A stretch of DNA of 64,000 bases from Flavobacterium oreochromis (lineage in GTDB: Bacteria > Bacteroidota > Bacteroidia > Flavobacteriales > Flavobacteriaceae), in the NCBI RefSeq assembly GCF_019565455.1, contig NZ_CP067377.1, positions 3,106,001 through 3,170,000 on the forward strand, in the 5' to 3' direction. Shown here one piece after another: positions 1-64,000 of the stretch. The translations under genes and the position numbers were made by a program. The notes under the pieces are model-generated. The model had not been told where the DNA came from and made no database searches. It saw nothing but the letters and a program-made list of their open reading frames with translations. The stretch's first letter is position 1. Each line of letters starts with the position of its first letter.

Positions 1-1257
1 ATTTTATTGTAAAAGTTTGAAATGAGCCTAAGCAATAGGCATATTTATTATTATGACTTATATACATATCTTTTAAGTCAGGATAATGGTCTTTATTTTT
101 TACAGTAGTATAAGGAAGAATTTTGATTATATTTCCATTTTCATCTAGTTTATAGGGAGTAATTACATTTGTTCCAAAACTTACAGCATAAAAATATTTA
201 TAATCGGGAGAAACTGCTGACCAACAAGCTTCATCTATATCAGAAGAGGCACCTGTTTCGTATCCATTAACTTTATTAATTTTAGAAGGGGTTATTTCTA
301 AAACTACTAATCCTTGATTGTCTTTTGTCTTTATAGGATTAAAATAAGTTACATACAATAGATTATCTTTTTTGCTCCAATTAAAACCTACTGCACCAAT
401 AAGACCTTCTTCTTCAAAAATTCTTTTGTTTGATGTTTGTCCATTGTTAAAATCATAAACAATTACTTGACTCGGTTTAACAAATTTAGGATTAGGATCT
501 TCAGTTAAAAAATGGGGGATTCCCCAAGTTGTTAGTGCTAACTGATTACCACTATGACTAAAAATGACTTGTACAGGACCACCCCAATAGCGTTTATAGC
601 TATCTAATAATTTATTAAAAGTCAGTTTTCCTGTTTTGGTATTAAATTTATAGAGTGATATATTTCTATCTTTATCAGAAAAGTCTTTTGATTTTAAGTT
701 TTGCTTAAAAAAGTCTTTATTAGGAAGTTCAATATATTTATCTCCATCATAAAGAGCTGTAGGAATTCCCCATTGATTTGCGACCACTACCCAATACGTA
801 TCTGATTCTGTCTTACTTTTAGTATATGTTATACTAACAGGTTTTTGACCATGAGATGTTACAATATCATTTTTTTTAAGATTCCCAGTTTTTCTATCTA
901 GGTTAAAAACAGATACAGTATTATCACCAGTATTAATAGTTAATAGATAATTATCAATTATCTGGATTGCTCCTTGACTGTCATAATCACCATTAACAGG
1001 CGCAGAACTATTAGAACCTCCTTTACCACCTGTTGGATATACTTTTTCTTTTTCTAATGTTCCATCAGAAAACCGTGCTAATTGTATAATTTGATTATCA
1101 TTTTCTCCGTTTGTTGAAGTATAGACATATCCTACTATTGTTTTTTCTTTTTTGAAATGATTTTGTTTTTTTTCTTGTTACAACTAATAAGAATGCTTGA
1201 AAGTAGAGTAATAATGATAAGACTATACTTATTTTTTATTGATAATTTAAACATCAT
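1..1257 (-). CDS. Lipoprotein with propeller-like repeats, runs off the left edge
   Basis: The frame opens at an ATG (1257; a second ATG lies at 1254) and encodes a short hydrophobic signal ending in a lipobox-like LISC, so an outer-membrane or periplasmic lipoprotein is expected. The body is polar and rich in Gly, Asn and Lys, with repeated stretches such as NGENDNQI and KPVSITYTKS that resemble the blades of lactonase-type beta-propellers; no catalytic motif is visible, so function is unknown. The frame changes by one base within the A-rich stretch 1141-1173 (runs of 8, 6 and 6 A on the coding strand). One extra A restores a single frame that stays open to base 1, where the gene is cut by the window edge. 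msrBA lies 27 bases upstream on the same strand, so the two may be co-transcribed. Confidence 0.7.
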
Positions 1258-1283
1258 TGTTATTCATTTTTAATTAGATCTAT

Positions 1284-2255
1284 TCATTTTAGTTTGTCTT
1301 GGTATAATTTTTTAAAATTTCTTAATTTAGGATTTATGATAGCAGAACAATAAACATTTTTATCTTTATTGTTATTGTAATAATTTTGATGATATTCTTC
1401 TGCTAAAAAAAAATGTTTAAACATTACTAATTCAGTATTGATAGGATCTTCTAATTTTTCTTGTATTTCTTTTATAACCTTCATAGCAGTTTCTTTTTCT
1501 TCTTTGCTTCTATAAAAAATTACACTTCTATATTGACTATCTGTACCAGTAGCTTGTGTATTTGTTATTGTGGGATCATGTGTAGTTAAGTGTATTTTTA
1601 TTAAATCAGCATATGAGATAATATTAGGATTATAAGTAAATTGAATTACTTCTGCATGACCTGTAATACCAGAAGAAACTTCACGGTATGTTGGATTAGA
1701 GATTTTTCCTCCACTATAGCCGTTTTCTACTTTTTCAACTCCTTTTAGTTGTTCAAAGACAGCTTCAGTACACCAAAAACATCCGCCACCAAAAGTTGCT
1801 TTTTTTAGATTATGATTAATTCTTTTTAATGCTATTATATTTATACAATAACGTAAACTACCAGACACAGAATCATCTCGATATACATGTCCTAGATGAG
1901 CATCACAAGTATTACAAGTAGCCTCTATTTGATAGAATCCGAAGGATCTATCTTTATGATAAGCAATTGTATTTTTTTTTTATAGGTTGGCTAAAAATAG
2001 GTAACGTACTATTACTGTTTAGTTTTTGATCAGAATCAAACAGTAATGTATTACAACAAATACAGTTATATTGTTCTGCTTCAAAAAAACTAGGCGACTC
2101 TGAGTTAAGTTTTTTTCACCAGCCTTTTTTCTAGTAAAAGAATATTGTTCTTTAGTTAAAATGTTTTTCCATTCCTGATCACTTTTTTCTATTCTTTTAT
2201 CAGGTATAGGATTACCTGTAGTTACAAACTTTATAATATCAAGCCACCTTAGCAT
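1284..2255 (-). CDS. msrAB: MsrB-MsrA methionine sulfoxide reductase fusion
   Basis: This enzyme repairs oxidised methionine: MsrA acts on the S- and MsrB on the R-sulfoxide. The N-terminal half is MsrB, with KSDQEWKNILTKEQY, a CxxC zinc pair (YNCICCNTLLFDS), a second pair (TCNTCDAHLGHVY) and the end motif RYCIN. The C-terminal half is MsrA, with the catalytic motif GGGCFWCTEAVF and GYSGG. The MsrB part is broken twice: a 7-T run at 2110-2116 needs one more base, and a 10-T run at 1972-1981 needs one fewer. With both corrected the product is 323 residues, normal for a fused MsrBA. MsrB-first order is common in Bacteroidota. The neighbours are a thioredoxin-fold protein and an AraC regulator on the same strand, which fits an oxidative-stress group. 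Confidence 0.9.
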
Positions 2256-2282
2256 TACTTTATTGTATAATAAGATTAAAAA

Positions 2283-2744
2283 CTATTTATTATTATGTAA
2301 AAGCTCTTGAATTTTTAAGTCTATTCTTAAAAGAGCATTGTTAGGATCTGAACCAAAAATGGAATAAATAACATTTAGGTTTTCATCCGTAATTATCCAG
2401 TGAGGTGTTCCCCCTGCTTGATAATCTATAAAGGTGCTATTATAATTAGCATCACGGAAATATTCAAAATTTATATAAAATTCAGATTTACAATCAATAA
2501 GTTGTTGATTTGAAAAATCTACCCCTTCAAAATTTGTATGAATACCTACAACATTAATTTTGTGTTTATATTCAATATTTAACCAATTTGCAAAAGGAAT
2601 AGCTCTTCCTTTACATCCTGGACATCCTAGATTAAAAAAAAGTATAACAAGAGGCTTTCCTTTGTAGAAATCGACGGTATTGATTTTTATAGTATCATTA
2701 ATTGATAATAAAGTCCAATCTTTTATTTTTTCATTTAGTATCAT
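2283..2744 (-). CDS. Thioredoxin-fold (TlpA/AhpC-TSA-like) protein
   Basis: The 153-residue protein has a thioredoxin fold of the peroxiredoxin/TlpA type: a strand pattern GKPLVILFFNLGCPGCKGR with a CPGC redox motif near residues 41-44, and a cis-proline region in GGTPHWII near residue 112. No signal peptide is visible, so it is probably cytoplasmic, unlike classical TlpA. It lies 27 bases upstream of msrBA and downstream of an AraC regulator, all on the minus strand. A role in recycling the Msr enzyme or reducing peroxide is an inference from that context only. A CxxC pair of this kind can also belong to a redoxin-domain protein of unknown partner. Confidence 0.75.
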   Translation of the reverse strand: MILNEKIKDWTLLSINDTIKINTVDFYKGKPLVILFFNLGCPGCKGRAIPFANWLNIEYKHKINVVGIHTNFEGVDFSNQQLIDCKSEFYINFEYFRDANYNSTFIDYQAGGTPHWIITDENLNVIYSIFGSDPNNALLRIDLKIQELLHNNK

Positions 2745-2798
2745 AATAGTTTATCCTTATTAATTAAAAGTGTTAATCTTTCTAATTCGTTTGTTCCT

Positions 2799-3656
2799 TT
2801 AGAATTTATTTCCTTTTTTTAATATGTTTTTTCTAAATAATGAAGGAGCAAGTCCCGTTTCTGATTTAAAAAAACTACTAAGTGAATGTATGTCACTAAA
2901 GTTTAGCTCTTCCGCAATTTCTTTGATTGATTTTTCAGTATTTTCTAAAAGTATCTTTATTTGTAAAACTCTTCTATTTTTAATTTTTTTAAAAGGTGTA
3001 CCTAAATTGTATTTTTTAAAAATATTATACAATGTTTTAGGTGATACATTAAGTAACTCCGCATAATTCTTTACAGTAGCTATGTCTTTATAATTTTCTT
3101 CTACTAATATGTGATACTTTCTTAGTATTAATACCTCGTACTCTAATTGTAAATTGTTAGGCATTATCATTTTTACTTTATATACACCAAAAATTAAAAT
3201 GTATTCAAGTAGATTTAATACAATAGAAGGACAACATTTTGATTCATTTTTAGATAGGTATCCAATGATTTGCCAAGTTTGTCTAAAATGATCATCTTTT
3301 TTACTATTAGGGGAAAGATGTATTATTGTATTGGCATTTGTATTATAAAAAAGTTTAGTGAAATATTCTGTATTAATTGAAGTTTTATATTTAAATAAGA
3401 AGTCTTTTTTAAATGTTAAATATTTGATATTAGGCTTTTTATTTATTTCAATTGTGCTTATATCATTAACAAATAAAATAGAATCTTTTGGTAATTGAAT
3501 TTCTTTATTATCAATCTTTAATTTTATTTCAGATTCAGTCCAAATTATTATAAATTCATTAGAAAACTTAATGTTGAAATATTCAGAATCATTTGCTTTT
3601 ATTTCTGAGAATGACAATAGGTCTGTTATCGGAAAATTCATTCCATTATTGTACAT
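2799..3656 (-). CDS. AraC-family transcriptional regulator
   Basis: A 285-residue protein whose last 100 residues form the paired helix-turn-helix of AraC/XylS regulators: AELLNVSPKTLYNIFKKYN is the first HTH and IAEELNFSDIHSLSSFFKS followed by ETGLAPSLFRK is the second. The N-terminal part (about 1-170) is rich in beta strands and looks like a cupin-type sensing domain, with no recognisable ligand motif. It ends 54 bases before the thioredoxin-fold gene and is oriented toward it and msrBA, so it may control that group. A 374-base gap separates it from the divergently transcribed LuxE-like gene, which it could also regulate. An alternative start lies five codons in (3641). Confidence 0.85.
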   Translation of the reverse strand: MYNNGMNFPITDLLSFSEIKANDSEYFNIKFSNEFIIIWTESEIKLKIDNKEIQLPKDSILFVNDISTIEINKKPNIKYLTFKKDFLFKYKTSINTEYFTKLFYNTNANTIIHLSPNSKKDDHFRQTWQIIGYLSKNESKCCPSIVLNLLEYILIFGVYKVKMIMPNNLQLEYEVLILRKYHILVEENYKDIATVKNYAELLNVSPKTLYNIFKKYNLGTPFKKIKNRRVLQIKILLENTEKSIKEIAEELNFSDIHSLSSFFKSETGLAPSLFRKNILKKGNKF

Positions 3657-4030
3657 GTTTTATATACCTTTCTTTTTATTTAAATCTTATTTTATATGTG
3701 CAAGGTATCTTTATTATTATTTTTGATAGTTATTAAAAAATCCTAATTATTTGTTTAAATTTCCTTTGATATCGTATCTAATGAAATAACTATTTTTATT
3801 TTATGTTTTGATTAATTTTAAAGATTATAATTCATTTTGTATTTTTTAATATGATTTATAAAAGTTTAATAATCTGAGGTATAAAGAAATATTTACTTAT
3901 GATACCCTATATATAAAATGAGATTATACAGTTACATTAATGAATTATTAAAATTAAGTTTAAATTTGTCGTGAGTTTTTATACATCAGATTTAAGGTAA
4001 ACTCTTTTATTTTTATGTAATTTTGGAGAT
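3657..4030. other. Gene-free divergent intergenic region
   Basis: These 374 bases separate the minus-strand AraC regulator from the plus-strand LuxE-like gene. They are extremely AT-rich and stops occur in all frames. A TAAATTTG at 3961-3968 fits the Bacteroidota -7 consensus TAnnTTTG for the plus strand, but no convincing TTG sits at the right upstream distance. GGAG at 4025-4028 lies just before the LuxE-like ATG. I see no RNA gene or repeat here. Confidence 0.6.
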
Positions 4031-5009
4031 ATGTATACATCTAGCGATATATTTGAAATTAGTTCTAAAAAAGAATTCGAAAAGCTTACTTTAAAAATTT
4101 TTCGTTTTCAGTATAATAATAATTTAGTTTACCAAAGGTTTTGTTCTTTATTAAAAAGGATGTAACTAATGTAAAAAGGATACAAGATATTCCTTTTTAC
4201 CCGTTCAGTTTTTTAAATCAAATGATATTTTAAGTTCGGGAGATGATATACAAATGATTTTTACAAGTAGTGGTACTACAGGTATGACTACTAGTAAACA
4301 TTGTGTTACAGATTTATCATTTTACGAAAAAAGTTATAGGCAAGCTTTTAAACAATTTTATGGTAATGTAGAAGATTATATTATTTTAGCATTATTGCCA
4401 TCTTATTTAGAAAGAGAAGGATCCTCTTTAATTTATATGGTAGATGATTTAATTCAGCTATCTAATAATACAGAAAGTGGTTTTTATTTAAATAATTATC
4501 AAGAGCTTGTAGAAAAATTAATTAGATTGGATAAAGAAGGACATAATATCTTGTTGATAGGTGTAACTTATGCTTTATTAGATTTGATAGAAGAACATAA
4601 ATTTAATTTAAAGAATACTATCATCATGGAAACTGGTGGTATGAAAGGACGTAGAAAAGAAATTATTAGAGAAGAATTACATACAATGCTTTGTGATGGT
4701 TTTGGGGTACCTGTAGTGCATTCAGAATACGGTATGACAGAGTTATTATCTCAAGCATATTCTTTAGGAAACGGAATTTTCGAATGTCCTGCATGGATGA
4801 AAATTATGATTCGAGATTCCGAAGATGCCTTAACATTACTTCCTGATGGTAAAGTGGGAGGGGTTAATATAATTGATCTTGCGAATATAAATTCATGCTC
4901 ATTTATAGCAACCCAAGATTTAGGGAAAATAATAGATCACAATTCTTTTGAAATCCTTGGACGATTTGATAATTCAGATATTAGAGGTTGTAATTTAATG
5001 GTCATATAA
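4031..5009 (+). CDS. LuxE-like acyl-protein synthetase/acyltransferase
   Basis: Members of the LuxE/acyl-protein synthetase family activate an acyl chain as an adenylate, like distant relatives of phenylacetate-CoA ligase. The ATP-binding loop FTSSGTTGMTTSKH and later ETGGMKGRRKEI, HSEYGMTELLSQAY and LGRFDNSDIRGC motifs are all visible. Starting at the ATG at 4031, two single-base breaks must be corrected: an A5 at 4153-4157 and a T5 at 4194-4198 each need one more base. The product is then 326 residues, the usual length of this family in flavobacteria. No luxC or luxD lies nearby, so this is an orphan enzyme and not part of a luciferase system; its substrate is unknown. rpe follows 94 bases downstream. 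Confidence 0.8.
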
Positions 5010-5103
5010 TCTTTATAATACTATTTCATATGCAGTCCTATAGAAAGATCTAATTATTAATAAACTTCAATAACTGCTAAAACAACACAATAATTTTTAT
5101 AAA

Positions 5104-5766
5104 ATGAAAAAAACACTTATTGCTCCATCTATTCTTGCTGCTGATTTTGCTAATCTACAAAGAGATATTGAAATGATTAATACTAGCGAAGCTGATTGGT
5201 TTCATATAGATATCATGGATGGCGTTTTTGTACCTAATATATCTTTTGGAATGCCTGTCTTAGAAGCAATTAAAAGACATGCTAAAAAAACAATTGATGT
5301 ACATTTAATGATAGTAGATCCAGATCGTTATATTTCTACTTTTAAAAAACTAGGAGCTGATATTTTAACAGTGCACTTAGAAGCTTGTGTACATTTGCAT
5401 AGAACTATTCAGGCTATAAAATCAGAAGGTATGAAAGCAGGTGTAGCTCTAAATCCTCATACTAATATTGCATTATTAGAAGAAGTAATTCAGGATATAG
5501 ATTTAGTTTGTATTATGAGTGTAAATCCTGGTTTTGGAGGGCAATTATTTATAGAAAATACTTATTCTAAAATTAAAAAATTAAAAGAATTAATTAAAAG
5601 AAAAGAAGCTTCTACTTTGATTGAAATAGATGGAGGAGTTACTACTCAAAATGCAAAAAAATTAGTTGAAGCAGGTGCAGATGTTTTAGTTGCTGGAAGT
5701 TTTGTATTTAATTCAAATAATCCTCAAAAAACAATAGTTGAACTTAAAGAAGTGGTTAGTAAATAA
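5104..5766 (+). CDS. rpe: Ribulose-phosphate 3-epimerase
   Basis: The enzyme interconverts ribulose 5-phosphate and xylulose 5-phosphate in the pentose phosphate pathway. The 220-residue product has the full TIM-barrel signature set: APSILAADFANL at the N-terminus, FHIDIMDGVFVPNISFG with the metal-binding His and Asp, DVHLMIVDPDRY, VNPGFGGQLF, and the catalytic Asp in EIDGGVTTQN followed by AGADVLVAGSFVF. It is intact and of normal length. The gene faces DUF3810 convergently, with a hairpin at 5793-5835 between them. Confidence 0.97.
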   Translation: MKKTLIAPSILAADFANLQRDIEMINTSEADWFHIDIMDGVFVPNISFGMPVLEAIKRHAKKTIDVHLMIVDPDRYISTFKKLGADILTVHLEACVHLHRTIQAIKSEGMKAGVALNPHTNIALLEEVIQDIDLVCIMSVNPGFGGQLFIENTYSKIKKLKELIKRKEASTLIEIDGGVTTQNAKKLVEAGADVLVAGSFVFNSNNPQKTIVELKEVVSK

Positions 5767-5792
5767 ATAAAGAATTTTAAAGGTATGTGTTT

Positions 5793-5835
5793 ATCAAGTC
5801 CTAAATATGATTATACAGATTATTTAGGATTTGAT
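5793..5835. terminator. Hairpin between convergent rpe and DUF3810 genes
   Basis: The arms ATCAAGTCCTAAATA (5793-5807) and TATTTAGGATTTGAT (5821-5835) pair at 14 of 15 positions around a 13-base loop. Its place between two convergent gene ends suggests a bidirectional terminator, although a clean T tract does not follow. Confidence 0.45.
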
Positions 5836-5852
5836 ATTATATGTATATAAAA

Positions 5853-6935
5853 CTAAAAAATTTCTTTATCCTTATAATTAATCAATAAATCTATAAACTT
5901 ACTATAGCTCTGCATACCTTCTTTTTGTTGATTAAGTTTTAAAAAATGATCATAGAAAAATTCAAAACCTTTATTAATAATGGATTCATGTGTTAACCAA
6001 AAATCCTCACTTTCCTGAAAATTTTTTAAGACTCCAGGATTAATTGTTTCCAATATACTTTTTAATTGCGTTTCATTTTTAGAATTAATATTAGATAAAC
6101 AGTAACGCAGGGCATAGGTATAACCAGCATATTGAAAGTATAAGTCCGTATTATTAATAGATGCTAAAAATCCAATAAAGTTACATTCACTTTCACTAGA
6201 ATACCCCATTTGATGAGCCATTTCATGACAAACAATAGCGGGCAAATTATAATTAGGAGGGTTGCTATTTATTTGAGCTTCATTTGTAAAAGGGTTTAGA
6301 TAACCCCCAAAGCCCATATAAGTTAAAGGGTAACTAAATAAAGATTTTTTTATACTAGGATTTTTATAGATAAAAAAAGAATGTTTTTTGTTTAGATTAA
6401 CATATCCTAAAGGTGCTAGTTGAAAAATTTCATTTGTTATATAAGGATTAATTACTTTTAAATTTCTGTTGTGTGTCAGTTTAAGCTGAAGCTGATTACT
6501 TTTATTAATAAGCTTTTTGGTAAAATCTATTAGTTCTTTTTCAGTATAATCAGTTTTTAAATTCATTTTTTCATAAAGAGGAACACGGTAGTAGTTTAAA
6601 GCCCAAAGAAGATGAAATAAAAAATAAGCTATAACAAAAGACCTAAAAATAGTCCTTCCTTTATTGATCCAAGAATCTTTTTGGTTTTTTAAAAACCAAA
6701 AAAATATATAGAATAATATCAAGGCATAAAAAACATCACCAATAGAAAAAGGTAGCCATCCAAAAATGATTCTGTTTAGGTTTGAAATTATAGGATAACA
6801 ACCATTACTATAGTATTTTTCAATAGTAGCAGGAAACTTAGACAATATTTGTAGTAATAAAATCTGAGCTATAAAAAATACTAAAAATAAACTATTTTTA
6901 TGATATTGTATTTTGTTGATTTTTAAGGGCTTCAT
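5853..6935 (-). CDS. DUF3810 membrane metallopeptidase-like protein
   Basis: A 360-residue membrane protein. Hydrophobic helices lie near residues 15-32, 50-80 and 95-115, followed by a soluble domain with LWALNYYRVPLYEKMNL and a zinc-peptidase motif HEMAHQMGYSSESECNFIG near residue 240 (HExxH with a downstream Glu). This arrangement is typical of the DUF3810 family of Bacteroidota, predicted membrane-anchored zincin-like proteases. The substrate is unknown. The DCC-family gene ends 10 bases upstream on the same strand, which suggests co-transcription. Confidence 0.85.
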   Translation of the reverse strand: MKPLKINKIQYHKNSLFLVFFIAQILLLQILSKFPATIEKYYSNGCYPIISNLNRIIFGWLPFSIGDVFYALILFYIFFWFLKNQKDSWINKGRTIFRSFVIAYFLFHLLWALNYYRVPLYEKMNLKTDYTEKELIDFTKKLINKSNQLQLKLTHNRNLKVINPYITNEIFQLAPLGYVNLNKKHSFFIYKNPSIKKSLFSYPLTYMGFGGYLNPFTNEAQINSNPPNYNLPAIVCHEMAHQMGYSSESECNFIGFLASINNTDLYFQYAGYTYALRYCLSNINSKNETQLKSILETINPGVLKNFQESEDFWLTHESIINKGFEFFYDHFLKLNQQKEGMQSYSKFIDLLINYKDKEIF

Positions 6936-6944
6936 TTGTTTTAG

Positions 6945-7358
6945 TTAATCAATAAATTTAGATTTTATTTCTGGAGAAGGAATCATACAGCTTTCTGTTT
7001 TACCATACCATTTATATCTATTTTTTGCTATGAAATCATAAACAGGATCCCGTAATGGGACTGGAATAATTTTTAAAAGAGATAATTTATTTAGATAAGA
7101 CAAATTTTTAGCAATTTCTAGAACAGCTTCTGATTTATAATAATACGCTTTATTAGGTACGTATAGTACAATACTGTCAATATTTCGTTTAGCAATTCCT
7201 AAATATTCTAATATTTCTTTTCCTAATTCAGATTGTAAAGAAACAAAACGGAAAGTATCATTTTTGTCTCTTTGAATAATATATTGTACCCAGTGATTAC
7301 AAAGGTTACAAATGCTATCAAAAAGTATGATTTGTTTATTTTGCGGTAATTTTTCCAT
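6945..7358 (-). CDS. DCC-family (DUF393) thiol-disulfide oxidoreductase-like protein
   Basis: A 137-residue member of the DUF393/DCC family. The defining N-terminal motif is present as LFDSICNLCNHWVQYII, a DxxCxxC in place of the more common DGVCNLC. The family is annotated as thiol-disulfide oxidoreductase-like and is thought to have a thioredoxin-like fold, but the biochemical role is poorly known. It lies 10 bases upstream of DUF3810 on the same strand, consistent with a two-gene unit. Confidence 0.85.
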   Translation of the reverse strand: MEKLPQNKQIILFDSICNLCNHWVQYIIQRDKNDTFRFVSLQSELGKEILEYLGIAKRNIDSIVLYVPNKAYYYKSEAVLEIAKNLSYLNKLSLLKIIPVPLRDPVYDFIAKNRYKWYGKTESCMIPSPEIKSKFID

Positions 7359-7435
7359 TTTATTTTAATTAAGTCCTCTTTTATTTTACACTATCTTATT
7401 AATCTTAATTTTAGAAAAGATAGTACTATTAATTA

Positions 7436-9603
7436 TTATTTAGGTTGTATATATTCTAATTGTTCTAAGCTTACTTTTGAAGTGAAAATTCCATAATTTA
7501 CAATGGCATTATTTTTTTCAATTTTATCTATTGTACCTATTGATTTTCCATCAATCATACGAACACGATCACCTACTTTAAGTATTACTTTAGGTTTGTT
7601 TTCTTCGATTTCCTTCTTTTTGATTTTTTCTTCTTTTTTCTTTTCTCTAATTTCCTCTATTTTTGTTTTTACTTCAGTTAAGATTTCTTTTTCAACTTTT
7701 TCTTTTACTTTTTTCTCTTTTAAAGTAATTTTTTTACGTTTTGAATTTTCAATTTCTACCATTTTCAAAAATTCACCAATCAAATCTTTTTTATTTTTGT
7801 CATTGAAATATTTTTCAGAAATATCATCAATTTTTTGTCCCATATAAATCAAGCGTTGATTACTATCATATAGTTCTTGATAACGTTCTAATTTATCTTG
7901 AATTTTAGCATTGATAGTTACCATTTTTTTACTTTCTTCACGTGCTTTACTTTCTTCTTCTTTAAGATTTTGAGAAGTTTTTTCTAATTTAGAACGTTCT
8001 TTTTGAAGGGAAGAAATTGTTTTGTCAAATCGTATTTTACTTCCTTCTACTTTCTTTTTGCACGGTTGATTAATCCAAATGGAATTCCATTTTTTTGTGC
8101 TACTTCAAAGGTAAAAGAACTTCCTGCTTGACCTATAATTAATTTATACATAGGTTCTAATGATTTTTCGTCAAAAAGCATATTAGCATTTGTAGCACTT
8201 GGTAATTCATTTGCTAACATTTTTAAGTTAGCATAGTGTGTTGTTATAATCCCAAAAGCTTCACGATGGTAAAATTCTTCTAAAAAAACTTCTGCTAGCG
8301 CACCACCTAGCTCTGGATCAGATCCAGTACCAAATTCATCAATTAAAAATAAAGTTTTAGAATTACATTTTTTTAAGAAATAATTCATGTTTTTCAAACG
8401 ATAACTATAGGTACTTAGGTGATTTTCAATAGATTGATTATCTCCTATATCAGTTAAAATTCGATCAAACAAGCATGTTTCACTACGTTCATGTACAGGA
8501 ATTAACATACCTGATTGTAACATTAATTGTAGTAAACCTACTGTTTTCATTGAAATAGTTTTTCCACCAGCATTAGGACCTGATATAATTACGATTCGCT
8601 TGGTTTCATCAAATTCAAAGGTTTGCGGATACGTTGTTTTCCCTTTTTCTTTATTCGTTAAAAGTAATATAGGATGAAAGGCTTCTCTTAGGAAAACTCT
8701 TCTTTGATCATTAATTGTTGGTAATAAACCATTTATTTTTAAAGCATATTTTGCTTTAGCAGAAATTACATCTATATCACTTAAAAAATCTTGATATTCT
8801 GTTAATAATCCGTGGAAGGGACGGATTGTATTCGTTAAATATTTTAAAATTTTAATAATTTCTTCTCGCTCTTCATATTCTAAGTTAGCTAATTCGCGAG
8901 AGTAACGAAGCGTGGATTCAGGTTCAATATAAGCAATACTACCTGTTTTAGAGCTACCTAATATAGCGCCTTTTACTTTTCTTCTATACATAGCCTGTAC
9001 AGCTAATACTCTGCGATTTTCTACTACAGTTTCACGAATTTCATCTAAATAGCCTAATGAATTGTATTGACTTAATGCCATTCCAAAACTTTGGTTAACT
9101 TTTCCTCGAACTAAATTCATATTTCTACGAATTTCTAATAGAGTAGGAGTAGCATCATCTTTTATTTCACCATATTTATCAAAAACAGTTTCAATAGATT
9201 TTGTAATTTCTTTTGTAATAGTTATTTGACTAGCTTTACGATATAGTGCAGGATAATAATCATCAAACTTTTTTAGGAAATTTAATAGAACATTTGTGTT
9301 TTCTGCTAATGAATGAATTTTTTTAAAGCTAGACGCTTCTAAAAAACTATCTTCAATAGCTAAAAATTTCAATTCATTTATTATAGGCTCAAAATTATGA
9401 CTAGGTAGAGCGTTGTTATTATCAAAAGAAGAACGGTATTCAGAAGTTTGTAATAGGACTTCCATTAATTCTTCCTTATTTTTATAAGGTGTTATGTTTA
9501 ATGTTTTTTTGACACCAATTTCGGTTATACAATATTCTGAAATGGTTTCTAAGACCGTTTGAAATTCTAAATCTTGTAAAGTTTTATTGTTAATCGAGAT
9601 CAT
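7436..9603 (-). CDS. mutS2: MutS2-family DNA-binding ATPase
   Basis: MutS2 proteins act on branched DNA or stalled ribosomes rather than mismatches. I place the start at 9603 (MISINNKTLQDLEF), where homologues begin, although the frame extends to 9666. The clamp and core region lead to Walker A (ISGPNAGGKTISMKT, about residue 330), Walker B (LFLIDEFGTGSDP) and the H-loop TTHYANLK. The frame breaks at the T5 run 8055-8059; adding one base joins it to a lysine/glutamate-rich coiled coil and a KOW-like end (VGDRVRMIDGKSIGTIDKIE), giving 722 residues. There is no C-terminal Smr nuclease domain, and the 77 bases before the next gene leave no room for one. The upstream neighbour is a glucosaminidase behind a strong hairpin. 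Confidence 0.92.
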
Positions 9604-9642
9604 TTTATTTTTTAATGTAGTCACAAATTTACAATTTAAATC

Positions 9643-9675
9643 AAAAAAAGGGGATTGAATTTTCAATCCCCTTTT
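9643..9675. terminator. Strong hairpin terminator
   Basis: AAAAGGGGATTGAA (9646-9659) pairs perfectly with TTCAATCCCCTTTT (9662-9675) around a 2-base loop, flanked by A and T tracts. It lies downstream of the minus-strand glucosaminidase and just upstream of mutS2, so it most likely ends the glucosaminidase transcript. Confidence 0.8.
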
Positions 9676-9699
9676 AAATAAAAACTGTTAAAGTTATTT

Positions 9700-10151
9700 T
9701 TAATGCAAATTATGCTTTAAAATTGTTTTTTTAATTTTATTTCTCCAAAGAGTTGGTTTGGTTGAATATCCTGTTAGACTTATTTTTTTAACCAAAGTAA
9801 GTAGTCATCACTGCCTTTTAGATTCATATAGAATTTCTTTGATGCCATTTTTAGACAAAAATCTCTAAAGGAATCTTCAACACTTGAATATTGTTTGAAA
9901 CTGGACCAGGTTACTTGATTTTTTCCTTTTATCCCAAAGTGGTTGTTTAACTTTTTAGCAACTTTACTATTTCCATACCCTGATTCTACTATAGCGATAC
10001 TTAAAATAATAGATCTAGGTATTCCAAATTCAAATGATAATTTATCTGCTATTTCACCATATTCTTTTATATATGATTCATTTTGTGAATATCCACTACA
10101 AATACTAAGAAAGGTAAGGACAGATAAAAAGTAAAATTTTAGATTTTTCAT
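9700..10151 (-). CDS. Secreted glucosaminidase-domain protein
   Basis: This is a small peptidoglycan hydrolase of the glucosaminidase (GH73-like) family. The ATG at 10151 (an alternative is at 10157) starts a clear signal peptide, MKNLKFYFLSVLTFLSICSG. The mature part has AIVESGYGNSKVAKKLNNH with the catalytic Glu, then FGIKG and FKQYSSVEDSFRDF, typical of the family. The frame breaks at the T7 run 9783-9789; one extra base extends the product through LWLKKISLTGYSTKPTLW to a stop at 9700, giving 150 residues. It is transcribed divergently from the SGNH hydrolase at 10320. A role in cell-wall turnover is inferred. Confidence 0.82.
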
Positions 10152-10319
10152 AAGCATAAATTTCTTTATAATTAAGTTGGTATTACTTAAAATATTGACC
10201 AAATTTGCCAAATGATTAATAATTTTATTACTTCTTTTTTAAGAAGTAGGGAGCAAATTTAAAAAAAAGTTTTTTTAAATGTGCTTTTTATCAACAAATT
10301 AACTTAGAATTAATATTTT

Positions 10320-11545
10320 ATGTCTTTTAATAAGGTTGTTTTTTTATTTATTTTTTTTGTTTTACAGTCTGTTTCAGGACAAAATGCCTTGCTATTTCAA
10401 TATAAAAAAACAGATTCTTTATATCCTAAAATAGATTTAGATTTTGAAAAAAATATAATTATAAATGAAAATCATTTAAGACCTCTTTTTGCTAAACTTT
10501 TAAAATTGAAAGATGATAGTTTAAAACAGGTTTCATTTGTTCATATAGGAGATTCACATATACAAGCTGATATGGCTACTAAAATTATACGTACTGAGTT
10601 GCAACATTTTTTTGGTAATGCAGGTAGAGGTTTGATATTTCCTTATCAATTGGCTAAAAGTAATGCGCCATCAGATCTGATTTTTAGCTCAAATTCTAAC
10701 TGGAAAGGGAGTAGACTAATTAAAAAAATCCAGAGGTACCTTGCGGTATAAGTGGTTTTGCTATAGAATCTACAGAACCTAATTCTTTTATTAATTTTAA
10801 ATTTAGAGGAATAGAAGCATTTCATAAATTTGATAAACTCACTTTATTTACTAATAGTGAAATTAAAAATATAAATTTAGTAGAAGATACAGCAAAATGC
10901 AGTATTAAGGATGGTGTTTTAGATTTTAAATTTAATAATCTCCGTTCTGATTTTAATATTGTATGTAATGATTCTATTTGTACAAAATTATATGGTGTTT
11001 TTTTAGAAAACTCTATAGATAAAGGAATTATTTATAGTACTATAGGAGTAAATGGTGCTAAGTTTTCAGATTATAATTCAGAGACTTTATTTTGGGATCA
11101 AATTAAGCATATAAAATCTGATTGCTATATATTATCTATGGGAACAAATGAAGCACAAAATATTGTTTTAACTCCAGAAAGTTTTATAGATTCTATAAAA
11201 GAAACTATTGAAAAAATAAAGACTTTTAATCCTGATGCAGTTTTTATATTGTCTACACCTCCTATTTCTTTTTATAAAAAAGTAGTACCAAATAAAAAGC
11301 TTAAAGATTTTTCTGATGCAATTAGAGATTATTGTATTGAAAATCAAATTGCATTGTGGGATTTATTTGAAATATCAAATGGGTTGCAAGGAAGTTGTGA
11401 GTTTACAAGAAATCAACTTTTAGGAAATGATCTTATTCATTATTCTAGAAGAGGATATGAGTTACAAGGTTATTTATTTGTAGAAGCATTTGCAAAAAGC
11501 TGGAATAATTACTTAAATTCACTTTCTACGACTAATAAAAATTAA
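10320..11545 (+). CDS. SGNH/GDSL-family secreted hydrolase (acetylation locus)
   Basis: The product starts with a signal peptide (MSFNKVVFLFIFFVLQSVSG). The SGNH block I motif is in FVHIGDSHIQADM (about residue 78), block III is in ILSMGTNEAQN, and the C-terminal Asp/His block is in NDLIHYSRRGYELQG. The A7 run at 10722-10728 needs one more base; the gene is then continuous and encodes 408 residues. The GDSHIQAD form of block I is typical of SGNH proteins that sit beside MBOAT acyltransferases. Here the gene is convergent with the MBOAT and resembles the minus-strand SGNH gene on its far side. I infer transfer or removal of acetyl groups on a cell-surface glycan. Confidence 0.82.
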
Positions 11546-11602
11546 AAATATCTACTAGTTTATATTTTTAACTTTAAATATCGTAATATTTTTCTTTATA
11601 AA

Positions 11603-11645
11603 AAATCCCTGTTTTTAGACAAGTCTTGCTAAAAACAGGGGATTT
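11603..11645. terminator. Bidirectional hairpin between SGNH and MBOAT genes
   Basis: AAATCCCTGTTTTTAG (11603-11618) pairs with CTAAAAACAGGGGATTT (11629-11645) with a single bulged G, around a short loop that can itself pair (CAAG/CTTG). It lies between two convergent genes and is flanked by A and T tracts, as expected of a shared terminator. Confidence 0.75.
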
Positions 11646-11671
11646 ATATTTATTTTAAGCTATCTAAATTA

Positions 11672-13151
11672 TTAAAATTGCAAATAAATAGGCATTACAG
11701 CTTCAGAACTTTTAAAATAAGAGTACAAGAATATAAATAAAATCATAATAATCATATTAAAAACTAACGGAAGTTTTGTTTGTATTTTAATATATTTTTC
11801 ACTCCAATTGTTAGGTATTAAGTGTATTAAATATCCTATAACAATCATTAGTAGAGGTTGTTTATAATTTATTATGAATTCTTCTGCTCCTTCAAAACTA
11901 AACTGATTTACAATTTGATTTATAAAAGTCAAAGAAGTTTCTAAATTCTCTGCTTTAAAAAAGATCCAACAAAAACATACAAAATGAAATGTTATGAGGC
12001 CAAAGATAAGTTTAGAAACGAATTTAGGTAGAATATTAATTTTAGAAGTTATCTTAGTCCAAAATTTATTAATGATTAAGCCAAAACCATGTAAAGATCC
12101 CCAAATAATAAAATTCCAGCTTGCTCCATGCCAAAATCCACCAATAAGCATTGTTAAAAATAAATTAATGTTTGTTCTTAATTTACCTTTTTATTTCCTC
12201 CCATGGCTATATATAAATAATCACGTAACCAAGAGGATAAGGAAATATGCCATTTTCTCCAGAATTCTGTAAGAGAAGTACTTTGATAAGGAGATTCAAA
12301 GTTAGGAGGAATAGTAATCCCTAACCATTTAGAAATACCAATGGCAACATCGCTATATCCACTAAAATCACAATATATTACAATAGCATATCCATACAAA
12401 GCTATAAGGCATTCAAAACCATTATGTAAGTGAGGACCATCAAAAATATAGTTTACCAAATTAAGTGTGATATAATCAGAAATAATTAATTTTTTGATTA
12501 ATCCACTTACTATTAAGTAAAAGCCTTTTGAAAAATCTTCAGAACTAACATAATAATCATTTTTTAATTGAGGTATAAAATCCTTAGCTCTAACAATTGG
12601 TCCCATAACTAATTTTGGAAAAAGGATAAGAATAAAATATAATTTGCAATATTTTCTTCTGGTTTTATTTCTCCTTTATACACATCTACTGCATAACTAA
12701 TGTTTTCAAAGGTGTAAAATGAAATACCAATAGGGAGTAATATATGTACAGGATCAAGTTGAGTTAGATTTAGGCTATTTATAATTTCAATAAAGAAATT
12801 AGTGTATTTAAAGTAAAATAGTAGTCCTAGATTAAAAATAATACAAATAATTAGTAATAGTTTTTTTAAGGTTGCTTTAGATCTAGCTTTATATATGGCA
12901 ATTGAAAGTAGATAGTCAACAACAGCTGATCCTATTACTAAAAAAACGAAATTGCCACTTGCTTTGTAGAAAAAATAAAGCGAAAAAAAACTTAAAATAT
13001 AGGCCCTGCCTAAATAGTTTTTTCTTAGGATATAATAACAAATTATGAAAACTAAAAAAAAGTATACGAAGAAACCACTGTTAAAAAGTAGTGGGTTTTT
13101 AGGATCATAGAATAGCTGATCGATTATTTTATTGAAATCGAAAGTTAACAT
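11672..13151 (-). CDS. MBOAT-family O-acyltransferase
   Basis: A polytopic membrane O-acyltransferase of the AlgI/DltB type, which passes acetyl groups across the membrane. The diagnostic region is TEFWRKWHISLSSWLRDYLY and GGFWHGASWNFIIWG, containing the two conserved His residues, with the earlier motif FFPKLVMGPIVR. Two single-base breaks split the frame: the A5 at 12619-12623 and the T5 at 12188-12192 each need one more base. Corrected, it encodes 493 residues with about ten membrane segments, normal for the family. It starts 9 bases after the minus-strand SGNH gene, so the two are probably co-transcribed. Together with the SGNH genes it should form a glycan O-acetylation module. Confidence 0.92.
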
Positions 13152-13160
13152 TTTAGATAA

Positions 13161-14529
13161 TTAGTTTTTATTTTTTTGTTTTTTATTTTTTACTTTATCA
13201 AATTCTTTTTGAATTGATTTAAATATAGTTTTGGCTACAACTTTAGATCCTCTACTGTTAAAATGTATATAATCTTTACTTGCCATTGTAGGGATAGTAT
13301 CAACCCATTTTTTCATAATTCCTTTTCCTCCCATAGAAAGGAAAAGATTGTAAAAAGGAATTTTATTATCATAAGATAGTCTAGCTTGTGTTTTTATTAA
13401 ACTATCTATTCCTATAGCAGATTTCCATTCATTGTTGTATTTAAAAGCACGATCTGAACAACTAAAAATTAAAAAATCTGTTTTAGGCATTTCCTTTTTG
13501 AATTTTTTAATTAAAGGAGTCATTTTTTGATAATAATAATCGTAGTTTACATCATTAGGCCTAAACATTAGATTAACTCCATACTGAAAAACTATTAAAT
13601 CATAATAATTTTCTTGATTAAGTTTTTGTAATAGTTCTGTACTAATTTTGTCAAGCTCAACTCCTGTGATTCCTCTAAAAGAAAAATTATCCAATACAAT
13701 ACCATTTTCAGGTTCAAAACTTACTCCATAAATAGGAGTATTGGAAAATTTAGCTTTAAAGTGTATTCCGTTAGATGTTGATTTGTCTAGTAAAACTCTA
13801 TTGAAAGCCTCATTTGCATGATAATTCGTTTCAACACCATTGTGAGTGATAGAAATATCATTTCCTTTACCAAATAATAACCATTTTTCAAGAATTTGTG
13901 TACTATCCTTTTTAATTCTATTTCGTAAAGTAATATCTAAATCGGGACTAAAAAAGAATAGCCAGATAAGAAAACATTTTTCTCAGGATTTTGTTTAAAA
14001 TTAAAAGTTTCAAAAATCCCAGATGTTTTAGAGGTAGCAGTTCTTCTAAAATCAGAAGAAATAGAGTTTATAGGGACAAACCCTACACCCTTTTTTTTAT
14101 TAAAATATTCTTGCAACATTTCTCTAATATCCTGAGTCATTAAATCACCTTCTATTTGGCTATCCCCAAACCAAGCTATTCTGATTTTTGCCTTTTTATT
14201 CTGATATAATTCTGCTAATTTTTTAGATAAGTTTTCAAAAACAAAATTATTATTATCAGCATCAAAATCTGTAATGTTAGTTCCATTATAACTTTCAAAA
14301 ACAGTAAAGGTACTGTCTTGTTTCTGAATGGAATCTATTAAACTATTTTGATTTTTCTTCTTTTTTGATTATTTAGATTGACTATCTTATCACTTTGTAT
14401 ATCAGTAAATAAATCTACATTTTTGAAACTAGGATAATATTCAACAATATTTTTTGAGAAATAGGAAAGTCCAAAATAAGCAGATGTAACTGATAATACA
14501 AATATAAATACTTTATTATTACTGTTCAT
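13161..14529 (-). CDS. SGNH-family protein, membrane anchored, MBOAT partner
   Basis: I place the start at 14529 (MNSNNKVFIFVLSVTSAYFG), which gives a single N-terminal membrane anchor. The SGNH motif is IAWFGDSQIEGDLMTQDIRE near residue 100, followed by a beta-rich insert and a C-terminal catalytic block (SKDYIHFNSRGSKVVAKTIF). Breaks at the T6 run 14361-14366 and the A6 run 13950-13955 each need one more base; the corrected product has 456 residues. It ends 9 bases upstream of the MBOAT start, which suggests an operon. By analogy with AlgJ/AlgX- and PatB-type proteins it probably works on the periplasmic face, accepting or transferring acetyl groups delivered by the MBOAT. Confidence 0.83.
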
Positions 14530-14599
14530 TAGTGTTATTTGATATTCTATAAAACCGGGCAAAAGTATGGAAAAGTTATCATAAGTCTATAAGTTTTAA

Positions 14600-14607
14600 T
14601 ATTTTTG
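14600..14607 (+). promoter_or_regulatory. Candidate -7 promoter box before ung
   Basis: TATTTTTG matches the Bacteroidota -7 consensus TAnnTTTG and lies 10 bases before the ung ATG. A matching TTG at -33 is not evident, so the support is the single box and its position. Confidence 0.35.
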
Positions 14608-14617
14608 TAAGAAAAAA

Positions 14618-15283
14618 ATGGAAGTAAAAATTCATAATTCTTGGAGAGAAATTTTAAAAGAAGAATTTAATAAAGCATATTTTGAAAATCTTATTAATTT
14701 TGTTAAAAATGAGTATCAAATAGGACGCTGTTTTCCTAAAGGAAGTCAAATTTTTTCAGCATTTGATCATTGCCATTTTGATGATGTAAAGGTAGTGATA
14801 ATAGGGCAAGACCCTTATCATGGTTTAGGACAAGCTAATGGGTTGTGTTTTTCTGTAAATGAAGGTGTCTCTTTTCCTCCTTCTTTGATTAATATATTTA
14901 AAGAAATTGAATCAGATTTAAAAATTTCTATACCTTCATCAGGAAATTTAGAACGTTGGGCGGAACAGGGTGTTTTACTCCTAAATGCTACTTTAACTGT
15001 AAGAGAAAACACAGCTGGAAGCCATCAGAATAAAGGATGGGAATTATTTACAGATGCTGTTATTCAAAAAATATCAGATGAAAAAGAAAATGTCGTTTTT
15101 TTACTTTGGGGAGGGTTTGCAAAGAAAAAAGGAGCAAAGATAGATAGGACTAAACATTGTGTTTTAGAAACAGGTCATCCATCTCCTTTAAGTGCTAATC
15201 GTGGATTATGGTTTGGGAATAGGCATTTTAGTAAAACGAATGACTACTTGAAATCTATTAATAAAGAAGAAATTAAGTGGTAG
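14618..15283 (+). CDS. ung: Uracil-DNA glycosylase, family 1
   Basis: The enzyme removes uracil from DNA as the first step of base excision repair. The 221-residue protein carries the water-activating motif GQDPYHGLGQANGLCFS with the catalytic Asp, the uracil-recognition segment LLLNATLTVRE, and the minor-groove intercalation loop GHPSPLSANRG with the catalytic His. It is intact and of standard length. The gene is convergent with the transglutaminase-like gene, only 2 bases apart, so transcripts from opposite strands may overlap. Confidence 0.97.
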   Translation: MEVKIHNSWREILKEEFNKAYFENLINFVKNEYQIGRCFPKGSQIFSAFDHCHFDDVKVVIIGQDPYHGLGQANGLCFSVNEGVSFPPSLINIFKEIESDLKISIPSSGNLERWAEQGVLLLNATLTVRENTAGSHQNKGWELFTDAVIQKISDEKENVVFLLWGGFAKKKGAKIDRTKHCVLETGHPSPLSANRGLWFGNRHFSKTNDYLKSINKEEIKW

Positions 15284-15285
15284 TT

Positions 15286-16238
15286 TTAGTTATCAAGTGT
15301 TAATTGACCTAAAATAGCTTCGCTCATAAATTTTCCTCCAGGATAGTTAGCGGTATAGTCAAGATTAAGCCAAATATAACCTCTTTCATCTATATGATAA
15401 TGCAAGGGTTTATTTTTGCTTTCTTGAATAAAAAGAACTTCGTGTATTAAATAATTTATTTTTTCAAGATCTCCTTTAGTACCAATAAACATTTCGGGGT
15501 AGATATGAGCATCAGTATGTATTAAGCGAGGAATACCACCAACAGCTTTAATGCCCGCTGCCATTAATATGGCGTGATCATCACAATCACCTGAAAAATG
15601 TTCAATTGATTCAGATGCACTAGCAATGTAGTTATTTCCTTGAGGATCATTTACATAATTCCATCTTTTTTTTATTTCTTTAAAAACAGCAAAACACTGT
15701 ATTGTTGTTCTATATTCAAAAAAATCTTTTAAATGTGATACATTTTTAAAATTTTGAGTGGTAGACCAAACGGCAAAATTGCGCACTTTTGGATTATTAA
15801 AGTCAATGGCTTTTAATACTTTATATTTATTAGGAAAAGGAAGTAATTTATTGATTATAATATCTTGAGGATAAGGGTTATCATCCATTGTGTACATCAT
15901 AGACCGGTAATCATCATATAAGAGGTAAAAACCATAATTACCAAATAAAGTTCCATATAATAAAGTAAGCATATAAATAATAATACAAATAATAATTACT
16001 TTTTTATTTTTTGAAATATAAAATAATAGATTAGGGCAATGCTTATGAACATAAAAATACGATCAAAAGGAATTTCCCAATCAGTTTCTTTGAAATTATG
16101 ATGAACGATTATAAAAGTTGGTAGTGTTAATAATAGACTTAAAATAAAAATGACTACATGATCCCAAGGCTTTGGTAATGAAAGCCGATCCTTGTATTGA
16201 TAATAAAGGGCTTTAAGAGAATTTGTAGTCATTTTCAT
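15286..16238 (-). CDS. Membrane-anchored transglutaminase-like protein
   Basis: The frame change at the T6 run 16000-16005 (one more base needed) joins a short membrane N-terminus to a transglutaminase-like domain, giving 317 residues. Residues 1-90 contain two or three hydrophobic helices (HVVIFILSLLLTLPTFIIVH, IFMFISIALIYYFIF and a third across the break). The soluble part has the transglutaminase core: the Cys in HFSGDCDDHAILMAAGIKAV, a His in RLIHTDAHIYPE and an Asp in YIWLNLDYT. The family includes peptidases and structural proteins, so activity cannot be fixed. It is the last gene of a long minus-strand series and lies 18 bases after the PBP2-like gene. Confidence 0.72.
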
Positions 16239-16256
16239 ATCACGTAAAAAAGCTTA

Positions 16257-17103
16257 TTATTTTACGATCATTTCAAAGGATAATTTTTTTTCTATTAAGT
16301 TAAATTCTAGTAGTTGATTCTGAATTTTATCAAAAGTTTTTTGATCCATTTTTCTTTGTGACCATCTAGTTTGCTTAAGCCATTCTTGGATGTCTTCTAA
16401 TTTTTGATTATAACGAGCTGCTAATGTTCTGTCTATACTAGGTATATCTTTAAATTCTATAGTAGTATTATTTATGATTTCTAAAATTAATTCTAGAGTA
16501 GCGGAGTTATTTTTTAAAAACTCATTTCGTACAGCAATTACAAAAGAAGGCCAAGGAGTAGGGCATTCACCTAATCTTCTAAAAATACCTTGATCGACAA
16601 ATGGTTGTGTCATAAAACGTTCCCATAAAAAATAGTCAGCATTACCATTTTTTAAGGCTTCAACAGCTCCTTCAATGGTATTTACTATTTCAAAATTTAA
16701 ATTATCTAAATCCCAATTTTGTTGTTTAGCATTTACAAAACTCATTAAATGGGAGCCTGAACCTATTCTTGAAATAGCACTTGTAGTATTTTTTTAAATC
16801 AGATAATTGATTATATTTAGAAGAGGCATTAACGTGTATTCCCCAATTTAAGGGAGATTGAACGTATAATTGAATGATCGAACTATCATTTCCTAACGAA
16901 ATATCTTTTATTATTCCTTCTGTTAGAATTACGGCAAGATCAGTTTCATTATTACGTAGCATTTGACACATTTTGCCTGTTCCTTCGGGAATATCGCTCC
17001 ATTCTAAATTAATTCCTACTTGATCATATTCTCCATTTTCTATACATAATTGCCATGGAAGGTTAAAATGTTCTGGTACTCCAACAATTCTTACTGTTTT
17101 CAT
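16257..17103 (-). CDS. Cytosolic PBP2-like substrate-binding-fold protein
   Basis: The product looks like a type 2 periplasmic-binding-protein fold: KTVRIVGVPEHFNLPW at the N-terminus, DLAVILTEG, and SRIGSGSHLMSFVNA, the loop that usually holds the ligand. No signal peptide or lipobox precedes it, so it should stay in the cytoplasm, which resembles the Ca3427-like PBP2 group. The frame breaks at the T7 run 16789-16795, where one base fewer restores it; the product is 281 residues. No ABC permease or ATPase lies nearby, so transport is unlikely and a ligand-sensing or enzymatic role is an open guess. It starts 19 bases downstream of the next gene in the series. Confidence 0.65.
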
Positions 17104-17122
17104 ATTTAAATTAAAGAATTAT

Positions 17123-17662
17123 TTAGTTCTTAGATAATTTAGCAATACATTTTTCACGAATATGCCAAATTTCTTCAAATGTTTTATTTTGTTTCGTTTC
17201 AAGAATCCAATTTCTTAAAAAAGCTTGATGGTAATCAATTTTATATTGGATTACTTGGTTTGGTTCGATTATAACTTCACTAAGGATATCTTCTTTTATT
17301 TTAGAATAAAGAGCATCTTTATTTGTATAATCTTGGTATAGTCCATTTATTTTTAAATAGCAATGTGCTTCAGGTATATAATCAATAAAATGTGCTTCTA
17401 AAATTTCTTTTATAACTGGAGTATTTGTTCCATTCATTTTAAAGATACCTAGAACTAGTTCCGTATTTTCACGATTGAACTCTGAAGATAAAGTTTTAAG
17501 TAGTGCATGTTTTGAACTACAGCTCCCTTTATTTTCAATTAATACAAGCGAAAAATCATTACGAGCACTATTTCTTCCGTATGGAATTTTTTGAACATAT
17601 GCAGTAAGTTCTTCCCAAGTAGAGATGTTATGATCACGTAACCAATTATTCAAGTTATTCAT
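17123..17662 (-). CDS. Uncharacterised protein with Cys-His-Asp pattern
   Basis: A 179-residue cytoplasmic protein that I do not recognise by name. It contains NKGSCSSKHALLKTL (Cys near residue 52), EAHCYLKINGLYQDYTN (His and Asp near residues 119-131) and no signal peptide or membrane segment. The order Cys, His, Asp and the surrounding strands resemble transglutaminase-like or arylamine-acetyltransferase-like folds, but this is inference. The gene overlaps the stop of the upstream GNAT gene by 8 bases and precedes the PBP2-like gene by 19 bases, so the three probably form one transcript. Confidence 0.6.
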   Translation of the reverse strand: MNNLNNWLRDHNISTWEELTAYVQKIPYGRNSARNDFSLVLIENKGSCSSKHALLKTLSSEFNRENTELVLGIFKMNGTNTPVIKEILEAHFIDYIPEAHCYLKINGLYQDYTNKDALYSKIKEDILSEVIIEPNQVIQYKIDYHQAFLRNWILETKQNKTFEEIWHIREKCIAKLSKN

Positions 17663-18256
17663 TATTATTTGTGAAAACAGGTGAAATTTTAATTTCTATA
17701 TCATTAATTATTTGTTTAGTAATAATCATATCATATTTTAAGGTGCCAAGCTCATACCAATTCCAATTTTGGTTATCGTATGTAAATTCGTTTGTTAGAC
17801 GCATGTGAATCTTTTCAGCCATTTTATTGCTACTATGGTTTTTTGTTTGCGTATATGCGTATAATTTAGGCAAATTAAGATGTTTGAATGCGTATTTAAT
17901 CCAAGCTTGAAATACTTCAAAACCTAATTTTTACTCCAATGTTCTTGTGAAATACAAATACCAATATCGTAAAAATCTTGATGATTGTTGACTGTGTTTT
18001 CGTTAAATTTTAGACCACCCCAACCAATAAACTCATTTGTTTCTTTGAGTATAATACCGTATCTGCCTATTTTGTGTTTAATGTATTGACTCAAAATAGA
18101 ATTTATAACAAATTTTGTTTGGTTGATATCAGTTGCAGGAGCATTCCATAAATATTCATGTACATTTGGATTAGAATCTATTTTGTGTAATATTTCCAAA
18201 TCCTCAATTTCTAAAGGTCGCATTATTAACCTAGATGTTTCTAAAATAAAATCCAT
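17655..18256 (-). CDS. GNAT-family N-acetyltransferase (copy 1)
   Basis: An acetyltransferase of the RimJ/RimL type. It has the family start LETSRLIMRPLEIEDLEIL, the motif IGRYGIILKETNEFIGWGGL, and after the break the acetyl-CoA-binding end of the fold (AYTQTKNHSSNKMAEKIHM). The T5 run 17928-17932 needs one more base; the corrected protein has 200 residues. The acetyl acceptor is unknown. It is a clear paralogue of the next gene upstream, sharing YLW, KIGRY and ILKETxEFIGW at the same spacing, so the pair arose by tandem duplication. Its stop overlaps the start of the downstream gene by 8 bases. Confidence 0.83.
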
Positions 18257-18268
18257 TCAATTAATAAC

Positions 18269-18793
18269 TTATTTAATAATTTTCCACCAATTCCATGCCA
18301 CGTTATTTTCAGCAATATATGTTTCTATGAATTTGAATCCACATTTTTTTAAAATATGATTAGAAGCTATATTTTCAAAATGAGTGTATGCGTGTAGGTC
18401 TTTTAATTTTATTTGATTAAAACCATATTCTAACCAGAATTCTGTTGCTTCAGTAGCATATCCTTTACCCCAAAAACGCTCATCTAGTCTATAACCATAA
18501 TCATAGAAATTAGTGTTACCATTTTCTGTATGATCATCTACAAATTTAATACCAGTCCACCCAATGAATTCTTCAGTTTCTTTTAAAATGGTACTGTACC
18601 TTCCTATTTTATTTCGTTTATATTGCTCTAAGAGTTTTTTAATGACATCTTTGACTTCTTCAATATTTTGAACAGGTTCTTGCCATAGGTATTTATGGAC
18701 ATTAGGATTTTTATCCATTTCAAATAATGATTCTGCATGAATCATTTCAAAAGGTTTAAAGATCAATCGTTTACTTTCTAGTTTTGGTAGCAT
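18269..18793 (-). CDS. GNAT-family N-acetyltransferase (copy 2)
   Basis: A 174-residue intact acetyltransferase. It starts LESKRLIFKPFEMIHAESLF and carries KIGRYSTILKETEEFIGWTG, then the acetyl-CoA loop RFWGKGYATEATEFWLEYG (the Q/RxxGxG/A-like motif) and the ending THFENIASNHILKKCGF. This is the pattern of RimJ/RimL/SpeG-like enzymes, but the acceptor cannot be deduced. It sits 12 bases upstream of its paralogue and 21 bases downstream of the nucleoside phosphorylase on the same strand. Confidence 0.9.
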   Translation of the reverse strand: MLPKLESKRLIFKPFEMIHAESLFEMDKNPNVHKYLWQEPVQNIEEVKDVIKKLLEQYKRNKIGRYSTILKETEEFIGWTGIKFVDDHTENGNTNFYDYGYRLDERFWGKGYATEATEFWLEYGFNQIKLKDLHAYTHFENIASNHILKKCGFKFIETYIAENNVAWNWWKIIK

Positions 18794-18814
18794 TTGTCTG
18801 GGATAAAGTAGATA

Positions 18815-19681
18815 TTATTGTGCTAATTTATCTAGAGTATAGATGATTAGGGAGTCTACTGCTTTGTAAGGATCCTCACTAAAAGTGCCATTTGCTCTAT
18901 TTGCAATAACAGCATTTAAGGATAAGCAATTATGCCCTAAAAGTTTTCCTAATCCATAAATAGCTGAAGTTTCCATTTCAAGATTAGTCATACGTGTTCC
19001 ATTAAAGTTAAAAGAATCCATTTTTTTATTTAATTCAGGATCTTGTATGTTTAAGCGAAGTACACGTCCTTGAGGACCATAAAATCCGCCTGCTGTTCCT
19101 GTGAAACCTTTGAAAATTTTATCACTTTCTAAACGTTTTTCTAAGGCTTCACTTCCTGCAATTACGTAAGGTTTTCCTTTACGCATATCCCAGTTAGTTT
19201 GTTTGATGAAAGCATCTTCTATTTCATTTTCTGTAATTTCATCAATTAAATAGGAGCGAAGCATATTGTCTAAGCCTAGACCATACTTAGATAGTACAAA
19301 ACTATCAACTGGTATATCAGACTGTAATGAACCAGAAGTTCCGATACGAATAATGTTTAAAGAAGTTAGATTTTCTTTGATTTTTCTGGTCTCTAGATCA
19401 ATATTTACTAAAGCATCTAATTCATTCATTACAATGTCAATATTATCAGGTCCTATACCTGTAGATAGTACTGTAATGCGTTTTCCTTTATAAGTTCCTG
19501 TTTGAGTTTTAAATTCTCTTTTTTGCGTTGAAAATTCTATTGAATCAAAATGTTGAGTAATTTTTTCAACACGGTATTGATCACCAACAATAATAATATC
19601 TTGTGCAATATCTGATGGTTTTAAATTAAGGTGATAAACGCTACCATCAGGATTTAATATGAGTTCTGAATTTTTGATCAT
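18815..19681 (-). CDS. Nucleoside phosphorylase (uridine phosphorylase family)
   Basis: The 288-residue protein belongs to the PNP/UDP phosphorylase superfamily, which splits nucleosides with phosphate into a free base and ribose 1-phosphate. Visible features are IIVGDQYRVEKI, the phosphate-binding STGIGPDNIDIVMNEL, IRIGTSGSLQSDIPVDSFVL, and the ribose-binding METSAIYGLGKLLGHN near residue 240. The early Arg and GTSG loops are conserved. Specificity between uridine and purines is not certain from sequence. It heads the GNAT/PBP2-like gene series and lies downstream of the SUI1-like gene after a palindromic spacer. Confidence 0.87.
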   Translation of the reverse strand: MIKNSELILNPDGSVYHLNLKPSDIAQDIIIVGDQYRVEKITQHFDSIEFSTQKREFKTQTGTYKGKRITVLSTGIGPDNIDIVMNELDALVNIDLETRKIKENLTSLNIIRIGTSGSLQSDIPVDSFVLSKYGLGLDNMLRSYLIDEITENEIEDAFIKQTNWDMRKGKPYVIAGSEALEKRLESDKIFKGFTGTAGGFYGPQGRVLRLNIQDPELNKKMDSFNFNGTRMTNLEMETSAIYGLGKLLGHNCLSLNAVIANRANGTFSEDPYKAVDSLIIYTLDKLAQ

Positions 19682-19708
19682 AATTTTAGAATTTGAAATT
19701 ATTAGTTT

Positions 19709-19734
19709 GAAATTGAAAATTAATTTTCAATTTC
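19709..19734. terminator. Perfect 26-base palindrome after the SUI1-like gene
   Basis: GAAATTGAAAAT (19709-19720) is followed by TA and its exact complement ATTTTCAATTTC (19723-19734). It lies in the 63-base gap between the SUI1-like gene and the nucleoside phosphorylase, so a terminator or attenuating hairpin is likely, though it could also be a protein site. Confidence 0.5.
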
Positions 19735-19744
19735 TCAACTGGAT

Positions 19745-20080
19745 TTAACCACCAACACGTTTTACTTTAAATCCTTTTTCTTTTAAGATGTTCATGATTT
19801 TATCGCGATAATCACCTTGGATGATGATTTCTCCGTCTTTAAAACTTCCTCCAACAGCTAATTTGTTTTTTATTTCTTTAGCTAAAAGTTTAAAATCTTC
19901 ATCTTGACCTTCATAACCTGCTATGATTGTAATAGGTTTTCCTTTTCTCTTTTCATATTTACAAATCATAGGTTCCTTCTGAATCAAGAGTTCGTGAGAT
20001 TTTTCTTCTTCAATTGGTTCATTAGCGTTAGAAGGTGTATGATCAGGGAATAGTTTTTTTAATTGATCCTGTAAATCCAT
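19745..20080 (-). CDS. SUI1/eIF1-like translation factor (YciH family)
   Basis: A 111-residue protein with an SUI1 domain at residues 40-111, the fold of eukaryotic initiation factor eIF1 and bacterial YciH. The motifs KRKGKPITIIAGYEGQ, LAKEIKNKLAVGGSFKDGEI and IQGDYRDKIMNILKEKGF match the family closely. YciH-like proteins are proposed to influence start-codon selection or translation under stress. The gene is a single unit flanked by two hairpins (19709-19734 and 20091-20144). Confidence 0.92.
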   Translation of the reverse strand: MDLQDQLKKLFPDHTPSNANEPIEEEKSHELLIQKEPMICKYEKRKGKPITIIAGYEGQDEDFKLLAKEIKNKLAVGGSFKDGEIIIQGDYRDKIMNILKEKGFKVKRVGG

Positions 20081-20090
20081 TTTGATGAAA

Positions 20091-20144
20091 ATTAAAAATT
20101 GAGAATTAAAAATTAATTAAAATCTTTAACTCTCAATTTTAAAT
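20091..20144. terminator. Hairpin between the oxygenase and SUI1-like genes
   Basis: ATTAAAAATTGAGA (20091-20104) pairs with TCTCAATTTTAAAT (20131-20144) at 13 of 14 positions, around an AT-rich loop. It lies directly downstream of the 2OG/Fe(II) oxygenase stop and fits a terminator for that gene. Confidence 0.55.
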
Positions 20145-20159
20145 ACTTTAGTGATTAAA

Positions 20160-21113
20160 TTATTTTTTTAACAATCCTAATTCAACTAAACGCTCGTTTA
20201 AGTATTCACCAGCCGTGATATCTTCAAACAATTTAGGATTCTTTTCATCTATACATTCTGGTAAGCAATTTAAAGACATATTACTTACAGGGTGCATGAA
20301 GAAAGGAATTGAGAAACGTGAAGTACCCCATAATTCTCTTGGAGGGTTCACTACTTGGTGAATAGTTGACTTTAATTTATTGTTAGTATGACGTGATAGC
20401 ATGTCACCTACGTTTATCATTAATTCATCATCTTGAGCAATAGCATCAATCCATTGACCTGCGTGGTTCTGAACTTGTAATCCTTTACCTTGAGCACCCA
20501 TTAATAAAGTAATCAAGTTAATATCCCCATGAGCTGCTGCACGTACAGCACCATCTTTAGGTTCATCAGTAATAGGAGGATAATGTATTGGTCTTAAGAT
20601 AGAGTTTCCGTCTTTTATGAAGTTGTCAAAATAAAATTCATCTAGACCTACATATAAAGCTAAAGCTCTTAATACGTAAACTCCTGTTTTTTCTAACATT
20701 TGAAAAGCTTCTTTACCTACTTCATTAAATTTAGGTAATTCTTCTACCACAACATTGTCAGGATATTCTCCAGCCCATTTTGAACCTTCTGATACATACT
20801 GACCAAAATGCCAGAATTCTTTTAAATCACCAGCTGAACGACCTTTAGCATGCTCTTTTCCAAAAGATACATAGCCTCTTTGACCTCCAATACCTGGAAT
20901 TTCATACTTTGATTTCACTTCTAATGGTAATTCGAAGAAATTACGTACTTCGCCGTATAAATTTTCAACTAATTTGTCATCTAAAAAGTGACCTTTTAAT
21001 GCTACGAAACCAATTTCTTCGTAGGCTTTTCCGATTTCATTTACAAATTTTTGTTTACGTACCGGGTCATCCGATAGGAAATCACGTAAGTCAACACTAG
21101 GAATTTTTTGCAT
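20160..21113 (-). CDS. Isopenicillin-N-synthase-like 2OG/Fe(II) oxygenase
   Basis: I choose the start MQKIPSVDLRDFL at 21113; the frame extends nine codons upstream. The product has 317 residues and two regions of the isopenicillin N synthase family: the N-terminal DIOX_N domain (FVNEIGKAYEEIGFVALKGH) and the catalytic double-stranded beta helix with HGDINLITLL (His and Asp ligands), the second His in STIHQVVNP, and the 2-oxoglutarate-binding RFSIPFF. The substrate is unknown; similar genes are widespread in Bacteroidota with no antibiotic cluster nearby. It is divergent from the dehydrogenase at 21286. Confidence 0.88.
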   Translation of the reverse strand: MQKIPSVDLRDFLSDDPVRKQKFVNEIGKAYEEIGFVALKGHFLDDKLVENLYGEVRNFFELPLEVKSKYEIPGIGGQRGYVSFGKEHAKGRSAGDLKEFWHFGQYVSEGSKWAGEYPDNVVVEELPKFNEVGKEAFQMLEKTGVYVLRALALYVGLDEFYFDNFIKDGNSILRPIHYPPITDEPKDGAVRAAAHGDINLITLLMGAQGKGLQVQNHAGQWIDAIAQDDELMINVGDMLSRHTNNKLKSTIHQVVNPPRELWGTSRFSIPFFMHPVSNMSLNCLPECIDEKNPKLFEDITAGEYLNERLVELGLLKK

Positions 21114-21162
21114 TGTCTTAGTTTTTGTTAATAACTTCAATTGGTATAATACCTTGATAGAA

Positions 21163-21170
21163 CAAAAGTA
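21163..21170 (-). promoter_or_regulatory. Candidate -7 box for the oxygenase gene
   Basis: On the minus strand these bases read TACTTTTG, matching TAnnTTTG, about 50 bases upstream of the chosen start. A -33 TTG is not at the expected distance. Confidence 0.3.
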
Positions 21171-21228
21171 AATATAAAAAGTTTGATTCTTTAATAAAAG
21201 TTATTAACAATTATAAAAAAACTAACTT

Positions 21229-21264
21229 TTGTCAGTTTTACTGAATTTTTAATCTTTATTTTTG
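21229..21264 (+). promoter_or_regulatory. Candidate promoter for the 2-oxoacid dehydrogenase gene
   Basis: TTG at 21229-21231 and TATTTTTG at 21257-21264 match the -33/-7 elements of Bacteroidota promoters, with a slightly long spacer of 25 bases. The ATG follows at 21286. Confidence 0.4.
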
Positions 21265-21285
21265 AGAAAGCTAACTAAATTAATT

Positions 21286-23262
21286 ATGAATTTTGAAAGG
21301 AAAGATTTAACAAATGATGCCTTATTATTTCTTTATAAGCAACTTTTGAAACCTCGATTAATAGAAGAGAAAATGTTGATTTTGATCCGACAAGGAAAGG
21401 TGTCAAAATGGTTTTCTGGAATAGGTCAAGAAGCAATAGCTGTAGGTGTTACAGCTGCTCTTAACGAGGATGAATATGTATTACCTATGCACCGTAATTT
21501 AGGGGTTTTTACAACTAGAAAAATTCCTTTAGAAAGATTGTTTTCTCAATGGCAAGGGAAGTTAAATGGTTTTACAAAAGGAAGAGATCGATCGTTTCAT
21601 TTTGGTACTCAAGACTATAAAATAATAGGTATGATTTCTCATTTAGGTCCACAAATGGGAGTAGCTGATGGTATAGCTTTAGCTAATAAATTATCAGATA
21701 ATCATAAAGTTACTGCTGTTTTTACTGGTGAAGGAGCAACTTCAGAAGGAGATTTTCATGAATCTTTAAATTTAGCAGCTGTCTGGGGGTTACCTGTTCT
21801 TTTTATTATTGAAAATAATGGATATGGACTATCAACCCCAACGATTGAGCAATATAAGTGTGAAAATTTAGCGGATAGAGGCAAAGGTTATGGAATTGAA
21901 AGTTATATAATAGATGGTAATAACATACTTGAAGTATACAACTTAATATCTGAATTAAAAGAATCAATGATTGAAAATCCTCGACCTGTTTTAATAGAGT
22001 GCAAGACCTTTAGAATGCGAGGACATGAAGAGGCTAGTGGTACTAAATATGTACCTCAAGAATTAATGCAATATTGGGCTGAAAAAGATCCTATTGAAAA
22101 CTATAGAAGGTATCTGAAAATAACTATGGTATTATCAGATGAAGAAGATGATATAATTCACAAAGAAATTAAAGAAGAAATTGATTTAAATTGGTCTAAA
22201 GTTCAGGGAGAACCTGCTATAATTGCTAGTTTAGAAGAAGAATTAAATGATGTATATGCGCCGTTTGATTTTGATAACATAGAATCTAATTCAGAAGTGC
22301 AAAATATTCGTTTTATAGATGCTATTTCAGAATCGTTAAAACAATCTATGAATAAACATCAAAATTTAGTCCTTATGGGGCAAGATATTGCTGAATATGG
22401 GGGAGCTTTTAAAATTACAGAAGGATTTTTTGCAGAGTTTGGAAAGGACAGGGTACGAAATACTCCTATTTGTGAAAGTATAATACTATCTGCCGCAAAT
22501 GGCTTATCTATTAATGGTTATAAAGCTGTTGTAGAAATGCAATTTGCAGATTTTGTTTCCACAGGTTTTAACCCAATAGTTAATTTATTAGCAAAACAAC
22601 ATTATCGTTGGGGAGAAAAATCAGATGTAGTAGTACGTATGCCTTGTGGTGGTGGAACTCAAGCAGGACCTTTTCACTCTCAAACGAATGAAGCATGGTT
22701 TACTAAAACACCTGGTTTAAAAGTCGTTTATCCTGCTTTTCCTTATGATGCAAAAGGTTTATTGAATACTGCTATTAACGACCCTAATCCTGTTATGTTC
22801 TTTGAACATAAAATATTATATCGTTCTATTTATCAAGATGTACCAAAAGAATATTATACATTACCCTTTGGTAAAGCTTCCTTAATAAAAGAAGGCTATA
22901 ATATTACAATTATAAGTTTTGGAGCTGGTGTTCATTGGGCTTTAGAAACACTTCATAAAAATCCTGAAATATCTGCTGATTTGATTGATTTAAGAACACT
23001 TCAACCATTAGATGTTCAAACAATTTATGAGTCAGTAAAGAAAACAAATAGAGCTATTATATTGCAAGAAGATACACTTTTTGGAGGTATAGCTAGTGAT
23101 ATTTCTGCATTAATTATGGAAAATTGTTTTGAATATTTAGATGCTCCCGTTTCTAGAGTAGGAAGTTTAGAAAGTGCAATTCCTTTTATGAAATCATTAG
23201 AAGATCAATATTTACCAAAAATACGTTTTGAAGAAGAGTTAAAGAAACTTTTAGCTTATTAA
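21286..23262 (+). CDS. 2-oxoacid dehydrogenase E1, fused alpha and beta subunits
   Basis: A thiamine-diphosphate enzyme that decarboxylates 2-oxoacids, most likely branched-chain ones or pyruvate, and feeds an E2 acyltransferase. I start at the ATG 21286 (MNFERKDLTNDALL). Residues 1-330 are the alpha part, with GIGQEAIAVGVTAAL, TGEGATSEGDFHE (ThDP motif GDG-like) and ENNGYGLSTP. Residues 340-658 are the beta part, with MGQDIAEYGGAFKITEGF, TPICESIILSAANGL, RMPCGGGTQAGPFHSQ and DLIDLRTLQPLD. The fused single-chain form is common in Bacteroidota. No E2 or E3 gene lies next to it, so the partners are elsewhere. The gene is intact. Confidence 0.92.
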   Translation: MNFERKDLTNDALLFLYKQLLKPRLIEEKMLILIRQGKVSKWFSGIGQEAIAVGVTAALNEDEYVLPMHRNLGVFTTRKIPLERLFSQWQGKLNGFTKGRDRSFHFGTQDYKIIGMISHLGPQMGVADGIALANKLSDNHKVTAVFTGEGATSEGDFHESLNLAAVWGLPVLFIIENNGYGLSTPTIEQYKCENLADRGKGYGIESYIIDGNNILEVYNLISELKESMIENPRPVLIECKTFRMRGHEEASGTKYVPQELMQYWAEKDPIENYRRYLKITMVLSDEEDDIIHKEIKEEIDLNWSKVQGEPAIIASLEEELNDVYAPFDFDNIESNSEVQNIRFIDAISESLKQSMNKHQNLVLMGQDIAEYGGAFKITEGFFAEFGKDRVRNTPICESIILSAANGLSINGYKAVVEMQFADFVSTGFNPIVNLLAKQHYRWGEKSDVVVRMPCGGGTQAGPFHSQTNEAWFTKTPGLKVVYPAFPYDAKGLLNTAINDPNPVMFFEHKILYRSIYQDVPKEYYTLPFGKASLIKEGYNITIISFGAGVHWALETLHKNPEISADLIDLRTLQPLDVQTIYESVKKTNRAIILQEDTLFGGIASDISALIMENCFEYLDAPVSRVGSLESAIPFMKSLEDQYLPKIRFEEELKKLLAY

Positions 23263-23402
23263 TGACTCATTTAAGGTTTTAACAAGATTCATAATTTAAA
23301 TAATAGATATTTCTTCATAAAATAAAATTTAGTTATAGTATGTTTTAATCATGGAATAAGATAAATTATAATCTTTATTATACAATAAAAAATCATTCTT
23401 CG

Positions 23403-23410
23403 TAAATTTG
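23403..23410 (+). promoter_or_regulatory. Candidate -7 box before pepD
   Basis: TAAATTTG matches TAnnTTTG and lies 26 bases before the pepD ATG. No -33 TTG is seen at the ideal distance. Confidence 0.35.
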
Positions 23411-23436
23411 ACACTTTATAAATATATAATAACAAG

Positions 23437-24897
23437 ATGAGTCAAGAAATAAGAAACCTTGAACCCAAAACTCTTTGGAACAAGTTTGCCGATCTAAACT
23501 CGGTGCCTCGTCCTTCAAAAAAAGAAGAACGTGTGATTGCTTTTATGATGGATTTTGGACAAAAGTTAGGTCTAGAAACAATAAAAGATGAAGTGGGTAA
23601 TGTTATCATTAAAAAGCCTGCTACAGTTGGAATGGAGAATAGAAAAACCATTGTAATGCAATCGCATTTAGATATGGTTTGTCAAAAGAATAATGATACC
23701 CTTTTTGATTTTGATACACAAGGTATTGAAATGTATGTTGAAGGAGATTGGGTAAGAGCTAAAGGTACTACACTTGGTGCAGATAATGGTTTAGGAGTGG
23801 CTACTATTATGGCAATACTTGAAAGTACAGATATTGCACATCCTGCTATTGAAGCTTTATTTACAATTGATGAAGAAACAGGAATGACAGGAGCTTTAGG
23901 TTTAAAAGGAGGTCTTTTATCTGGAGAAATTCTTTTAAATTTAGATACAGAAGAAGATGATGAAATAGATATAGGATGTGCAGGAGGAGTAGATGTAACT
24001 GCGGAACGTGATTATCATGAAGAAGAAATACCAGAAGGATCTGTAGGTTATACAATTACTGTAAAAGGACTACAAGGCGGGCATTCAGGAATGGATATAC
24101 ATAGAGGGTTAGGAAATGCAAATAAAATTATGAATCGTCTATTATTTGATGGTTTTGAAAATTTTGGCCTTCAAATAGCTGAAATTAATGGAGGAAGTTT
24201 ACGAAATGCTATTCCACGCGAGAGCGTTGCTAAAATAATTATTGCAGGTATGTATGATGAAGCTTTTGTATTTGACATGCAAGAGGTAATCAATGATATT
24301 AAATCTGAATACAAAACAATGGAGCCTAATCTTCAAATTGTAATTGAAAAATCAGATTTACCAGCTAAGGTAATGGATTTAGGAGTACAGGAGGGCTTAT
24401 TACGCGCTATTTATGCAGCTCATAATGGAGTGTATAGAATGAGTCCTGATATGACTGATTTAGTAGAAACATCAAATAATATTGCAAGAATAATAGTAAA
24501 AGAAGGTCAAATATCTATTCAAAATTTAACACGTTCTTCGGTAGAAAGTTCTAAGTTTGATTTAGCTAACGCATTACGTTCAGCTTTTGAGTTATTTGGT
24601 TGTGAAGTTACTTTTTCTGGCTCTTATCCAGGTTGGACTCCAAATGTTAATTCACCAATATTAGATGTTTTGACTTCTGTATATGAAAAACAAAATGGTT
24701 CAAAACCGCATGTGGTAGCATGTCATGCAGGCTTAGAATGTGGGATTTTAGGGACTAATTATCCAGGGATGGATATGATTTCCTTTGGACCAACAATTAA
24801 AGGAGCTCATAGTCCTGATGAAAGAGCTAGTATTTCTTCTGCTCAAAAGTATTGGAAATTTGTTCTAGAAATTTTACAGAATATTCCTCAAAAATAG
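23437..24897 (+). CDS. pepD: Aminoacyl-histidine dipeptidase (Xaa-His/nonspecific dipeptidase)
   Basis: A cytosolic M20-family zinc dipeptidase that splits dipeptides including beta-Ala-His. The 486-residue product shows every family landmark: metal ligands in MQSHLDMVCQKN and LGADNGLGVAT, the catalytic Glu in TIDEETGMTGALGL, the dimerisation lid with GGHSGMDIHRGLGNANKIMN, and the C-terminal ligand in SFGPTIKGAHSPDER. It is intact and of normal length. The IS256 element begins 11 bases after its stop codon, so the native terminator may now lie beyond the insertion. Confidence 0.96.
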   Translation: MSQEIRNLEPKTLWNKFADLNSVPRPSKKEERVIAFMMDFGQKLGLETIKDEVGNVIIKKPATVGMENRKTIVMQSHLDMVCQKNNDTLFDFDTQGIEMYVEGDWVRAKGTTLGADNGLGVATIMAILESTDIAHPAIEALFTIDEETGMTGALGLKGGLLSGEILLNLDTEEDDEIDIGCAGGVDVTAERDYHEEEIPEGSVGYTITVKGLQGGHSGMDIHRGLGNANKIMNRLLFDGFENFGLQIAEINGGSLRNAIPRESVAKIIIAGMYDEAFVFDMQEVINDIKSEYKTMEPNLQIVIEKSDLPAKVMDLGVQEGLLRAIYAAHNGVYRMSPDMTDLVETSNNIARIIVKEGQISIQNLTRSSVESSKFDLANALRSAFELFGCEVTFSGSYPGWTPNVNSPILDVLTSVYEKQNGSKPHVVACHAGLECGILGTNYPGMDMISFGPTIKGAHSPDERASISSAQKYWKFVLEILQNIPQK

Positions 24898-24907
24898 GCA
24901 GTATAAC

Positions 24908-24932
24908 ACAAACTGTGTAAGTTAAAAAGTTA
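24908..24932 (+). repeat. Left terminal inverted repeat of the IS256-family element
   Basis: ACAAACTGTGTAAGTTAAAA and the next bases match the inverted right end (26225-26249) over the first 22 bases with one mismatch at position 6, and the match continues for two further bases. Confidence 0.85.
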
Positions 24933-24989
24933 TTCTGAAAAATTAGCTCGCTTAAAAGAGCTAAAATTTTTCGGAAATAACTTTTTAAC
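24921..24989 (+). repeat. Long imperfect palindrome before the transposase start
   Basis: GTTAAAAAGTTATT at 24921 is the inverse of AATAACTTTTTAAC ending at 24989. Further pairing inside (GAAAAATT with AATTTTTC, AGCTC with GAGCT) makes a stem-loop of 69 bases, 21 bases before the transposase ATG. It overlaps the left terminal repeat. Such structures in insertion sequences can limit read-through transcription or hide a start site. Confidence 0.75.
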
Positions 24990-25010
24990 GTTTTATATAT
25001 TTACATAGTT

Positions 25011-26213
25011 ATGATAGACAAAGAAGACTTATTAAACAACAAGGATTTTTTTAAATCCTTTAAAAATGGAGAAGATTTATCTTCCTTTTTTAAGCAAATG
25101 CATAAACGAGCAGTAGAACACATGCTCAATGCCGAACTAGATGCTCACTTAGATACCGAAAAACATCAAAAAACCTCTGACGGCAATTATCGTAATGGTC
25201 ATGGAACCAAGAAGATTAAGACTTCCTTTGGAGAAGATCAAATTAAAGTCCCAAGAGATAGAGAAGGTAGTTTTGAACCTGTTTTAGTCCCTAAAAGACA
25301 TAATATTATTGATGGTTTAGAGAATGTTATCATTTCATTTTATGCTAAAGGAATGAGTGTTAGTGATATTGAAGAGCAAATCAAAGAAATGTATAATTTT
25401 GACATTTCAACTTCTACCATTTCAAGAATTACTAATGCAGTAGCAAGTGAGATAGTAACCTGGCAAAACAGACCATTAGATGAAGTTTACTTAATTGTTT
25501 GGATGGATGGAATTGTTTTCAAAGTTCGTGAAAACTCAAAAGTAATCAATAAAACTATCTATTTAGCAGTAGGACTTAATCATGAAGGACGAAAAGAAGT
25601 TCTTGGTATGTGGTTAGGTAAGAATGAAAGTTCAAGCTTCTGGATGAGTGTTTTAACCGATTTAAAAGCCCGCGGAGTGGAAGATATTTTAATAACGGCT
25701 ACCGATAATTTAAACGGATTTACTCAAACCATACGTTCTGTTTTTCCTGAATCACAAACACAGATTTGTGTGGTTCACCAAATAAGAAATGCTTGTAGAT
25801 ATGTCGTATGGAAAGATAAAAAGCAATTTACAACCGACATGAAACTAGTCTATACAGCACCAACAAAACAAGCCGCCGAGTTAGCTCTAGAAGATTTTGC
25901 TCAAAAATGGGAATCTAAATATGGATATGCTATCAAATCTTGGAGGGAAAATTGGGACGAATTAACCATCTTTTTTGACTTCCCGTTAGAAATCCGCAAA
26001 ATTATTTATACCACAAATTTAATTGAAAATCTTAATGGGAAAATTCGCAAGTACACCAAAAACAAAATGTCGTTTCCAACAGATGAGGCGGTAATAAAAT
26101 CGGTTTACCTTGCCTTAAAAGAAGCAACTAAAAAATGGTCGATGCCAATACAAAATTGGGGTATTGTTTTAAACCAATTTAATCTTATATTTGAAAAAAG
26201 GCTCAGATTATAA
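25011..26213 (+). CDS. IS256-family (mutator-type) transposase
   Basis: The 400-residue transposase catalyses movement of the element. DDE residues are visible in [13 protein letters not shown] (first Asp), [12 protein letters not shown] (second Asp) and [19 protein letters not shown] (Glu), together with the family motif [13 protein letters not shown]. The N-terminus includes [19 protein letters not shown] and [15 protein letters not shown], typical of the mutator family. The frame is uninterrupted, so it may be active. Confidence 0.96.
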
Positions 26214-26224
26214 AATCCAAGCCT

Positions 26225-26249
26225 AAACTTTTTAACTTACACACTTTGT
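26225..26249 (-). repeat. Right terminal inverted repeat of the IS256-family element
   Basis: CTTTTTAACTTACACACTTT lies in this span; its inverse matches the left end with one mismatch over 22 bases. Confidence 0.85.
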
Positions 26250-26277
26250 AGGATAGTGTCAAAAAATAGTTACTATC

Positions 26278-26321
26278 AATACCAATAAAGGTTGCCAAAT
26301 TTGACAACCTTTATTGGTATT
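26278..26321. terminator. Strong bidirectional hairpin
   Basis: AATACCAATAAAGGTTG (26278-26294) pairs perfectly with CAACCTTTATTGGTATT (26305-26321) around a 10-base loop. It overlaps the stop codon of the minus-strand acyltransferase and ends that gene. Before the IS inserted it probably also ended pepD. Confidence 0.85.
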
Positions 26322-27189
26322 ATCTAGTATGCTTCCATCTCTTATGAGTCCACATGTAATATTCAGGAGCTTGATAAATTTGTTCTTCTACTTTTTTGAT
26401 AAAGTTTTCTGAAATTTGAAAATTTGGAATAGACTTTACTTCATCTGCTAAAATCTCAAAAGTAGCTTCATAAAAACCTCTTTTTGTTTTTTTAACCTTT
26501 AAAAATAAAACATTCATATCAAAACGTTTAGCAAATATTTCTGCTCCTAAATGTATAGGAGTTTCTTTACCCATAAAATTATACCAGTGCATATTACTCG
26601 ATGCTTTAGGGGTTTGGTCACTAATAAATGCGTATGCTGCCAATATATTGTTTTTTGTATTATTTTCAATAATTTTAGAAGTTTCTTTTGTACTTATTAA
26701 TGTAGCATTAAATTTAGAACGTATTCTTTTTACTAAGCGGTCAAAGTAAGGGTTTTTAATTCTTTTATATACCCCAAAACCTTCAAATTTAAGATATTTG
26801 TTCATTGCTATTAACCATTCATAGCTAGCATAATGAGCTAGCATAATGATTACACTTTTTTGTTGTGCTTCTAATTGATTGTATATTTCTAAATTTGTAA
26901 ACTGATATCTTTTATCCATTTCTTCCGAAGAAATATTTAATGTTTTAATCATTTCTAGAAACATATCACAAAGATGTTGATATGATTTTTTTTCTATAGA
27001 TAATCGTTCTTTAAAAGATAAATTAGGAAATGCAATGAGCAAATTTCTTCGTACAGTTTTTTTTCTATATCCAATTATATAATAAATAATATAATAAATG
27101 CTATCAGATAAAATATATAATAGCCTAAAGGGAAGTACTGATATTAACCAAATTATAGGATATAAAAGTAGATAAACGACTAATTGCAT
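26320..27189 (-). CDS. Lysophospholipid/lipid A acyltransferase (LpxL/HtrB family)
   Basis: The 289-residue membrane-bound protein transfers an acyl chain to a lipid acceptor, by family likely lipid A. An N-terminal hydrophobic segment (VVYLLLYPIIWLISVLPF) anchors it to the inner membrane. The catalytic HxxxxE motif is in LAHYASYEWLIAMN near residue 117, with later ISDQTPKASSNMHWYNF and HLGAEIFAKRF motifs typical of LpxL/HtrB proteins. It is intact and divergent from the rhomboid gene at 27295. Confidence 0.9.
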   Translation of the reverse strand: MQLVVYLLLYPIIWLISVLPFRLLYILSDSIYYIIYYIIGYRKKTVRRNLLIAFPNLSFKERLSIEKKSYQHLCDMFLEMIKTLNISSEEMDKRYQFTNLEIYNQLEAQQKSVIIMLAHYASYEWLIAMNKYLKFEGFGVYKRIKNPYFDRLVKRIRSKFNATLISTKETSKIIENNTKNNILAAYAFISDQTPKASSNMHWYNFMGKETPIHLGAEIFAKRFDMNVLFLKVKKTKRGFYEATFEILADEVKSIPNFQISENFIKKVEEQIYQAPEYYMWTHKRWKHTR

Positions 27190-27294
27190 TTTAATATTTT
27201 AAGGCAAATATAGTTCATTAAATTTATTTAATAAAGAGTTTCATTATTTACTATTATTATAAAATGTAGTATATTGCTAATAAAAATAAGTCTA

Positions 27295-27935
27295 ATGAAT
27301 TTAATATTATTGTTGTTAATAGGTATTATCGTTTTTATCAGTTATAAAGGTTTTACAGATTATCGCTTTTCCAATCGATATGAATTTAATATTGGGAGAA
27401 TTCGTTCAGGAGAACAAATAAGAATCTTTACTTCTGGTTTTTTGCATAGTGATTGGGGGCATCTTTTTTTTAATATGTTTACTCTATACATGTTTGGAGA
27501 TATTGTTATCAATTATTTTGGATCATATTTATTTCTAATAATTTACATGGTAAGTTTACTTTCAGGAAGTCTATTAGTTATGGTTTATCATAAAAATGAT
27601 TTAGGTTATACCGCTAAAGGAGCTTCAGGTGCGGTAACAGGAATATTATATGCTGCAATATTATTAAATCCTGAAATGAATTTATACCTTTTTTAATTCC
27701 AATTCCAATTTCTGCATACGTTTTTGGTATTGGATATTTATTATATTCAATTTATGGTATGAAAGCTCAAAATGATAATATAGGACATGAAGCCCATTTT
27801 GGAGGAGCAATAGGAGGCTTATTATCTACAGTACTGATAGAACCAACAATTCTAATTACAAGTTTTAAAATGATTATTTTATTAATTATTCCTATACTTA
27901 TTCTTTTTTTCTTAACAAAAATGGAAAAATTATAA
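27295..27935 (+). CDS. Rhomboid-family intramembrane serine protease
   Basis: Rhomboids cut membrane proteins within the bilayer. Starting at 27295 (MNLILLLLIGIIVFISYKG), the first half shows FTSGFLHSDWGHLFFNMFTLY and the catalytic Ser in KGASGAVTGI. The T6 run 27689-27694 needs one more base; the frame then continues with the catalytic His in GHEAHFGGAIGGLLS and ends at 27935, giving 213 residues with six predicted helices. Both catalytic residues are present, so the protein should be active if the break is a sequencing error. SIMPL follows 54 bases downstream. Confidence 0.87.
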
Positions 27936-27989
27936 TGGCATAAATTTTGTAATATATTTTAAAAATGTAAAATTTAAATCTTATATGCA

Positions 27990-28688
27990 ATGAAAAAATT
28001 AATCACTTCATTATTATTTCTAATTACTTTTATGATACAAGGACAAGAATTTAAACAACAAATTCCACAAGTAAATGTTTCTGGAGAAGGAAAAATTAAG
28101 GTAGTTCCTGATCAATGCTTAATCACATTAGGAGTAGAAAATACAGGTAAGGATGCGGCTACTGCAAAAAAAATGAATGATGATACTATTATTAAACTCA
28201 TTCAATACATAAAAGAATATCATATTCCTGCTTCTGATTATCAAACAACAGATGTAAATCTTAGTAAGAATTATGATTATGAAAAAAAGAAATATAATTT
28301 TTTTGCTAGTCAAACCATCACTATTTTGCTAAAAGATATTAAAAAATATAGTGATTTTATGTTAGGTATTACTGATACAGGAATAACCAATATTAGAAAT
28401 GTTGAGTTTAAAACTTCTAAATTAGAAGAGTTAGAAAGAGAAGCTCGTAAAAAAGCAATGGTGAATGCAAAACAAAAAGCAGAAGATTTTGTATCTGCAT
28501 TAGGACAAAAAGTTGGAAAGCTTCTTTTAATAACAGATAATTCATCTACTTATTATCCACAAGCACAGCCTATGTATAAAGCAGCTATGATGAATGAAGC
28601 TCTTCAAGATACAGGAAGTAAAGAAATTTTGGCTGTGGGTGAAATGGCTGTAGTAGTAAATGTACAAACTACTTTTATTATTGAATAA
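27990..28688 (+). CDS. SIMPL-domain (DUF541) secreted protein
   Basis: A 232-residue periplasmic or surface protein with a signal peptide (MKKLITSLLFLITFMIQG, cut just before QEF) and a SIMPL/DUF541 domain: IPQVNVSGEGKIKVVPDQCL at the start and AVGEMAVVVNVQTTFII at the end. Homologues such as YggE are linked to oxidative stress, but no enzymatic activity is established. It is intact. It probably shares a transcript with the rhomboid gene and is followed by a candidate hairpin. Confidence 0.88.
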   Translation: MKKLITSLLFLITFMIQGQEFKQQIPQVNVSGEGKIKVVPDQCLITLGVENTGKDAATAKKMNDDTIIKLIQYIKEYHIPASDYQTTDVNLSKNYDYEKKKYNFFASQTITILLKDIKKYSDFMLGITDTGITNIRNVEFKTSKLEELEREARKKAMVNAKQKAEDFVSALGQKVGKLLLITDNSSTYYPQAQPMYKAAMMNEALQDTGSKEILAVGEMAVVVNVQTTFIIE

Positions 28689-28704
28689 AGACTTGAATAT
28701 ATAT

Positions 28705-28786
28705 GTGTCTAAAAATATAGATTATTATTTTGTTTTTTCGTAAATCAGTTTTACATATAGAATAATTAATTTATAATTTTAGACAC
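28705..28786 (+). terminator. Possible hairpin after the SIMPL gene
   Basis: GTGTCTAAAA (28705-28714) and TTTTAGACAC (28777-28786) are exact complements separated by a 62-base AT-rich loop. The long loop makes a terminator uncertain; it could also be a degenerate mobile-element end. Confidence 0.3.
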
Positions 28787-28801
28787 TTCTTTTTTGTAAA
28801 A

Positions 28802-29572
28802 ATGAACTCAAGAAACATAGGTATAGTACTTTCTGGTGGAGGAAGCAAAGGTTTAGCTCATGCTGGAGTATTACATTTTTTAGATGAAAACGGCATGAAA
28901 CCTAAAATTATTTCAGGAACTAGTGCAGGAGCTATTATTGCCGCTTTGTATGCAGTAGGAAAATCTCCTATAGAAATTTTAGACTTTTTTAGGTCTATTT
29001 ATTTTTTTCATTGGAGACATTTTACATTTTCTAAAGCAGGTTTAATAGATGGGAATGCATTTGAAACATACTTTTATAAGATTTTTAAAGATTTAAAAAT
29101 CGGTGATTTACCTATTAAAATTCATATAACAGCAACTGATTTGGTCAAAGGAGAATTAAGAATTTTTGATGAAAAAACACGTATAGTAGATGCTGTTTTA
29201 GCTTCTTCCTCATTCCCTGGTGTTTTTTCACCATATGAATTTGAAGGGAAATTATATAGTGATGGAGGCATTTTAAACCATTTTCCAACGGACTTATTAC
29301 AAGGAAGATGTGATTATTGCATAGGGGTTTACGTTAGCCCAATACAAAAGATAGAATCAAAAGATCTAACCTCTATTAGATCAGTAACAGCTCGCGCTTT
29401 TGATTTACTTTTTGGTAATTCCAGTATTCATAAATTTGCTAATTGTGATTGGCTTATTCAACCAGAAGAGTTATCTAAATTTGGTACTTTTGAGACAAGT
29501 AAATTAAAAATGGATGAAATTTTTTCAATAGGATATAAAGAAGCTCAAAAAACGTTTTCTAAACAAATTTAA
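28802..29572 (+). CDS. Patatin-like phospholipase
   Basis: A 256-residue patatin-family lipid acyl hydrolase with a Ser-Asp dyad. The oxyanion loop is LSGGGSKGLAHAG (residues 9-21), the nucleophile Ser is in GTSAGAIIAALYAVG (GxSxG) and the Asp in LYSDGGILNHFP. No signal peptide is present, so it is cytoplasmic or membrane-associated. It lacks the POTRA and barrel domains of PlpD-type exported patatins. It is intact and faces the desulfurase-like gene convergently across a strong hairpin. Confidence 0.93.
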   Translation: MNSRNIGIVLSGGGSKGLAHAGVLHFLDENGMKPKIISGTSAGAIIAALYAVGKSPIEILDFFRSIYFFHWRHFTFSKAGLIDGNAFETYFYKIFKDLKIGDLPIKIHITATDLVKGELRIFDEKTRIVDAVLASSSFPGVFSPYEFEGKLYSDGGILNHFPTDLLQGRCDYCIGVYVSPIQKIESKDLTSIRSVTARAFDLLFGNSSIHKFANCDWLIQPEELSKFGTFETSKLKMDEIFSIGYKEAQKTFSKQI

Positions 29573-29611
29573 AATTTTGTATCTCAAAAATAAAAGGGAT
29601 AAAGCATAAAA

Positions 29612-29662
29612 AAGAAATTGTCTAAAGATAGATATATAAATGATATCTCCAGACAATTTCTT
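29612..29662. terminator. Bidirectional hairpin after the patatin gene
   Basis: AAGAAATTGTCT (29612-29623) is the exact inverse of AGACAATTTCTT (29651-29662), with A and T tracts outside. It lies between two convergent gene ends. Confidence 0.75.
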
Positions 29663-29676
29663 ATTTATATCAGTTA

Positions 29677-31159
29677 TTATAGTTCAAACCAGTTTTTGAT
29701 TAAATTGTCAATAGCTTGTGGATTTTTATGAGTGTACTCATTGCTTTTAGGATTATAATCATAATCATTAGACCATTCTTGATGGTTTTGAGCTAAAGAA
29801 CAGATTGCATCACATACAAATTGAATTTCATCATTGGTTGTAGTAGGGTGAATAGACATTCTTATCCATCCTGGTTTTACGGTTAAATCACCAGAATCTA
29901 TATTACAAGTAATAGCATTAGATTTGTCTTGATCAACATGTAATAAGTAATGGCCATAAGTTCCAGCGCAGCTACATCCGCCACGAGTCTGAATACCAAA
30001 ACGATCATTTAATATTTTTACACCTAAATTATAATGTAAATTATCTACATAAAATGAAATAACACCTAATCGGTCTTTGTGTTCTTCCGCTAGAATTGTT
30101 AAATTGGGTTGTTTTGTTAATTTTTTAAAAATATATTCAACAATTTCTTTTTCACGTTCTAAAATATTAGCAATTCCCATTTTTTTCTTTCAATTGGATA
30201 GCTAATGCTGTTTTTATAACCTGAAGAAAACCTGGGGTTCCTCCATCTTCGCGGTCTTCTATATTGTCTATGTATTTATGTTCTCCCCATGGATTAGTCC
30301 ATGATACAGTACCTCCTCCAGGACAATCAGGTACATTATTTTTATATAAATTTTTATTAAAAACTAAAACACCAGAAGTTCCAGGACCTCCTAAAAATTT
30401 ATGAGGAGAAAAGAAAATTGCATCTAAATAGGCTTCTGAATCTTCAGGGTGCATATCAATTGTTACATAGGGTCCAGAACAAGCAAAGTCTACAAAACAT
30501 ACACCTCCATTTTGATGCATTATTTTTGCTACTTCATGGTAAGGAGTTTTAATACCTGTAACGTTAGAGCAGGAGGTTATAGAAGCAATTTTAAAACTTC
30601 TATCTTTATATTGTGATACTATTTTTTTAAAATTTTCTAAACAAAATAGACCTTCTTGATTTGCTGGAATTATAACCACATCAGCAATAGTCTCCAACCA
30701 AGATGTTTGATTAGAATGATGTTCCATGTGTGAGACAAATACAATAGGCTTTATTTCCTTAGGAATATTAGTATAACTTTTTAAGTTTTCGCAAATTCGT
30801 AACCCAAGAATTCTTTGAAATTTATTAACTACACCTGTCATTCCTGTACCATCTGTAATTAACACATCATTTTCATCAGCATTTACATGCTTTTTTATGA
30901 TTTTTCGCGCTTTATGATAAGCCATGGTCATAGCAGTCCCTGAAACCGTAGTTTCTGTATGGGTATTTGCTACAAAAGGACCAAAATCTTTTAAAATTTT
31001 CTCTTCAATAGGTTTATATAGTCTTCCAGAGGCAGTCCAATCAGTATAAATGATTTTTTTTCTTCCAAAAGGAGAATCAAATTCTTGATTAATTCCTACA
31101 ATATTTTCTCTAAATTTTAAAAAATATTGTTCTAGTGTAGATTTTTCGGTTGTAATCAT
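29677..31159 (-). CDS. Class V aminotransferase-fold PLP enzyme (cysteine-desulfurase-like)
   Basis: I start at 31159 (MITTEKSTLEQYFLKF). The PLP lysine is in FFSPHKFLGGPGTSGVLVF (about residue 240), after the cofactor-binding VDFACSGPY, and a Cys-rich segment TRGGCSCAGTYGHYLL lies near the C-terminus. This resembles SufS/CsdA-like proteins, but the family also includes other lyases, so desulfurase activity is not proven. The T7 run 30180-30186 has one base too many; removing it joins the two halves through QLKEKMGIANILERE and gives 493 residues. No suf or isc genes lie nearby. The upstream neighbour is the ECF sigma operon. Confidence 0.82.
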
Positions 31160-31351
31160 TTGTTTCTTATTTGGTTTCAAATATACATTATTTACTTATT
31201 TTGAAATAGAGTTTTAAAAAAATCATTAATGAATATGAAACTTTATTTGGAATAAAGAGTAAACTTGGGATAAATTTTAGTTTTTATTTTGAAGTTTTAT
31301 AATTGTATTTGTTTTGAAAGACTATAATGTTTAGTTTAGAGCTAAATAGGT

Positions 31352-31804
31352 TTATCTTTCAAATTTTCTTTCTTTTCTTTCTTTTATTTGACTAAGTAAT
31401 TTTTGTTTAAATTCTATTTCGATTTGTTTTAATTGAATTATTTTTTGGTTAGGTATAATACCTTGTAAATTTTTAACTAATGATCGTTTATTTTGTCTCA
31501 TTTCATTTTCAATTTTTTCTTCTTGATCCATTAGGTTTTGTAGTTCTTTATCAGATAAACTATTAACTCCTTCTGCATTTAATTCGTGCATTAATTTCTT
31601 TTTTTGCTTTTGAAGTTCAAATTGTTTATCATCAAATTGATTGAATATGGGCCAAAATTTTTGTGCTTCTTCTGGGCTTAAATTTAGACGGTCTGATATG
31701 AAAGCTATACGTAATGCTTTTATTTTTTCAAGTTTTTCTTCTCTTCCTTGACCAAAAGTAAATTGGCTTAATATTATTATGAAGACTGTAATTATTTTTT
31801 TCAT
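31352..31804 (-). CDS. Secreted Spy/CpxP-like helical protein of an ECF sigma operon
   Basis: A 150-residue protein with a signal peptide (MKKIITVFIIILSQFTFG) and a highly charged helical body with repeated E/K/Q segments (LNLSPEEAQKFWPIFNQFDD). The LSPEEAQKFWP pattern resembles Spy/CpxP-like periplasmic proteins, which in flavobacteria are often encoded with a sigma factor and called a sensor of the sigma system. It is the last of three co-oriented genes (sigma, single-pass membrane protein, this protein), 14 bases after its neighbour. Confidence 0.75.
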   Translation of the reverse strand: MKKIITVFIIILSQFTFGQGREEKLEKIKALRIAFISDRLNLSPEEAQKFWPIFNQFDDKQFELQKQKKKLMHELNAEGVNSLSDKELQNLMDQEEKIENEMRQNKRSLVKNLQGIIPNQKIIQLKQIEIEFKQKLLSQIKERKERKFER

Positions 31805-31818
31805 AATCTTTTTTTAAA

Positions 31819-32207
31819 TTAATTTAAGTATTCATTTAAATAAATAACAGTTTGATGATCTATAGGTGTAATTTCTTTTTCTAAATCTGTTAAATCCTCA
31901 GTTGTTAGATAATCAGCTAAATCTTCAGTAGTTACATCATCTGCATAGGCTAAGTATTCTTGTGTAGAATTTACAGTATAATTATTTATTTGATTAAAAT
32001 AAATCCATGTGAAAAGAGATATAAGGATTGTAGCGGCAACTCCATAAAACCAAATATTTCTTTTTTTCCGAAGAGAAAAAATATTTGAAACTTCTTTTTT
32101 TGATTAATTTCCAACATTATACGATCTTCTAAATTTAAAAAGTAATCATCAGGTACTTTATAGCCGGAGTTAATTTTTGGGTGATTATTTAGGTAAATGC
32201 GTTTCAT
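31819..32207 (-). CDS. Single-pass membrane protein, probable anti-sigma factor
   Basis: The N-terminal half starts MKRIYLNNHPKINSGYKVPD and is charged. The T7 run 32095-32101 needs one more base, after which a membrane helix (IWFYGVAATILISLFTWIYF) and an acidic tail (YADDVTTEDLADYLTTEDL) follow, ending at 31819 with 129 residues. A cytoplasmic N-terminus plus one transmembrane helix, directly downstream of an ECF sigma gene, is the usual layout of an anti-sigma factor. No zinc (ZAS) motif is visible, so the assignment rests on context. Confidence 0.65.
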
Positions 32208-32237
32208 ATTAATAAGACAAAATTATGAGTAAAAGGT

Positions 32238-32779
32238 TTAATTTGAATTTAAAAAATCTTCAATTTTTTTAACAGCATGAAAGTAGGATGCTTTTAATCC
32301 GCCTACAGAAGTTTTTAATATTTCACTAATTTCTTCATATTTTAATTCTTCGAAATATTTCATTTTAAATACTTGTTGTTGTTTTTCAGGAAGAGTGGCT
32401 ATTGCTTTATGTAATTTTAATTGAATTTCATCTCCATCAAAATGTGTATCTGCCTCTAATTTTTGTATGATTTTTTCTTTTAATTCGTCATTAGATAATC
32501 CTTTTTCTTTGCTTTACTATTTAAAAAAGTAAGGGCTTCATTCGTAGCAATTCTATAAATCCATGAATAAAGTTTACTTTCTCCTTTGAAATTTTTAAGG
32601 TTTTGAAAGACTTTTATAAAAGTATTTTGTAAAATATCATCAGTATCATCATGATCTGATACCATATTTCTAATATGATGATATAATGGCTTTTGATACT
32701 CACGAATTAACTTCCTAAATGCTTCGTTTTGAGTTTTAGGGTTTAAAAGCTCTGTTAAAAATAATTTTTCGTCTCTCAA
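32238..32779 (-). CDS. ECF-type RNA polymerase sigma factor
   Basis: A sigma-70 family ECF factor. Region 2 is clear (LIREYQKPLYHHIRNMVSDH, DDTDDILQNTFIKVFQNL, YSWIYRIATNEAL). The T5 run 32502-32506 needs one more base, after which region 4 follows with LPEKQQQVFKMKYFEELKYE and ISEILKTSVGGLKASYFHAV, a typical helix-turn-helix, ending at 32238. The corrected length is 180 residues. It heads a three-gene unit with a membrane protein and a Spy-like protein, implying envelope-stress control. The HAD hydrolase gene is divergent. Confidence 0.9.
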
Positions 32780-32846
32780 AGTATTGTTGTTTGGTATTAG
32801 ACTAAAGATATTTAAAAAGGTTTAATTTTTAATATAAAAGGCTTTG

Positions 32847-32854
32847 TATCTTTG
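32847..32854 (+). promoter_or_regulatory. Candidate -7 box before the HAD gene
   Basis: TATCTTTG fits TAnnTTTG and lies 18 bases before the ATG at 32872. No -33 TTG is present at the optimal spacing. Confidence 0.35.
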
Positions 32855-32871
32855 ATAACAAATTAGAGTTT

Positions 32872-33524
32872 ATGATTAAAACAGTTATTTTTGATATGGA
32901 TGGTGTAATTGTAGATACGGAGCCTGTTCATAAGTATGCTTACTATCAGCATTTTAAAGAGTTGTCTATAACCGTTTCGGAGTCTATGTACGCTTCTTTT
33001 ACAGGAAATTCTACACGAAATGTTTTTCAAAAATTAAAAGAAAATTTTGATTTAGAGCATGATGTAGAAACACTGGTATTAAGAAAACGAGAACTTTTTA
33101 ATGAAGCTTTTGATACAAAACCTGATTTAGAGTTGATTGAAGGTGTTTTAGAATTAATAAAAAAGTTATACGCTGAAGATATACAACTTATATTAGCATC
33201 TTCTGCTTCAAAAGTACAATAAATCGAGTATTTAACCGATTTGATTTAAATAAATATTTTACACATAAAGTAAGTGGTGAAGATTTTCCCAAATCTAAAC
33301 CAGATCCTGCTATATTTTTGCATGCTGCTTCACTTTCAATAGCTCCTAAGGAGAATTGTATAGTTATAGAAGATAGTACTAATGGAGTACGTGCAGCTAA
33401 TGCTGCAGGAATTTATTGTGTAGGTTATCATAGTGTTAACTCAAAGCTACAAGATTTGTCTTTGGCTAATGAAGTTATTCAGCATTTTCATGAATTTAAC
33501 TTTTTAAAAGATATTATAGGTTAA
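32872..33524 (+). CDS. HAD-family phosphatase (beta-phosphoglucomutase-like)
   Basis: A haloacid-dehalogenase superfamily enzyme, subfamily IA. Motif I is VIFDMDGVIVDTEPVHKYAY (nucleophile Asp plus acid/base Asp), motif II is LILASSASK, and motifs III/IV are in FPKSKPDPAIFLHAA and IVIEDSTNGVRAANAAG. The A4 run 33210-33213 needs one more base, giving a continuous 217-residue protein. Substrate could be a hexose phosphate or a related sugar phosphate. The gene is divergent from the ECF sigma gene. Confidence 0.9.
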
Positions 33525-33641
33525 TCTTAAGGAATATAGATCATACTATTAGTTTTAAGTAGGAGTGGGAGGGGGTTGAAAATGTATTATAACTCATTTA
33601 TTTGCAAGATAATATCTTGAGATTATAGTGTAGATTAAATA

Positions 33642-34376
33642 TTAATTTTCATTTTCATTCCAGTAATAATTATCAGGATAAATTCTTTGTCCAAATATTG
33701 CAGTACCTATCCTTATTATAGTTGCTCCCTCTGCTACTGCCGTTTCTAAATCTCCACTCATACCCATAGAAAGTTCTTTCATTTCTACGTTTGGAATATT
33801 TAATGCTATTATTTTTTGCTGAATATCTTTAAGTAAGTGAAAGCATTGACGAACTTTATCTGTTTCAGCACTAAATAAGCCTATAGTCATTAATCCTTTT
33901 ATTTTTAAAGTATCAAATTGGGCCACTTCTTTTATTAAGTTGATAGCATTATTAGGAGCAACTCCAAATTTGCTTTCCTCTTGTGATGTGTTTATTTGTA
34001 TTAATACATCTATACATCTGTTTTCTAATTTTAATCTTTCATGTAATTTTTGTGCTAAATCTAATCGATCAAGTGATTGTATGCAACTAACATCATATTT
34101 TAAAATATCTTTTATTTTATTTGTTTGTAAATGTCCTATAAAATGATTTATAGGGGAAAGAGTTCTTAATGATTCATGTTTTTCTTTTAACTCTTGTACT
34201 TTGTTTTCAGCTATTAATTTATTTCCTGCCTCTAATGCAATTTTTATGCGTTCTGCTGAAACTGTTTTAGTGGCTAAGAGTAGTTTAATTTCATCAGGAT
34301 TTCTATTGCTTTCTTTGCAAGCATTATTTATACGTTCTTTTATTATAGCTATATTTTTTAATATTTCTTCAGTCAT
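33642..34376 (-). CDS. YggS-family PLP-binding protein
   Basis: A 244-residue PLP-binding TIM-barrel protein of the YggS/PROSC family, involved in vitamin B6 homeostasis rather than catalysis. The PLP lysine is in IKLLLATKTVSAERI (about residue 36), and ENKVQELKEKHE, HFIGHLQTNKIKDI and ELSMGMSGDLETAVAEGA follow, all strongly conserved. It is intact, and starts 4 bases after the stop of the AAA ATPase gene, so they probably share a transcript. Confidence 0.94.
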   Translation of the reverse strand: MTEEILKNIAIIKERINNACKESNRNPDEIKLLLATKTVSAERIKIALEAGNKLIAENKVQELKEKHESLRTLSPINHFIGHLQTNKIKDILKYDVSCIQSLDRLDLAQKLHERLKLENRCIDVLIQINTSQEESKFGVAPNNAINLIKEVAQFDTLKIKGLMTIGLFSAETDKVRQCFHLLKDIQQKIIALNIPNVEMKELSMGMSGDLETAVAEGATIIRIGTAIFGQRIYPDNYYWNENEN

Positions 34377-34380
34377 AAAT

Positions 34381-35094
34381 TTATTTTTGTTGTTGTTTTT
34401 CTAAAGTTTCAATCAATATTGATTTTATAATTGTGTAAGTGTGGTCTCTAGCTTCTGCAAAAGATATATTGTATTTTCGTTCTACACTTTGTAAATTTTT
34501 AGGAAATTCAGATATGAGATGATCGTAATATTCATCTAAAATATCTTTTTCTGGGATTCTAAAGCTTATTTGTAACTGAAAACGTCTTAATAACGCGATA
34601 TCAATAATTTCAGGATGGTTTGTAGCGCATATTAATAAAGCATTGTTTGGAAAATAATCTATAAGTTGTATAATGGTATTTACTAATCTTCTCATTTCTC
34701 CTACATCTTTATCATCATTTCCTCTTGCTTTGCCAATTTGATCAAATTCATCTAGAAATAATACAGCATTATCTTTAGCTGCTTTATCAAAAATTTGTTT
34801 AATATTTTGAGATGTTTCACCTATACGTGAACAAACTATATTGCTTAAATTTAATATTAAAATATTTTTACCTAAACTTTGCGCAATAGCTTTAGCAGTC
34901 ATTGTTTTACCGCATCCTGAACTGCCATGAAGAAGAACTTTATTGTTTATGGGTAATCCATATTTATTTAATTCATCAAAATAAGTATGCTCTTTTATAA
35001 GTTGTTCAATAGTTTTATTGTTGGCTTTGTCTAGAAATATATCCTTTAATAGTATTTGCTCTTTGTCGTTTATTAGAAGATTATGTAAATTCAT
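34381..35094 (-). CDS. AAA-family ATPase
   Basis: I start at 35094 (MNLHNLLINDKEQIL), giving 237 residues. One AAA module is visible: Walker A in LLHGSSGCGKTMTAKAIAQ, Walker B in VLFLDEFDQIGKARGND, sensor 1 in LLICATNHPE, and the arginine finger region LRRFQLQISFRIP. The architecture is close to FtsH- or spastin-type cores but lacks a protease or other partner domain, so the substrate is unknown. The downstream partner YggS is 4 bases away. Confidence 0.86.
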   Translation of the reverse strand: MNLHNLLINDKEQILLKDIFLDKANNKTIEQLIKEHTYFDELNKYGLPINNKVLLHGSSGCGKTMTAKAIAQSLGKNILILNLSNIVCSRIGETSQNIKQIFDKAAKDNAVLFLDEFDQIGKARGNDDKDVGEMRRLVNTIIQLIDYFPNNALLICATNHPEIIDIALLRRFQLQISFRIPEKDILDEYYDHLISEFPKNLQSVERKYNISFAEARDHTYTIIKSILIETLEKQQQK

Positions 35095-35290
35095 TTGTTT
35101 AATAAAAAAATAATGATTCAAATATAGTTAGGAAAACTAACAAAAACAAATAGATTTAGATTCTTTAAAACTATGTTTTTAAAAGAATACAGAAGAAAAA
35201 ATGTTATTAAAATAGAGTGATTTAAAAAGTGAAATTTATAATTTAATTAAAAGTGCTTAAGTTATTTATTTTTAGTAATATATATTTTTT

Positions 35291-35321
35291 AAAAGCGACT
35301 TTTAACTTTAAAGTCGCTTTT
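35291..35321 (-). terminator. Strong hairpin terminator after the MliC-like gene
   Basis: AAAAGCGACTTT (35291-35302) pairs perfectly with AAAGTCGCTTTT (35310-35321) around a 7-base loop. It lies 51 bases downstream of the MliC-like lipoprotein stop on the minus strand. Confidence 0.82.
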
Positions 35322-35372
35322 ATTTAAAATAAAAATTTAATAAAAAATTTTTTATAATCTGAATTCTAGTTT

Positions 35373-35737
35373 TTATTTAGGCATAGTTTCTTCACCTGCT
35401 TGAAAAATTACTTTTCCATCTTTTTGTATTTTTGTTATTCCATGCCATTCAGAATATTCATAATGATCATTTTTGTAGTGTGAGCCAGATGCTGTGGTAT
35501 CTGCTACTAACTCAATTGTTTCTCCATTAAGTTTTAGAGTTGCAGTATTCTTAGAATTATCAAATGTATATTCTAATACTTTCCCTTCTTTATCTGCTAT
35601 TTTTCCAGAAATAATATTATCTGTTATCTTTTTTGCTTCTAGCGTTGGTGTTGCTTCTATAATTTCTTGCTTTTTATTATTACAAGATCCTAAAAATAAT
35701 GCAGTTAGCATAATAGTTGTTAAGATTTTTTTTCCAT
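35373..35737 (-). CDS. MliC-like lipoprotein
   Basis: The start at 35737 (MEKKILTTIML) followed by ALFLGSCNNKK gives a lipoprotein signal with lipobox LGSC. The T8 run 35726-35733 needs one more base to keep that signal in frame with the body; the corrected length is 121 residues. The C-terminal part TASGSHYKNDHYEYSEWHGI resembles the ASGxRY core of MliC/PliC inhibitors of c-type lysozyme. MliC proteins protect peptidoglycan against host lysozyme; this role is inferred from the motif only. Confidence 0.65.
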
Positions 35738-35806
35738 TTTATTTAATTTATTAAAATTTGTTTTATTTAGTTTAGAAAGTTGTAATTCTAAAGATAGATC
35801 TATTTT

Positions 35807-36838
35807 TTATCCAGATATATATTTTCCAAAAGGTAAATTATTTACGCCCCAAATAATTAGTGTTGAAATAATAAAACACGTTATACTGGTTATGGGAATC
35901 CCTAACATTGGGTTTATTAAAGCGTAGGAAACTCCTGCTTTTTGTAACACTATTATTGTTAAAATATGAACTAAATATGTACCATAACTATACTTATTAA
36001 AAAAGATAATTATTTTTGAATTTACAGTTACAAAGTCTTTAAAAAATAAAAAGACTCCAATAGAAATGAATAAGACATTGGGGGTTAAATAATCATAAAA
36101 GCCTTCATAAAATGTTCCTTTATATTTAGTGGCAAAATATGTTCCAAATATTGTAATTAGAAGACCTATTACGATTAAAATGATATAGATTACTTTCTTT
36201 CTTTTAAGGTTTAATTTTTTTTTACTAAGATAATATCCTAAAATAGGAAATCCTATGTAGCCTGAAAAATATGTTATTTCAATATTTGGAATGAATGTAT
36301 TTATAATAGGTAATTTAATACATATGGTAATTAACCAGATTCCAATAAAGTATTTTATTTCGTTATCATTTGCTCTACTTAACCAACTTTTTATAATAGG
36401 GAAAAATAAATAGAGCCCAATTATCATGTATATATACCATAAATGAAAACTAGCACCTATTTTTAACTTGATTAATGTAAATTTTAAAATATCTATGAAA
36501 GTTAAATTTTCTTTATAAAAATATAGAAAATTATTTATAAAAATATAAACGATACTCCAGAATAAAAAAGGAAATATTATTCTTAAAACTCTCTTTTTTA
36601 AATATTCTGTGATATTTTTATAGTCTTTTGATAAAATTAAAGCACCAGAAATCATTAAAAATATAGGAACACAAAATCGAACAGAACTGTCATAAATATT
36701 ACCAATCCACCAATTTGCATTAGAAGTTTTTCCATACTGATATAATATTTCTGCTGAAGTATGTAAAAAAATTACGCTAAATGTAGCTAAAACTCTTAAT
36801 GAAGTTATCCAATATAGATTTTCATTATCTTCTTTCAT
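35807..36838 (-). CDS. Acyltransferase-3 family O-acetyltransferase (WecH/OAC-like)
   Basis: A 343-residue integral membrane acyltransferase with about ten helices, intact. The family start ITSLRVLATFSVIFLHTSAE contains the conserved His, and later FCVPIFLMISGALILSKDY and SFHLWYIYMIIGLYLFFPII are typical. Enzymes of this kind add acetyl or other acyl groups to surface sugars or lipids; the acceptor here is unknown. It lies next to a MITE-like element and a T9SS-secreted hydrolase in a loosely packed region. Confidence 0.9.
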   Translation of the reverse strand: MKEDNENLYWITSLRVLATFSVIFLHTSAEILYQYGKTSNANWWIGNIYDSSVRFCVPIFLMISGALILSKDYKNITEYLKKRVLRIIFPFLFWSIVYIFINNFLYFYKENLTFIDILKFTLIKLKIGASFHLWYIYMIIGLYLFFPIIKSWLSRANDNEIKYFIGIWLITICIKLPIINTFIPNIEITYFSGYIGFPILGYYLSKKKLNLKRKKVIYIILIVIGLLITIFGTYFATKYKGTFYEGFYDYLTPNVLFISIGVFLFFKDFVTVNSKIIIFFNKYSYGTYLVHILTIIVLQKAGVSYALINPMLGIPITSITCFIISTLIIWGVNNLPFGKYISG

Positions 36839-36942
36839 TCTTTTTATATTTCTTTCTCAAATATATTAAAATTTGTAGCAAAGGAAAGAGTAAAAGTGTA
36901 TGGAGTAAAGAAAAAGGATTTTAAATATTAGAATATTTAGAT

Positions 36943-37074
36943 GGGGCTGTCCAAAAAGTCCGAAATCTTGTTCATTTCGACCAAAGGAATAAATTACATA
37001 GTACTGATTATGAAACTTCTCCTTACTTAGGAGTGACAAACTGTGTATTGATTTTTTACTTTTAGGACAGCCTC
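36943..37074. repeat. MITE-like element with inverted ends
   Basis: The first 17 bases (GGGGCTGTCCAAAAAGT at 36943-36959) match the inverse of the last 17 (37058-37074, reading GAGGCTGTCCTAAAAGT) with two mismatches. The 98 bases between them have no frame and contain CATTTCGACCAAAGGA and a short palindrome TCCTTACTTAGGA. The size and ends suggest a non-autonomous miniature transposon, but no matching transposase or second copy is present in this window, and target duplications are not clear. Confidence 0.55.
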
Positions 37075-37090
37075 TATCTGAAGCAAATTT

Positions 37091-38327
37091 TTAATGTTTA
37101 ATTAGTTTAATTTTACTAATTGTATTTTCTTGATTAAGAAGGATTAGATATAAGCCAGTATTTAGAGAACGAATATCAATATTATTTTTTTCTAAGTTTT
37201 GTTCTCTAACCATAATTTTTCCGTTTGAATCTATAATACTGAATTTAACTTGAGAATTTTTTTTTGTTTCTATGTATATAAAATCTTTTGCTGGATTAGG
37301 ATAGTATTCATAGTCAGAATCAATTATTTCATCTAGACCTAAAGGTGAAATTTGAATAGTTTTAGTTATAGTTTCTGAGCAACCATTTTTATGGGTTGTC
37401 AATATAATATTTTTAGCCCCTGTAGATGTGAAATTAAAAGTCGGTGATAGATCATTTGTTCTATGCTCATTATTAATATTCCAAGATAATGAATCATAAT
37501 TACTGGATTCATTTTTTAGTTCTATATTCATTCCATTAGTTACAAATGAAAAATTTGTATATAAATTATAGGTATTAATAAGCCAACTTGGCTTGTTTTT
37601 AAGAATAACATTATCCGATATTCTTTGCAGATAAGTTGCTGTAACATCATCAACGCCTCCATAAAAATTACAAGGAGAAACATTTTCTTGATATAATGTA
37701 TTAAAAATAGAGCAGGCAACTAGGTATGAACCTTTTAGTCCTGGGTGTACGTCGTTATAAGTACCATGTAATAATAGGTCTTTATTAGTGTTATAATGTT
37801 CTTTGAAACATTCTCCTGCTGGGGCAAAAGGAATTTTTAAACCACGTGCAATTGCAGTTATTGAATCTTTTATTTTTTTTTTGAATGGCAAAATAGTTGT
37901 CATAGTTTCCATTTCCATTAGGATTTGATGCAATACCATTTGATACTTCATACAATAATATTTTAGAACAAGGACTGTATTTTTTTATAGAGTCCATCAG
38001 TTGTTTTCCTCTACTAATGGTTTCTTGTATTCTATAAGAAGCACCCACAGATTCTCCAGTTCCTGGTTGTAGAATTACAGCATCCCATACTTGAGAAGCA
38101 AATAAATTATAAACAGCTCTATCATTTACATGATTAATAAATCCTGTTCCTCCTTGTGTATACTGTTGTACTTGAACATTTTTTCCTTTTGCATTTGCAA
38201 TATCTCGAAATAATGTTGGCATATTATTATAATAAGTCATACTATTTCCAATGAATAATATTTTTTCTTGAGCTATTAATTCAAAACAATTATATAGGAA
38301 GAAGATTAAGATTATTATTTTTTTCAT
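37091..38327 (-). CDS. T9SS-secreted SGNH/GDSL hydrolase
   Basis: The 411-residue protein starts with a signal peptide (MKKIIILIFFLYNCFELIA) and an SGNH motif ILFIGNSMTYYNNMP (block I, GNS in place of GDS), with TYNDVHPGLKGSYLVA as the C-terminal Asp/His block. Around residues 240-330 lies a PKD-like segment (SWNINNEHRT, GAKNIILTTHKNGCSE). The last 75 residues are a type A T9SS sorting domain (YYPNPAKDFIYIE, IIDSNGKIMVREQNL). The T10 run 37873-37882 has one base too many; removing it restores the frame. It should be exported across the outer membrane and act on an external ester or glycan. Confidence 0.85.
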
Positions 38328-38794
38328 GCTTTATTATTTATAATGTTAATTAAGAAAAGAGTATATGATTTAATTGATTTTAATAATGAAGTTGATAGAA
38401 TTATCATTTTACTATAAAATGGTGAAAAACCATTATATTTTAATCAAATTGTTTTCTTAGAGAATTCAAATATATAAAAAATACCAGATTTAGAGCTTAT
38501 GAAAGAGAACTACTTTAATTACAATTTTTTTTAGTTTAAAAAAATATTTTATAGTACTTATCAATATGAAAGATTTTAATTATTTAATAATTTTTCAAAT
38601 ACTCTATAATGTTATTTGTAGAAATCACTTCTATGAAACGATTAAATGCTAAATTATAAAATGAAGAATTTAAGTCTTTTATATATTTATTTTAATTTAC
38701 AATTTAAAGAAAAATTTTGAAATAGGAAAAGTATTACCACAAGTTGTAAACTAAAAAAAATTAATATTTTAAAAAGTTATTTTATGTAAGGTAT
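38328..38794. other. Gene-free region
   Basis: These 467 bases between two minus-strand genes are very AT-rich with stops in all frames. I see no tRNA, repeat or remnant gene. They should contain the promoter of the T9SS-secreted hydrolase, but no clear TAnnTTTG/TTG pair is visible to me. Confidence 0.6.
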
Positions 38795-39247
38795 TTAACC
38801 TAATACTTCTTTTATTTTTTTTGCTAAATCATTTAAATTTTTGTAATGGGTTAATTGTAATTCTTTTTTTATAATTTTTAGATATTCAATGATCTCTAAA
38901 ATTAATTCTAAAGGGTCTGCTTCATAGCCATATAGATTCTGATCAAATTCTGTTCCTGCCATCATACCATTAGAATCAAGTCCTATGCACCAATTTTCTA
39001 TAAAATCTATTAAATTTATTTCTTCAATTTTATAGTTTTTCCATTCTTCATTTTGGCAGATTGTTGTATAGCTTTTTTTACTCCAAACACAAAGTAATTG
39101 AATAGGATTTCCTTCTTCATCTTGGTATTTATTTGTATAAGATAAAGAATAATATTCTTCTTTTGTTAAGGTATATATTTTTTCATTTTCACAAATAGTT
39201 TTAATAAATTCTTGGTGACGTTGTATAATTTCAATATCATCTTTCAT
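38795..39247 (-). CDS. DUF2750-like protein
   Basis: A 150-residue acidic cytoplasmic protein. It has the DUF2750 pattern: ICENEKIYTLTKEEYYSL, LLCVWSKKSYTTICQNEEW, EINLIDFIENWCIGLDSNG and MMAGTEFDQNLYGYEADP. DUF2750 proteins are uncharacterised; some occur in toxin-immunity neighbourhoods, but no toxin gene is visible here. It stands alone in a gene-poor stretch. Confidence 0.7.
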   Translation of the reverse strand: MKDDIEIIQRHQEFIKTICENEKIYTLTKEEYYSLSYTNKYQDEEGNPIQLLCVWSKKSYTTICQNEEWKNYKIEEINLIDFIENWCIGLDSNGMMAGTEFDQNLYGYEADPLELILEIIEYLKIIKKELQLTHYKNLNDLAKKIKEVLG

Positions 39248-39466
39248 AAAAAGGGGGATTTTACTTTAAATTTGTATTGTCTTCTAATCATTTATAATTA
39301 TTTACTAGCTCATTAGAAAATAATTATAAAGTTAAAATTATTTAATTAATAAGGATTTAATTCTAGGTCAATAGAAGCAAAAAATATTCGATAGCCTTTT
39401 AAAATAAAGGATTTAGTTGATTCTATTTCACTTAAAGTTTATAATAAAAAGGAACAGAAAGTTTTA

Positions 39467-40532
39467 TTATTTTCTATCAAAAATAAAGTTTTCTTTTAAT
39501 TTTAAAAAATAACTTTCAAAATATTTAAAAGACAAATGAGCTATTATAATTGTTGAAATAAAAACTAAAATATTAAATATAATTATAGAATTTAGATTTG
39601 AGATTTTTAAGTGTATATTTGATTTCAAAAAAATAAATCCAACAAACTGCATCATTATAGAATGATACATATAAATTCCAAACGAAATTTTACCTAAATA
39701 GATTATCCATTTATTCTCTAACAATTTTATAGGTTTTTCTGAAAGATTGTATAATATTAGCCCAAATAAAATCATACTTATTAGATGGTAATAAAAATCA
39801 GTTAAATTATTTCGAAAGATTGATGTAGTAAAATAAATTATAAATAGGAAAAATAATAAATATTTAAAAGAATGAAAATTAATTCTTCTATTTAAAGACA
39901 TAATTGAACATAATCCACTAAATGAGAAATAGAAAAATAACATATTATAATTCCTTAAAAAAATGATTAATTCTGAAAAATAAATTAAAAAGAAAAAAAT
40001 AGTAAATACTAATAGAATTTGATTAATTTTTTTTAAAGGAATAATATAAATTAAAGGAGCAATTAACAAGTAAAATTGTTCTTCAATACCAATTGACCAC
40101 AATATTTCTATGATTCCTCCTGGACTATAAGAAGCAAATATGTTTGGAAAAAAAGTATATGATAATAAAATACCATAAGCTAAATTGTAGTTATTTTCAT
40201 AATCAAATCCAAAAAGGGTAAAATTAATCTGTAATAGATTAATCCAAAAGTTAATACTAAATAATACAATGGAAATATTCTTAATATTCTTCTAAAAAAA
40301 ATTTTTTAAGATTGATTGAATAAATAACTGATTTTTCAACATAAAGTTGCTGTATAATTAAGAAACCACTTAAAGAAAAAAACATATATACAGCTTCTTC
40401 TCCTTTATTTAGAATGGATAAATTATTAAAATAAGGGAAACCTCTATTTTGACAAAATTGAGGTATATGGAAAATAACAACTAAAAAGACTAATAAAAAC
40501 CTTAATCCAGTCAAATTTGGTAGTAATTTCAT
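39467..40532 (-). CDS. Acyltransferase-3 family protein (OafA/YrhL-like)
   Basis: A membrane acyltransferase. It starts LPNLTGLRFLLVFLVVIFHI with the conserved Arg and His, followed by FFSLSGFLIIQQLYVE and later SIGIEEQFYLLIAPLIYI and IYLGKISFGIYMYHSIMM. Two single-base breaks need correction: the A8 at 40294-40301 and the A5 at 40211-40215 (plus strand) each lack one base. Corrected, the middle part reads FRRILRIFPLYYLVLTFG, which is typical of the family, and the product is 355 residues. Together with the gene at 35807 it is the second acyltransferase-3 protein in this stretch, likely acting on a surface polysaccharide. Confidence 0.85.
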
Positions 40533-40751
40533 ATTCTCATAATTATTTTTAAATTTTAAGATTCGCTGCTATAATGAACCAGAACATCCTATTGCTTTGT
40601 GAAGTTTAGGCTTATATTATTTTAAACCTCTGAATTCGGATATATGTCAGATATACAAAACCTTCCATTAAGCACCCACGCCCAAATTTTCTAAAACGAT
40701 TGTACCTGTTACACAACTCAAATATACTATTTTTTGTATATTTAGTTATGT

Positions 40752-40901
40752 AAGGAAGAGAAACTATTTAGTCCCAAGTTATTTACGACAGTCATTTAGA
40801 TGAACGACTTCCTAGAGATAATCTTATAGAATTATAGATGAGTCAATAGATTTTCATTTTTTACTAACAGTCACACAAAGAGCACTAAAACATAAGATTT
40901 A
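40752..40901 (+). pseudogene. Decayed N-terminal fragment resembling an IS1182-type transposase
   Basis: Read with two single-base corrections (near 40794-40797 and 40828-40831), this stretch gives EKLFSPKLFTTV, then LDERLPRDNLIRIIDESI and DFHFL. That is the arrangement at the N-terminus of IS1182-type transposases. Nothing of the remaining protein follows, and stops interrupt every raw frame, so it is a truncated relic. The identification rests on a short segment and is tentative. The rest of the 426-base gap 40533-40958 shows no gene; it is somewhat less AT-rich around 40660-40710, consistent with an old insertion. Confidence 0.42.
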
Positions 40902-40958
40902 AAATATTAACTTAGCTTTCTCTTTATTAAGAAAACAAATAAAAAATAATTAGAAAAA

Positions 40959-41426
40959 ATGATATTAAAATATTTAAGTTTTGGAATTTCACTAGTTTTT
41001 ATTTCTTTTATTGTAGGTATGATAACTACTTCTATATTAAGAAATACAAATTTTTATAATAATAGATTATCAAATTTTAATTTTATAAAAAGTGAAAAAT
41101 TAAATAGCATAATGGGGGTTAACATAGTGAAATGGATTGTAAAAAATACATTTTTTAAGTATTTGAATCCAAATTTAAAAATTAATGGAAAAGTAAATAT
41201 TTCAGATTTCAAAAATATTAGAGAACAAATGACTAAAGCTGAAATTGATCATTTATTTGCGTTTCTTTTCGTTATGATTTTTGTAATTATTAAAATTTAT
41301 AATGAAGAATATATTTTAGCATTAATAATTTTAATTCTAAATATTTTAATGAATTTATGTCCAACTTTATTACAGCAACGAAACAAAAGGCGAATTGATA
41401 AATTTATTTCAAAATTCTCAAAATAA
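40959..41426 (+). CDS. CrtO-like acyltransferase family membrane protein
   Basis: A 155-residue protein with a hydrophobic N-terminus (YLSFGISLVFISFIVGMITT) and two helices near residues 100-140. The motifs MGVNIVKWIVKNTFFK, MTKAEIDHLFAFLFVMIF (E-x2-H) and NLCPTLLQQRNKRRIDKF match the pattern of glycosyl-4,4'-diaponeurosporenoate acyltransferase (CrtO)-like proteins. The enzyme of that name acts in staphyloxanthin synthesis, but no carotenoid genes are present here, so a different lipid or sugar acceptor is possible. It is intact and isolated between the IS relic and a convergent hairpin. Confidence 0.6.
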   Translation: MILKYLSFGISLVFISFIVGMITTSILRNTNFYNNRLSNFNFIKSEKLNSIMGVNIVKWIVKNTFFKYLNPNLKINGKVNISDFKNIREQMTKAEIDHLFAFLFVMIFVIIKIYNEEYILALIILILNILMNLCPTLLQQRNKRRIDKFISKFSK

Positions 41427-41478
41427 ATTTTAAGTATGAGTTTATATTATTCTTATTTCACAAACTTTGTTATATTAT

Positions 41479-41560
41479 AAAAGGACTATCTGAAAATGAA
41501 AAATAAATCAGTTTTTTAATGTATCTTCTTTAATTTATAGCCTTTTCAGATAGTCTTTTT
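41479..41560. terminator. Long-loop hairpin between convergent genes
   Basis: AAAAGGACTATCTGAAAA (41479-41496) pairs at 17 of 18 positions with TTTTCAGATAGTCTTTTT (41543-41560). It lies between the convergent CrtO-like and DUF349 genes. The 46-base loop is long, so a small mobile repeat is an alternative. Confidence 0.55.
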
Positions 41561-41574
41561 GATTTTTAAAGGAA

Positions 41575-43429
41575 TTATATGTTATGAATTTGTTTTAGTT
41601 TTTCTTTCCACATTGCTAATTCTTCTTTGTTTCGCTCAATATTTTTCTTTACTTCAATAATCATAGGGTTATCTTTTTTAGCATTTGAAAAGAATTGAAT
41701 ATTGTTTTCCAATTGAAAAATTTCATTTTGAACCTCTTCTATTTTTCTTTGGATAAAGACTTTTTCTCCATCTATTTTATGTTGACCTTCTTGACTTAAT
41801 TGTTCTAAACGATTATTGAAGCGTACCATCTCAGCTTCTCGTTTAGTTGAAGTTAAATTTTCAAACAATCCGTCTAGTACTTTATTGAATTTACCTTCTA
41901 TATGACGTCTAGAAAAAGGAACTTTACCAAATGATTTCCAAGTTTCGATGTGGTTTTTTATAGCATCTAAATCTTTTTTATGATCTCCTGATAGAGTAAA
42001 GGATTTTATTTCTTCTAAATAATCTTTTTTCTTGTCGAAAGCTATAATTTCAACTGCTTCATTTTGATTTCTAAAAGCTGTTAATCTATCAAAATAATGG
42101 TTACAAGCTTCTTTAAATTCAGCCCAAACAGTATCTGAAAACTTTTTAGGAACATGACCTATTAATTTCCAATCTTCTTGGATTTTTTTCATAATAGGTG
42201 TGGTTTCATCAAAATTTTCGTTATTCATTAGCTCTTTAGCTTTAGTAACTAAGGCATTTTTTTTATCTAAATTAGATTGTTGCTCTTTTTAATATCTTTA
42301 TAAAAAGCATTTTTATTAGCATTAAAATTTCTAACAGCATTTTTAAAATCCGCCCAAGTTTGTTCGTTTACTTCTGTTGGTACTTTACCAGCTTCAAAAA
42401 ATGCTTTTCTTAATGATTCTATTTTGTTTATCTGACCTTGCCAGGAAGAGTGTACTATTATCTTTTCTTCAGCTACTTGATTAATCTTATTTATAATATC
42501 TTTTTAATTGTTAGATTATCTTCTTCTCTTAATCGTTGTTGCTCGAATAAATTTTCACGCTTTTCGTGCATTTGTTTTGTTACTTCACTAAAAGCTTTCC
42601 AGATTTCTTCTCTATTTTCTTTAGAAACGGGACCTATTTCTTCTTTCCAAACTTTGTGCAATAATTGAAGTTCTCTAAATGCTTTGAAAACGTCTGATTC
42701 ATTTAATAAACCTTTAGCTCTATCAATTATTTTAAGTTTTCTATCTAAATTATGTTTGAATTCTAAATCACGGGCTTCTCTATCTAAGTGTAATAAATCG
42801 TAAAAATTTTCTACGTGGAAATGATAGTTATTCCAAACATGATTATATTTATCTTTAGGAATTGCACCTGCATTTTTCCATCGGTCACGGATATCATTAA
42901 ATTGTTTTAATAAATCTTTTATTTCAGCATTTGAAGCTAATAATGTTTTTAGTTCTTCGATGAGATTTATTCTAGTTTGAAGATTTGATTTTAGTTTAGC
43001 TTCAAGGTTTTTAAAATGAATATTTTTTTTATTTTTATAATTATTGTAAAGAGAATCAAATTTAGATTTTGTTGGATAGTGGTATTCAAAATCTTCAATT
43101 GGGTTTTCTTGAAGAAATTCTTCTTTCTTTTCTTCAATAAAATGGTTATATTTTGATAAAAAAGCTGACTTTATTTCTTCTACATGATTACGAATAGCCA
43201 TAACCTTTTCAACAGAAAGTAATTGTTCAAATTCTGTTACTAATAAATCCATACTCATAGTATGATAATCTTTCATTGGAATTTCGTGTTCATCTTCCAA
43301 TGTATTATCTTCACTTACTTCTGCATTTAAATTTTCGATGGTTTCTATCGCTAATTGAGTATGTGATTGCGATAGATTTTGGTCATTTCCATCTGCTTGC
43401 AGCAGGTTATCATTCATTTCTTCTTGCAT
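41575..43429 (-). CDS. DUF349 coiled-coil protein
   Basis: A cytoplasmic helical protein with repeated DUF349 units, recognisable by the recurring pattern W-K--G--P (RWKNAGAIPKDKYNHVWNNY, KLIGHVPKKFSDTVWAEF, WKSFGKVPFSRRHIEGKF). The N-terminal 80 residues are acidic and low-complexity. Two breaks (T5 at 42501-42505 and T5 at 42286-42290) each lack one base; corrected, it is 618 residues, usual for flavobacteria. The family is abundant but its function is unknown. Confidence 0.87.
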
Positions 43430-43581
43430 AGTGCAGGATATTTACAGTTAATAATATTTGACCAAGTTAATAAAATCAAAATTAAATAAAAAATAATAGG
43501 GGGTATAAAACCTTTTTAAAATTAATTTTTTGAAATATTTAAGTAAAACACTTTTAAATTTTTATATGTTTATAAACAAAA

Positions 43582-43608
43582 AGGCTAACTAAATAATTTA
43601 GTTAGCCT
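43582..43608 (-). terminator. Strong terminator after the M4 protease gene
   Basis: AGGCTAACTAAA (43582-43593) is the exact inverse of TTTAGTTAGCCT (43597-43608) with a 3-base loop. On the minus strand it is followed by a run of T, as in an intrinsic terminator. It lies 22 bases after the protease stop. Confidence 0.87.
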
Positions 43609-43629
43609 ATAAGAGATAAAATAAAAAAA

Positions 43630-46629
43630 TTAATTAACAATAATTCTTCTTGACTCTTTTTTATTTTTACTTTCTATATTTAAAATATAAACACCAGAAG
43701 AAATGTTTGATAAATCTATTTCATTATTAAATTCTGAACCATTTACTTCGTATTTCTTTTCAAATACATTTCTACCTCCTAAATCATATATTTGTATTTT
43801 TACCTCTTGATCAGTAGATAGCGTAATGGCGAATTTACCATTAGATGGATTAGGGAAGATTTCAAATTTATCAAAATTATTGGTCTCATTTGCTAAAGTT
43901 CCTTGGATTACGAAATTATCAATAAATACACCTTCTTGATTAGAAGCTTCATCAGCTATAAAAGTAAATCTAAAAATAGCATTACTAGCAGCTCCTACTT
44001 CAGCTAAACTATGACTATAGTTTCGTTTATTGCCATTATTACCATTACCACCTGCTGGAGCTGTTGTATAATCACCTGTCCATTGTCTACCAATACAATT
44101 AAAACAGTCATTTGTATCTGGTATTCTAGAACTATTATACCAAGTACTACCCATATTACCAAGAGGTGTCCAAGTTGCTCCATTATTAGTTGAGTATTCA
44201 AAATAAATAATATCCCAATTAGGTTCAAGATCAAATGCCATATCGAAGCTTACTTTAGCATTAGAATAATTGGATAAGTTATAGCACTGAGAAACTAAAT
44301 AAGATGTCGTTTTATCAGGATAATTACCTACTAATTTTGTAGAATATCCAGGTGAATTGCCTGTAGCAACTATTGATAATTTAGTTTTATTGATAGAACC
44401 TCTTTCCCAAACAGTACTATTTGCTCCTCCTTTGTCTATTGAAACTAATACATCGTTATTTGTATTAAAGGTATTTGTAGAATTGATAGATCCAGCATCG
44501 TTTACTAATATTACCATTGATTTAGTATTGTTAGTAGCTAAACCATCATTTGTAATAGTAGTAGTTACGTTCAATATGTGGTAACCTCTAGTTAATCCAT
44601 TTATATTGATGGCTTGTGTTCCTTGTTCACATTGTGCTAGATTCCCAACCCAATTTAAGGTAGAATTAGCGCCTCCATCTATATTATAGTTAATTGTTAC
44701 ATTGTTAATAGCATTAGTACCTCCGTTTTCAAAAGTAACAGTAGGGCTATAGGGTACACCACAATTTACGTTTATATTTCCTCCATTCAATGATTTTAAA
44801 ACAATATCATTAGGGAATGAGTTATAAGCATTTCCTACATTTACTGCATACCAAGCATTTATAACGGATTGAACTTCTTGGCTTGATGAACAATATAAAG
44901 AACTAGCTACGGCTATAGTAGCATTTCTACAATCCATAAAAGTAGAGTTAGGGGTTAGGTAGTCTCTTTCTGCATAATAAGCAATTTGTGCAGCTTTAGC
45001 CATACCTATTCCTTGTACATTGTAAACGTCTGGACCACCATTAGCTTGACTGGCATTATTGGTGCCTGATTTACCAGCAGTTAGAATATAAAACCAATGA
45101 TTTAATACTCCACTATTAGTATGAACTCCACATTGATCATTTGAATCATTAGGGGTTGTACATTCTATGGCCACTCCACTGTCATCTTGTGTATCGGCAT
45201 AATATCTGCCTAAAAAAGTATCAGGATCTCTTTTAGTATTCGGATAGCTCATAGAACGTAATGAATCACCAATGTCTTCTCCTATTTTCCAAACAGCCAG
45301 TGTACCTGGACTTGCTGTATCTGTTCCAGCATTTAGATTGCCATTTTTAGCATATTGTTCAATACATGCTCCCCAAATATCTGAAAATCCTTCATTCATG
45401 GCTCCTGATTGATTTTTATAAGCTAAACGAGCTGTATAATCACATACTGCGTGTCCTATTTCATGACCACAAATATCAATTGCTGTTAAGGCATCAAATG
45501 TTGTTCCACTTCCATAAGTCATAAATTGAGAATTCCAAAAAGCATTATCATTAGAAGTATTTGTAGGATCTATTGCTGTTAAATTTGCATTTACATAACT
45601 TTTTATAAGAGTTCCTTTATCATCAAAACTATTTCTATTAAAAATATTTTTCCAAAAATCATAAGTTTTTTCGGCTCCCCAGTGAGCATCTAAACCTGCA
45701 TCATCTTTAGCAGTATTATGAAATTCAGCAGCAGTCCAGTTATTATCATTATCTGTAAAATGAGTATTGGTATAACCAGCTCCAGCACAGTTATAGGTGA
45801 CAATACCATTACCTCTTGTTTGATCAGATAAAATATATCTATTTGTGTTTGTATCTAAGGTAGTTTCTATATTTCTATTACCACTATAGCGTGTAGCAGC
45901 ATTTGCTGTGACTAATGCAGTTGATGGAGAAAGAATAATTCCTTCAACTTGCTTTCCTACTTGTTCTATTTGATTTTTTGAAGCTAATTTATTATAGAAA
46001 TGTTTTATTAATGGGTTTTCATATAAAAGGGCTCCTGTATTAGCATTTATATATATTTCTTTTCTAGAAATGGGTTTTATAGAATATATATCATATTTGT
46101 AAGCTAAATAGATTTTTCCTGAATTTGAATCGGGAAAAATAACTAATTCTCCATTAGGTTTTTGATAATCAACAACTTTAGATTGTTCTATATCTTCCCA
46201 TAAATATTTTTGTGCATTTGCATACTTTAAAGCATATTCAAAACATTTTTGAGATGAAAGTTTAGGTGTTAAATCTAATGATTTTGCATTATATAATTCT
46301 GCATTTAATGATTCAACTAAACCATTTTTTTCATGCGTAATAACCGTTCCAAATTCAACTTTTAAACCTTTATAGTACTGTTGATGTCTTTCATGTGTAA
46401 ATCCTGTAATATCAGAAGTTGTAGAACTAATTCTGAATTGGTTATTTTTATCTAGTCCGTATGTGCTTTCAATAATATTTAAAGCTTTTTCACGAGAGGA
46501 ACCTTTGTCCATACGTAATGTTTTCTGATATTCTCTTTTAGTATCTAACTTTGCATTTTCTTGAGCTTGCAAGTTTGAAACCATAGATAATATAGAAAAT
46601 AATAAGGTATAATTTTTTTTCATATCCAT
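43630..46629 (-). CDS. T9SS-secreted M4 (thermolysin-like) metalloprotease
   Basis: A 999-residue secreted protease. A signal peptide (MKKNYTLLFSILSMVSNLQA from the second ATG, 46623) is followed by an FTP-type propeptide (about 30-200). The M4 catalytic domain has the zinc motif HEIGH at 389-393 and the third ligand Glu413 in GAMNEGFSDIWGA; a further catalytic His lies in GVHTNSGVLNHWFYIL. After it come a CARDB-like region, a jelly-roll domain (about 730-920) and a type A T9SS sorting domain (FEIFPNPSNGKFAITL, VYILNIESKNKKE). It should degrade extracellular protein and, in a fish or animal pathogen, could be a virulence factor. The gene is uninterrupted over 3 kb. Confidence 0.95.
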   Translation of the reverse strand: MDMKKNYTLLFSILSMVSNLQAQENAKLDTKREYQKTLRMDKGSSREKALNIIESTYGLDKNNQFRISSTTSDITGFTHERHQQYYKGLKVEFGTVITHEKNGLVESLNAELYNAKSLDLTPKLSSQKCFEYALKYANAQKYLWEDIEQSKVVDYQKPNGELVIFPDSNSGKIYLAYKYDIYSIKPISRKEIYINANTGALLYENPLIKHFYNKLASKNQIEQVGKQVEGIILSPSTALVTANAATRYSGNRNIETTLDTNTNRYILSDQTRGNGIVTYNCAGAGYTNTHFTDNDNNWTAAEFHNTAKDDAGLDAHWGAEKTYDFWKNIFNRNSFDDKGTLIKSYVNANLTAIDPTNTSNDNAFWNSQFMTYGSGTTFDALTAIDICGHEIGHAVCDYTARLAYKNQSGAMNEGFSDIWGACIEQYAKNGNLNAGTDTASPGTLAVWKIGEDIGDSLRSMSYPNTKRDPDTFLGRYYADTQDDSGVAIECTTPNDSNDQCGVHTNSGVLNHWFYILTAGKSGTNNASQANGGPDVYNVQGIGMAKAAQIAYYAERDYLTPNSTFMDCRNATIAVASSLYCSSSQEVQSVINAWYAVNVGNAYNSFPNDIVLKSLNGGNINVNCGVPYSPTVTFENGGTNAINNVTINYNIDGGANSTLNWVGNLAQCEQGTQAININGLTRGYHILNVTTTITNDGLATNNTKSMVILVNDAGSINSTNTFNTNNDVLVSIDKGGANSTVWERGSINKTKLSIVATGNSPGYSTKLVGNYPDKTTSYLVSQCYNLSNYSNAKVSFDMAFDLEPNWDIIYFEYSTNNGATWTPLGNMGSTWYNSSRIPDTNDCFNCIGRQWTGDYTTAPAGGNGNNGNKRNYSHSLAEVGAASNAIFRFTFIADEASNQEGVFIDNFVIQGTLANETNNFDKFEIFPNPSNGKFAITLSTDQEVKIQIYDLGGRNVFEKKYEVNGSEFNNEIDLSNISSGVYILNIESKNKKESRRIIVN

Positions 46630-46781
46630 CTTATTTATAAATTAATCTAAAATATTAGTTTCTATTTTTTAACAAATTTAAATTAAGTTTTTGTATTTTT
46701 TTAACATTTTATTCTTTTTTATAAAGAATTAATTTCTAGTTGATATATCCAGTTTTTATTTATAATTTTTTACTTACTACC

Positions 46782-46801
46782 ATTCAAATTATTCATTGAA
46801 T
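46782..46801. promoter_or_regulatory. Inverted repeat in the protease/moeA divergent region
   Basis: ATTCAA (46782-46787) and TTGAAT (46796-46801) are exact inverses 8 bases apart. The site is 51 bases before the moeA ATG and in the shared upstream region of the M4 protease and the molybdenum-nitrate block. A dimeric regulator could bind here, but AT-rich chance pairing is possible. Confidence 0.3.
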
Positions 46802-46852
46802 AATAAATTGTATTTTACTATTTTTACATGATTGAATATTAATTTGTATACC

Positions 46853-48016
46853 ATGATATCTGTTGAAGAAGCTTTGCAAAAAATAGAGAAAATAGAAATA
46901 CAACCTTTATTAAAAGAAATTTTATTAAAGGATTCTAATCAATACGTACTTGCTTCGGATATTATTTCACCTATAGATATGCCTCCTTTCAGACAGTCAG
47001 CAATGGATGGTTTTGCAGTTAATAACATAAATTCTTTGGTATTTCAAATAATTGGAGAGATTAAAGCAGGAGATGATATTTATTTAGAACTTAATAAATC
47101 TCAAGCAGTTAAAATTTTTACTGGTGCAGCTGTTCCTGATGATACGGTGGCTATTATACCTATTGAAAAGTGTAGAATTGAAAATAATAAATTAATTTTA
47201 TCAGAATTACCTAAACTTAACGAAAATATTAGACCTATTGGAGAACAAATACAATTAGGAAAGATAGCCTTACCAAAAGGAGTTCAACTGAATCCTGCTG
47301 CCATTGGTTTTTTAGCTTGTTTAGGAATTACAAAAATTGCAGTTTATAAAAAACCTTCAGTAGGAATTATTGTAACAGGAAATGAATTAATTGATATTGG
47401 AAGTCAATTAACATTTGGTAAAATATATGAAAGTAATGGAATAATGTTGCAATCAGCTTTAGAAGATTATGCTGAAGATGTTATCATTTATAAGATAAAA
47501 GATGATCAAGATCTTACTACTGATACTATTAAAAAGGCTTTATTAGGACATGATATAGTACTTATTTCAGGAGGTATATCTGTGGGGGATTATGATTTTG
47601 TATATGATGCTTTACAAGATTTAAATGTAAAAGAACTCTTTTATAAAGTTAATCAAAAACCAGGAAAACCTTTATATGTAGGACTAAAAGGTTCTAAAAT
47701 AGTGTATGCTTTACCAGGAAATCCTGCTGCTTCACTTAGTTGTTATTATATATATGTATTACCTATTATAAAAAAAATGATAGGACAAGTTTCAAATATA
47801 TTTAGAAAAGTATCTATTGCACATGATTATAAGGTTAAAAATTCAAGAACTCAATTTTTAAAAGCATATTTTAATGGCGAAACAGTAACTATACTTAGTC
47901 ATCAGAATTCAAATATGCTTAATACTTTTGCTCTTGCTAATGTTCTTGTAAAAGTTGATGCTGGCGAATATATAATTAAATCAAATTCTATAGTTGATAT
48001 TTATCATATAAATTAA
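46853..48016 (+). CDS. moeA: Molybdopterin molybdenumtransferase
   Basis: MoeA inserts molybdate into adenylated molybdopterin, the last core step of Moco synthesis. I start at 46853 (MISVEEALQKIEK), giving 387 residues; the frame extends seven codons upstream. Visible signatures are PPFRQSAMDGFAV, GAAVPDDTVAIIPIE, IVTGNELIDIGS, and the active-site SGGISVGDYDFVYDAL followed by KPGKPLYVG and LPGNPAAS. It is intact. It is the first gene of the co-directional molybdenum-nitrate block. Confidence 0.96.
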   Translation: MISVEEALQKIEKIEIQPLLKEILLKDSNQYVLASDIISPIDMPPFRQSAMDGFAVNNINSLVFQIIGEIKAGDDIYLELNKSQAVKIFTGAAVPDDTVAIIPIEKCRIENNKLILSELPKLNENIRPIGEQIQLGKIALPKGVQLNPAAIGFLACLGITKIAVYKKPSVGIIVTGNELIDIGSQLTFGKIYESNGIMLQSALEDYAEDVIIYKIKDDQDLTTDTIKKALLGHDIVLISGGISVGDYDFVYDALQDLNVKELFYKVNQKPGKPLYVGLKGSKIVYALPGNPAASLSCYYIYVLPIIKKMIGQVSNIFRKVSIAHDYKVKNSRTQFLKAYFNGETVTILSHQNSNMLNTFALANVLVKVDAGEYIIKSNSIVDIYHIN

Positions 48017-48086
48017 AATACCAAAAAGATAAATTTGTCTTATTAGGATAGTGAATTAGTTTAAATTCTAGAAAATTTTAATTAAG

Positions 48087-48819
48087 ATGAATATTGAACC
48101 AAATATATTTTTACTTCTCATTGGAATTATTGGATTTTTATATGCTAGTGTAGGTCATGGGGGAGCAAGTGGTTATTTAGCGCTAATGAGTTTATTCTCA
48201 TTTTCACCTGAAATAATGAAACCTTCAGCATTAGTTTTAAATATATTAGTTTCTTCAATTGCTTTTATATTTTTTTACAAATCAAAACAATTTCGTTGGA
48301 GGTTGTTTTATCCTTTTGCGATTACTTCAATCCCATTTTCTTTTATGGGAGGTTTTTTTAAAATAGATACTCATTTATATAGAGCTTTTTTAGGTATTAT
48401 TTTACTATTTGTAGTAATAAAATTATTAGGTTTTGGTAAAAGGAAAAGGAAGAAATAAAACCTATTGAATTTAAAAAGCTCTTTTAATAGGGGCTATAAT
48501 AGGTTTTATATCAGGTATTTTAGGTATAGGAGGAGGCGTGGTTTTAAGTCCCGTAATTTTATTATTAGGCTGGGGGAGAATGAAAGAAACAGCTGCTGTT
48601 TCAGCTTTATTCATATTAGTTAATTCAGTATCAGGATTTTTAGGCTTTTTAGCTAATAATGGTCAATTTCCGTTACAAATGTCTAGTATAATATTAGTTG
48701 TTCTTTTTGGAGGAACTTTAGGTGCTTTTTACGGTAGTGAAAAATTTAATAATATAACCCTAAAATATATTTTATCTTTTGTACTAGTTCTTGCTTCTGT
48801 TAAATTAATAATGATTTAA
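48087..48819 (+). CDS. TauE/SafE-family (TSUP) permease
   Basis: A small membrane permease of the TSUP family, with the two repeated GxG segments GFLYASVGHGGASGYLALMS and GFISGILGIGGGVVLSPVIL. Two single-base deficits split the raw frame: one in an A4 run (48439-48442 or 48445-48448) and one in the A5 run 48474-48478. The corrected product has 244 residues and about eight helices. TSUP proteins export sulfite or other sulfur anions, and some are linked to other anions. Between moeA and mobA, a role in anion balance during Moco or nitrate use is inferred; no substrate can be assigned. Its stop overlaps the mobA ATG (TAATG). Confidence 0.83.
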
Positions 48820-49406
48820 TGGAAATAGAAGGATATATATTAGCAGGAGGTAAAAGTAGCAGAATGGGAACTGAAAAAGGACTTTTATTACTAAATAAGA
48901 TTCCTTTTGTAATACATATTAAAAATGCTTTGCAGCCTATTTGTAGTACAATTAAAATAGTAACATCTAATCCTGAATATAAAAAATTAAGATTAGAAAT
49001 TATTGAAGATCTTATAAAAAATAAGGGACCTGTAGGTGGAATTCAAACTGCTTTAAATAGTTCTAAAACACGCTATACTATTATTGTAAGTGTAGATGCA
49101 CCTTTAATTACAACTTCTTTAATAGAGATATTAATTGAAAATCATATTATTAAAAATGCAAGTATTACCATTTTTGGAAATGAGGAAAATGAAATTCCCC
49201 TTATAGGTGTTTATAATACTGATTTAGAGAAAATATTTAAGAAAGCAATTATAAATGATAAGCTTAAATTAAGAGAAGTATTAAAAGAAATTAAAAAGCA
49301 AAAAATTGATATTTCAAAAGAGATTGAATATCAAGTACAAAATATTAATACGAAAGAAGAATACAAAACTATTGTAAATCAATTTAGGAATAAAGATGCA
49401 AATTAA
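48819..49406 (+). CDS. mobA: Molybdenum cofactor guanylyltransferase
   Basis: MobA attaches GMP to Moco to make the guanine-dinucleotide form used by Nas/Nap-type nitrate reductases, which fits the catalytic subunit encoded downstream. The GTP-binding loop is LAGGKSSRMGTEKGLLLL (usually GxDK, here GTEK), with GPVGGIQTALNSS and VSVDAPLITTSLI as further motifs. It is 195 residues and intact. Its start overlaps the permease stop by one base and its end overlaps moaD by 11 bases, so translational coupling is likely. Confidence 0.92.
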   Translation: MEIEGYILAGGKSSRMGTEKGLLLLNKIPFVIHIKNALQPICSTIKIVTSNPEYKKLRLEIIEDLIKNKGPVGGIQTALNSSKTRYTIIVSVDAPLITTSLIEILIENHIIKNASITIFGNEENEIPLIGVYNTDLEKIFKKAIINDKLKLREVLKEIKKQKIDISKEIEYQVQNINTKEEYKTIVNQFRNKDAN

Positions 49407-49638
49407 AATCAAATATTTTGGTCAACTTACAGATATTACTCATAAGGAAGAGGAAATAATATTTATAGATAAGGATAAAATAACTTGTATTGAGCTGATT
49501 GATAATTTATTGCTAAAATATAAAGGTTTAGAAGAGATTTTATTTAAAATAGCAATTAATAAAAAACTTCAAAATAAAAATTATATAATAAATCAGGAAG
49601 ATGAAATAGCATTACTTCCACCATTTGCAGGAGGTTAA
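49396..49638 (+). CDS. moaD: Molybdopterin synthase small subunit
   Basis: MoaD is the sulfur carrier of molybdopterin synthase. It is 80 residues, starts MQIKIKYFGQLTDITHKEE and ends EIALLPPFAGG, with the terminal Gly-Gly that is adenylated by MoeB and then thiocarboxylated. The ubiquitin-like fold and length are normal. The gene overlaps mobA by 11 bases and is followed after 11 bases by moeB. Confidence 0.95.
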   Translation: MQIKIKYFGQLTDITHKEEEIIFIDKDKITCIELIDNLLLKYKGLEEILFKIAINKKLQNKNYIINQEDEIALLPPFAGG

Positions 49639-49649
49639 AATTTAATAAA

Positions 49650-50741
49650 ATGAAGATTTCAAAACGTTATAATCGTCAAATAAGTTTAGAAGAAATAGGG
49701 GTAATAGGTCAAAAAAAATTACAATTAGCTAAAGTCCTTGTTGTTGGGGCAGGAGGGTTAGGGTGTCCTGTATTGCAAAATTTAGCAGCAATGGGAATAG
49801 GTACATTGGGTATTATAGACGGGGATCTTATAGAGGAAACTAATTTGCATAGACAGCTTTTATATACTTTTGAAGATTGTGGACAAAGCAAATCAAAAAT
49901 AGCTAAAAATGTATTAAAAAGGAGTAATCCTAACTTAGATATTCATTGTTACTCAGTGTATTTAAGTGAGTTTAATGCTTACGAATTAATTAAGCAATAT
50001 GATGTAATTGTAGATTGTACAGATGAAATTAAAATTCGCTATTTAATTAATGATATATGTTTAGTTACAAAAAAACCTTTTGTTTATGCATCTATTCATA
50101 AATTCCAAGGACAATTAAGCGTTTTTAATTATGATAATGGCCCTAGTTACAGATGTTTATTTCCAGAACAAGAAAGTAGTATTATTCCTAATTGTGTAAC
50201 AGGAGGTGTTTTAGGAGTATTACCTAATATTTTAGGAGCCATGCAAGCGTCTGAAGTTATTAAAATTATACTAAAAATAGGGAAAATAGCATCAGGAAGA
50301 GTACTGGTTTATGATTTATTATTACAAAACACTATTGAAATAGAATTTTTAAAAAATGAAAGACAAATTAAATTAGGTTATCAAAAAGGCCTAAATTTAA
50401 AGGAAACTGTTCCTCTTATTGCTGATCTAACGGGAATAGAATTTATTCAAACCTGTCAGTCTCAATCTTTATCAGAATTCAAATTTATAGATTTAAGAGA
50501 AAGATATGAAGAACCTAAGTTACCATTTCAATTTATAGAATTGATTCCTTTAAACCAATTATATGAAGTATGTAAGGATTGGGATAAAAATGGAAAAATA
50601 ATTCTTATATGCCAGAGCGGAGTTAGAAGTTCTAGCGCAAAAATTAGACTCAAAGAATTAGGTTTTAAAAATGTAAGCCAATTAAAAAAAGGAATTAACT
50701 CTATTCTTAATTTATTAGAAAATGAATACAATAAAGTATAA
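49650..50741 (+). CDS. moeB: MoeB adenylyltransferase with C-terminal rhodanese domain
   Basis: MoeB/ThiF-like enzymes adenylate the C-terminus of MoaD. Residues 1-235 are the E1-like domain: GAGGLGCPVLQNLAAMG (nucleotide loop), ETNLHRQLLY, and VDCTDEIKIRYLIND. Residues 255-363 are a rhodanese domain with the catalytic loop ICQSGVRSSSAK, which can carry the sulfur. The zinc ligands of classical MoeB look altered: the first Cys of the usual CYRCLFP is Ser (GPSYRCLFP) and a second C-x2-C is not seen. It is 363 residues and intact, and overlaps moaE by 20 bases. Confidence 0.93.
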   Translation: MKISKRYNRQISLEEIGVIGQKKLQLAKVLVVGAGGLGCPVLQNLAAMGIGTLGIIDGDLIEETNLHRQLLYTFEDCGQSKSKIAKNVLKRSNPNLDIHCYSVYLSEFNAYELIKQYDVIVDCTDEIKIRYLINDICLVTKKPFVYASIHKFQGQLSVFNYDNGPSYRCLFPEQESSIIPNCVTGGVLGVLPNILGAMQASEVIKIILKIGKIASGRVLVYDLLLQNTIEIEFLKNERQIKLGYQKGLNLKETVPLIADLTGIEFIQTCQSQSLSEFKFIDLRERYEEPKLPFQFIELIPLNQLYEVCKDWDKNGKIILICQSGVRSSSAKIRLKELGFKNVSQLKKGINSILNLLENEYNKV

Positions 50742-51161
50742 AGTATTTATTGAAGGAGCCATTCAACCTGAATTTATAGCTACTTCAATTACTAAACATC
50801 AAACTAAGACAACTATAGGAGCCCATCAAATATTTTTAGGACAAGTACGTGCAGATCTTGTTGAAAATAAGAAAGTAATAGCTATAGATTATTCTGCATA
50901 TGAGGAAATGGCAGCGGAAAAACTAAATGAAATTAGAGAAAATACTTTTCAAAAATTTAATATAACCTGCATGCATATTTATCATAGTATAGGAAAAGTA
51001 AAAGTAGGTGAAATTTGTTTATTCGTATTTGTTTCAGCACAAAGAAGGAAAATTACTTATCAAGCTTTAGAGTATATAGTTGAAGCAATAAAAAGGAAGT
51101 ACCGATTTTTGGAAAAGAAATTCTTGAGGATCAAAGTTATATATGGAAAAAAAATCAATAA
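50722..51161 (+). CDS. moaE: Molybdopterin synthase large subunit
   Basis: MoaE with MoaD makes molybdopterin from cyclic pyranopterin. It shows IGAHQIFLGQVRAD, DYSAYEEMAAEKLNEI, CMHIYHSIGKVKVGEICL and SAQRRKITYQALEYIVEAIK. As read, the frame runs on into MoaC because the A5 run 51090-51094 lacks one base. With it the C-terminus becomes KKEVPIFGKEILEDQSYIWK, a typical MoaE ending, and a stop follows at 51159-51161, two bases before the MoaC start. The corrected length is 146 residues. The apparent fusion is therefore an artefact. Confidence 0.92.
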
Positions 51162-51162
51162 A

Positions 51163-52074
51163 ATGGTAGATATAACACATAAAAGTAATTCATTACGAAC
51201 AGCTATTGCACAAGCTATTGTAAAAGTAGGAAATCAAGATACAATAGAGGCTATTATTAATAAAACAGTTCCCAAAGGAGATGTTTTCGAAGCCTCTAGA
51301 ATTGCGGGACTATTTGCAGTAAAAAACACATCAACTGCTATTCCTGATTGTCATCCTTTACCCATAGAATTTACTTCTGTATCACATCATATAGAAAATC
51401 TAAATATTTATATAACAGTTACAGTCAAAACAATTTATAAAACAGGAGTAGAAGTAGAAGCTATGCATGGAGCATCTATAGTAGCTCTTACTGTATATGA
51501 TATGCTGAAACCTATAGATAAATCAATAGAAATACAAAACATTAAATTAATTGAAAAAAAAGGAGGGAAATCAGATCTTAAAAATATTAATTATCAACTA
51601 AAAGTTGGAGTTATAGTCTGTTCTGATAGCGTTTCAGAAGGAAAAAAAACAGATTCAGCAGGAAAAATAATTATTGAAAAAATAAAAAAGCTAGGACTAG
51701 AATCTTCTTTTTACAAAATAATTCCTGATGAAATTTTAGATATTCAATCAGAAGTAATAGATTTATTTATTAATGAATTTGATCTAATTATTATAACAGG
51801 AGGCACAGGATTATCACCTCGTGATATTACGCCTGAAGCTGTAATTCCATTATTAGATAGGCGCATTTCTGGTATTGAAGAAACCATTAGAAGTTATGGA
51901 CAACAACGTACTCCTTATGCTATGTTATCCAGAAGCGTTGTAGGCTTTAAAGGTAATTCACTTATTATGGCACTGCCAGGCTCAACTAATGGAGCTGCAG
52001 AATCTATTGATGCTGTATTTCCATCTATTCTTCATCTTTTTAAAATTATAAAAGGGTTTAATCATAATCAATAA
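51163..52074 (+). CDS. Bifunctional MoaC-MogA (MoaC/MoaB) protein
   Basis: A two-domain enzyme of 303 residues. Residues 1-150 are MoaC, cyclic pyranopterin monophosphate synthase (MVDITHKSNSLRTAIAQAI, IPDCHPLPIEFTSV, GVEVEAMHGASIVALTVYDM). Residues 160-303 are a MogA/MoaB molybdopterin adenylyltransferase domain (VGVIVCSDSVSEGKKTDSAG, IITGGTGLSPRDITPEA, MALPGSTNGAAESIDAV). The pair is a known fusion in Bacteroidota. It starts two bases after the moaE stop and ends three bases before moaA. Confidence 0.93.
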   Translation: MVDITHKSNSLRTAIAQAIVKVGNQDTIEAIINKTVPKGDVFEASRIAGLFAVKNTSTAIPDCHPLPIEFTSVSHHIENLNIYITVTVKTIYKTGVEVEAMHGASIVALTVYDMLKPIDKSIEIQNIKLIEKKGGKSDLKNINYQLKVGVIVCSDSVSEGKKTDSAGKIIIEKIKKLGLESSFYKIIPDEILDIQSEVIDLFINEFDLIIITGGTGLSPRDITPEAVIPLLDRRISGIEETIRSYGQQRTPYAMLSRSVVGFKGNSLIMALPGSTNGAAESIDAVFPSILHLFKIIKGFNHNQ

Positions 52075-52077
52075 AAT

Positions 52078-53067
52078 ATGCTTACTGACAATTTTGGCCG
52101 ATTTCATAATTATTTACGGATTTCAATTACTGAAAGTTGTAATTTAAGATGTACTTATTGTATGCCTGCTGAAGGAATTAAATTAACACCTAAAGGGCAT
52201 ATCATGACAGCAGATGAAATAGTTCTAATTGCTCAAACATTTGTTGATTTTGGTATAAATAAAATTAGATTAACAGGAGGAGAACCTCTTGTAAGAAAAG
52301 ATGTAAAAGAAATTATAGAACGTCTCTCTTTACTGAATACAGAATTAACTATTACTACCAATGGTATTTTAGTAAATCAATATCTTGAAACTTTTAGAAA
52401 AGCAGGAATAGGTTCTATTAATGTTAGTTTAGATACATTACAAGAAAATAAATTTTTATCCATAACACGTAGAAACGAATTTAAAAAAGTTCTCCAAAAT
52501 ATTCAACTTTTAGTTCAAAATAATTTTCATGTAAAACTAAATGTAGTTTTAATAAAAGGATTTAATGATAATGAAATTATAGATTTTATTAATTTAACAA
52601 AATACACTAATGTGCAAGTTCGATTTATTGAATTTATGCCTTTTGATGGAAATAAATGGAATAGAGAAAAGCTAGTTGATTATCATCAAATTTTAGAAAA
52701 ATTATATACTTATTACAATCCAACAGATATTCTAAGAGAAAATGATAAACCTAATGATACAGCTAAAAACTTTAAAATAGCTAATTTTATAGGATCCTTT
52801 GCTATAATAAGTGCTGTAAGCAATCCTTTTTGCGATAATTGTAATAGAATACGATTAACAGCAGATGGAAAATTAAAGAACTGTTTATTTTCAAAATTAG
52901 AAACCCCTTTATTAGAAACTTTAAGAAAAGGGAAAACTATTATTCCCTTAATAAAACAATCAATAAGCTTGAAGCAAAAGATCAGAGGAGGCTTTGAAAC
53001 AAATGAATCATTTAATAACCCATTAAATTTTGAAGCAAATAGAAGTATGATTACTATTGGAGGTTGA
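52078..53067 (+). CDS. moaA: GTP 3',8-cyclase, radical SAM
   Basis: MoaA converts GTP to the cyclic precursor at the start of Moco synthesis. The radical-SAM cluster motif CNLRCTYC lies in SITESCNLRCTYCMPAEG near residue 20; the second [4Fe-4S] cluster is CDNCNRIRLTADGKLKNC (C-x2-C-x13-C). TGGEPLVRKDVKEII is the conserved SAM-binding turn, and the C-terminus ends TIGG, with the required Gly-Gly. It is 329 residues and intact, lying 3 bases after MoaC-MogA. Confidence 0.96.
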   Translation: MLTDNFGRFHNYLRISITESCNLRCTYCMPAEGIKLTPKGHIMTADEIVLIAQTFVDFGINKIRLTGGEPLVRKDVKEIIERLSLLNTELTITTNGILVNQYLETFRKAGIGSINVSLDTLQENKFLSITRRNEFKKVLQNIQLLVQNNFHVKLNVVLIKGFNDNEIIDFINLTKYTNVQVRFIEFMPFDGNKWNREKLVDYHQILEKLYTYYNPTDILRENDKPNDTAKNFKIANFIGSFAIISAVSNPFCDNCNRIRLTADGKLKNCLFSKLETPLLETLRKGKTIIPLIKQSISLKQKIRGGFETNESFNNPLNFEANRSMITIGG

Positions 53068-53078
53068 TTAAAAATCAA
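53064..53078. promoter_or_regulatory. FNR-like inverted repeat upstream of the first narK
   Basis: TTGATTAAAAATCAA is a perfect inverted repeat of TTGAT/ATCAA, the half-sites of FNR/CRP-family regulators, but with a 5-base spacer rather than 4. It overlaps the moaA stop codon and lies 77 bases before the first narK ATG. Chance occurrence in AT-rich DNA is possible. Confidence 0.3.
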
Positions 53079-53154
53079 TTCCTAAATTATAACTGATAAA
53101 AGTCATACAAACTCAAATAGGACATTTTTATCTTTATATAAAATTAAAAGTATT

Positions 53155-54626
53155 ATGAGCTCTTTAAAAGAATCACACAAAATTTTATTTTTAAATACAC
53201 TTGCCTTTACAATATGCTTTGCTTGTTGGACATTAAATGGTGTATTAGTAACATATCTAGTTGATAAAAGTATTTTTAATTGGAATATAGTTCAAGTAGG
53301 GTGGTTGTTAGGTATTCCTATTTTATCAGGTTCAATTTTTAGATTACCTATTGGAATTTTAACTGACAAATATGGAGGGAAAATAGTTTTTTCAACTCTT
53401 TTATTTTTATGTGCTATTCCTTTATTTGCCTTGACTACAGCCACTACATTCTCTGCATTTGCTATATTAAGTTTTTTGTTTGGATTGGTAGGAACTAGTT
53501 TTTCAGTAGGAATAGGATACACTTCAGTATGGTATCCAAAAGAATGGCAAGGTAGAGCACTGGGAATTTTTGGTATGGGAAATGCAGGTGCTGCTATAAC
53601 TACTTTTATTGCTCCTACATTATTAAACAAATTTTCAGAAACAGATGCTCAAAATGGATGGAAAATGTTACCTATAGTATATGCTATTGTTTTAGTAATA
53701 ATAGGATTAGCATTTTTAGTATTTGCTAAGAATAAGAAAATAGAAACCTCTTCTAAAACAATATCAGAGCAGTTACAACCATTAAAGAAAGTAAGAGTTT
53801 GGCGTTTTGGAATCTATTATTTTTTAGTTTTTGGCTGTTTCGTAGCCTATTCACAGTGGTTATTGCCCAACTTTATGAATGTATATCATACTAGTTTAGT
53901 AACAGGAGGATTATTTGCTACAATGTTTAGTTTACCATCTGGAGTAATCAGAGCCTTTGGAGGGTATTTATCTGACAAATTTGGAGCTAGAAAAGTAATG
54001 TATTGGGTTTTAGGATCATCAGTAATTATAAGCTTTTTGCTAATGTTTCCTAAAATGGAAATCACTACAGATGGTCCTGGAGTTTTAGCAACAACAAATG
54101 GAATCGCTCAAATACATAATAATAGTATACGAATTAATAATAAAGAACATAAAATAAATCTTAAGAAAGAAAGTCACATAAAAGAAAGTGTTCTATTACC
54201 AGTAAAATCCTCTTGGCAAGAAATTATAATTAAACAAAATCAAGAAGTAAAGAAAAAGAATTATTAGCAAAAGGAATTACACAAATTAAGTTTAGTGCTA
54301 ATATGTGGGTATACCTTCTATTAGTCATATTAATAGGAATTGCTTGGGGAATAGGGAAAGCAGCTGTATATAAACATATTCCTGAATATTTTCCTAATCA
54401 AGTAGGATTAGTAGGTGGTATGGTAGGTCTTATAGGTGGTTTAGGTGGATTTTTAGGTCCTATTATTTTTGGTTATTTACTTAACACTACAGGTTTATGG
54501 ACAAGTTCTTGGATATTTATTTTTATTATTTCAAGTATTTGTTTGATATGGATGCATAATACTATTATTAAAATTTTAAGAATAAAAACACCTGAATTTT
54601 CAAGAGATATAGAACACGATCATTAA
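53155..54626 (+). CDS. narK: NarK-type nitrate/nitrite transporter 1
   Basis: A major facilitator superfamily protein of the nitrate/nitrite porter group. It has the MFS loop RLPIGILTDKYGGK, IGYTSVWYPKEWQGRALGIF and GMGNAGAAITTF, the first nitrate-signature region, plus AFGGYLSDKFGARKVMYW. An unusual hydrophilic insert (about residues 305-385) precedes the last four helices. The A5 run 54253-54257 lacks one base; correcting it joins the C-terminal part GLVGGMVGLIGGLGG (second nitrate signature). The corrected length is 490 residues. It is followed by a second narK after 18 bases, as in NarK1-NarK2 pairs. Confidence 0.9.
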
Positions 54627-54644
54627 TAAAATAAAAAAGTAATT

Positions 54645-56237
54645 ATGAGTACTTGGTTAAATCAATGGGAACCAGAAGATGAAAAATTCTGGGAACAGAA
54701 AGGAAGTAAAATAGCATGGAAAACACTAACAATCACTACATTATCCTTAATATTATCATTTGCCTCATGGTTTATGATGAGCGTAATAGTAGTTAAGTTA
54801 CCAGGATTAGGTTTTTCATTTAATAAAGACCAATTATTTTGGTTAGCTGCTATACCGGGTATAGCAGCAGGGATTTTAAGGATTATACATACTTTTATAT
54901 TACCAATTTTTGGAACAAGACATGTAGTAGCTTTAGCTACATTTATAAAATTAATTCCAGTTGTAGGTATTGGTTTAGCCGTTATGAATACAAATACACC
55001 TTTTTGGGTATTTATGATATTGGCTTTTACAACAGGTTTTGGAGGAGGAGATTTCTCATCATATATGCCTAGTACAAATATGTTTTTTCCAAAGAGATTG
55101 AAAGGAACCGCTTTAGGTATTCAAGCAGGTATAGGAAATTTTGGTGTATCATTAGCTCAATTTGTAACCCCTATTGTTTTGAGTGTGGGACTATATGGTG
55201 CCCCTTCCTTATTTACTAATATTGATACAAAAGAAGCTAAAGAAATAGTAAGTAATACTAGTCTTGAACAACAAACGGCTATATTTGAAAAAATAGAACC
55301 TAAAAAACAAGAAGCACTTCTTGGTATTGTAAAATCTAAAATTTTAGATTCAATAAAAACAACAATTAATTCAAAAGATAATGTAATAATATTTAAAGCA
55401 TTACCTCTAAAAGCAAGAATAAAAGCTATTGTAAATGCTAATCCTAAATTAGCAGAAAAAATATTAAACGAATTAGAACCAAATAATAAAGCAGTTACAC
55501 ATAAAGAAATTTATATTCAATCTGCTGCCTTTTGGTATATTCCCTTATTAATCATATTATCCATTATAAGTTGGTTTTATTTAAGGAGTATTCCTATGAA
55601 AGCTTCAATAAAAGAACAAATGGATATTTTCAATAATAAACATACTTGGTTTTGTACTATTACTTATGTAATGACTTTTGGAACTTTTGCCGGATTATCA
55701 GCAGCTTTTCCTTTAATGATTAAATTTTTGTATGGAGACTTTCCTAATGCTCCAGATCCTTTAGCTTATGCTTTTTATGGACCACTAATTGGTTCAGCAA
55801 CACGCGTACTTTTTGGATTTATAGCAGATAAAGTAGGGGGAGCAATTTTAACAACACTTACAGGTATAGGAATCTTATTAGGTTGTATTGTTTTAGTAAG
55901 TCAAGGTCTTTTAGCGCCAACAAATATTGAACAATTCCCAACATTTGTTGGAGTTATTCTTATGATGTTCTTCTTTACAGGTATGGGAAATGCAGGTACT
56001 TTTAGACAATATCCTATTATTTTTTCAGAAAATCAACGTCAAGCAGCTGGTGTAATTGGTTGGACAGCCGCTATTGCAGCATTTGGTCCTTTTATTTTTT
56101 CAAAATTAATAGGTAATAATATTACAAGTAATGGATCAGCTAATGAGTTTTTTATAGGCGTAATCATATTTACAGCATTAGCCACCTGTATTAACTGGTA
56201 TTATTATAATAGAAAAGGTTGTGAAAGACCAAGTTAA
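54645..56237 (+). CDS. narK: NarK-type nitrate/nitrite transporter 2
   Basis: A 530-residue MFS transporter related to the previous gene, intact. It carries FGGGDFSSYMPSTNMFFPKR and LGIQAGIGNFGVSLAQF, the nitrate signature with its Gly-rich stretch, and GSATRVLFGFIADKVGG. A soluble insert of about 110 residues (roughly 185-295) rich in Lys, Glu and Ala separates helices 6 and 7. The two NarK copies may divide the tasks of proton-coupled nitrate import and nitrate/nitrite exchange. Its gene ends 18 bases before the NarI-like gene. Confidence 0.92.
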   Translation: MSTWLNQWEPEDEKFWEQKGSKIAWKTLTITTLSLILSFASWFMMSVIVVKLPGLGFSFNKDQLFWLAAIPGIAAGILRIIHTFILPIFGTRHVVALATFIKLIPVVGIGLAVMNTNTPFWVFMILAFTTGFGGGDFSSYMPSTNMFFPKRLKGTALGIQAGIGNFGVSLAQFVTPIVLSVGLYGAPSLFTNIDTKEAKEIVSNTSLEQQTAIFEKIEPKKQEALLGIVKSKILDSIKTTINSKDNVIIFKALPLKARIKAIVNANPKLAEKILNELEPNNKAVTHKEIYIQSAAFWYIPLLIILSIISWFYLRSIPMKASIKEQMDIFNNKHTWFCTITYVMTFGTFAGLSAAFPLMIKFLYGDFPNAPDPLAYAFYGPLIGSATRVLFGFIADKVGGAILTTLTGIGILLGCIVLVSQGLLAPTNIEQFPTFVGVILMMFFFTGMGNAGTFRQYPIIFSENQRQAAGVIGWTAAIAAFGPFIFSKLIGNNITSNGSANEFFIGVIIFTALATCINWYYYNRKGCERPS

Positions 56238-56255
56238 CCCTGATAAAACAGTGAT

Positions 56256-57308
56256 ATGAAGTTAAAAAATTTAAATTTTAATGCTTTATTAATAGCAACA
56301 CTATCATGTATTTTAATCATAGTGTTAGTTTATTTAGGCTCACGGAATTTACAAAATTTTGATGCAGCATTAGTTACCTACTTATTTGGAACTATATTTG
56401 CTTTTTTTGGAATTGTATATCGTACTTCAGTTTGGTTACAAAGACCGCCTACATGGATGTATTTTAAGCGCGGAATCTACTTTTTATTTACAGGTAAAGT
56501 ATTTAAACATTTAGTATTTGTAGCAAAAGAATTTATAGGAAATATTGTTTTACAAAAATTTATTTATCCCAGAGGAAAATATCGTTGGTTAGCGCACTTT
56601 ATGATTGCTATAGGTTGTATTTCTGCATTTATGATTACTATCCCTTTAACCTTTGGTTGGATTCATTTTACACTAGCCCCAGGAACAATAAACTTATATC
56701 AAGCTCATTTTTTTGGATTTGAAGTATTTTCCTTTAGACTAGGTTCAGTAATAGCCTTTTTAACTTTTCATGCACTAAACTGGTCCTCATGGTTAGTAAT
56801 TTTAGGTTCTTTATATTATCTAAGAAGACGTCTAACTAATCCAGGATTAATTGCAACTCAAACATTTGACGGTGATTTATTACCGCTCATTTTACTCATC
56901 GCTATTTCAGCAACAGGATTAGGTTTAACCTATTCATATCAGTTCATGAAAGGTTTTGCATTTGACTTTTTAGCTGTCTTACATGCAGTAACTGTAATCT
57001 TATTTTTAATATGGATTCCTTTTGGAAAATTTTTTCATATAATTCAAAGACCAGCACAAATTGGTGCTCATATTTATAAAATTGAAGGAAAAGAACAGCA
57101 AGGAATGGCCATTTGTCCACATACAAGAAACGAATTTACAACACAACTGCACGTAAATGATTTAAAAATAGTAACACGCAAATTAGGTTTTGATTTTTCA
57201 AAACCTGATGGAACTTCTCATTTAGATTTAAGTCCTGAAGGAAAACGTTCTATAATAGCACAAGCACACCTAAAAGCACGACAAGAAGGTGGAAATTTAT
57301 TTGGATAA
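56256..57308 (+). CDS. NarI-like membrane cytochrome b subunit
   Basis: A 350-residue protein with six membrane helices (about 11-30, 36-56, 110-137, 163-190, 206-228, 236-262) and a soluble C-terminal tail. Potential haem ligands are His114 (RWLAHFMIAIG), His172 (TFHALNWSSW), and His243 and His261 (LHAVTVILFLIWIPFGKFFH). The ending IPFGKFFHIIQRPAQ resembles the last helix of NarI/HdrE/DsrM-type cytochrome b subunits, which pass quinol electrons to a partner. It precedes the molybdopterin enzyme by 12 bases, so I infer it is the membrane electron carrier of the nitrate reductase. NrfD-type proteins lack this histidine pattern. Confidence 0.7.
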   Translation: MKLKNLNFNALLIATLSCILIIVLVYLGSRNLQNFDAALVTYLFGTIFAFFGIVYRTSVWLQRPPTWMYFKRGIYFLFTGKVFKHLVFVAKEFIGNIVLQKFIYPRGKYRWLAHFMIAIGCISAFMITIPLTFGWIHFTLAPGTINLYQAHFFGFEVFSFRLGSVIAFLTFHALNWSSWLVILGSLYYLRRRLTNPGLIATQTFDGDLLPLILLIAISATGLGLTYSYQFMKGFAFDFLAVLHAVTVILFLIWIPFGKFFHIIQRPAQIGAHIYKIEGKEQQGMAICPHTRNEFTTQLHVNDLKIVTRKLGFDFSKPDGTSHLDLSPEGKRSIIAQAHLKARQEGGNLFG

Positions 57309-57320
57309 AAAATAAAAAGT

Positions 57321-59536
57321 ATGGCAAAATTACCAATACCAATAGAAAAAATTATAGAAATTTTTGGTCCGCATTTAAATTATGCCCCTAAAGATGGTTA
57401 TATAGGAAGAGATGAACCAGATGATGTTGTAGAAACACATTGTTGTTTTTGTGGTATGCAATGCGGAATTAAACTTTTAGTAAAAGATAATAAAGTAGTA
57501 GGTTTTGACCCTTGGAAAGAATTTCCATTTAATGAAGGAAGATTATGCCCTAAAGGTGTTCAAAGATACCTCCAAAATAATCACCCAGATCGTTTATTAA
57601 ACCCAATGCTTCGAGTAGAAAATAAAGGTTTTATTAATACCACTTGGGAAGATGCTATGAGTAAAACCGTATCTGAAATAAAAAGAATTCAAAATACGTA
57701 TGGAAATGATGCTTTTTCCATGCTTTCAGGGGTTTCTTTAACTAATGAAAAAAGTTACTTAGTTGGAAAATTTGCTCGTGTAGCACTTAAAACTAAAAAT
57801 TTAGATTATAATGGACGCTTGTGCATGGTAAGTGCAGGAGCAGGTAATAAAAAAGCCTTTGGTCTAGATAGAGGCTCTAATAATTATACTGATTTAGAAC
57901 ATGCAGAAGTTATAATTGTAGCTGGAGCTAATGTTAGTGAAACATTCCCTACATTAACCCATTGGATATGGAAAGCAAGAGATAATGGAGCTAAATTAAT
58001 AGTTGTTGACCCTAGAGTAATTCCATTAGCTCGTACCGCTGATATTCATCTTGATGTATTACCTGGAACAGATTCAGCTTTATATGGAGCTATGTTAAAA
58101 TATTTAGTTGATCATGATATGCTTGATCATGATTTTATTAATAATCATACCTCAGGCTTTCAAGAAACGATAGATGCAGTTAAAGATTATACCTTAGATT
58201 GGGCAGAACAAATAACAGGTATCAAAAAAGAAAAAATAGAAGCAGCAGCTAAACTTTGGGGAAAAGCCAAAACTTCGTTTTTATTACATGCTAGAGGAAT
58301 TGAACACCATTCAAAAGGAGTTGATAATGTTTTAGGCTGTATTAATCTTGTTTTAGCTACTGGTAGAATTGGAAAACCTTATTGTGGATATGCTACCATT
58401 ACAGGTCAAGGAAATGGACAAGGAGGAAGAGAACATGGACATAAATGTGATCAATTACCAGGTAATAGAGATATTGAAAACCCTGAACACAGAAAATATA
58501 TTTCAGATATTTGGGGAATTAATGAAGCTGACTTACCAGGAAAAGGACTCTCAGCTTATGAAATTATTGAAGCTATTCACAGAGGAGAAATAAAAGGCTT
58601 ACTTTCTATTTGTTTTAATCCCTTAGTTTCTTTACCTAATAGTAATTATGTCCGTGAAGCCTTAGAAAAACTAGAATTTTATGTATGTATAGATTTCTTT
58701 TTAAACGAAACAGCTCGACACGCTAATATTGTTTTAGCAGGATCATTACAAGAAGAAGAAGATGGTACAACTACTTCAGCAGAAGGTAGAGTAATTAGAA
58801 TTAGACAGGCTGTAACTCCTCCAGGAAATGCTCGTAAAGATTCTGAAATACTCCTAGAATTAGCTGATCGGTTAGGAGTTAAAAATAAATTTTCTTTTGA
58901 AAATAGTGAAGCAATATTTAATGAATTAAGAATTGCTTCTAAAGGAGGGACCGCTGATTATTACGGAATTAGTTATAAAAAATAGAAGAAAACATGGGCA
59001 TATTTTGGCCATGTCCTTCAGATGATCATCCTGGTACACCTAGACTTTGGGAAGATAAAAAATTTAAAACTCCAGATGGAAGAGCTCATTTTAATCCAGC
59101 TCCTTATAAATTACCAGGAGAAGTAACAGATACACAATATCCAATTACATTAACAACAGGAAGAGTTGTTTCACAATACTTAAGTGGTACACAAACTAGA
59201 AGAATAGGTAAATTAGTAGACCAATATCCAGAACCATTATTAGAAATACATCCAGAATTAGCAAGAAAATATAATATTCAAGAACGCGAATTGGTAAAAG
59301 TTTCTACCCGCCGAGGTGAAGGTATATTTCCAGCAAATATTGTAGAAACTATTCGGAAAGATACTGTATTCATTCCTTACCATTGGCCAGGAGAAAAATC
59401 AGCTAATCTACTTACACCTGGAACTTTAGACCCCATATCAAAGATTCCTGAATTTAAAGTATCAGCTTGTAAATTAGAGCCTTTAAAAGAGATAGCTCCT
59501 AATTCATCAATTACAAAAGCTTATGCAAGTAAATAA
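57321..59536 (+). CDS. Molybdopterin nitrate reductase catalytic subunit (Nas/Nap type)
   Basis: A molybdopterin oxidoreductase related to NasA/NasC, NarB and NapA. The N-terminal [4Fe-4S] motif is C41-x2-C44-x3-C48-x27-C76 ([12 protein letters not shown] and GRLCPKG). The Mo ligand is Cys168 in [13 protein letters not shown], the type seen in periplasmic and assimilatory enzymes, not the Asp of Nar[21 protein letters not shown] is a strongly conserved cofactor loop. The A6 run 58977-58982 lacks one base; correcting it gives 738 residues, including the C-terminal cofactor-binding domain with [19 protein letters not shown]. No Tat signal is present, so the enzyme is probably cytoplasmic. A formate dehydrogenase cannot be ruled out, but the two NarK genes favour nitrate. 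Confidence 0.87.
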
Positions 59537-59549
59537 ATTATAAGAAATT

Positions 59550-60122
59550 ATGAGTAATTACACCACGTTTAATAGAAATGAAGAATTCTTTGTAGATATG
59601 CAACGTTGCATAGGATGCAAAGCTTGTGAAATGGCTTGTGCAGAATGTGAAACAAATGGTCATGATTCTATGATACATGTTAATTATGTAGAAAGAGCTA
59701 CTACAATACAAACAACAGTACAAGTTTGTATGCACTGTGAAGATCCTGTTTGTGCTAATGTATGTCCTGCTGATGCAATTTCTAAAGATGAATTTGGAAT
59801 TGTACACACAGCTAATACAGAACGCTGTATAGGTTGTTCCAACTGCGTTATGGCTTGTCCTTTTGGTGTTCCTAAAAAAATAGAATCCTATGATCTAATG
59901 ATGAAATGTACCATGTGTTACGATCGAACTAGTATAGGGGAAAAACCCATGTGTGCCACGGTATGCCCAAGTGGAGCTTTATTTTATGGAACAAAAGACG
60001 AAATAAAACGATTAAGACCTAATAGTTCACCTGTTAATAAATTTGTTTTTGGAAATGAAGTTGTCTTAACAAAAGTAAATCTAATGATGCCAAAAGGCCG
60101 TACAGAATTAATTATCTATTAA
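59550..60122 (+). CDS. Four-cluster [4Fe-4S] electron-transfer protein (NrfC/DmsB type)
   Basis: A 190-residue ferredoxin-like protein with four cysteine clusters: CIGCKACEMAC (C20-C30), CMHCEDPVCANVC, CIGCSNCVMAC and CTMCYDR with CATVCPSGA. This is the 16-Cys plan of NrfC, DmsB and FdnH-type subunits, which wire a catalytic subunit to a membrane partner. No signal peptide is seen, so it should be in the cytoplasm with the catalytic subunit. It lies 13 bases after that gene and 11 bases before the Rieske gene. Confidence 0.93.
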   Translation: MSNYTTFNRNEEFFVDMQRCIGCKACEMACAECETNGHDSMIHVNYVERATTIQTTVQVCMHCEDPVCANVCPADAISKDEFGIVHTANTERCIGCSNCVMACPFGVPKKIESYDLMMKCTMCYDRTSIGEKPMCATVCPSGALFYGTKDEIKRLRPNSSPVNKFVFGNEVVLTKVNLMMPKGRTELIIY

Positions 60123-60133
60123 AACTTTAAGCA

Positions 60134-60642
60134 ATGTCAAAAGAAAGTAATATAAACAAAAATTGGAAGAAAGATTTCCCTATTCATAAACAAGAAGCTA
60201 CTCAAGTAAGCAGACGTGATTTTGCTAAATTTTTAACCCTTGTTTCAGGGGGATTAATGATAGGTAGTGGGCTAGTAGCAGCAAAAGCTTATTGGTTCCC
60301 AAAAAAGAAATAGAAGGAGAACAATTTATATGCAATAAAAATGATATTCCTGTAGGAGGAACTAAAGCTTTTCAAATTAAAGATTGCGATATACCGTATA
60401 TTCTTATACACTTAGAAGATGGTACATTTAGAGCATATGAACAAAAATGTACACATTTATCTTGTGCTGTATATTATAAACCTGGTTCAGGTCAAATCAT
60501 TTGTCCTTGTCATGAAGGTCTCTTTGATGCTAAAACAGGAGAAGTTTTAGCAGGGCCACCTCCTAGACCTTTACCACAACTAGCAGTAATAGAAAAAGGA
60601 GAAAGTCTATTTGTTAAAGCAATAAACTCGCAAACTACTTAA
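60134..60642 (+). CDS. Tat-exported Rieske [2Fe-2S] protein
   Basis: The N-terminus has a twin-arginine motif (QVSRRDFAKFLTL) followed by a hydrophobic segment (SGGLMIGSGLVAAKAYW), so the protein is exported by Tat and kept as a membrane anchor. The Rieske cluster motifs are CTHLSCAVY and CPCHEGLFD (C-x-H and C-x2-H). The raw frame ends early at the A6 run 60301-60306, which lacks one base; corrected, it encodes 169 residues. In this place it resembles the Rieske subunits of haloarchaeal-type nitrate reductases and may take electrons from quinol. How it would talk to a cytoplasmic catalytic subunit is unclear. Confidence 0.87.
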
Positions 60643-60652
60643 AAAAATATGT

Positions 60653-60898
60653 ATGAGTACCTTTAGAACAGGGCAAAATATAGCTAATACAAGAAAACTA
60701 AATGCTATACTTTCCACAATTATATTTATTTTAATACTTAATATAGCCATTCAAATTTGGCTATTATATGCTGCTCTAAATAATGCTTTAGATCATCATA
60801 GAGAAATTTTAATTCCAGCATTTATAGCATCAGCTATTTTGTTTGTTATAGGCTTAGGCTTACTATACTTTTTACCACTAGGTAATAATAAGAGGTGA
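60653..60898 (+). CDS. Small two-helix membrane protein
   Basis: An 81-residue protein with two hydrophobic helices (IIFILILNIAIQIWLLYAAL and IPAFIASAILFVIGLGLLYF) joined by an acidic, His-containing loop (DHHREI). I do not recognise a named family. Its position as the last gene of the nitrate-reductase series, 10 bases after the Rieske gene, suggests a small accessory or stabilising subunit. Confidence 0.65.
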   Translation: MSTFRTGQNIANTRKLNAILSTIIFILILNIAIQIWLLYAALNNALDHHREILIPAFIASAILFVIGLGLLYFLPLGNNKR

Positions 60899-60990
60899 AA
60901 TATCTTATCGTAAGATAAAAAATTATGATTATATTTCTTTTCTTAGATTTTCTAATTTTATTACTCTATAGAAGTTTAATTTTAGCAAAT

Positions 60991-61025
60991 AAAAAAACCG
61001 ATAAATTAAATTTATCGGTTTTTTT
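60991..61025. terminator. Strong bidirectional terminator at the end of the nitrate block
   Basis: AAAAAAACCGATAAA (60991-61005) is the exact inverse of TTTATCGGTTTTTTT (61011-61025) with a 5-base loop. It ends the plus-strand nitrate block and lies one base beyond the discriminator end of the minus-strand tRNA gene, so it can also end the tRNA transcript. Confidence 0.9.
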
Positions 61026-61026
61026 G

Positions 61027-61107
61027 TGGGGAGAGCAGGATTCGAACCTGCGAAGGTTTCCCAACGGATTTACAGTCCGTCCTCGTTGGCCGCTTGAGTA
61101 TCTCCCC
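61027..61107 (-). tRNA. tRNA-Tyr (anticodon GTA)
   Basis: The minus strand folds as a tRNA with a long variable arm. The acceptor GGGGAGA pairs with TCTCCCC and is followed by the discriminator A; the T arm has GGTTCGAATCC. The anticodon stem-loop is ACGGA-CTGTAAA-TCCGT, giving anticodon GTA (Tyr). The CCA end is not encoded. Confidence 0.97.
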
Positions 61108-61314
61108 TCACATGACCGTGATTGCTTGATTGCGATGCAAAAATACAGCTGTTTTTTGAATAAACAAGCTTTTTTTTAATGTTTTTTTATTTTTTTTGTA
61201 AACATTTATTAATCAATATGTTATAATTGTATGGTTTTCTAAAATAATTTTATTAAGACTATAATTTACTTTGTAGCTTTAATAGAATAAATTATTTAAA
61301 ATATATTTTAATAT

Positions 61315-61349
61315 AAAAAGGTGTCCATTTTTGTTTTAGACACCTTTTT
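61315..61349 (-). terminator. Hairpin terminator after the roadblock-like gene
   Basis: AAAAAGGTGTC (61315-61325) pairs with GACACCTTTTT (61339-61349). It lies 50 bases beyond the end of the minus-strand gene at 61399. The rest of the 291-base gap 61108-61398 is AT-rich and shows no gene. Confidence 0.75.
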
Positions 61350-61398
61350 TAATTCTATAAGAGAATTTATTGAATAAGTTTTTTATATTCTAAAAAAA

Positions 61399-61773
61399 TT
61401 AGATCTTACCTTTAATTTCTTTCTTATATTTATTTAATAATGCTTTTGTCATTCCTAAATTAGCTTTTGTAGAATCAACAGCTAAGTAGATAAAATACTC
61501 ATTATTTTCTGAAACATCTATAATATGTATCTGAGATTTAAGGTTGATTAAAATATCTTCTATAGACTCATTTAAGCCTAATGCCTTAATAGCATTTAAT
61601 TTAGCCTTTACTACTTCAAGATTAAATGCTGATGCTAATTCTGGATCAAAATTAGGATTAACAGATAAAGTAAAATAAGAAATTCCGCTTTTTATTTCAG
61701 AAACGGCAACAGCAATAAAACCTGGTACATTATTTTTCAGGTCTTCACCAAATTGTTTTAAAAAATCTGACAT
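61399..61773 (-). CDS. Small roadblock/LC7-like protein
   Basis: A 124-residue cytoplasmic protein starting MSDFLKQFGEDLKNNVPGF. The pattern of a central beta sheet with GFIAVAVSEIKSGISYFTL, LNAIKALGLNESIEDILINL and EYFIYLAVDSTKANLGMT resembles roadblock/LC7 proteins, which regulate small GTPases. No catalytic residues are expected or seen, and no GTPase gene is adjacent, so the call is tentative. It is intact and divergent from the helix-turn-helix gene. Confidence 0.5.
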   Translation of the reverse strand: MSDFLKQFGEDLKNNVPGFIAVAVSEIKSGISYFTLSVNPNFDPELASAFNLEVVKAKLNAIKALGLNESIEDILINLKSQIHIIDVSENNEYFIYLAVDSTKANLGMTKALLNKYKKEIKGKI

Positions 61774-61866
61774 AGTGATTTAAATTTAATTTATTTTTGG
61801 GGTTTATAATTATTGAATAATTCAACGAGACAAATATAAACAAAATTTTGAATATCATACAAAATA

Positions 61867-62202
61867 ATGAATGAATTTGGAGATTTAGGAGTGCGATTTA
61901 ATAGATATTTAGTATCAAAGGGACTTGGCGTTAATCAGATTGCCAGAATATTAGAGCTATCAGGTAGTCAAATTAGTAATATTAAAAATGGAAAAGTTTT
62001 TGGAACAGACAAAATGTTCAAAATATTGAATACTTTTACTGATTTAGATGCTAATTGGCTATTTCGTGGTGAATCTATGGAACATCCAGAAGTTGATATC
62101 AATAAATTAGACTATATTATTGAGTTGCAAAAGGAGCGAATAATTGATTTGAAGAAAGAAAATGCAGAATTAAAAAGATTATTAAAAATGAAGACTTTTT
62201 AA
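61867..62202 (+). CDS. XRE-type helix-turn-helix protein with coiled-coil tail
   Basis: A 111-residue DNA-binding protein. The HTH is LGVNQIARILELSGSQISNI followed by KNGKVFGTDKMFKILNTF, and the C-terminal 30 residues (ELQKERIIDLKKENAELKRL) form a heptad-like coiled coil, probably a dimerisation helix. The WLFRGESM segment recurs in phage- and XRE-type regulators of Bacteroidota. It faces recG convergently with a 19-base gap and is intact. Confidence 0.87.
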   Translation: MNEFGDLGVRFNRYLVSKGLGVNQIARILELSGSQISNIKNGKVFGTDKMFKILNTFTDLDANWLFRGESMEHPEVDINKLDYIIELQKERIIDLKKENAELKRLLKMKTF

Positions 62203-62221
62203 TAAAATTGAATTTTTATCT

Positions 62222-64000
62222 TTAGCTTATATAATTCCATATATTTTTTTTCTTAGTTAATTCTATGAATACATGCTTTAGTTTTTGGTGAGCTGGTTTT
62301 TCCATTGTGGGATCATCTTTCAATAACCGAATTGCATGATGCCTTGCTAATTGTAAGATATCACGATCTTTTACTAAATCTGCAATTTGTAAATTTAAGA
62401 CTCCGCTTTGTTGTGTACCCATAATATCACCTGGTCCACGAAGTTTTAAGTCAACTTCTGAAATTTCAAAACCATCATTAGTTTTACACATAGTTTCCAT
62501 TCGTATTTTACTTTCATTGCTTAGTTTAACTCCCGTCATCAAGATACAATAACTTTGCTCAGCTCCTCGACCTACACGACCTCTCAATTGGTGTAGTTGT
62601 GATAATCCAAAACGTTCTGCACTTTCAATAATCATGACTGAAGCATTAGGAACATTAACACCTACTTCAATTACCGTCGTAGCAACCATGATGTTTGTTT
62701 TTCCTTGAGCAAAACGGTTCATTTCTTCTTCTTTTTCTGCTGGCTTCATTTTACCATGTACTATAGAAATAGCATATTTAGGTAGAGGGAAATCCCTAGA
62801 AATACTTTCATATCCATCCATTAAATCTTTATAATCCATAGATTCTGATTCTTGAATTAAAGGATAGACAATATATATTTGTCTTCCCTTATCAATTTCA
62901 TCACGCATAAATTTCCATACTTTCAGACGATTGCTATCGTAGCGATGTACTGTTTGTATAGGTTTTCTACCAGGAGGTAACTCATCAATAACGGATACAT
63001 CAAGATCGCCATATAAGCTCATAGCTAAAGTCCGAGGAATAGGAGTAGCTGTCATCACTAAAACATGAGGTGGAAGTGTAGCTTTTTTCCATAATTTACT
63101 ACGTTGTTCAACTCCAAAACGATGTTGTTCATCTATAATAGCTAAACCTAAATTATTAAATTGTACTTTATCTTCTAATAAAGCATGGGTTCCTATTAAT
63201 ATGTCTAAATTTCCATTTTCTAGTTCTTGATGAATAATTTTTCTATCTGAAGTTTTAGTTGAGCCTGTTAATAGTTTTATATTTATATTCAATGGTTTAG
63301 CTAATTCTGTAATACCATTAAAATGTTGAGTAGCTAAAATTTCAGTAGGAGCCATAATACAAGCTTGAAATCCATTATCGAGTGCTAATAGCATACTCAT
63401 TAAGGCAACAATTGTTTTTCCAGAGCCTACATCTCCTTGCAATAAACGATTCATTTGGGCAGGATTTCCCAAATCATTTCGAATTTCTTTTAATACTTTT
63501 TTTTGAGCATTTGTTAAATCAAAAGGTAAATATTTAGTATACATTTCATTAAAGTAATAACCTACTTTTTCAAAAGGATGTCCTTTTATTTTATGTTTCC
63601 GTACTAAATTTTTAGAAATTAATTGCAATTGAATAAAAAAGAGTTCTTCAAATTTTAATCTAAATTGTGCTTTTTGTAATAATTCTTGGCTTTTTGGAAA
63701 ATGAATATTAAATAATGCACTATTTTTAGGAATAAGTTGTAATTCTCCCAAGAGATGAGAAGGTAATGTTTCGCTAAATAAAGTATGAGTTTCAATAAAA
63801 AGCTGTTGCATCATTTTATTGATTACCTTATTAGAGATCCCCTTAGTTTGTAATTTTTCAGTTGAAGGATAAACAGCTTGCATTGCAGTACGTAAATTTG
63901 CTTTGTGCTCTTCCAATAATTCCATTTCAGGATGTGGCATAGAAAATTGATTATTAAAAGAATTCATTTTTCCAAATATTACATAGGGTGTGTTAATTTT
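62222..64000 (-). CDS. recG: ATP-dependent DNA helicase RecG, cut by the right edge
   Basis: RecG remodels stalled replication forks and Holliday junctions. The window holds the last 592 residues; the frame stays open to base 64000, so the N-terminus is missing. The wedge region ends in the NTINKINTP-like stretch leading to FSMPHPEMELLEE. The helicase core shows Walker A in LLQGDVGSGKTIVALMSM, the DEQHRFGVEQR box, TATPIPRTLAMSLYGDLD, and the C-terminal motifs TTVIEVGVNVPNASVM and QLRGRVGRGAEQSYC. The reading frame is uninterrupted in this window. Confidence 0.95.
   Translation of the reverse strand, partial: KINTPYVIFGKMNSFNNQFSMPHPEMELLEEHKANLRTAMQAVYPSTEKLQTKGISNKVINKMMQQLFIETHTLFSETLPSHLLGELQLIPKNSALFNIHFPKSQELLQKAQFRLKFEELFFIQLQLISKNLVRKHKIKGHPFEKVGYYFNEMYTKYLPFDLTNAQKKVLKEIRNDLGNPAQMNRLLQGDVGSGKTIVALMSMLLALDNGFQACIMAPTEILATQHFNGITELAKPLNINIKLLTGSTKTSDRKIIHQELENGNLDILIGTHALLEDKVQFNNLGLAIIDEQHRFGVEQRSKLWKKATLPPHVLVMTATPIPRTLAMSLYGDLDVSVIDELPPGRKPIQTVHRYDSNRLKVWKFMRDEIDKGRQIYIVYPLIQESESMDYKDLMDGYESISRDFPLPKYAISIVHGKMKPAEKEEEMNRFAQGKTNIMVATTVIEVGVNVPNASVMIIESAERFGLSQLHQLRGRVGRGAEQSYCILMTGVKLSNESKIRMETMCKTNDGFEISEVDLKLRGPGDIMGTQQSGVLNLQIADLVKDRDILQLARHHAIRLLKDDPTMEKPAHQKLKHVFIELTKKKNIWNYIS

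Follow-up and report, generated by a model that had tools for sequence, protein, structure and literature searches.

Single-base frame breaks in a Flavobacterium oreochromis chromosome are best explained by homopolymer errors in the assembly

Indel errors of long-read-only bacterial assemblies have been described in the papers on Homopolish (PMC8011154) and Kastor (PMC12007338). In the available parts of these papers, the cases share with the genome studied here single-base homopolymer indels in which deletions prevail, shifted coding frames, and many false pseudogenes. They differ in one respect: in the Kastor example, most deletions follow 4 to 5 identical bases, whereas here A/T runs of 4 are stable and a step appears at 6. 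A second described system is the set of slippage genes of Blochmannia and Buchnera (PMC3017870), which, as far as the accessible text of that paper goes, also combine AT-rich sequence with indels in A or T runs of otherwise sound genes. However, that text gives eight frameshifted genes for B. vafer, whereas here 54 of the 184 orthologues sampled are broken, the runs are short, and rRNA genes are affected.

The window, i.e., the whole stretch of 64,000 nucleotides analysed, lies in a Flavobacterium chromosome of 3.54 Mb with a GC content of about 30% (in our sample) and a DNA identity to F. columnare of about 84–86% across most of the compared sequence. An earlier note on this window had listed 32 places at which a reading frame appeared to be broken. 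Comparison with the relatives F. columnare, G010, and G012 shows frame breaks to be present in this sequence, and the listed breaks are largely borne out: 25 of the 32 are confirmed and 5 are partly supported, while 1141–1173 and 35726 had no usable comparison. Specifically, 19 of the 32 places coincide with frame breaks found by tblastn with F. columnare protein queries, a search that is imperfect, having missed the break at 8055. A further four, 4194, 8055, 48439, and 51090, are seen by DNA alignment or run comparison with F. columnare, 33210 was detected with the G012 protein, and 8055 was detected again with the G010 protein (tblastn). Net shifts at 5870, 18815, 21155, and 52073 were not counted, each lying within 6% of a gene end. 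The features are as follows.

1287..2282, minus strand: MsrB/MsrA fusion gene, seemingly split by frame into three pieces (1972, 2110)
4031..5006, plus strand: gene with breaks at 4153 and 4194 (F. columnare orthologue as tblastn query)
7576..9675, minus strand: MutS-domain-V gene broken at 8055 (F. columnare DNA alignment, G010 tblastn, Pfam MutS_V)
9703..17103, both strands: genes with breaks at 9783, 10722 (plus strand), 12188, 12619, 13950, 14361, 16000, and 16789 (tblastn, F. columnare)
17658..18256, minus strand: gene broken at 17928 (F. columnare DNA alignment and tblastn)
24898..26260, plus strand: insertion element with Transposase_mut, of which the genome has 16 near-identical copies
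27274..27932, plus strand: gene broken at 27689 (tblastn)
29680..31180, minus strand: gene with an insertion-type break at 30180 (concordant with the proteins of F. columnare and G012; DNA alignment)
31822..33521, both strands: genes broken at 32095 and 32502 (minus) and 33210 (plus; HAD-like hydrolase) (tblastn)
37094..38327, minus strand: gene broken at 37873, insertion type (tblastn and DNA alignment)
39470..40568, minus strand: acyltransferase gene (Acyl_transf_3), seemingly split by frame into three pieces (40211, 40294)
41578..43438, minus strand: gene for a DUF349 protein, seemingly split by frame into three pieces (42286, 42501; DUF349 matches)
48087..48816, plus strand: gene with the break pair 48439 and 48474 (tblastn and DNA alignment)
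50722..51153, plus strand: gene broken at 51090 (DNA alignment)
53155..54623, plus strand: gene broken at 54253 (tblastn, DNA alignment, run comparison)
57321..59533, plus strand: molybdopterin oxidoreductase gene with a break at 58977 (tblastn and DNA alignment; in F. columnare the orthologue, L009 10001-12217, forms a single open frame)
60134..60630, plus strand: Rieske-domain gene broken at 60301 (tblastn and Pfam)

Domain matches bear on several of these breaks. The break at 1972 is backed by a single SelR domain divided over two pieces in different frames (SelR 21–63 and 62–114, with PMSR next); 2110 is partly supported, the outermost piece having no SelR match. The molybdopterin oxidoreductase gene carries its Molybdopterin domain in the first piece and Molydop_binding in the second. 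In the acyltransferase gene, Acyl_transf_3 is divided 3–75 / 104–320 over the outer pieces, which gives at least one frame change for 40211 and 40294, the 41-residue middle piece having no match. Support for 42286 and 42501 is likewise partial: DUF349 is matched in all three pieces, which does not prove a split since the outer pieces hold several copies of this domain. The run at 4194 is one base shorter than in F. columnare, and in the DNA alignment 48439 and 48474 appear together as a single cluster, in which two events leave a net shift. The gene at 18272–18796, adjoining the one broken at 17928, shows no tblastn break.

Frame breaks are not peculiar to the window but are spread through the sampled chromosome. 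Judged against F. columnare ORFs, the 54 broken orthologues come from an 864 kb sample. By tblastn, this genome has 62 breaks in 203.9 kb of coding sequence tested, with 19 in 41.5 kb in the window and 43 in 160 kb in stretches sampled across the chromosome beyond it, and the control, six pairings among three relatives, has 0 breaks in 273.8 kb. We chose tblastn counts as controls because at about 75% identity the DNA alignments to G012 and G010 show many net-shift clusters between relatives as well (0.28–0.61 per kb, against 0.49 for F. columnare versus this genome). With G000's own ORFs as tblastn queries, G040 showed 9 breaks over 193.5 kb, G012 showed 1 over 65.0 kb, and G010 showed 0 over 60.5 kb; these results were kept out of the control since a G000 query may itself be faulty. 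The completeness of this genome (95.67) is lower and its contamination (3.19) higher than in G010 and G012 (99–100 and 1), as split genes would produce. The density of single-base shifts is uneven, from 0.06 to 0.67 per kb in stretches with more than 10 kb tested.

The breaks depend on run length, with a step at 6. Compared with F. columnare, A/T runs are one base short in 0 of 1093 cases at length 4, 1 of 401 at 5, 15 of 155 at 6, 3 of 56 at 7, and 1 of 12 at 8, and none of the runs of 4, 5, or 6 is lengthened. Among the control genomes, 0 of 45 A/T runs of at least 6 changed, in what is a small control sample. The 73 single-base shifts comprise 58 deletions and 15 insertions; 65 of them fall in a 22-base stretch holding a run of at least 5 in this genome, compared with 19% of random stretches, and 5 have no run of at least 5 near them in either genome. 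By the aligner's gap placement, 42 of the 73 lie inside a run of at least 3, and most others lie beside a run. The base that follows also matters: 19 of 97 runs of at least 6 followed by G are short, versus 7 of 238 others (Fisher p = 1.5e-6), and such a flank occurs at 20 of the 32 listed places versus 208 of 804 A/T runs of 5–7 in the window. At the listed places, the longest run has 4 (n = 3), 5 (n = 12), 6 (n = 6), 7 (n = 6), 8 (n = 3), or 10 (n = 2) bases and is always A or T. The earlier claim that every break sits at an A/T run thus stands for the window but fails elsewhere, where G/C runs are affected (rpoC, rRNAs). A/T runs predominate in this AT-rich genome; for runs of at least 5, the window holds 842 of A/T versus 16 of G/C.

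Repeated sequences served as internal replicates, and they show that run-length errors also reach untranslated sequence. Seven full 16S copies in this genome differ at 4 substitution and 4 indel columns, and seven full 23S copies at 0 substitution and 7 indel columns; partial or N-bearing copies were excluded, as was an incomplete 16S copy at the beginning of the contig (99.6% identity, 4 gaps). The complete relative G010, with 4 + 4 rRNA copies, has 0 substitution and 0 indel columns. Variation between rRNA copies is also possible in other genomes: those of G022 have 25 substitution and 9 indel columns in 16S and 54 and 35 in 23S, and G022 was consequently rejected as a clean control. Among the 16 copies of the insertion element (matches of at most 74% identity and short pieces excluded), four substitution columns and two run-length columns vary, and the most variable column of all is a run-length one. 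A single C-T6-G run reads T6 in 7 copies and T5 in the other 9, a division that does not follow a substitution shared among copies, and two A6/T6 runs of the element with the same flanking base show no variation among copies.

These results bear on the suggestion, raised in the earlier note as a less likely alternative, that the run lengths are real and that slippage of RNA polymerase or of the ribosome at A/T runs still yields full-length protein, as reported in Buchnera and Blochmannia. Rescue of such breaks is described for AT-rich endosymbionts in the accessible part of PMC3017870, and the broken genes here show little extra decay. However, in the available portions of the respective papers, bacterial RNA polymerase slippage needs at least 7 T, or more A (PMC6260861), and the Blochmannia tracts have at least 9 bases (PMC3017870), whereas 21 of the 32 runs have at most 6, too short for the polymerase threshold. 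Nor are the indels confined to A/T runs in rescuable genes: rpoC is broken at a G run, and similar indels occur in rRNA copies, which lie beyond the excuse of reading-frame slippage. In addition, shortened runs read in the coding sense as A (n = 20) and as T (n = 6), in all three codon phases, and a genome of this size and GC content is no reduced endosymbiont genome. Slippage tolerance is therefore unsupported, and we regard it as exceedingly improbable.

Several broken genes would be expected to be indispensable, namely rpoC, nusG, and glycyl-tRNA synthetase (twice); rpoB was checked and is intact, which fits the average break rate. Broken genes are slightly less conserved, at a median amino-acid identity of 84.7% versus 87.0% (p = 0.10). 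The claim of the earlier note that no further decay accompanies the breaks holds insofar as conservation is not significantly lower and most in-frame stops are explained by an alignment continuing beyond a break; a few isolated stops are left over where no break was called. Genes with no called break hold 29 in-frame stops, 14 of them in the gene broken at 8055, whose break tblastn with the F. columnare protein had missed; there a series of in-frame stops follows the break.

Such limited decay would also be expected if the breaks were real mutations, too recent for anything further to accumulate, through mass pseudogenisation or in a hypermutator lineage. Mutators without mismatch repair acquire run-length indels, and a MutS-domain gene (7576..9675) is itself broken here, though we take it to be MutS2-like and not the repair MutS. 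Replication slippage is expected to rise smoothly with run length, whereas the step here from 5 to 6 bases is abrupt and runs of 7 fare no worse. Together with the breaks in indispensable-class genes and the affected rRNA copies, this leaves recent mutation with next to no probability.

Homopolymer error in the assembly, as the earlier note had proposed, is the best account, since rRNA genes, insertion-element copies, presumably indispensable genes, and the sampled chromosome are all affected. The indels are concentrated in homopolymers, with an excess of deletions, and repeat copies differ mainly in run length, as in long-read error. Judged from the assembled letters, the breaks are almost certainly errors in which run lengths were miscounted; as biology, they are not a real feature. 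An insufficiently polished consensus would miscount runs of identical bases; usually an A/T run of at least 6 would come out one base short, most of all an A run with G behind it (or, seen from the opposite strand, a T run after C). In the real chromosome, genes are very probably intact at nearly all break sites. Points that weigh against assembly error are the uneven density of the shifts, the shifts placed outside runs, the small number of control runs, the slightly lower conservation of broken genes, the isolated stops left over, and the two invariant A6/T6 runs of the insertion element. The use of long reads is suggested by a single contig spanning the rRNA operons, and base calling or polishing would be the presumed source of error.

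Within this account of assembly error, a minority of the listed breaks, e.g., at runs of 7 to 10, could be genuine, as true pseudogenes or phase-variable runs. The earlier note had held that four places need a base removed, and 16789, 30180, and 37873 are indeed insertions relative to F. columnare in the DNA alignment. All four insertion-type places lie at runs of 7 or 10 with a different flank (T). An acyltransferase gene is among the broken genes, and the few isolated stops elsewhere may be real. However, sequencing errs most at long runs, and nothing in the sequence alone sets runs of 7–10 apart from errors; we consider a genuine minority unlikely. Slightly more doubtful is the combined proposal that the bias toward A runs followed by G reflects a real property of the DNA, such as a nearby base modification disturbing base calling, and that a few runs of 7–10 are truly phase-variable or pseudogenic.

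This genome appears to be the one representing its species, and its false breaks would be carried into gene catalogues, where they would show up as shortened proteins and spurious pseudogenes. Coding sequence holds about 0.3 breaks per kb, which extrapolates to about 900 in the entire chromosome. The read-free test used here, combining rRNA and insertion-element replicates with a run-length comparison against a sister species, could screen other assemblies.

We also considered programmed -1 frameshifting at A-AAA-AAG and rejected it, since T runs shorten too, and in all phases. Shortening of A6 runs by codon phase is 1 of 67 in phase 1, versus 8 of 64 and 4 of 39 in the others; the lower rate in phase 1 may stem from the identity of the next base.

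The closest named relative in our scan was Flavobacterium columnare NBRC 100251, a species that causes losses on fish farms (PMC10132118). The window, which comprises bases 3106001-3170000 of a single contig of 3,540,003 bases, aligns with this relative at about 86% DNA identity over most of 3951-23264 (79% in one stretch) and at 84% over 47316-60876; one oxidoreductase is 93% identical. Using F. columnare ORFs of at least 100 aa as queries, and our own cut-offs for calling an orthologue, we found 184 orthologues in an 864-kb sample made up of the window plus 40 other stretches of the genome. Fifty-four of these orthologues carried breaks, 62 in all over 203.9 kb. With two other relatives as the source of queries, this genome showed 21 breaks over 67.6 kb (G012) and 13 over 63.3 kb (G010). 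When F. columnare, G012, and G010 were paired with one another (six pairings and 256 queries, the DNA being counted in both directions), no break appeared in 273.8 kb. The genome's own ORFs, when used as queries, gave nine breaks in F. columnare, one in G012, and none in G010, and were kept out of the control count since these queries may themselves be faulty. The frame breaks are not peculiar to the window, which holds 19 in 41.5 kb tested, the rest of the sample holding 43 in 160 kb, unevenly spread.

Comparison with the same genes in relatives largely bears out the breaks listed in the earlier note, which had reported 32 single-base frame breaks in the window. Specifically, 25 of the 32 are supported: 19 coincide with breaks that F. 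columnare protein queries revealed in tblastn, four were recovered through DNA alignment or run comparison, one was recovered with a G012 protein, and one is backed by a split SelR domain. Five (2110, 40211, 40294, 42286, and 42501) are supported in part, the comparison covering all listed places but 1141-1173 and 35726. We inspected the run sequence at all 32 places; run lengths are 4-10 bases, and at most six in 21 cases.

The broken orthologues (names assigned by running the F. columnare proteins against NCBIfam) include rpoC, nusG, lepA, uvrC, ribonuclease HII, an sdhC-family gene, glycine C-acetyltransferase, and, with two breaks, glycyl-tRNA synthetase; ftsX-like and undecaprenyl-diphosphate phosphatase-like genes, both named below the NCBIfam cut-off, are also broken. 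rpoC, nusG, and glycyl-tRNA synthetase are expected to be indispensable. No break was found in rpoB, which is intact. The rpoC break lies at a G run; therefore, the claim that all breaks fall at A/T runs holds for the window list and not elsewhere. The window contains 842 A/T runs of at least 5 vs 16 such G/C runs.

We compared runs whose flanking bases match between this genome and F. columnare. No A/T run of 2, 3, or 4 changed length (0/6105, 0/2381, and 0/1093). Shortening affected 1/401 runs of 5, 15/155 of 6, 3/56 of 7 (one grew), and 1/12 of 8 (one grew), as well as 2/198 G/C runs of 3 and 0/41 of 4 or 5. Looser matching gave a similar result (3/617 for runs of 5, 18/224 for runs of 6). 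In four relative-vs-relative tables, seven runs differ, and each of them is 2 to 4 bases long; no A/T run of at least 6 changed, in only 45 comparisons. The aligner placed 42 of 73 single-base shifts inside a run of at least 3, and 65 of the 73 have a run of at least 5 within a 22-base stretch, compared with 19% of random stretches. The flanking base also matters: among runs of at least 6, those of A followed by G (or of T preceded by C) were short in 19/97 cases, and all others in 7/238. This G-type flank occurs at 20/32 listed places vs 208 of the window's 804 A/T runs of 5-7, and at all four listed places of the insertion type the flank is T, the other type. Such a sharp length step, flank rule, and strong bias toward loss are marks of measuring error.

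The earlier note's alternative, that slippage at the runs rescues genuinely shifted frames, has precedents, and these data argue against it. RNA polymerase slippage in bacteria has a reported minimum of 7 T in a row, or more A (PMC6260861), and in Blochmannia vafer eight genes are described as frameshifted in tracts, with polyA tracts of 9 or more mentioned (PMC3017870); most runs here are shorter than the lengths these sources report. In addition, the shortened runs are of both coding-sense A and T, in all phases, and rRNA genes are hit too.

The rRNA indels cannot be excused by reading-frame slippage. Among the full-length copies (seven 16S and seven 23S; partial copies and one with N omitted), the 16S copies differ from each other at four substitution and four indel columns, and the 23S copies at 0 and 7. 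All 11 indel columns are a single base in a C, G, T, or A run, some only two long. One 23S G run has six bases in four copies and seven in three; it has seven in G010, a complete relative whose four 16S and four 23S copies show no substitution or indel columns among themselves. In another relative, G022 (rRNA copies L286-L306), six 16S copies have 25 substitution and 9 indel columns and six 23S copies have 54 and 35, reflecting either true heterogeneity or another faulty assembly; thus, rRNA copies can vary within other genomes as well.

An insertion element serves as a further replicate:

24898-26260, Transposase_mut insertion element, with near-identical copies at L307-L322

Its 16 copies genome-wide are each 100% identical after rounding (L322 aligns only up to 1320), with four substitution columns besides two run-length differences. 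One run inside the transposase gene is T6 in seven copies and T5 in nine, independently of the substitution that some copies share at column 1106 (T6 in L314; T5 in L319, L320, and L321); a second run has length 7 in 14 copies and 8 in two. Two A/T runs of at least 6 with the G-type flank showed no variation among the copies. The window's copy has an open 400-aa frame. The syntenic F. columnare site (G040:C173, around 21570-21745) is without the insert.

Altogether, the rRNA indels, insertion-element run differences, length step, flank rule, and loss bias uphold homopolymer error in the assembly, and the breaks are present in the assembly file and very probably absent from the organism; a few of the long runs may be true variants. 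The quality figures fit this reading: completeness is 95.67, compared with 99-100 for G010 and G012, and contamination is 3.19, compared with 1. Homopolymer indels that break reading frames match the errors described for Homopolish, where uncorrected nanopore errors are mainly homopolymer indels that shift frames (PMC8011154), and for Kastor, which describes such errors in long-read drafts (PMC12007338). Our inference of the sequencing platform draws only on the type of error and on the assembly being one contig.

The claim that no decay accompanies the breaks stands in large part. Median identity to F. columnare is 84.7% for broken and 87.0% for unbroken genes (P = 0.10). The tblastn alignments contain 72 in-frame stops. 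Genes in which a break was called account for 43, of which 35 are close to an alignment end; the other 29 fall in genes lacking a called break, 14 of them in the gene at 7576-9675, where a break is present but was missed by tblastn. A few isolated stops, two in sampled stretch L214 and one in L226, are without explanation.

Across the sampled stretches, single-base shifts differ in density by a factor of about ten, from 0.06-0.09 per kb in L216 and L226 to 0.62-0.67 per kb in L227 and L232. Within the window, 46832-60630 carries Pfam matches to MoaA, an MFS transporter, a molybdopterin oxidoreductase, a 4Fe-4S protein, and a Rieske protein, and is presumably a molybdenum-cofactor and nitrate cluster.
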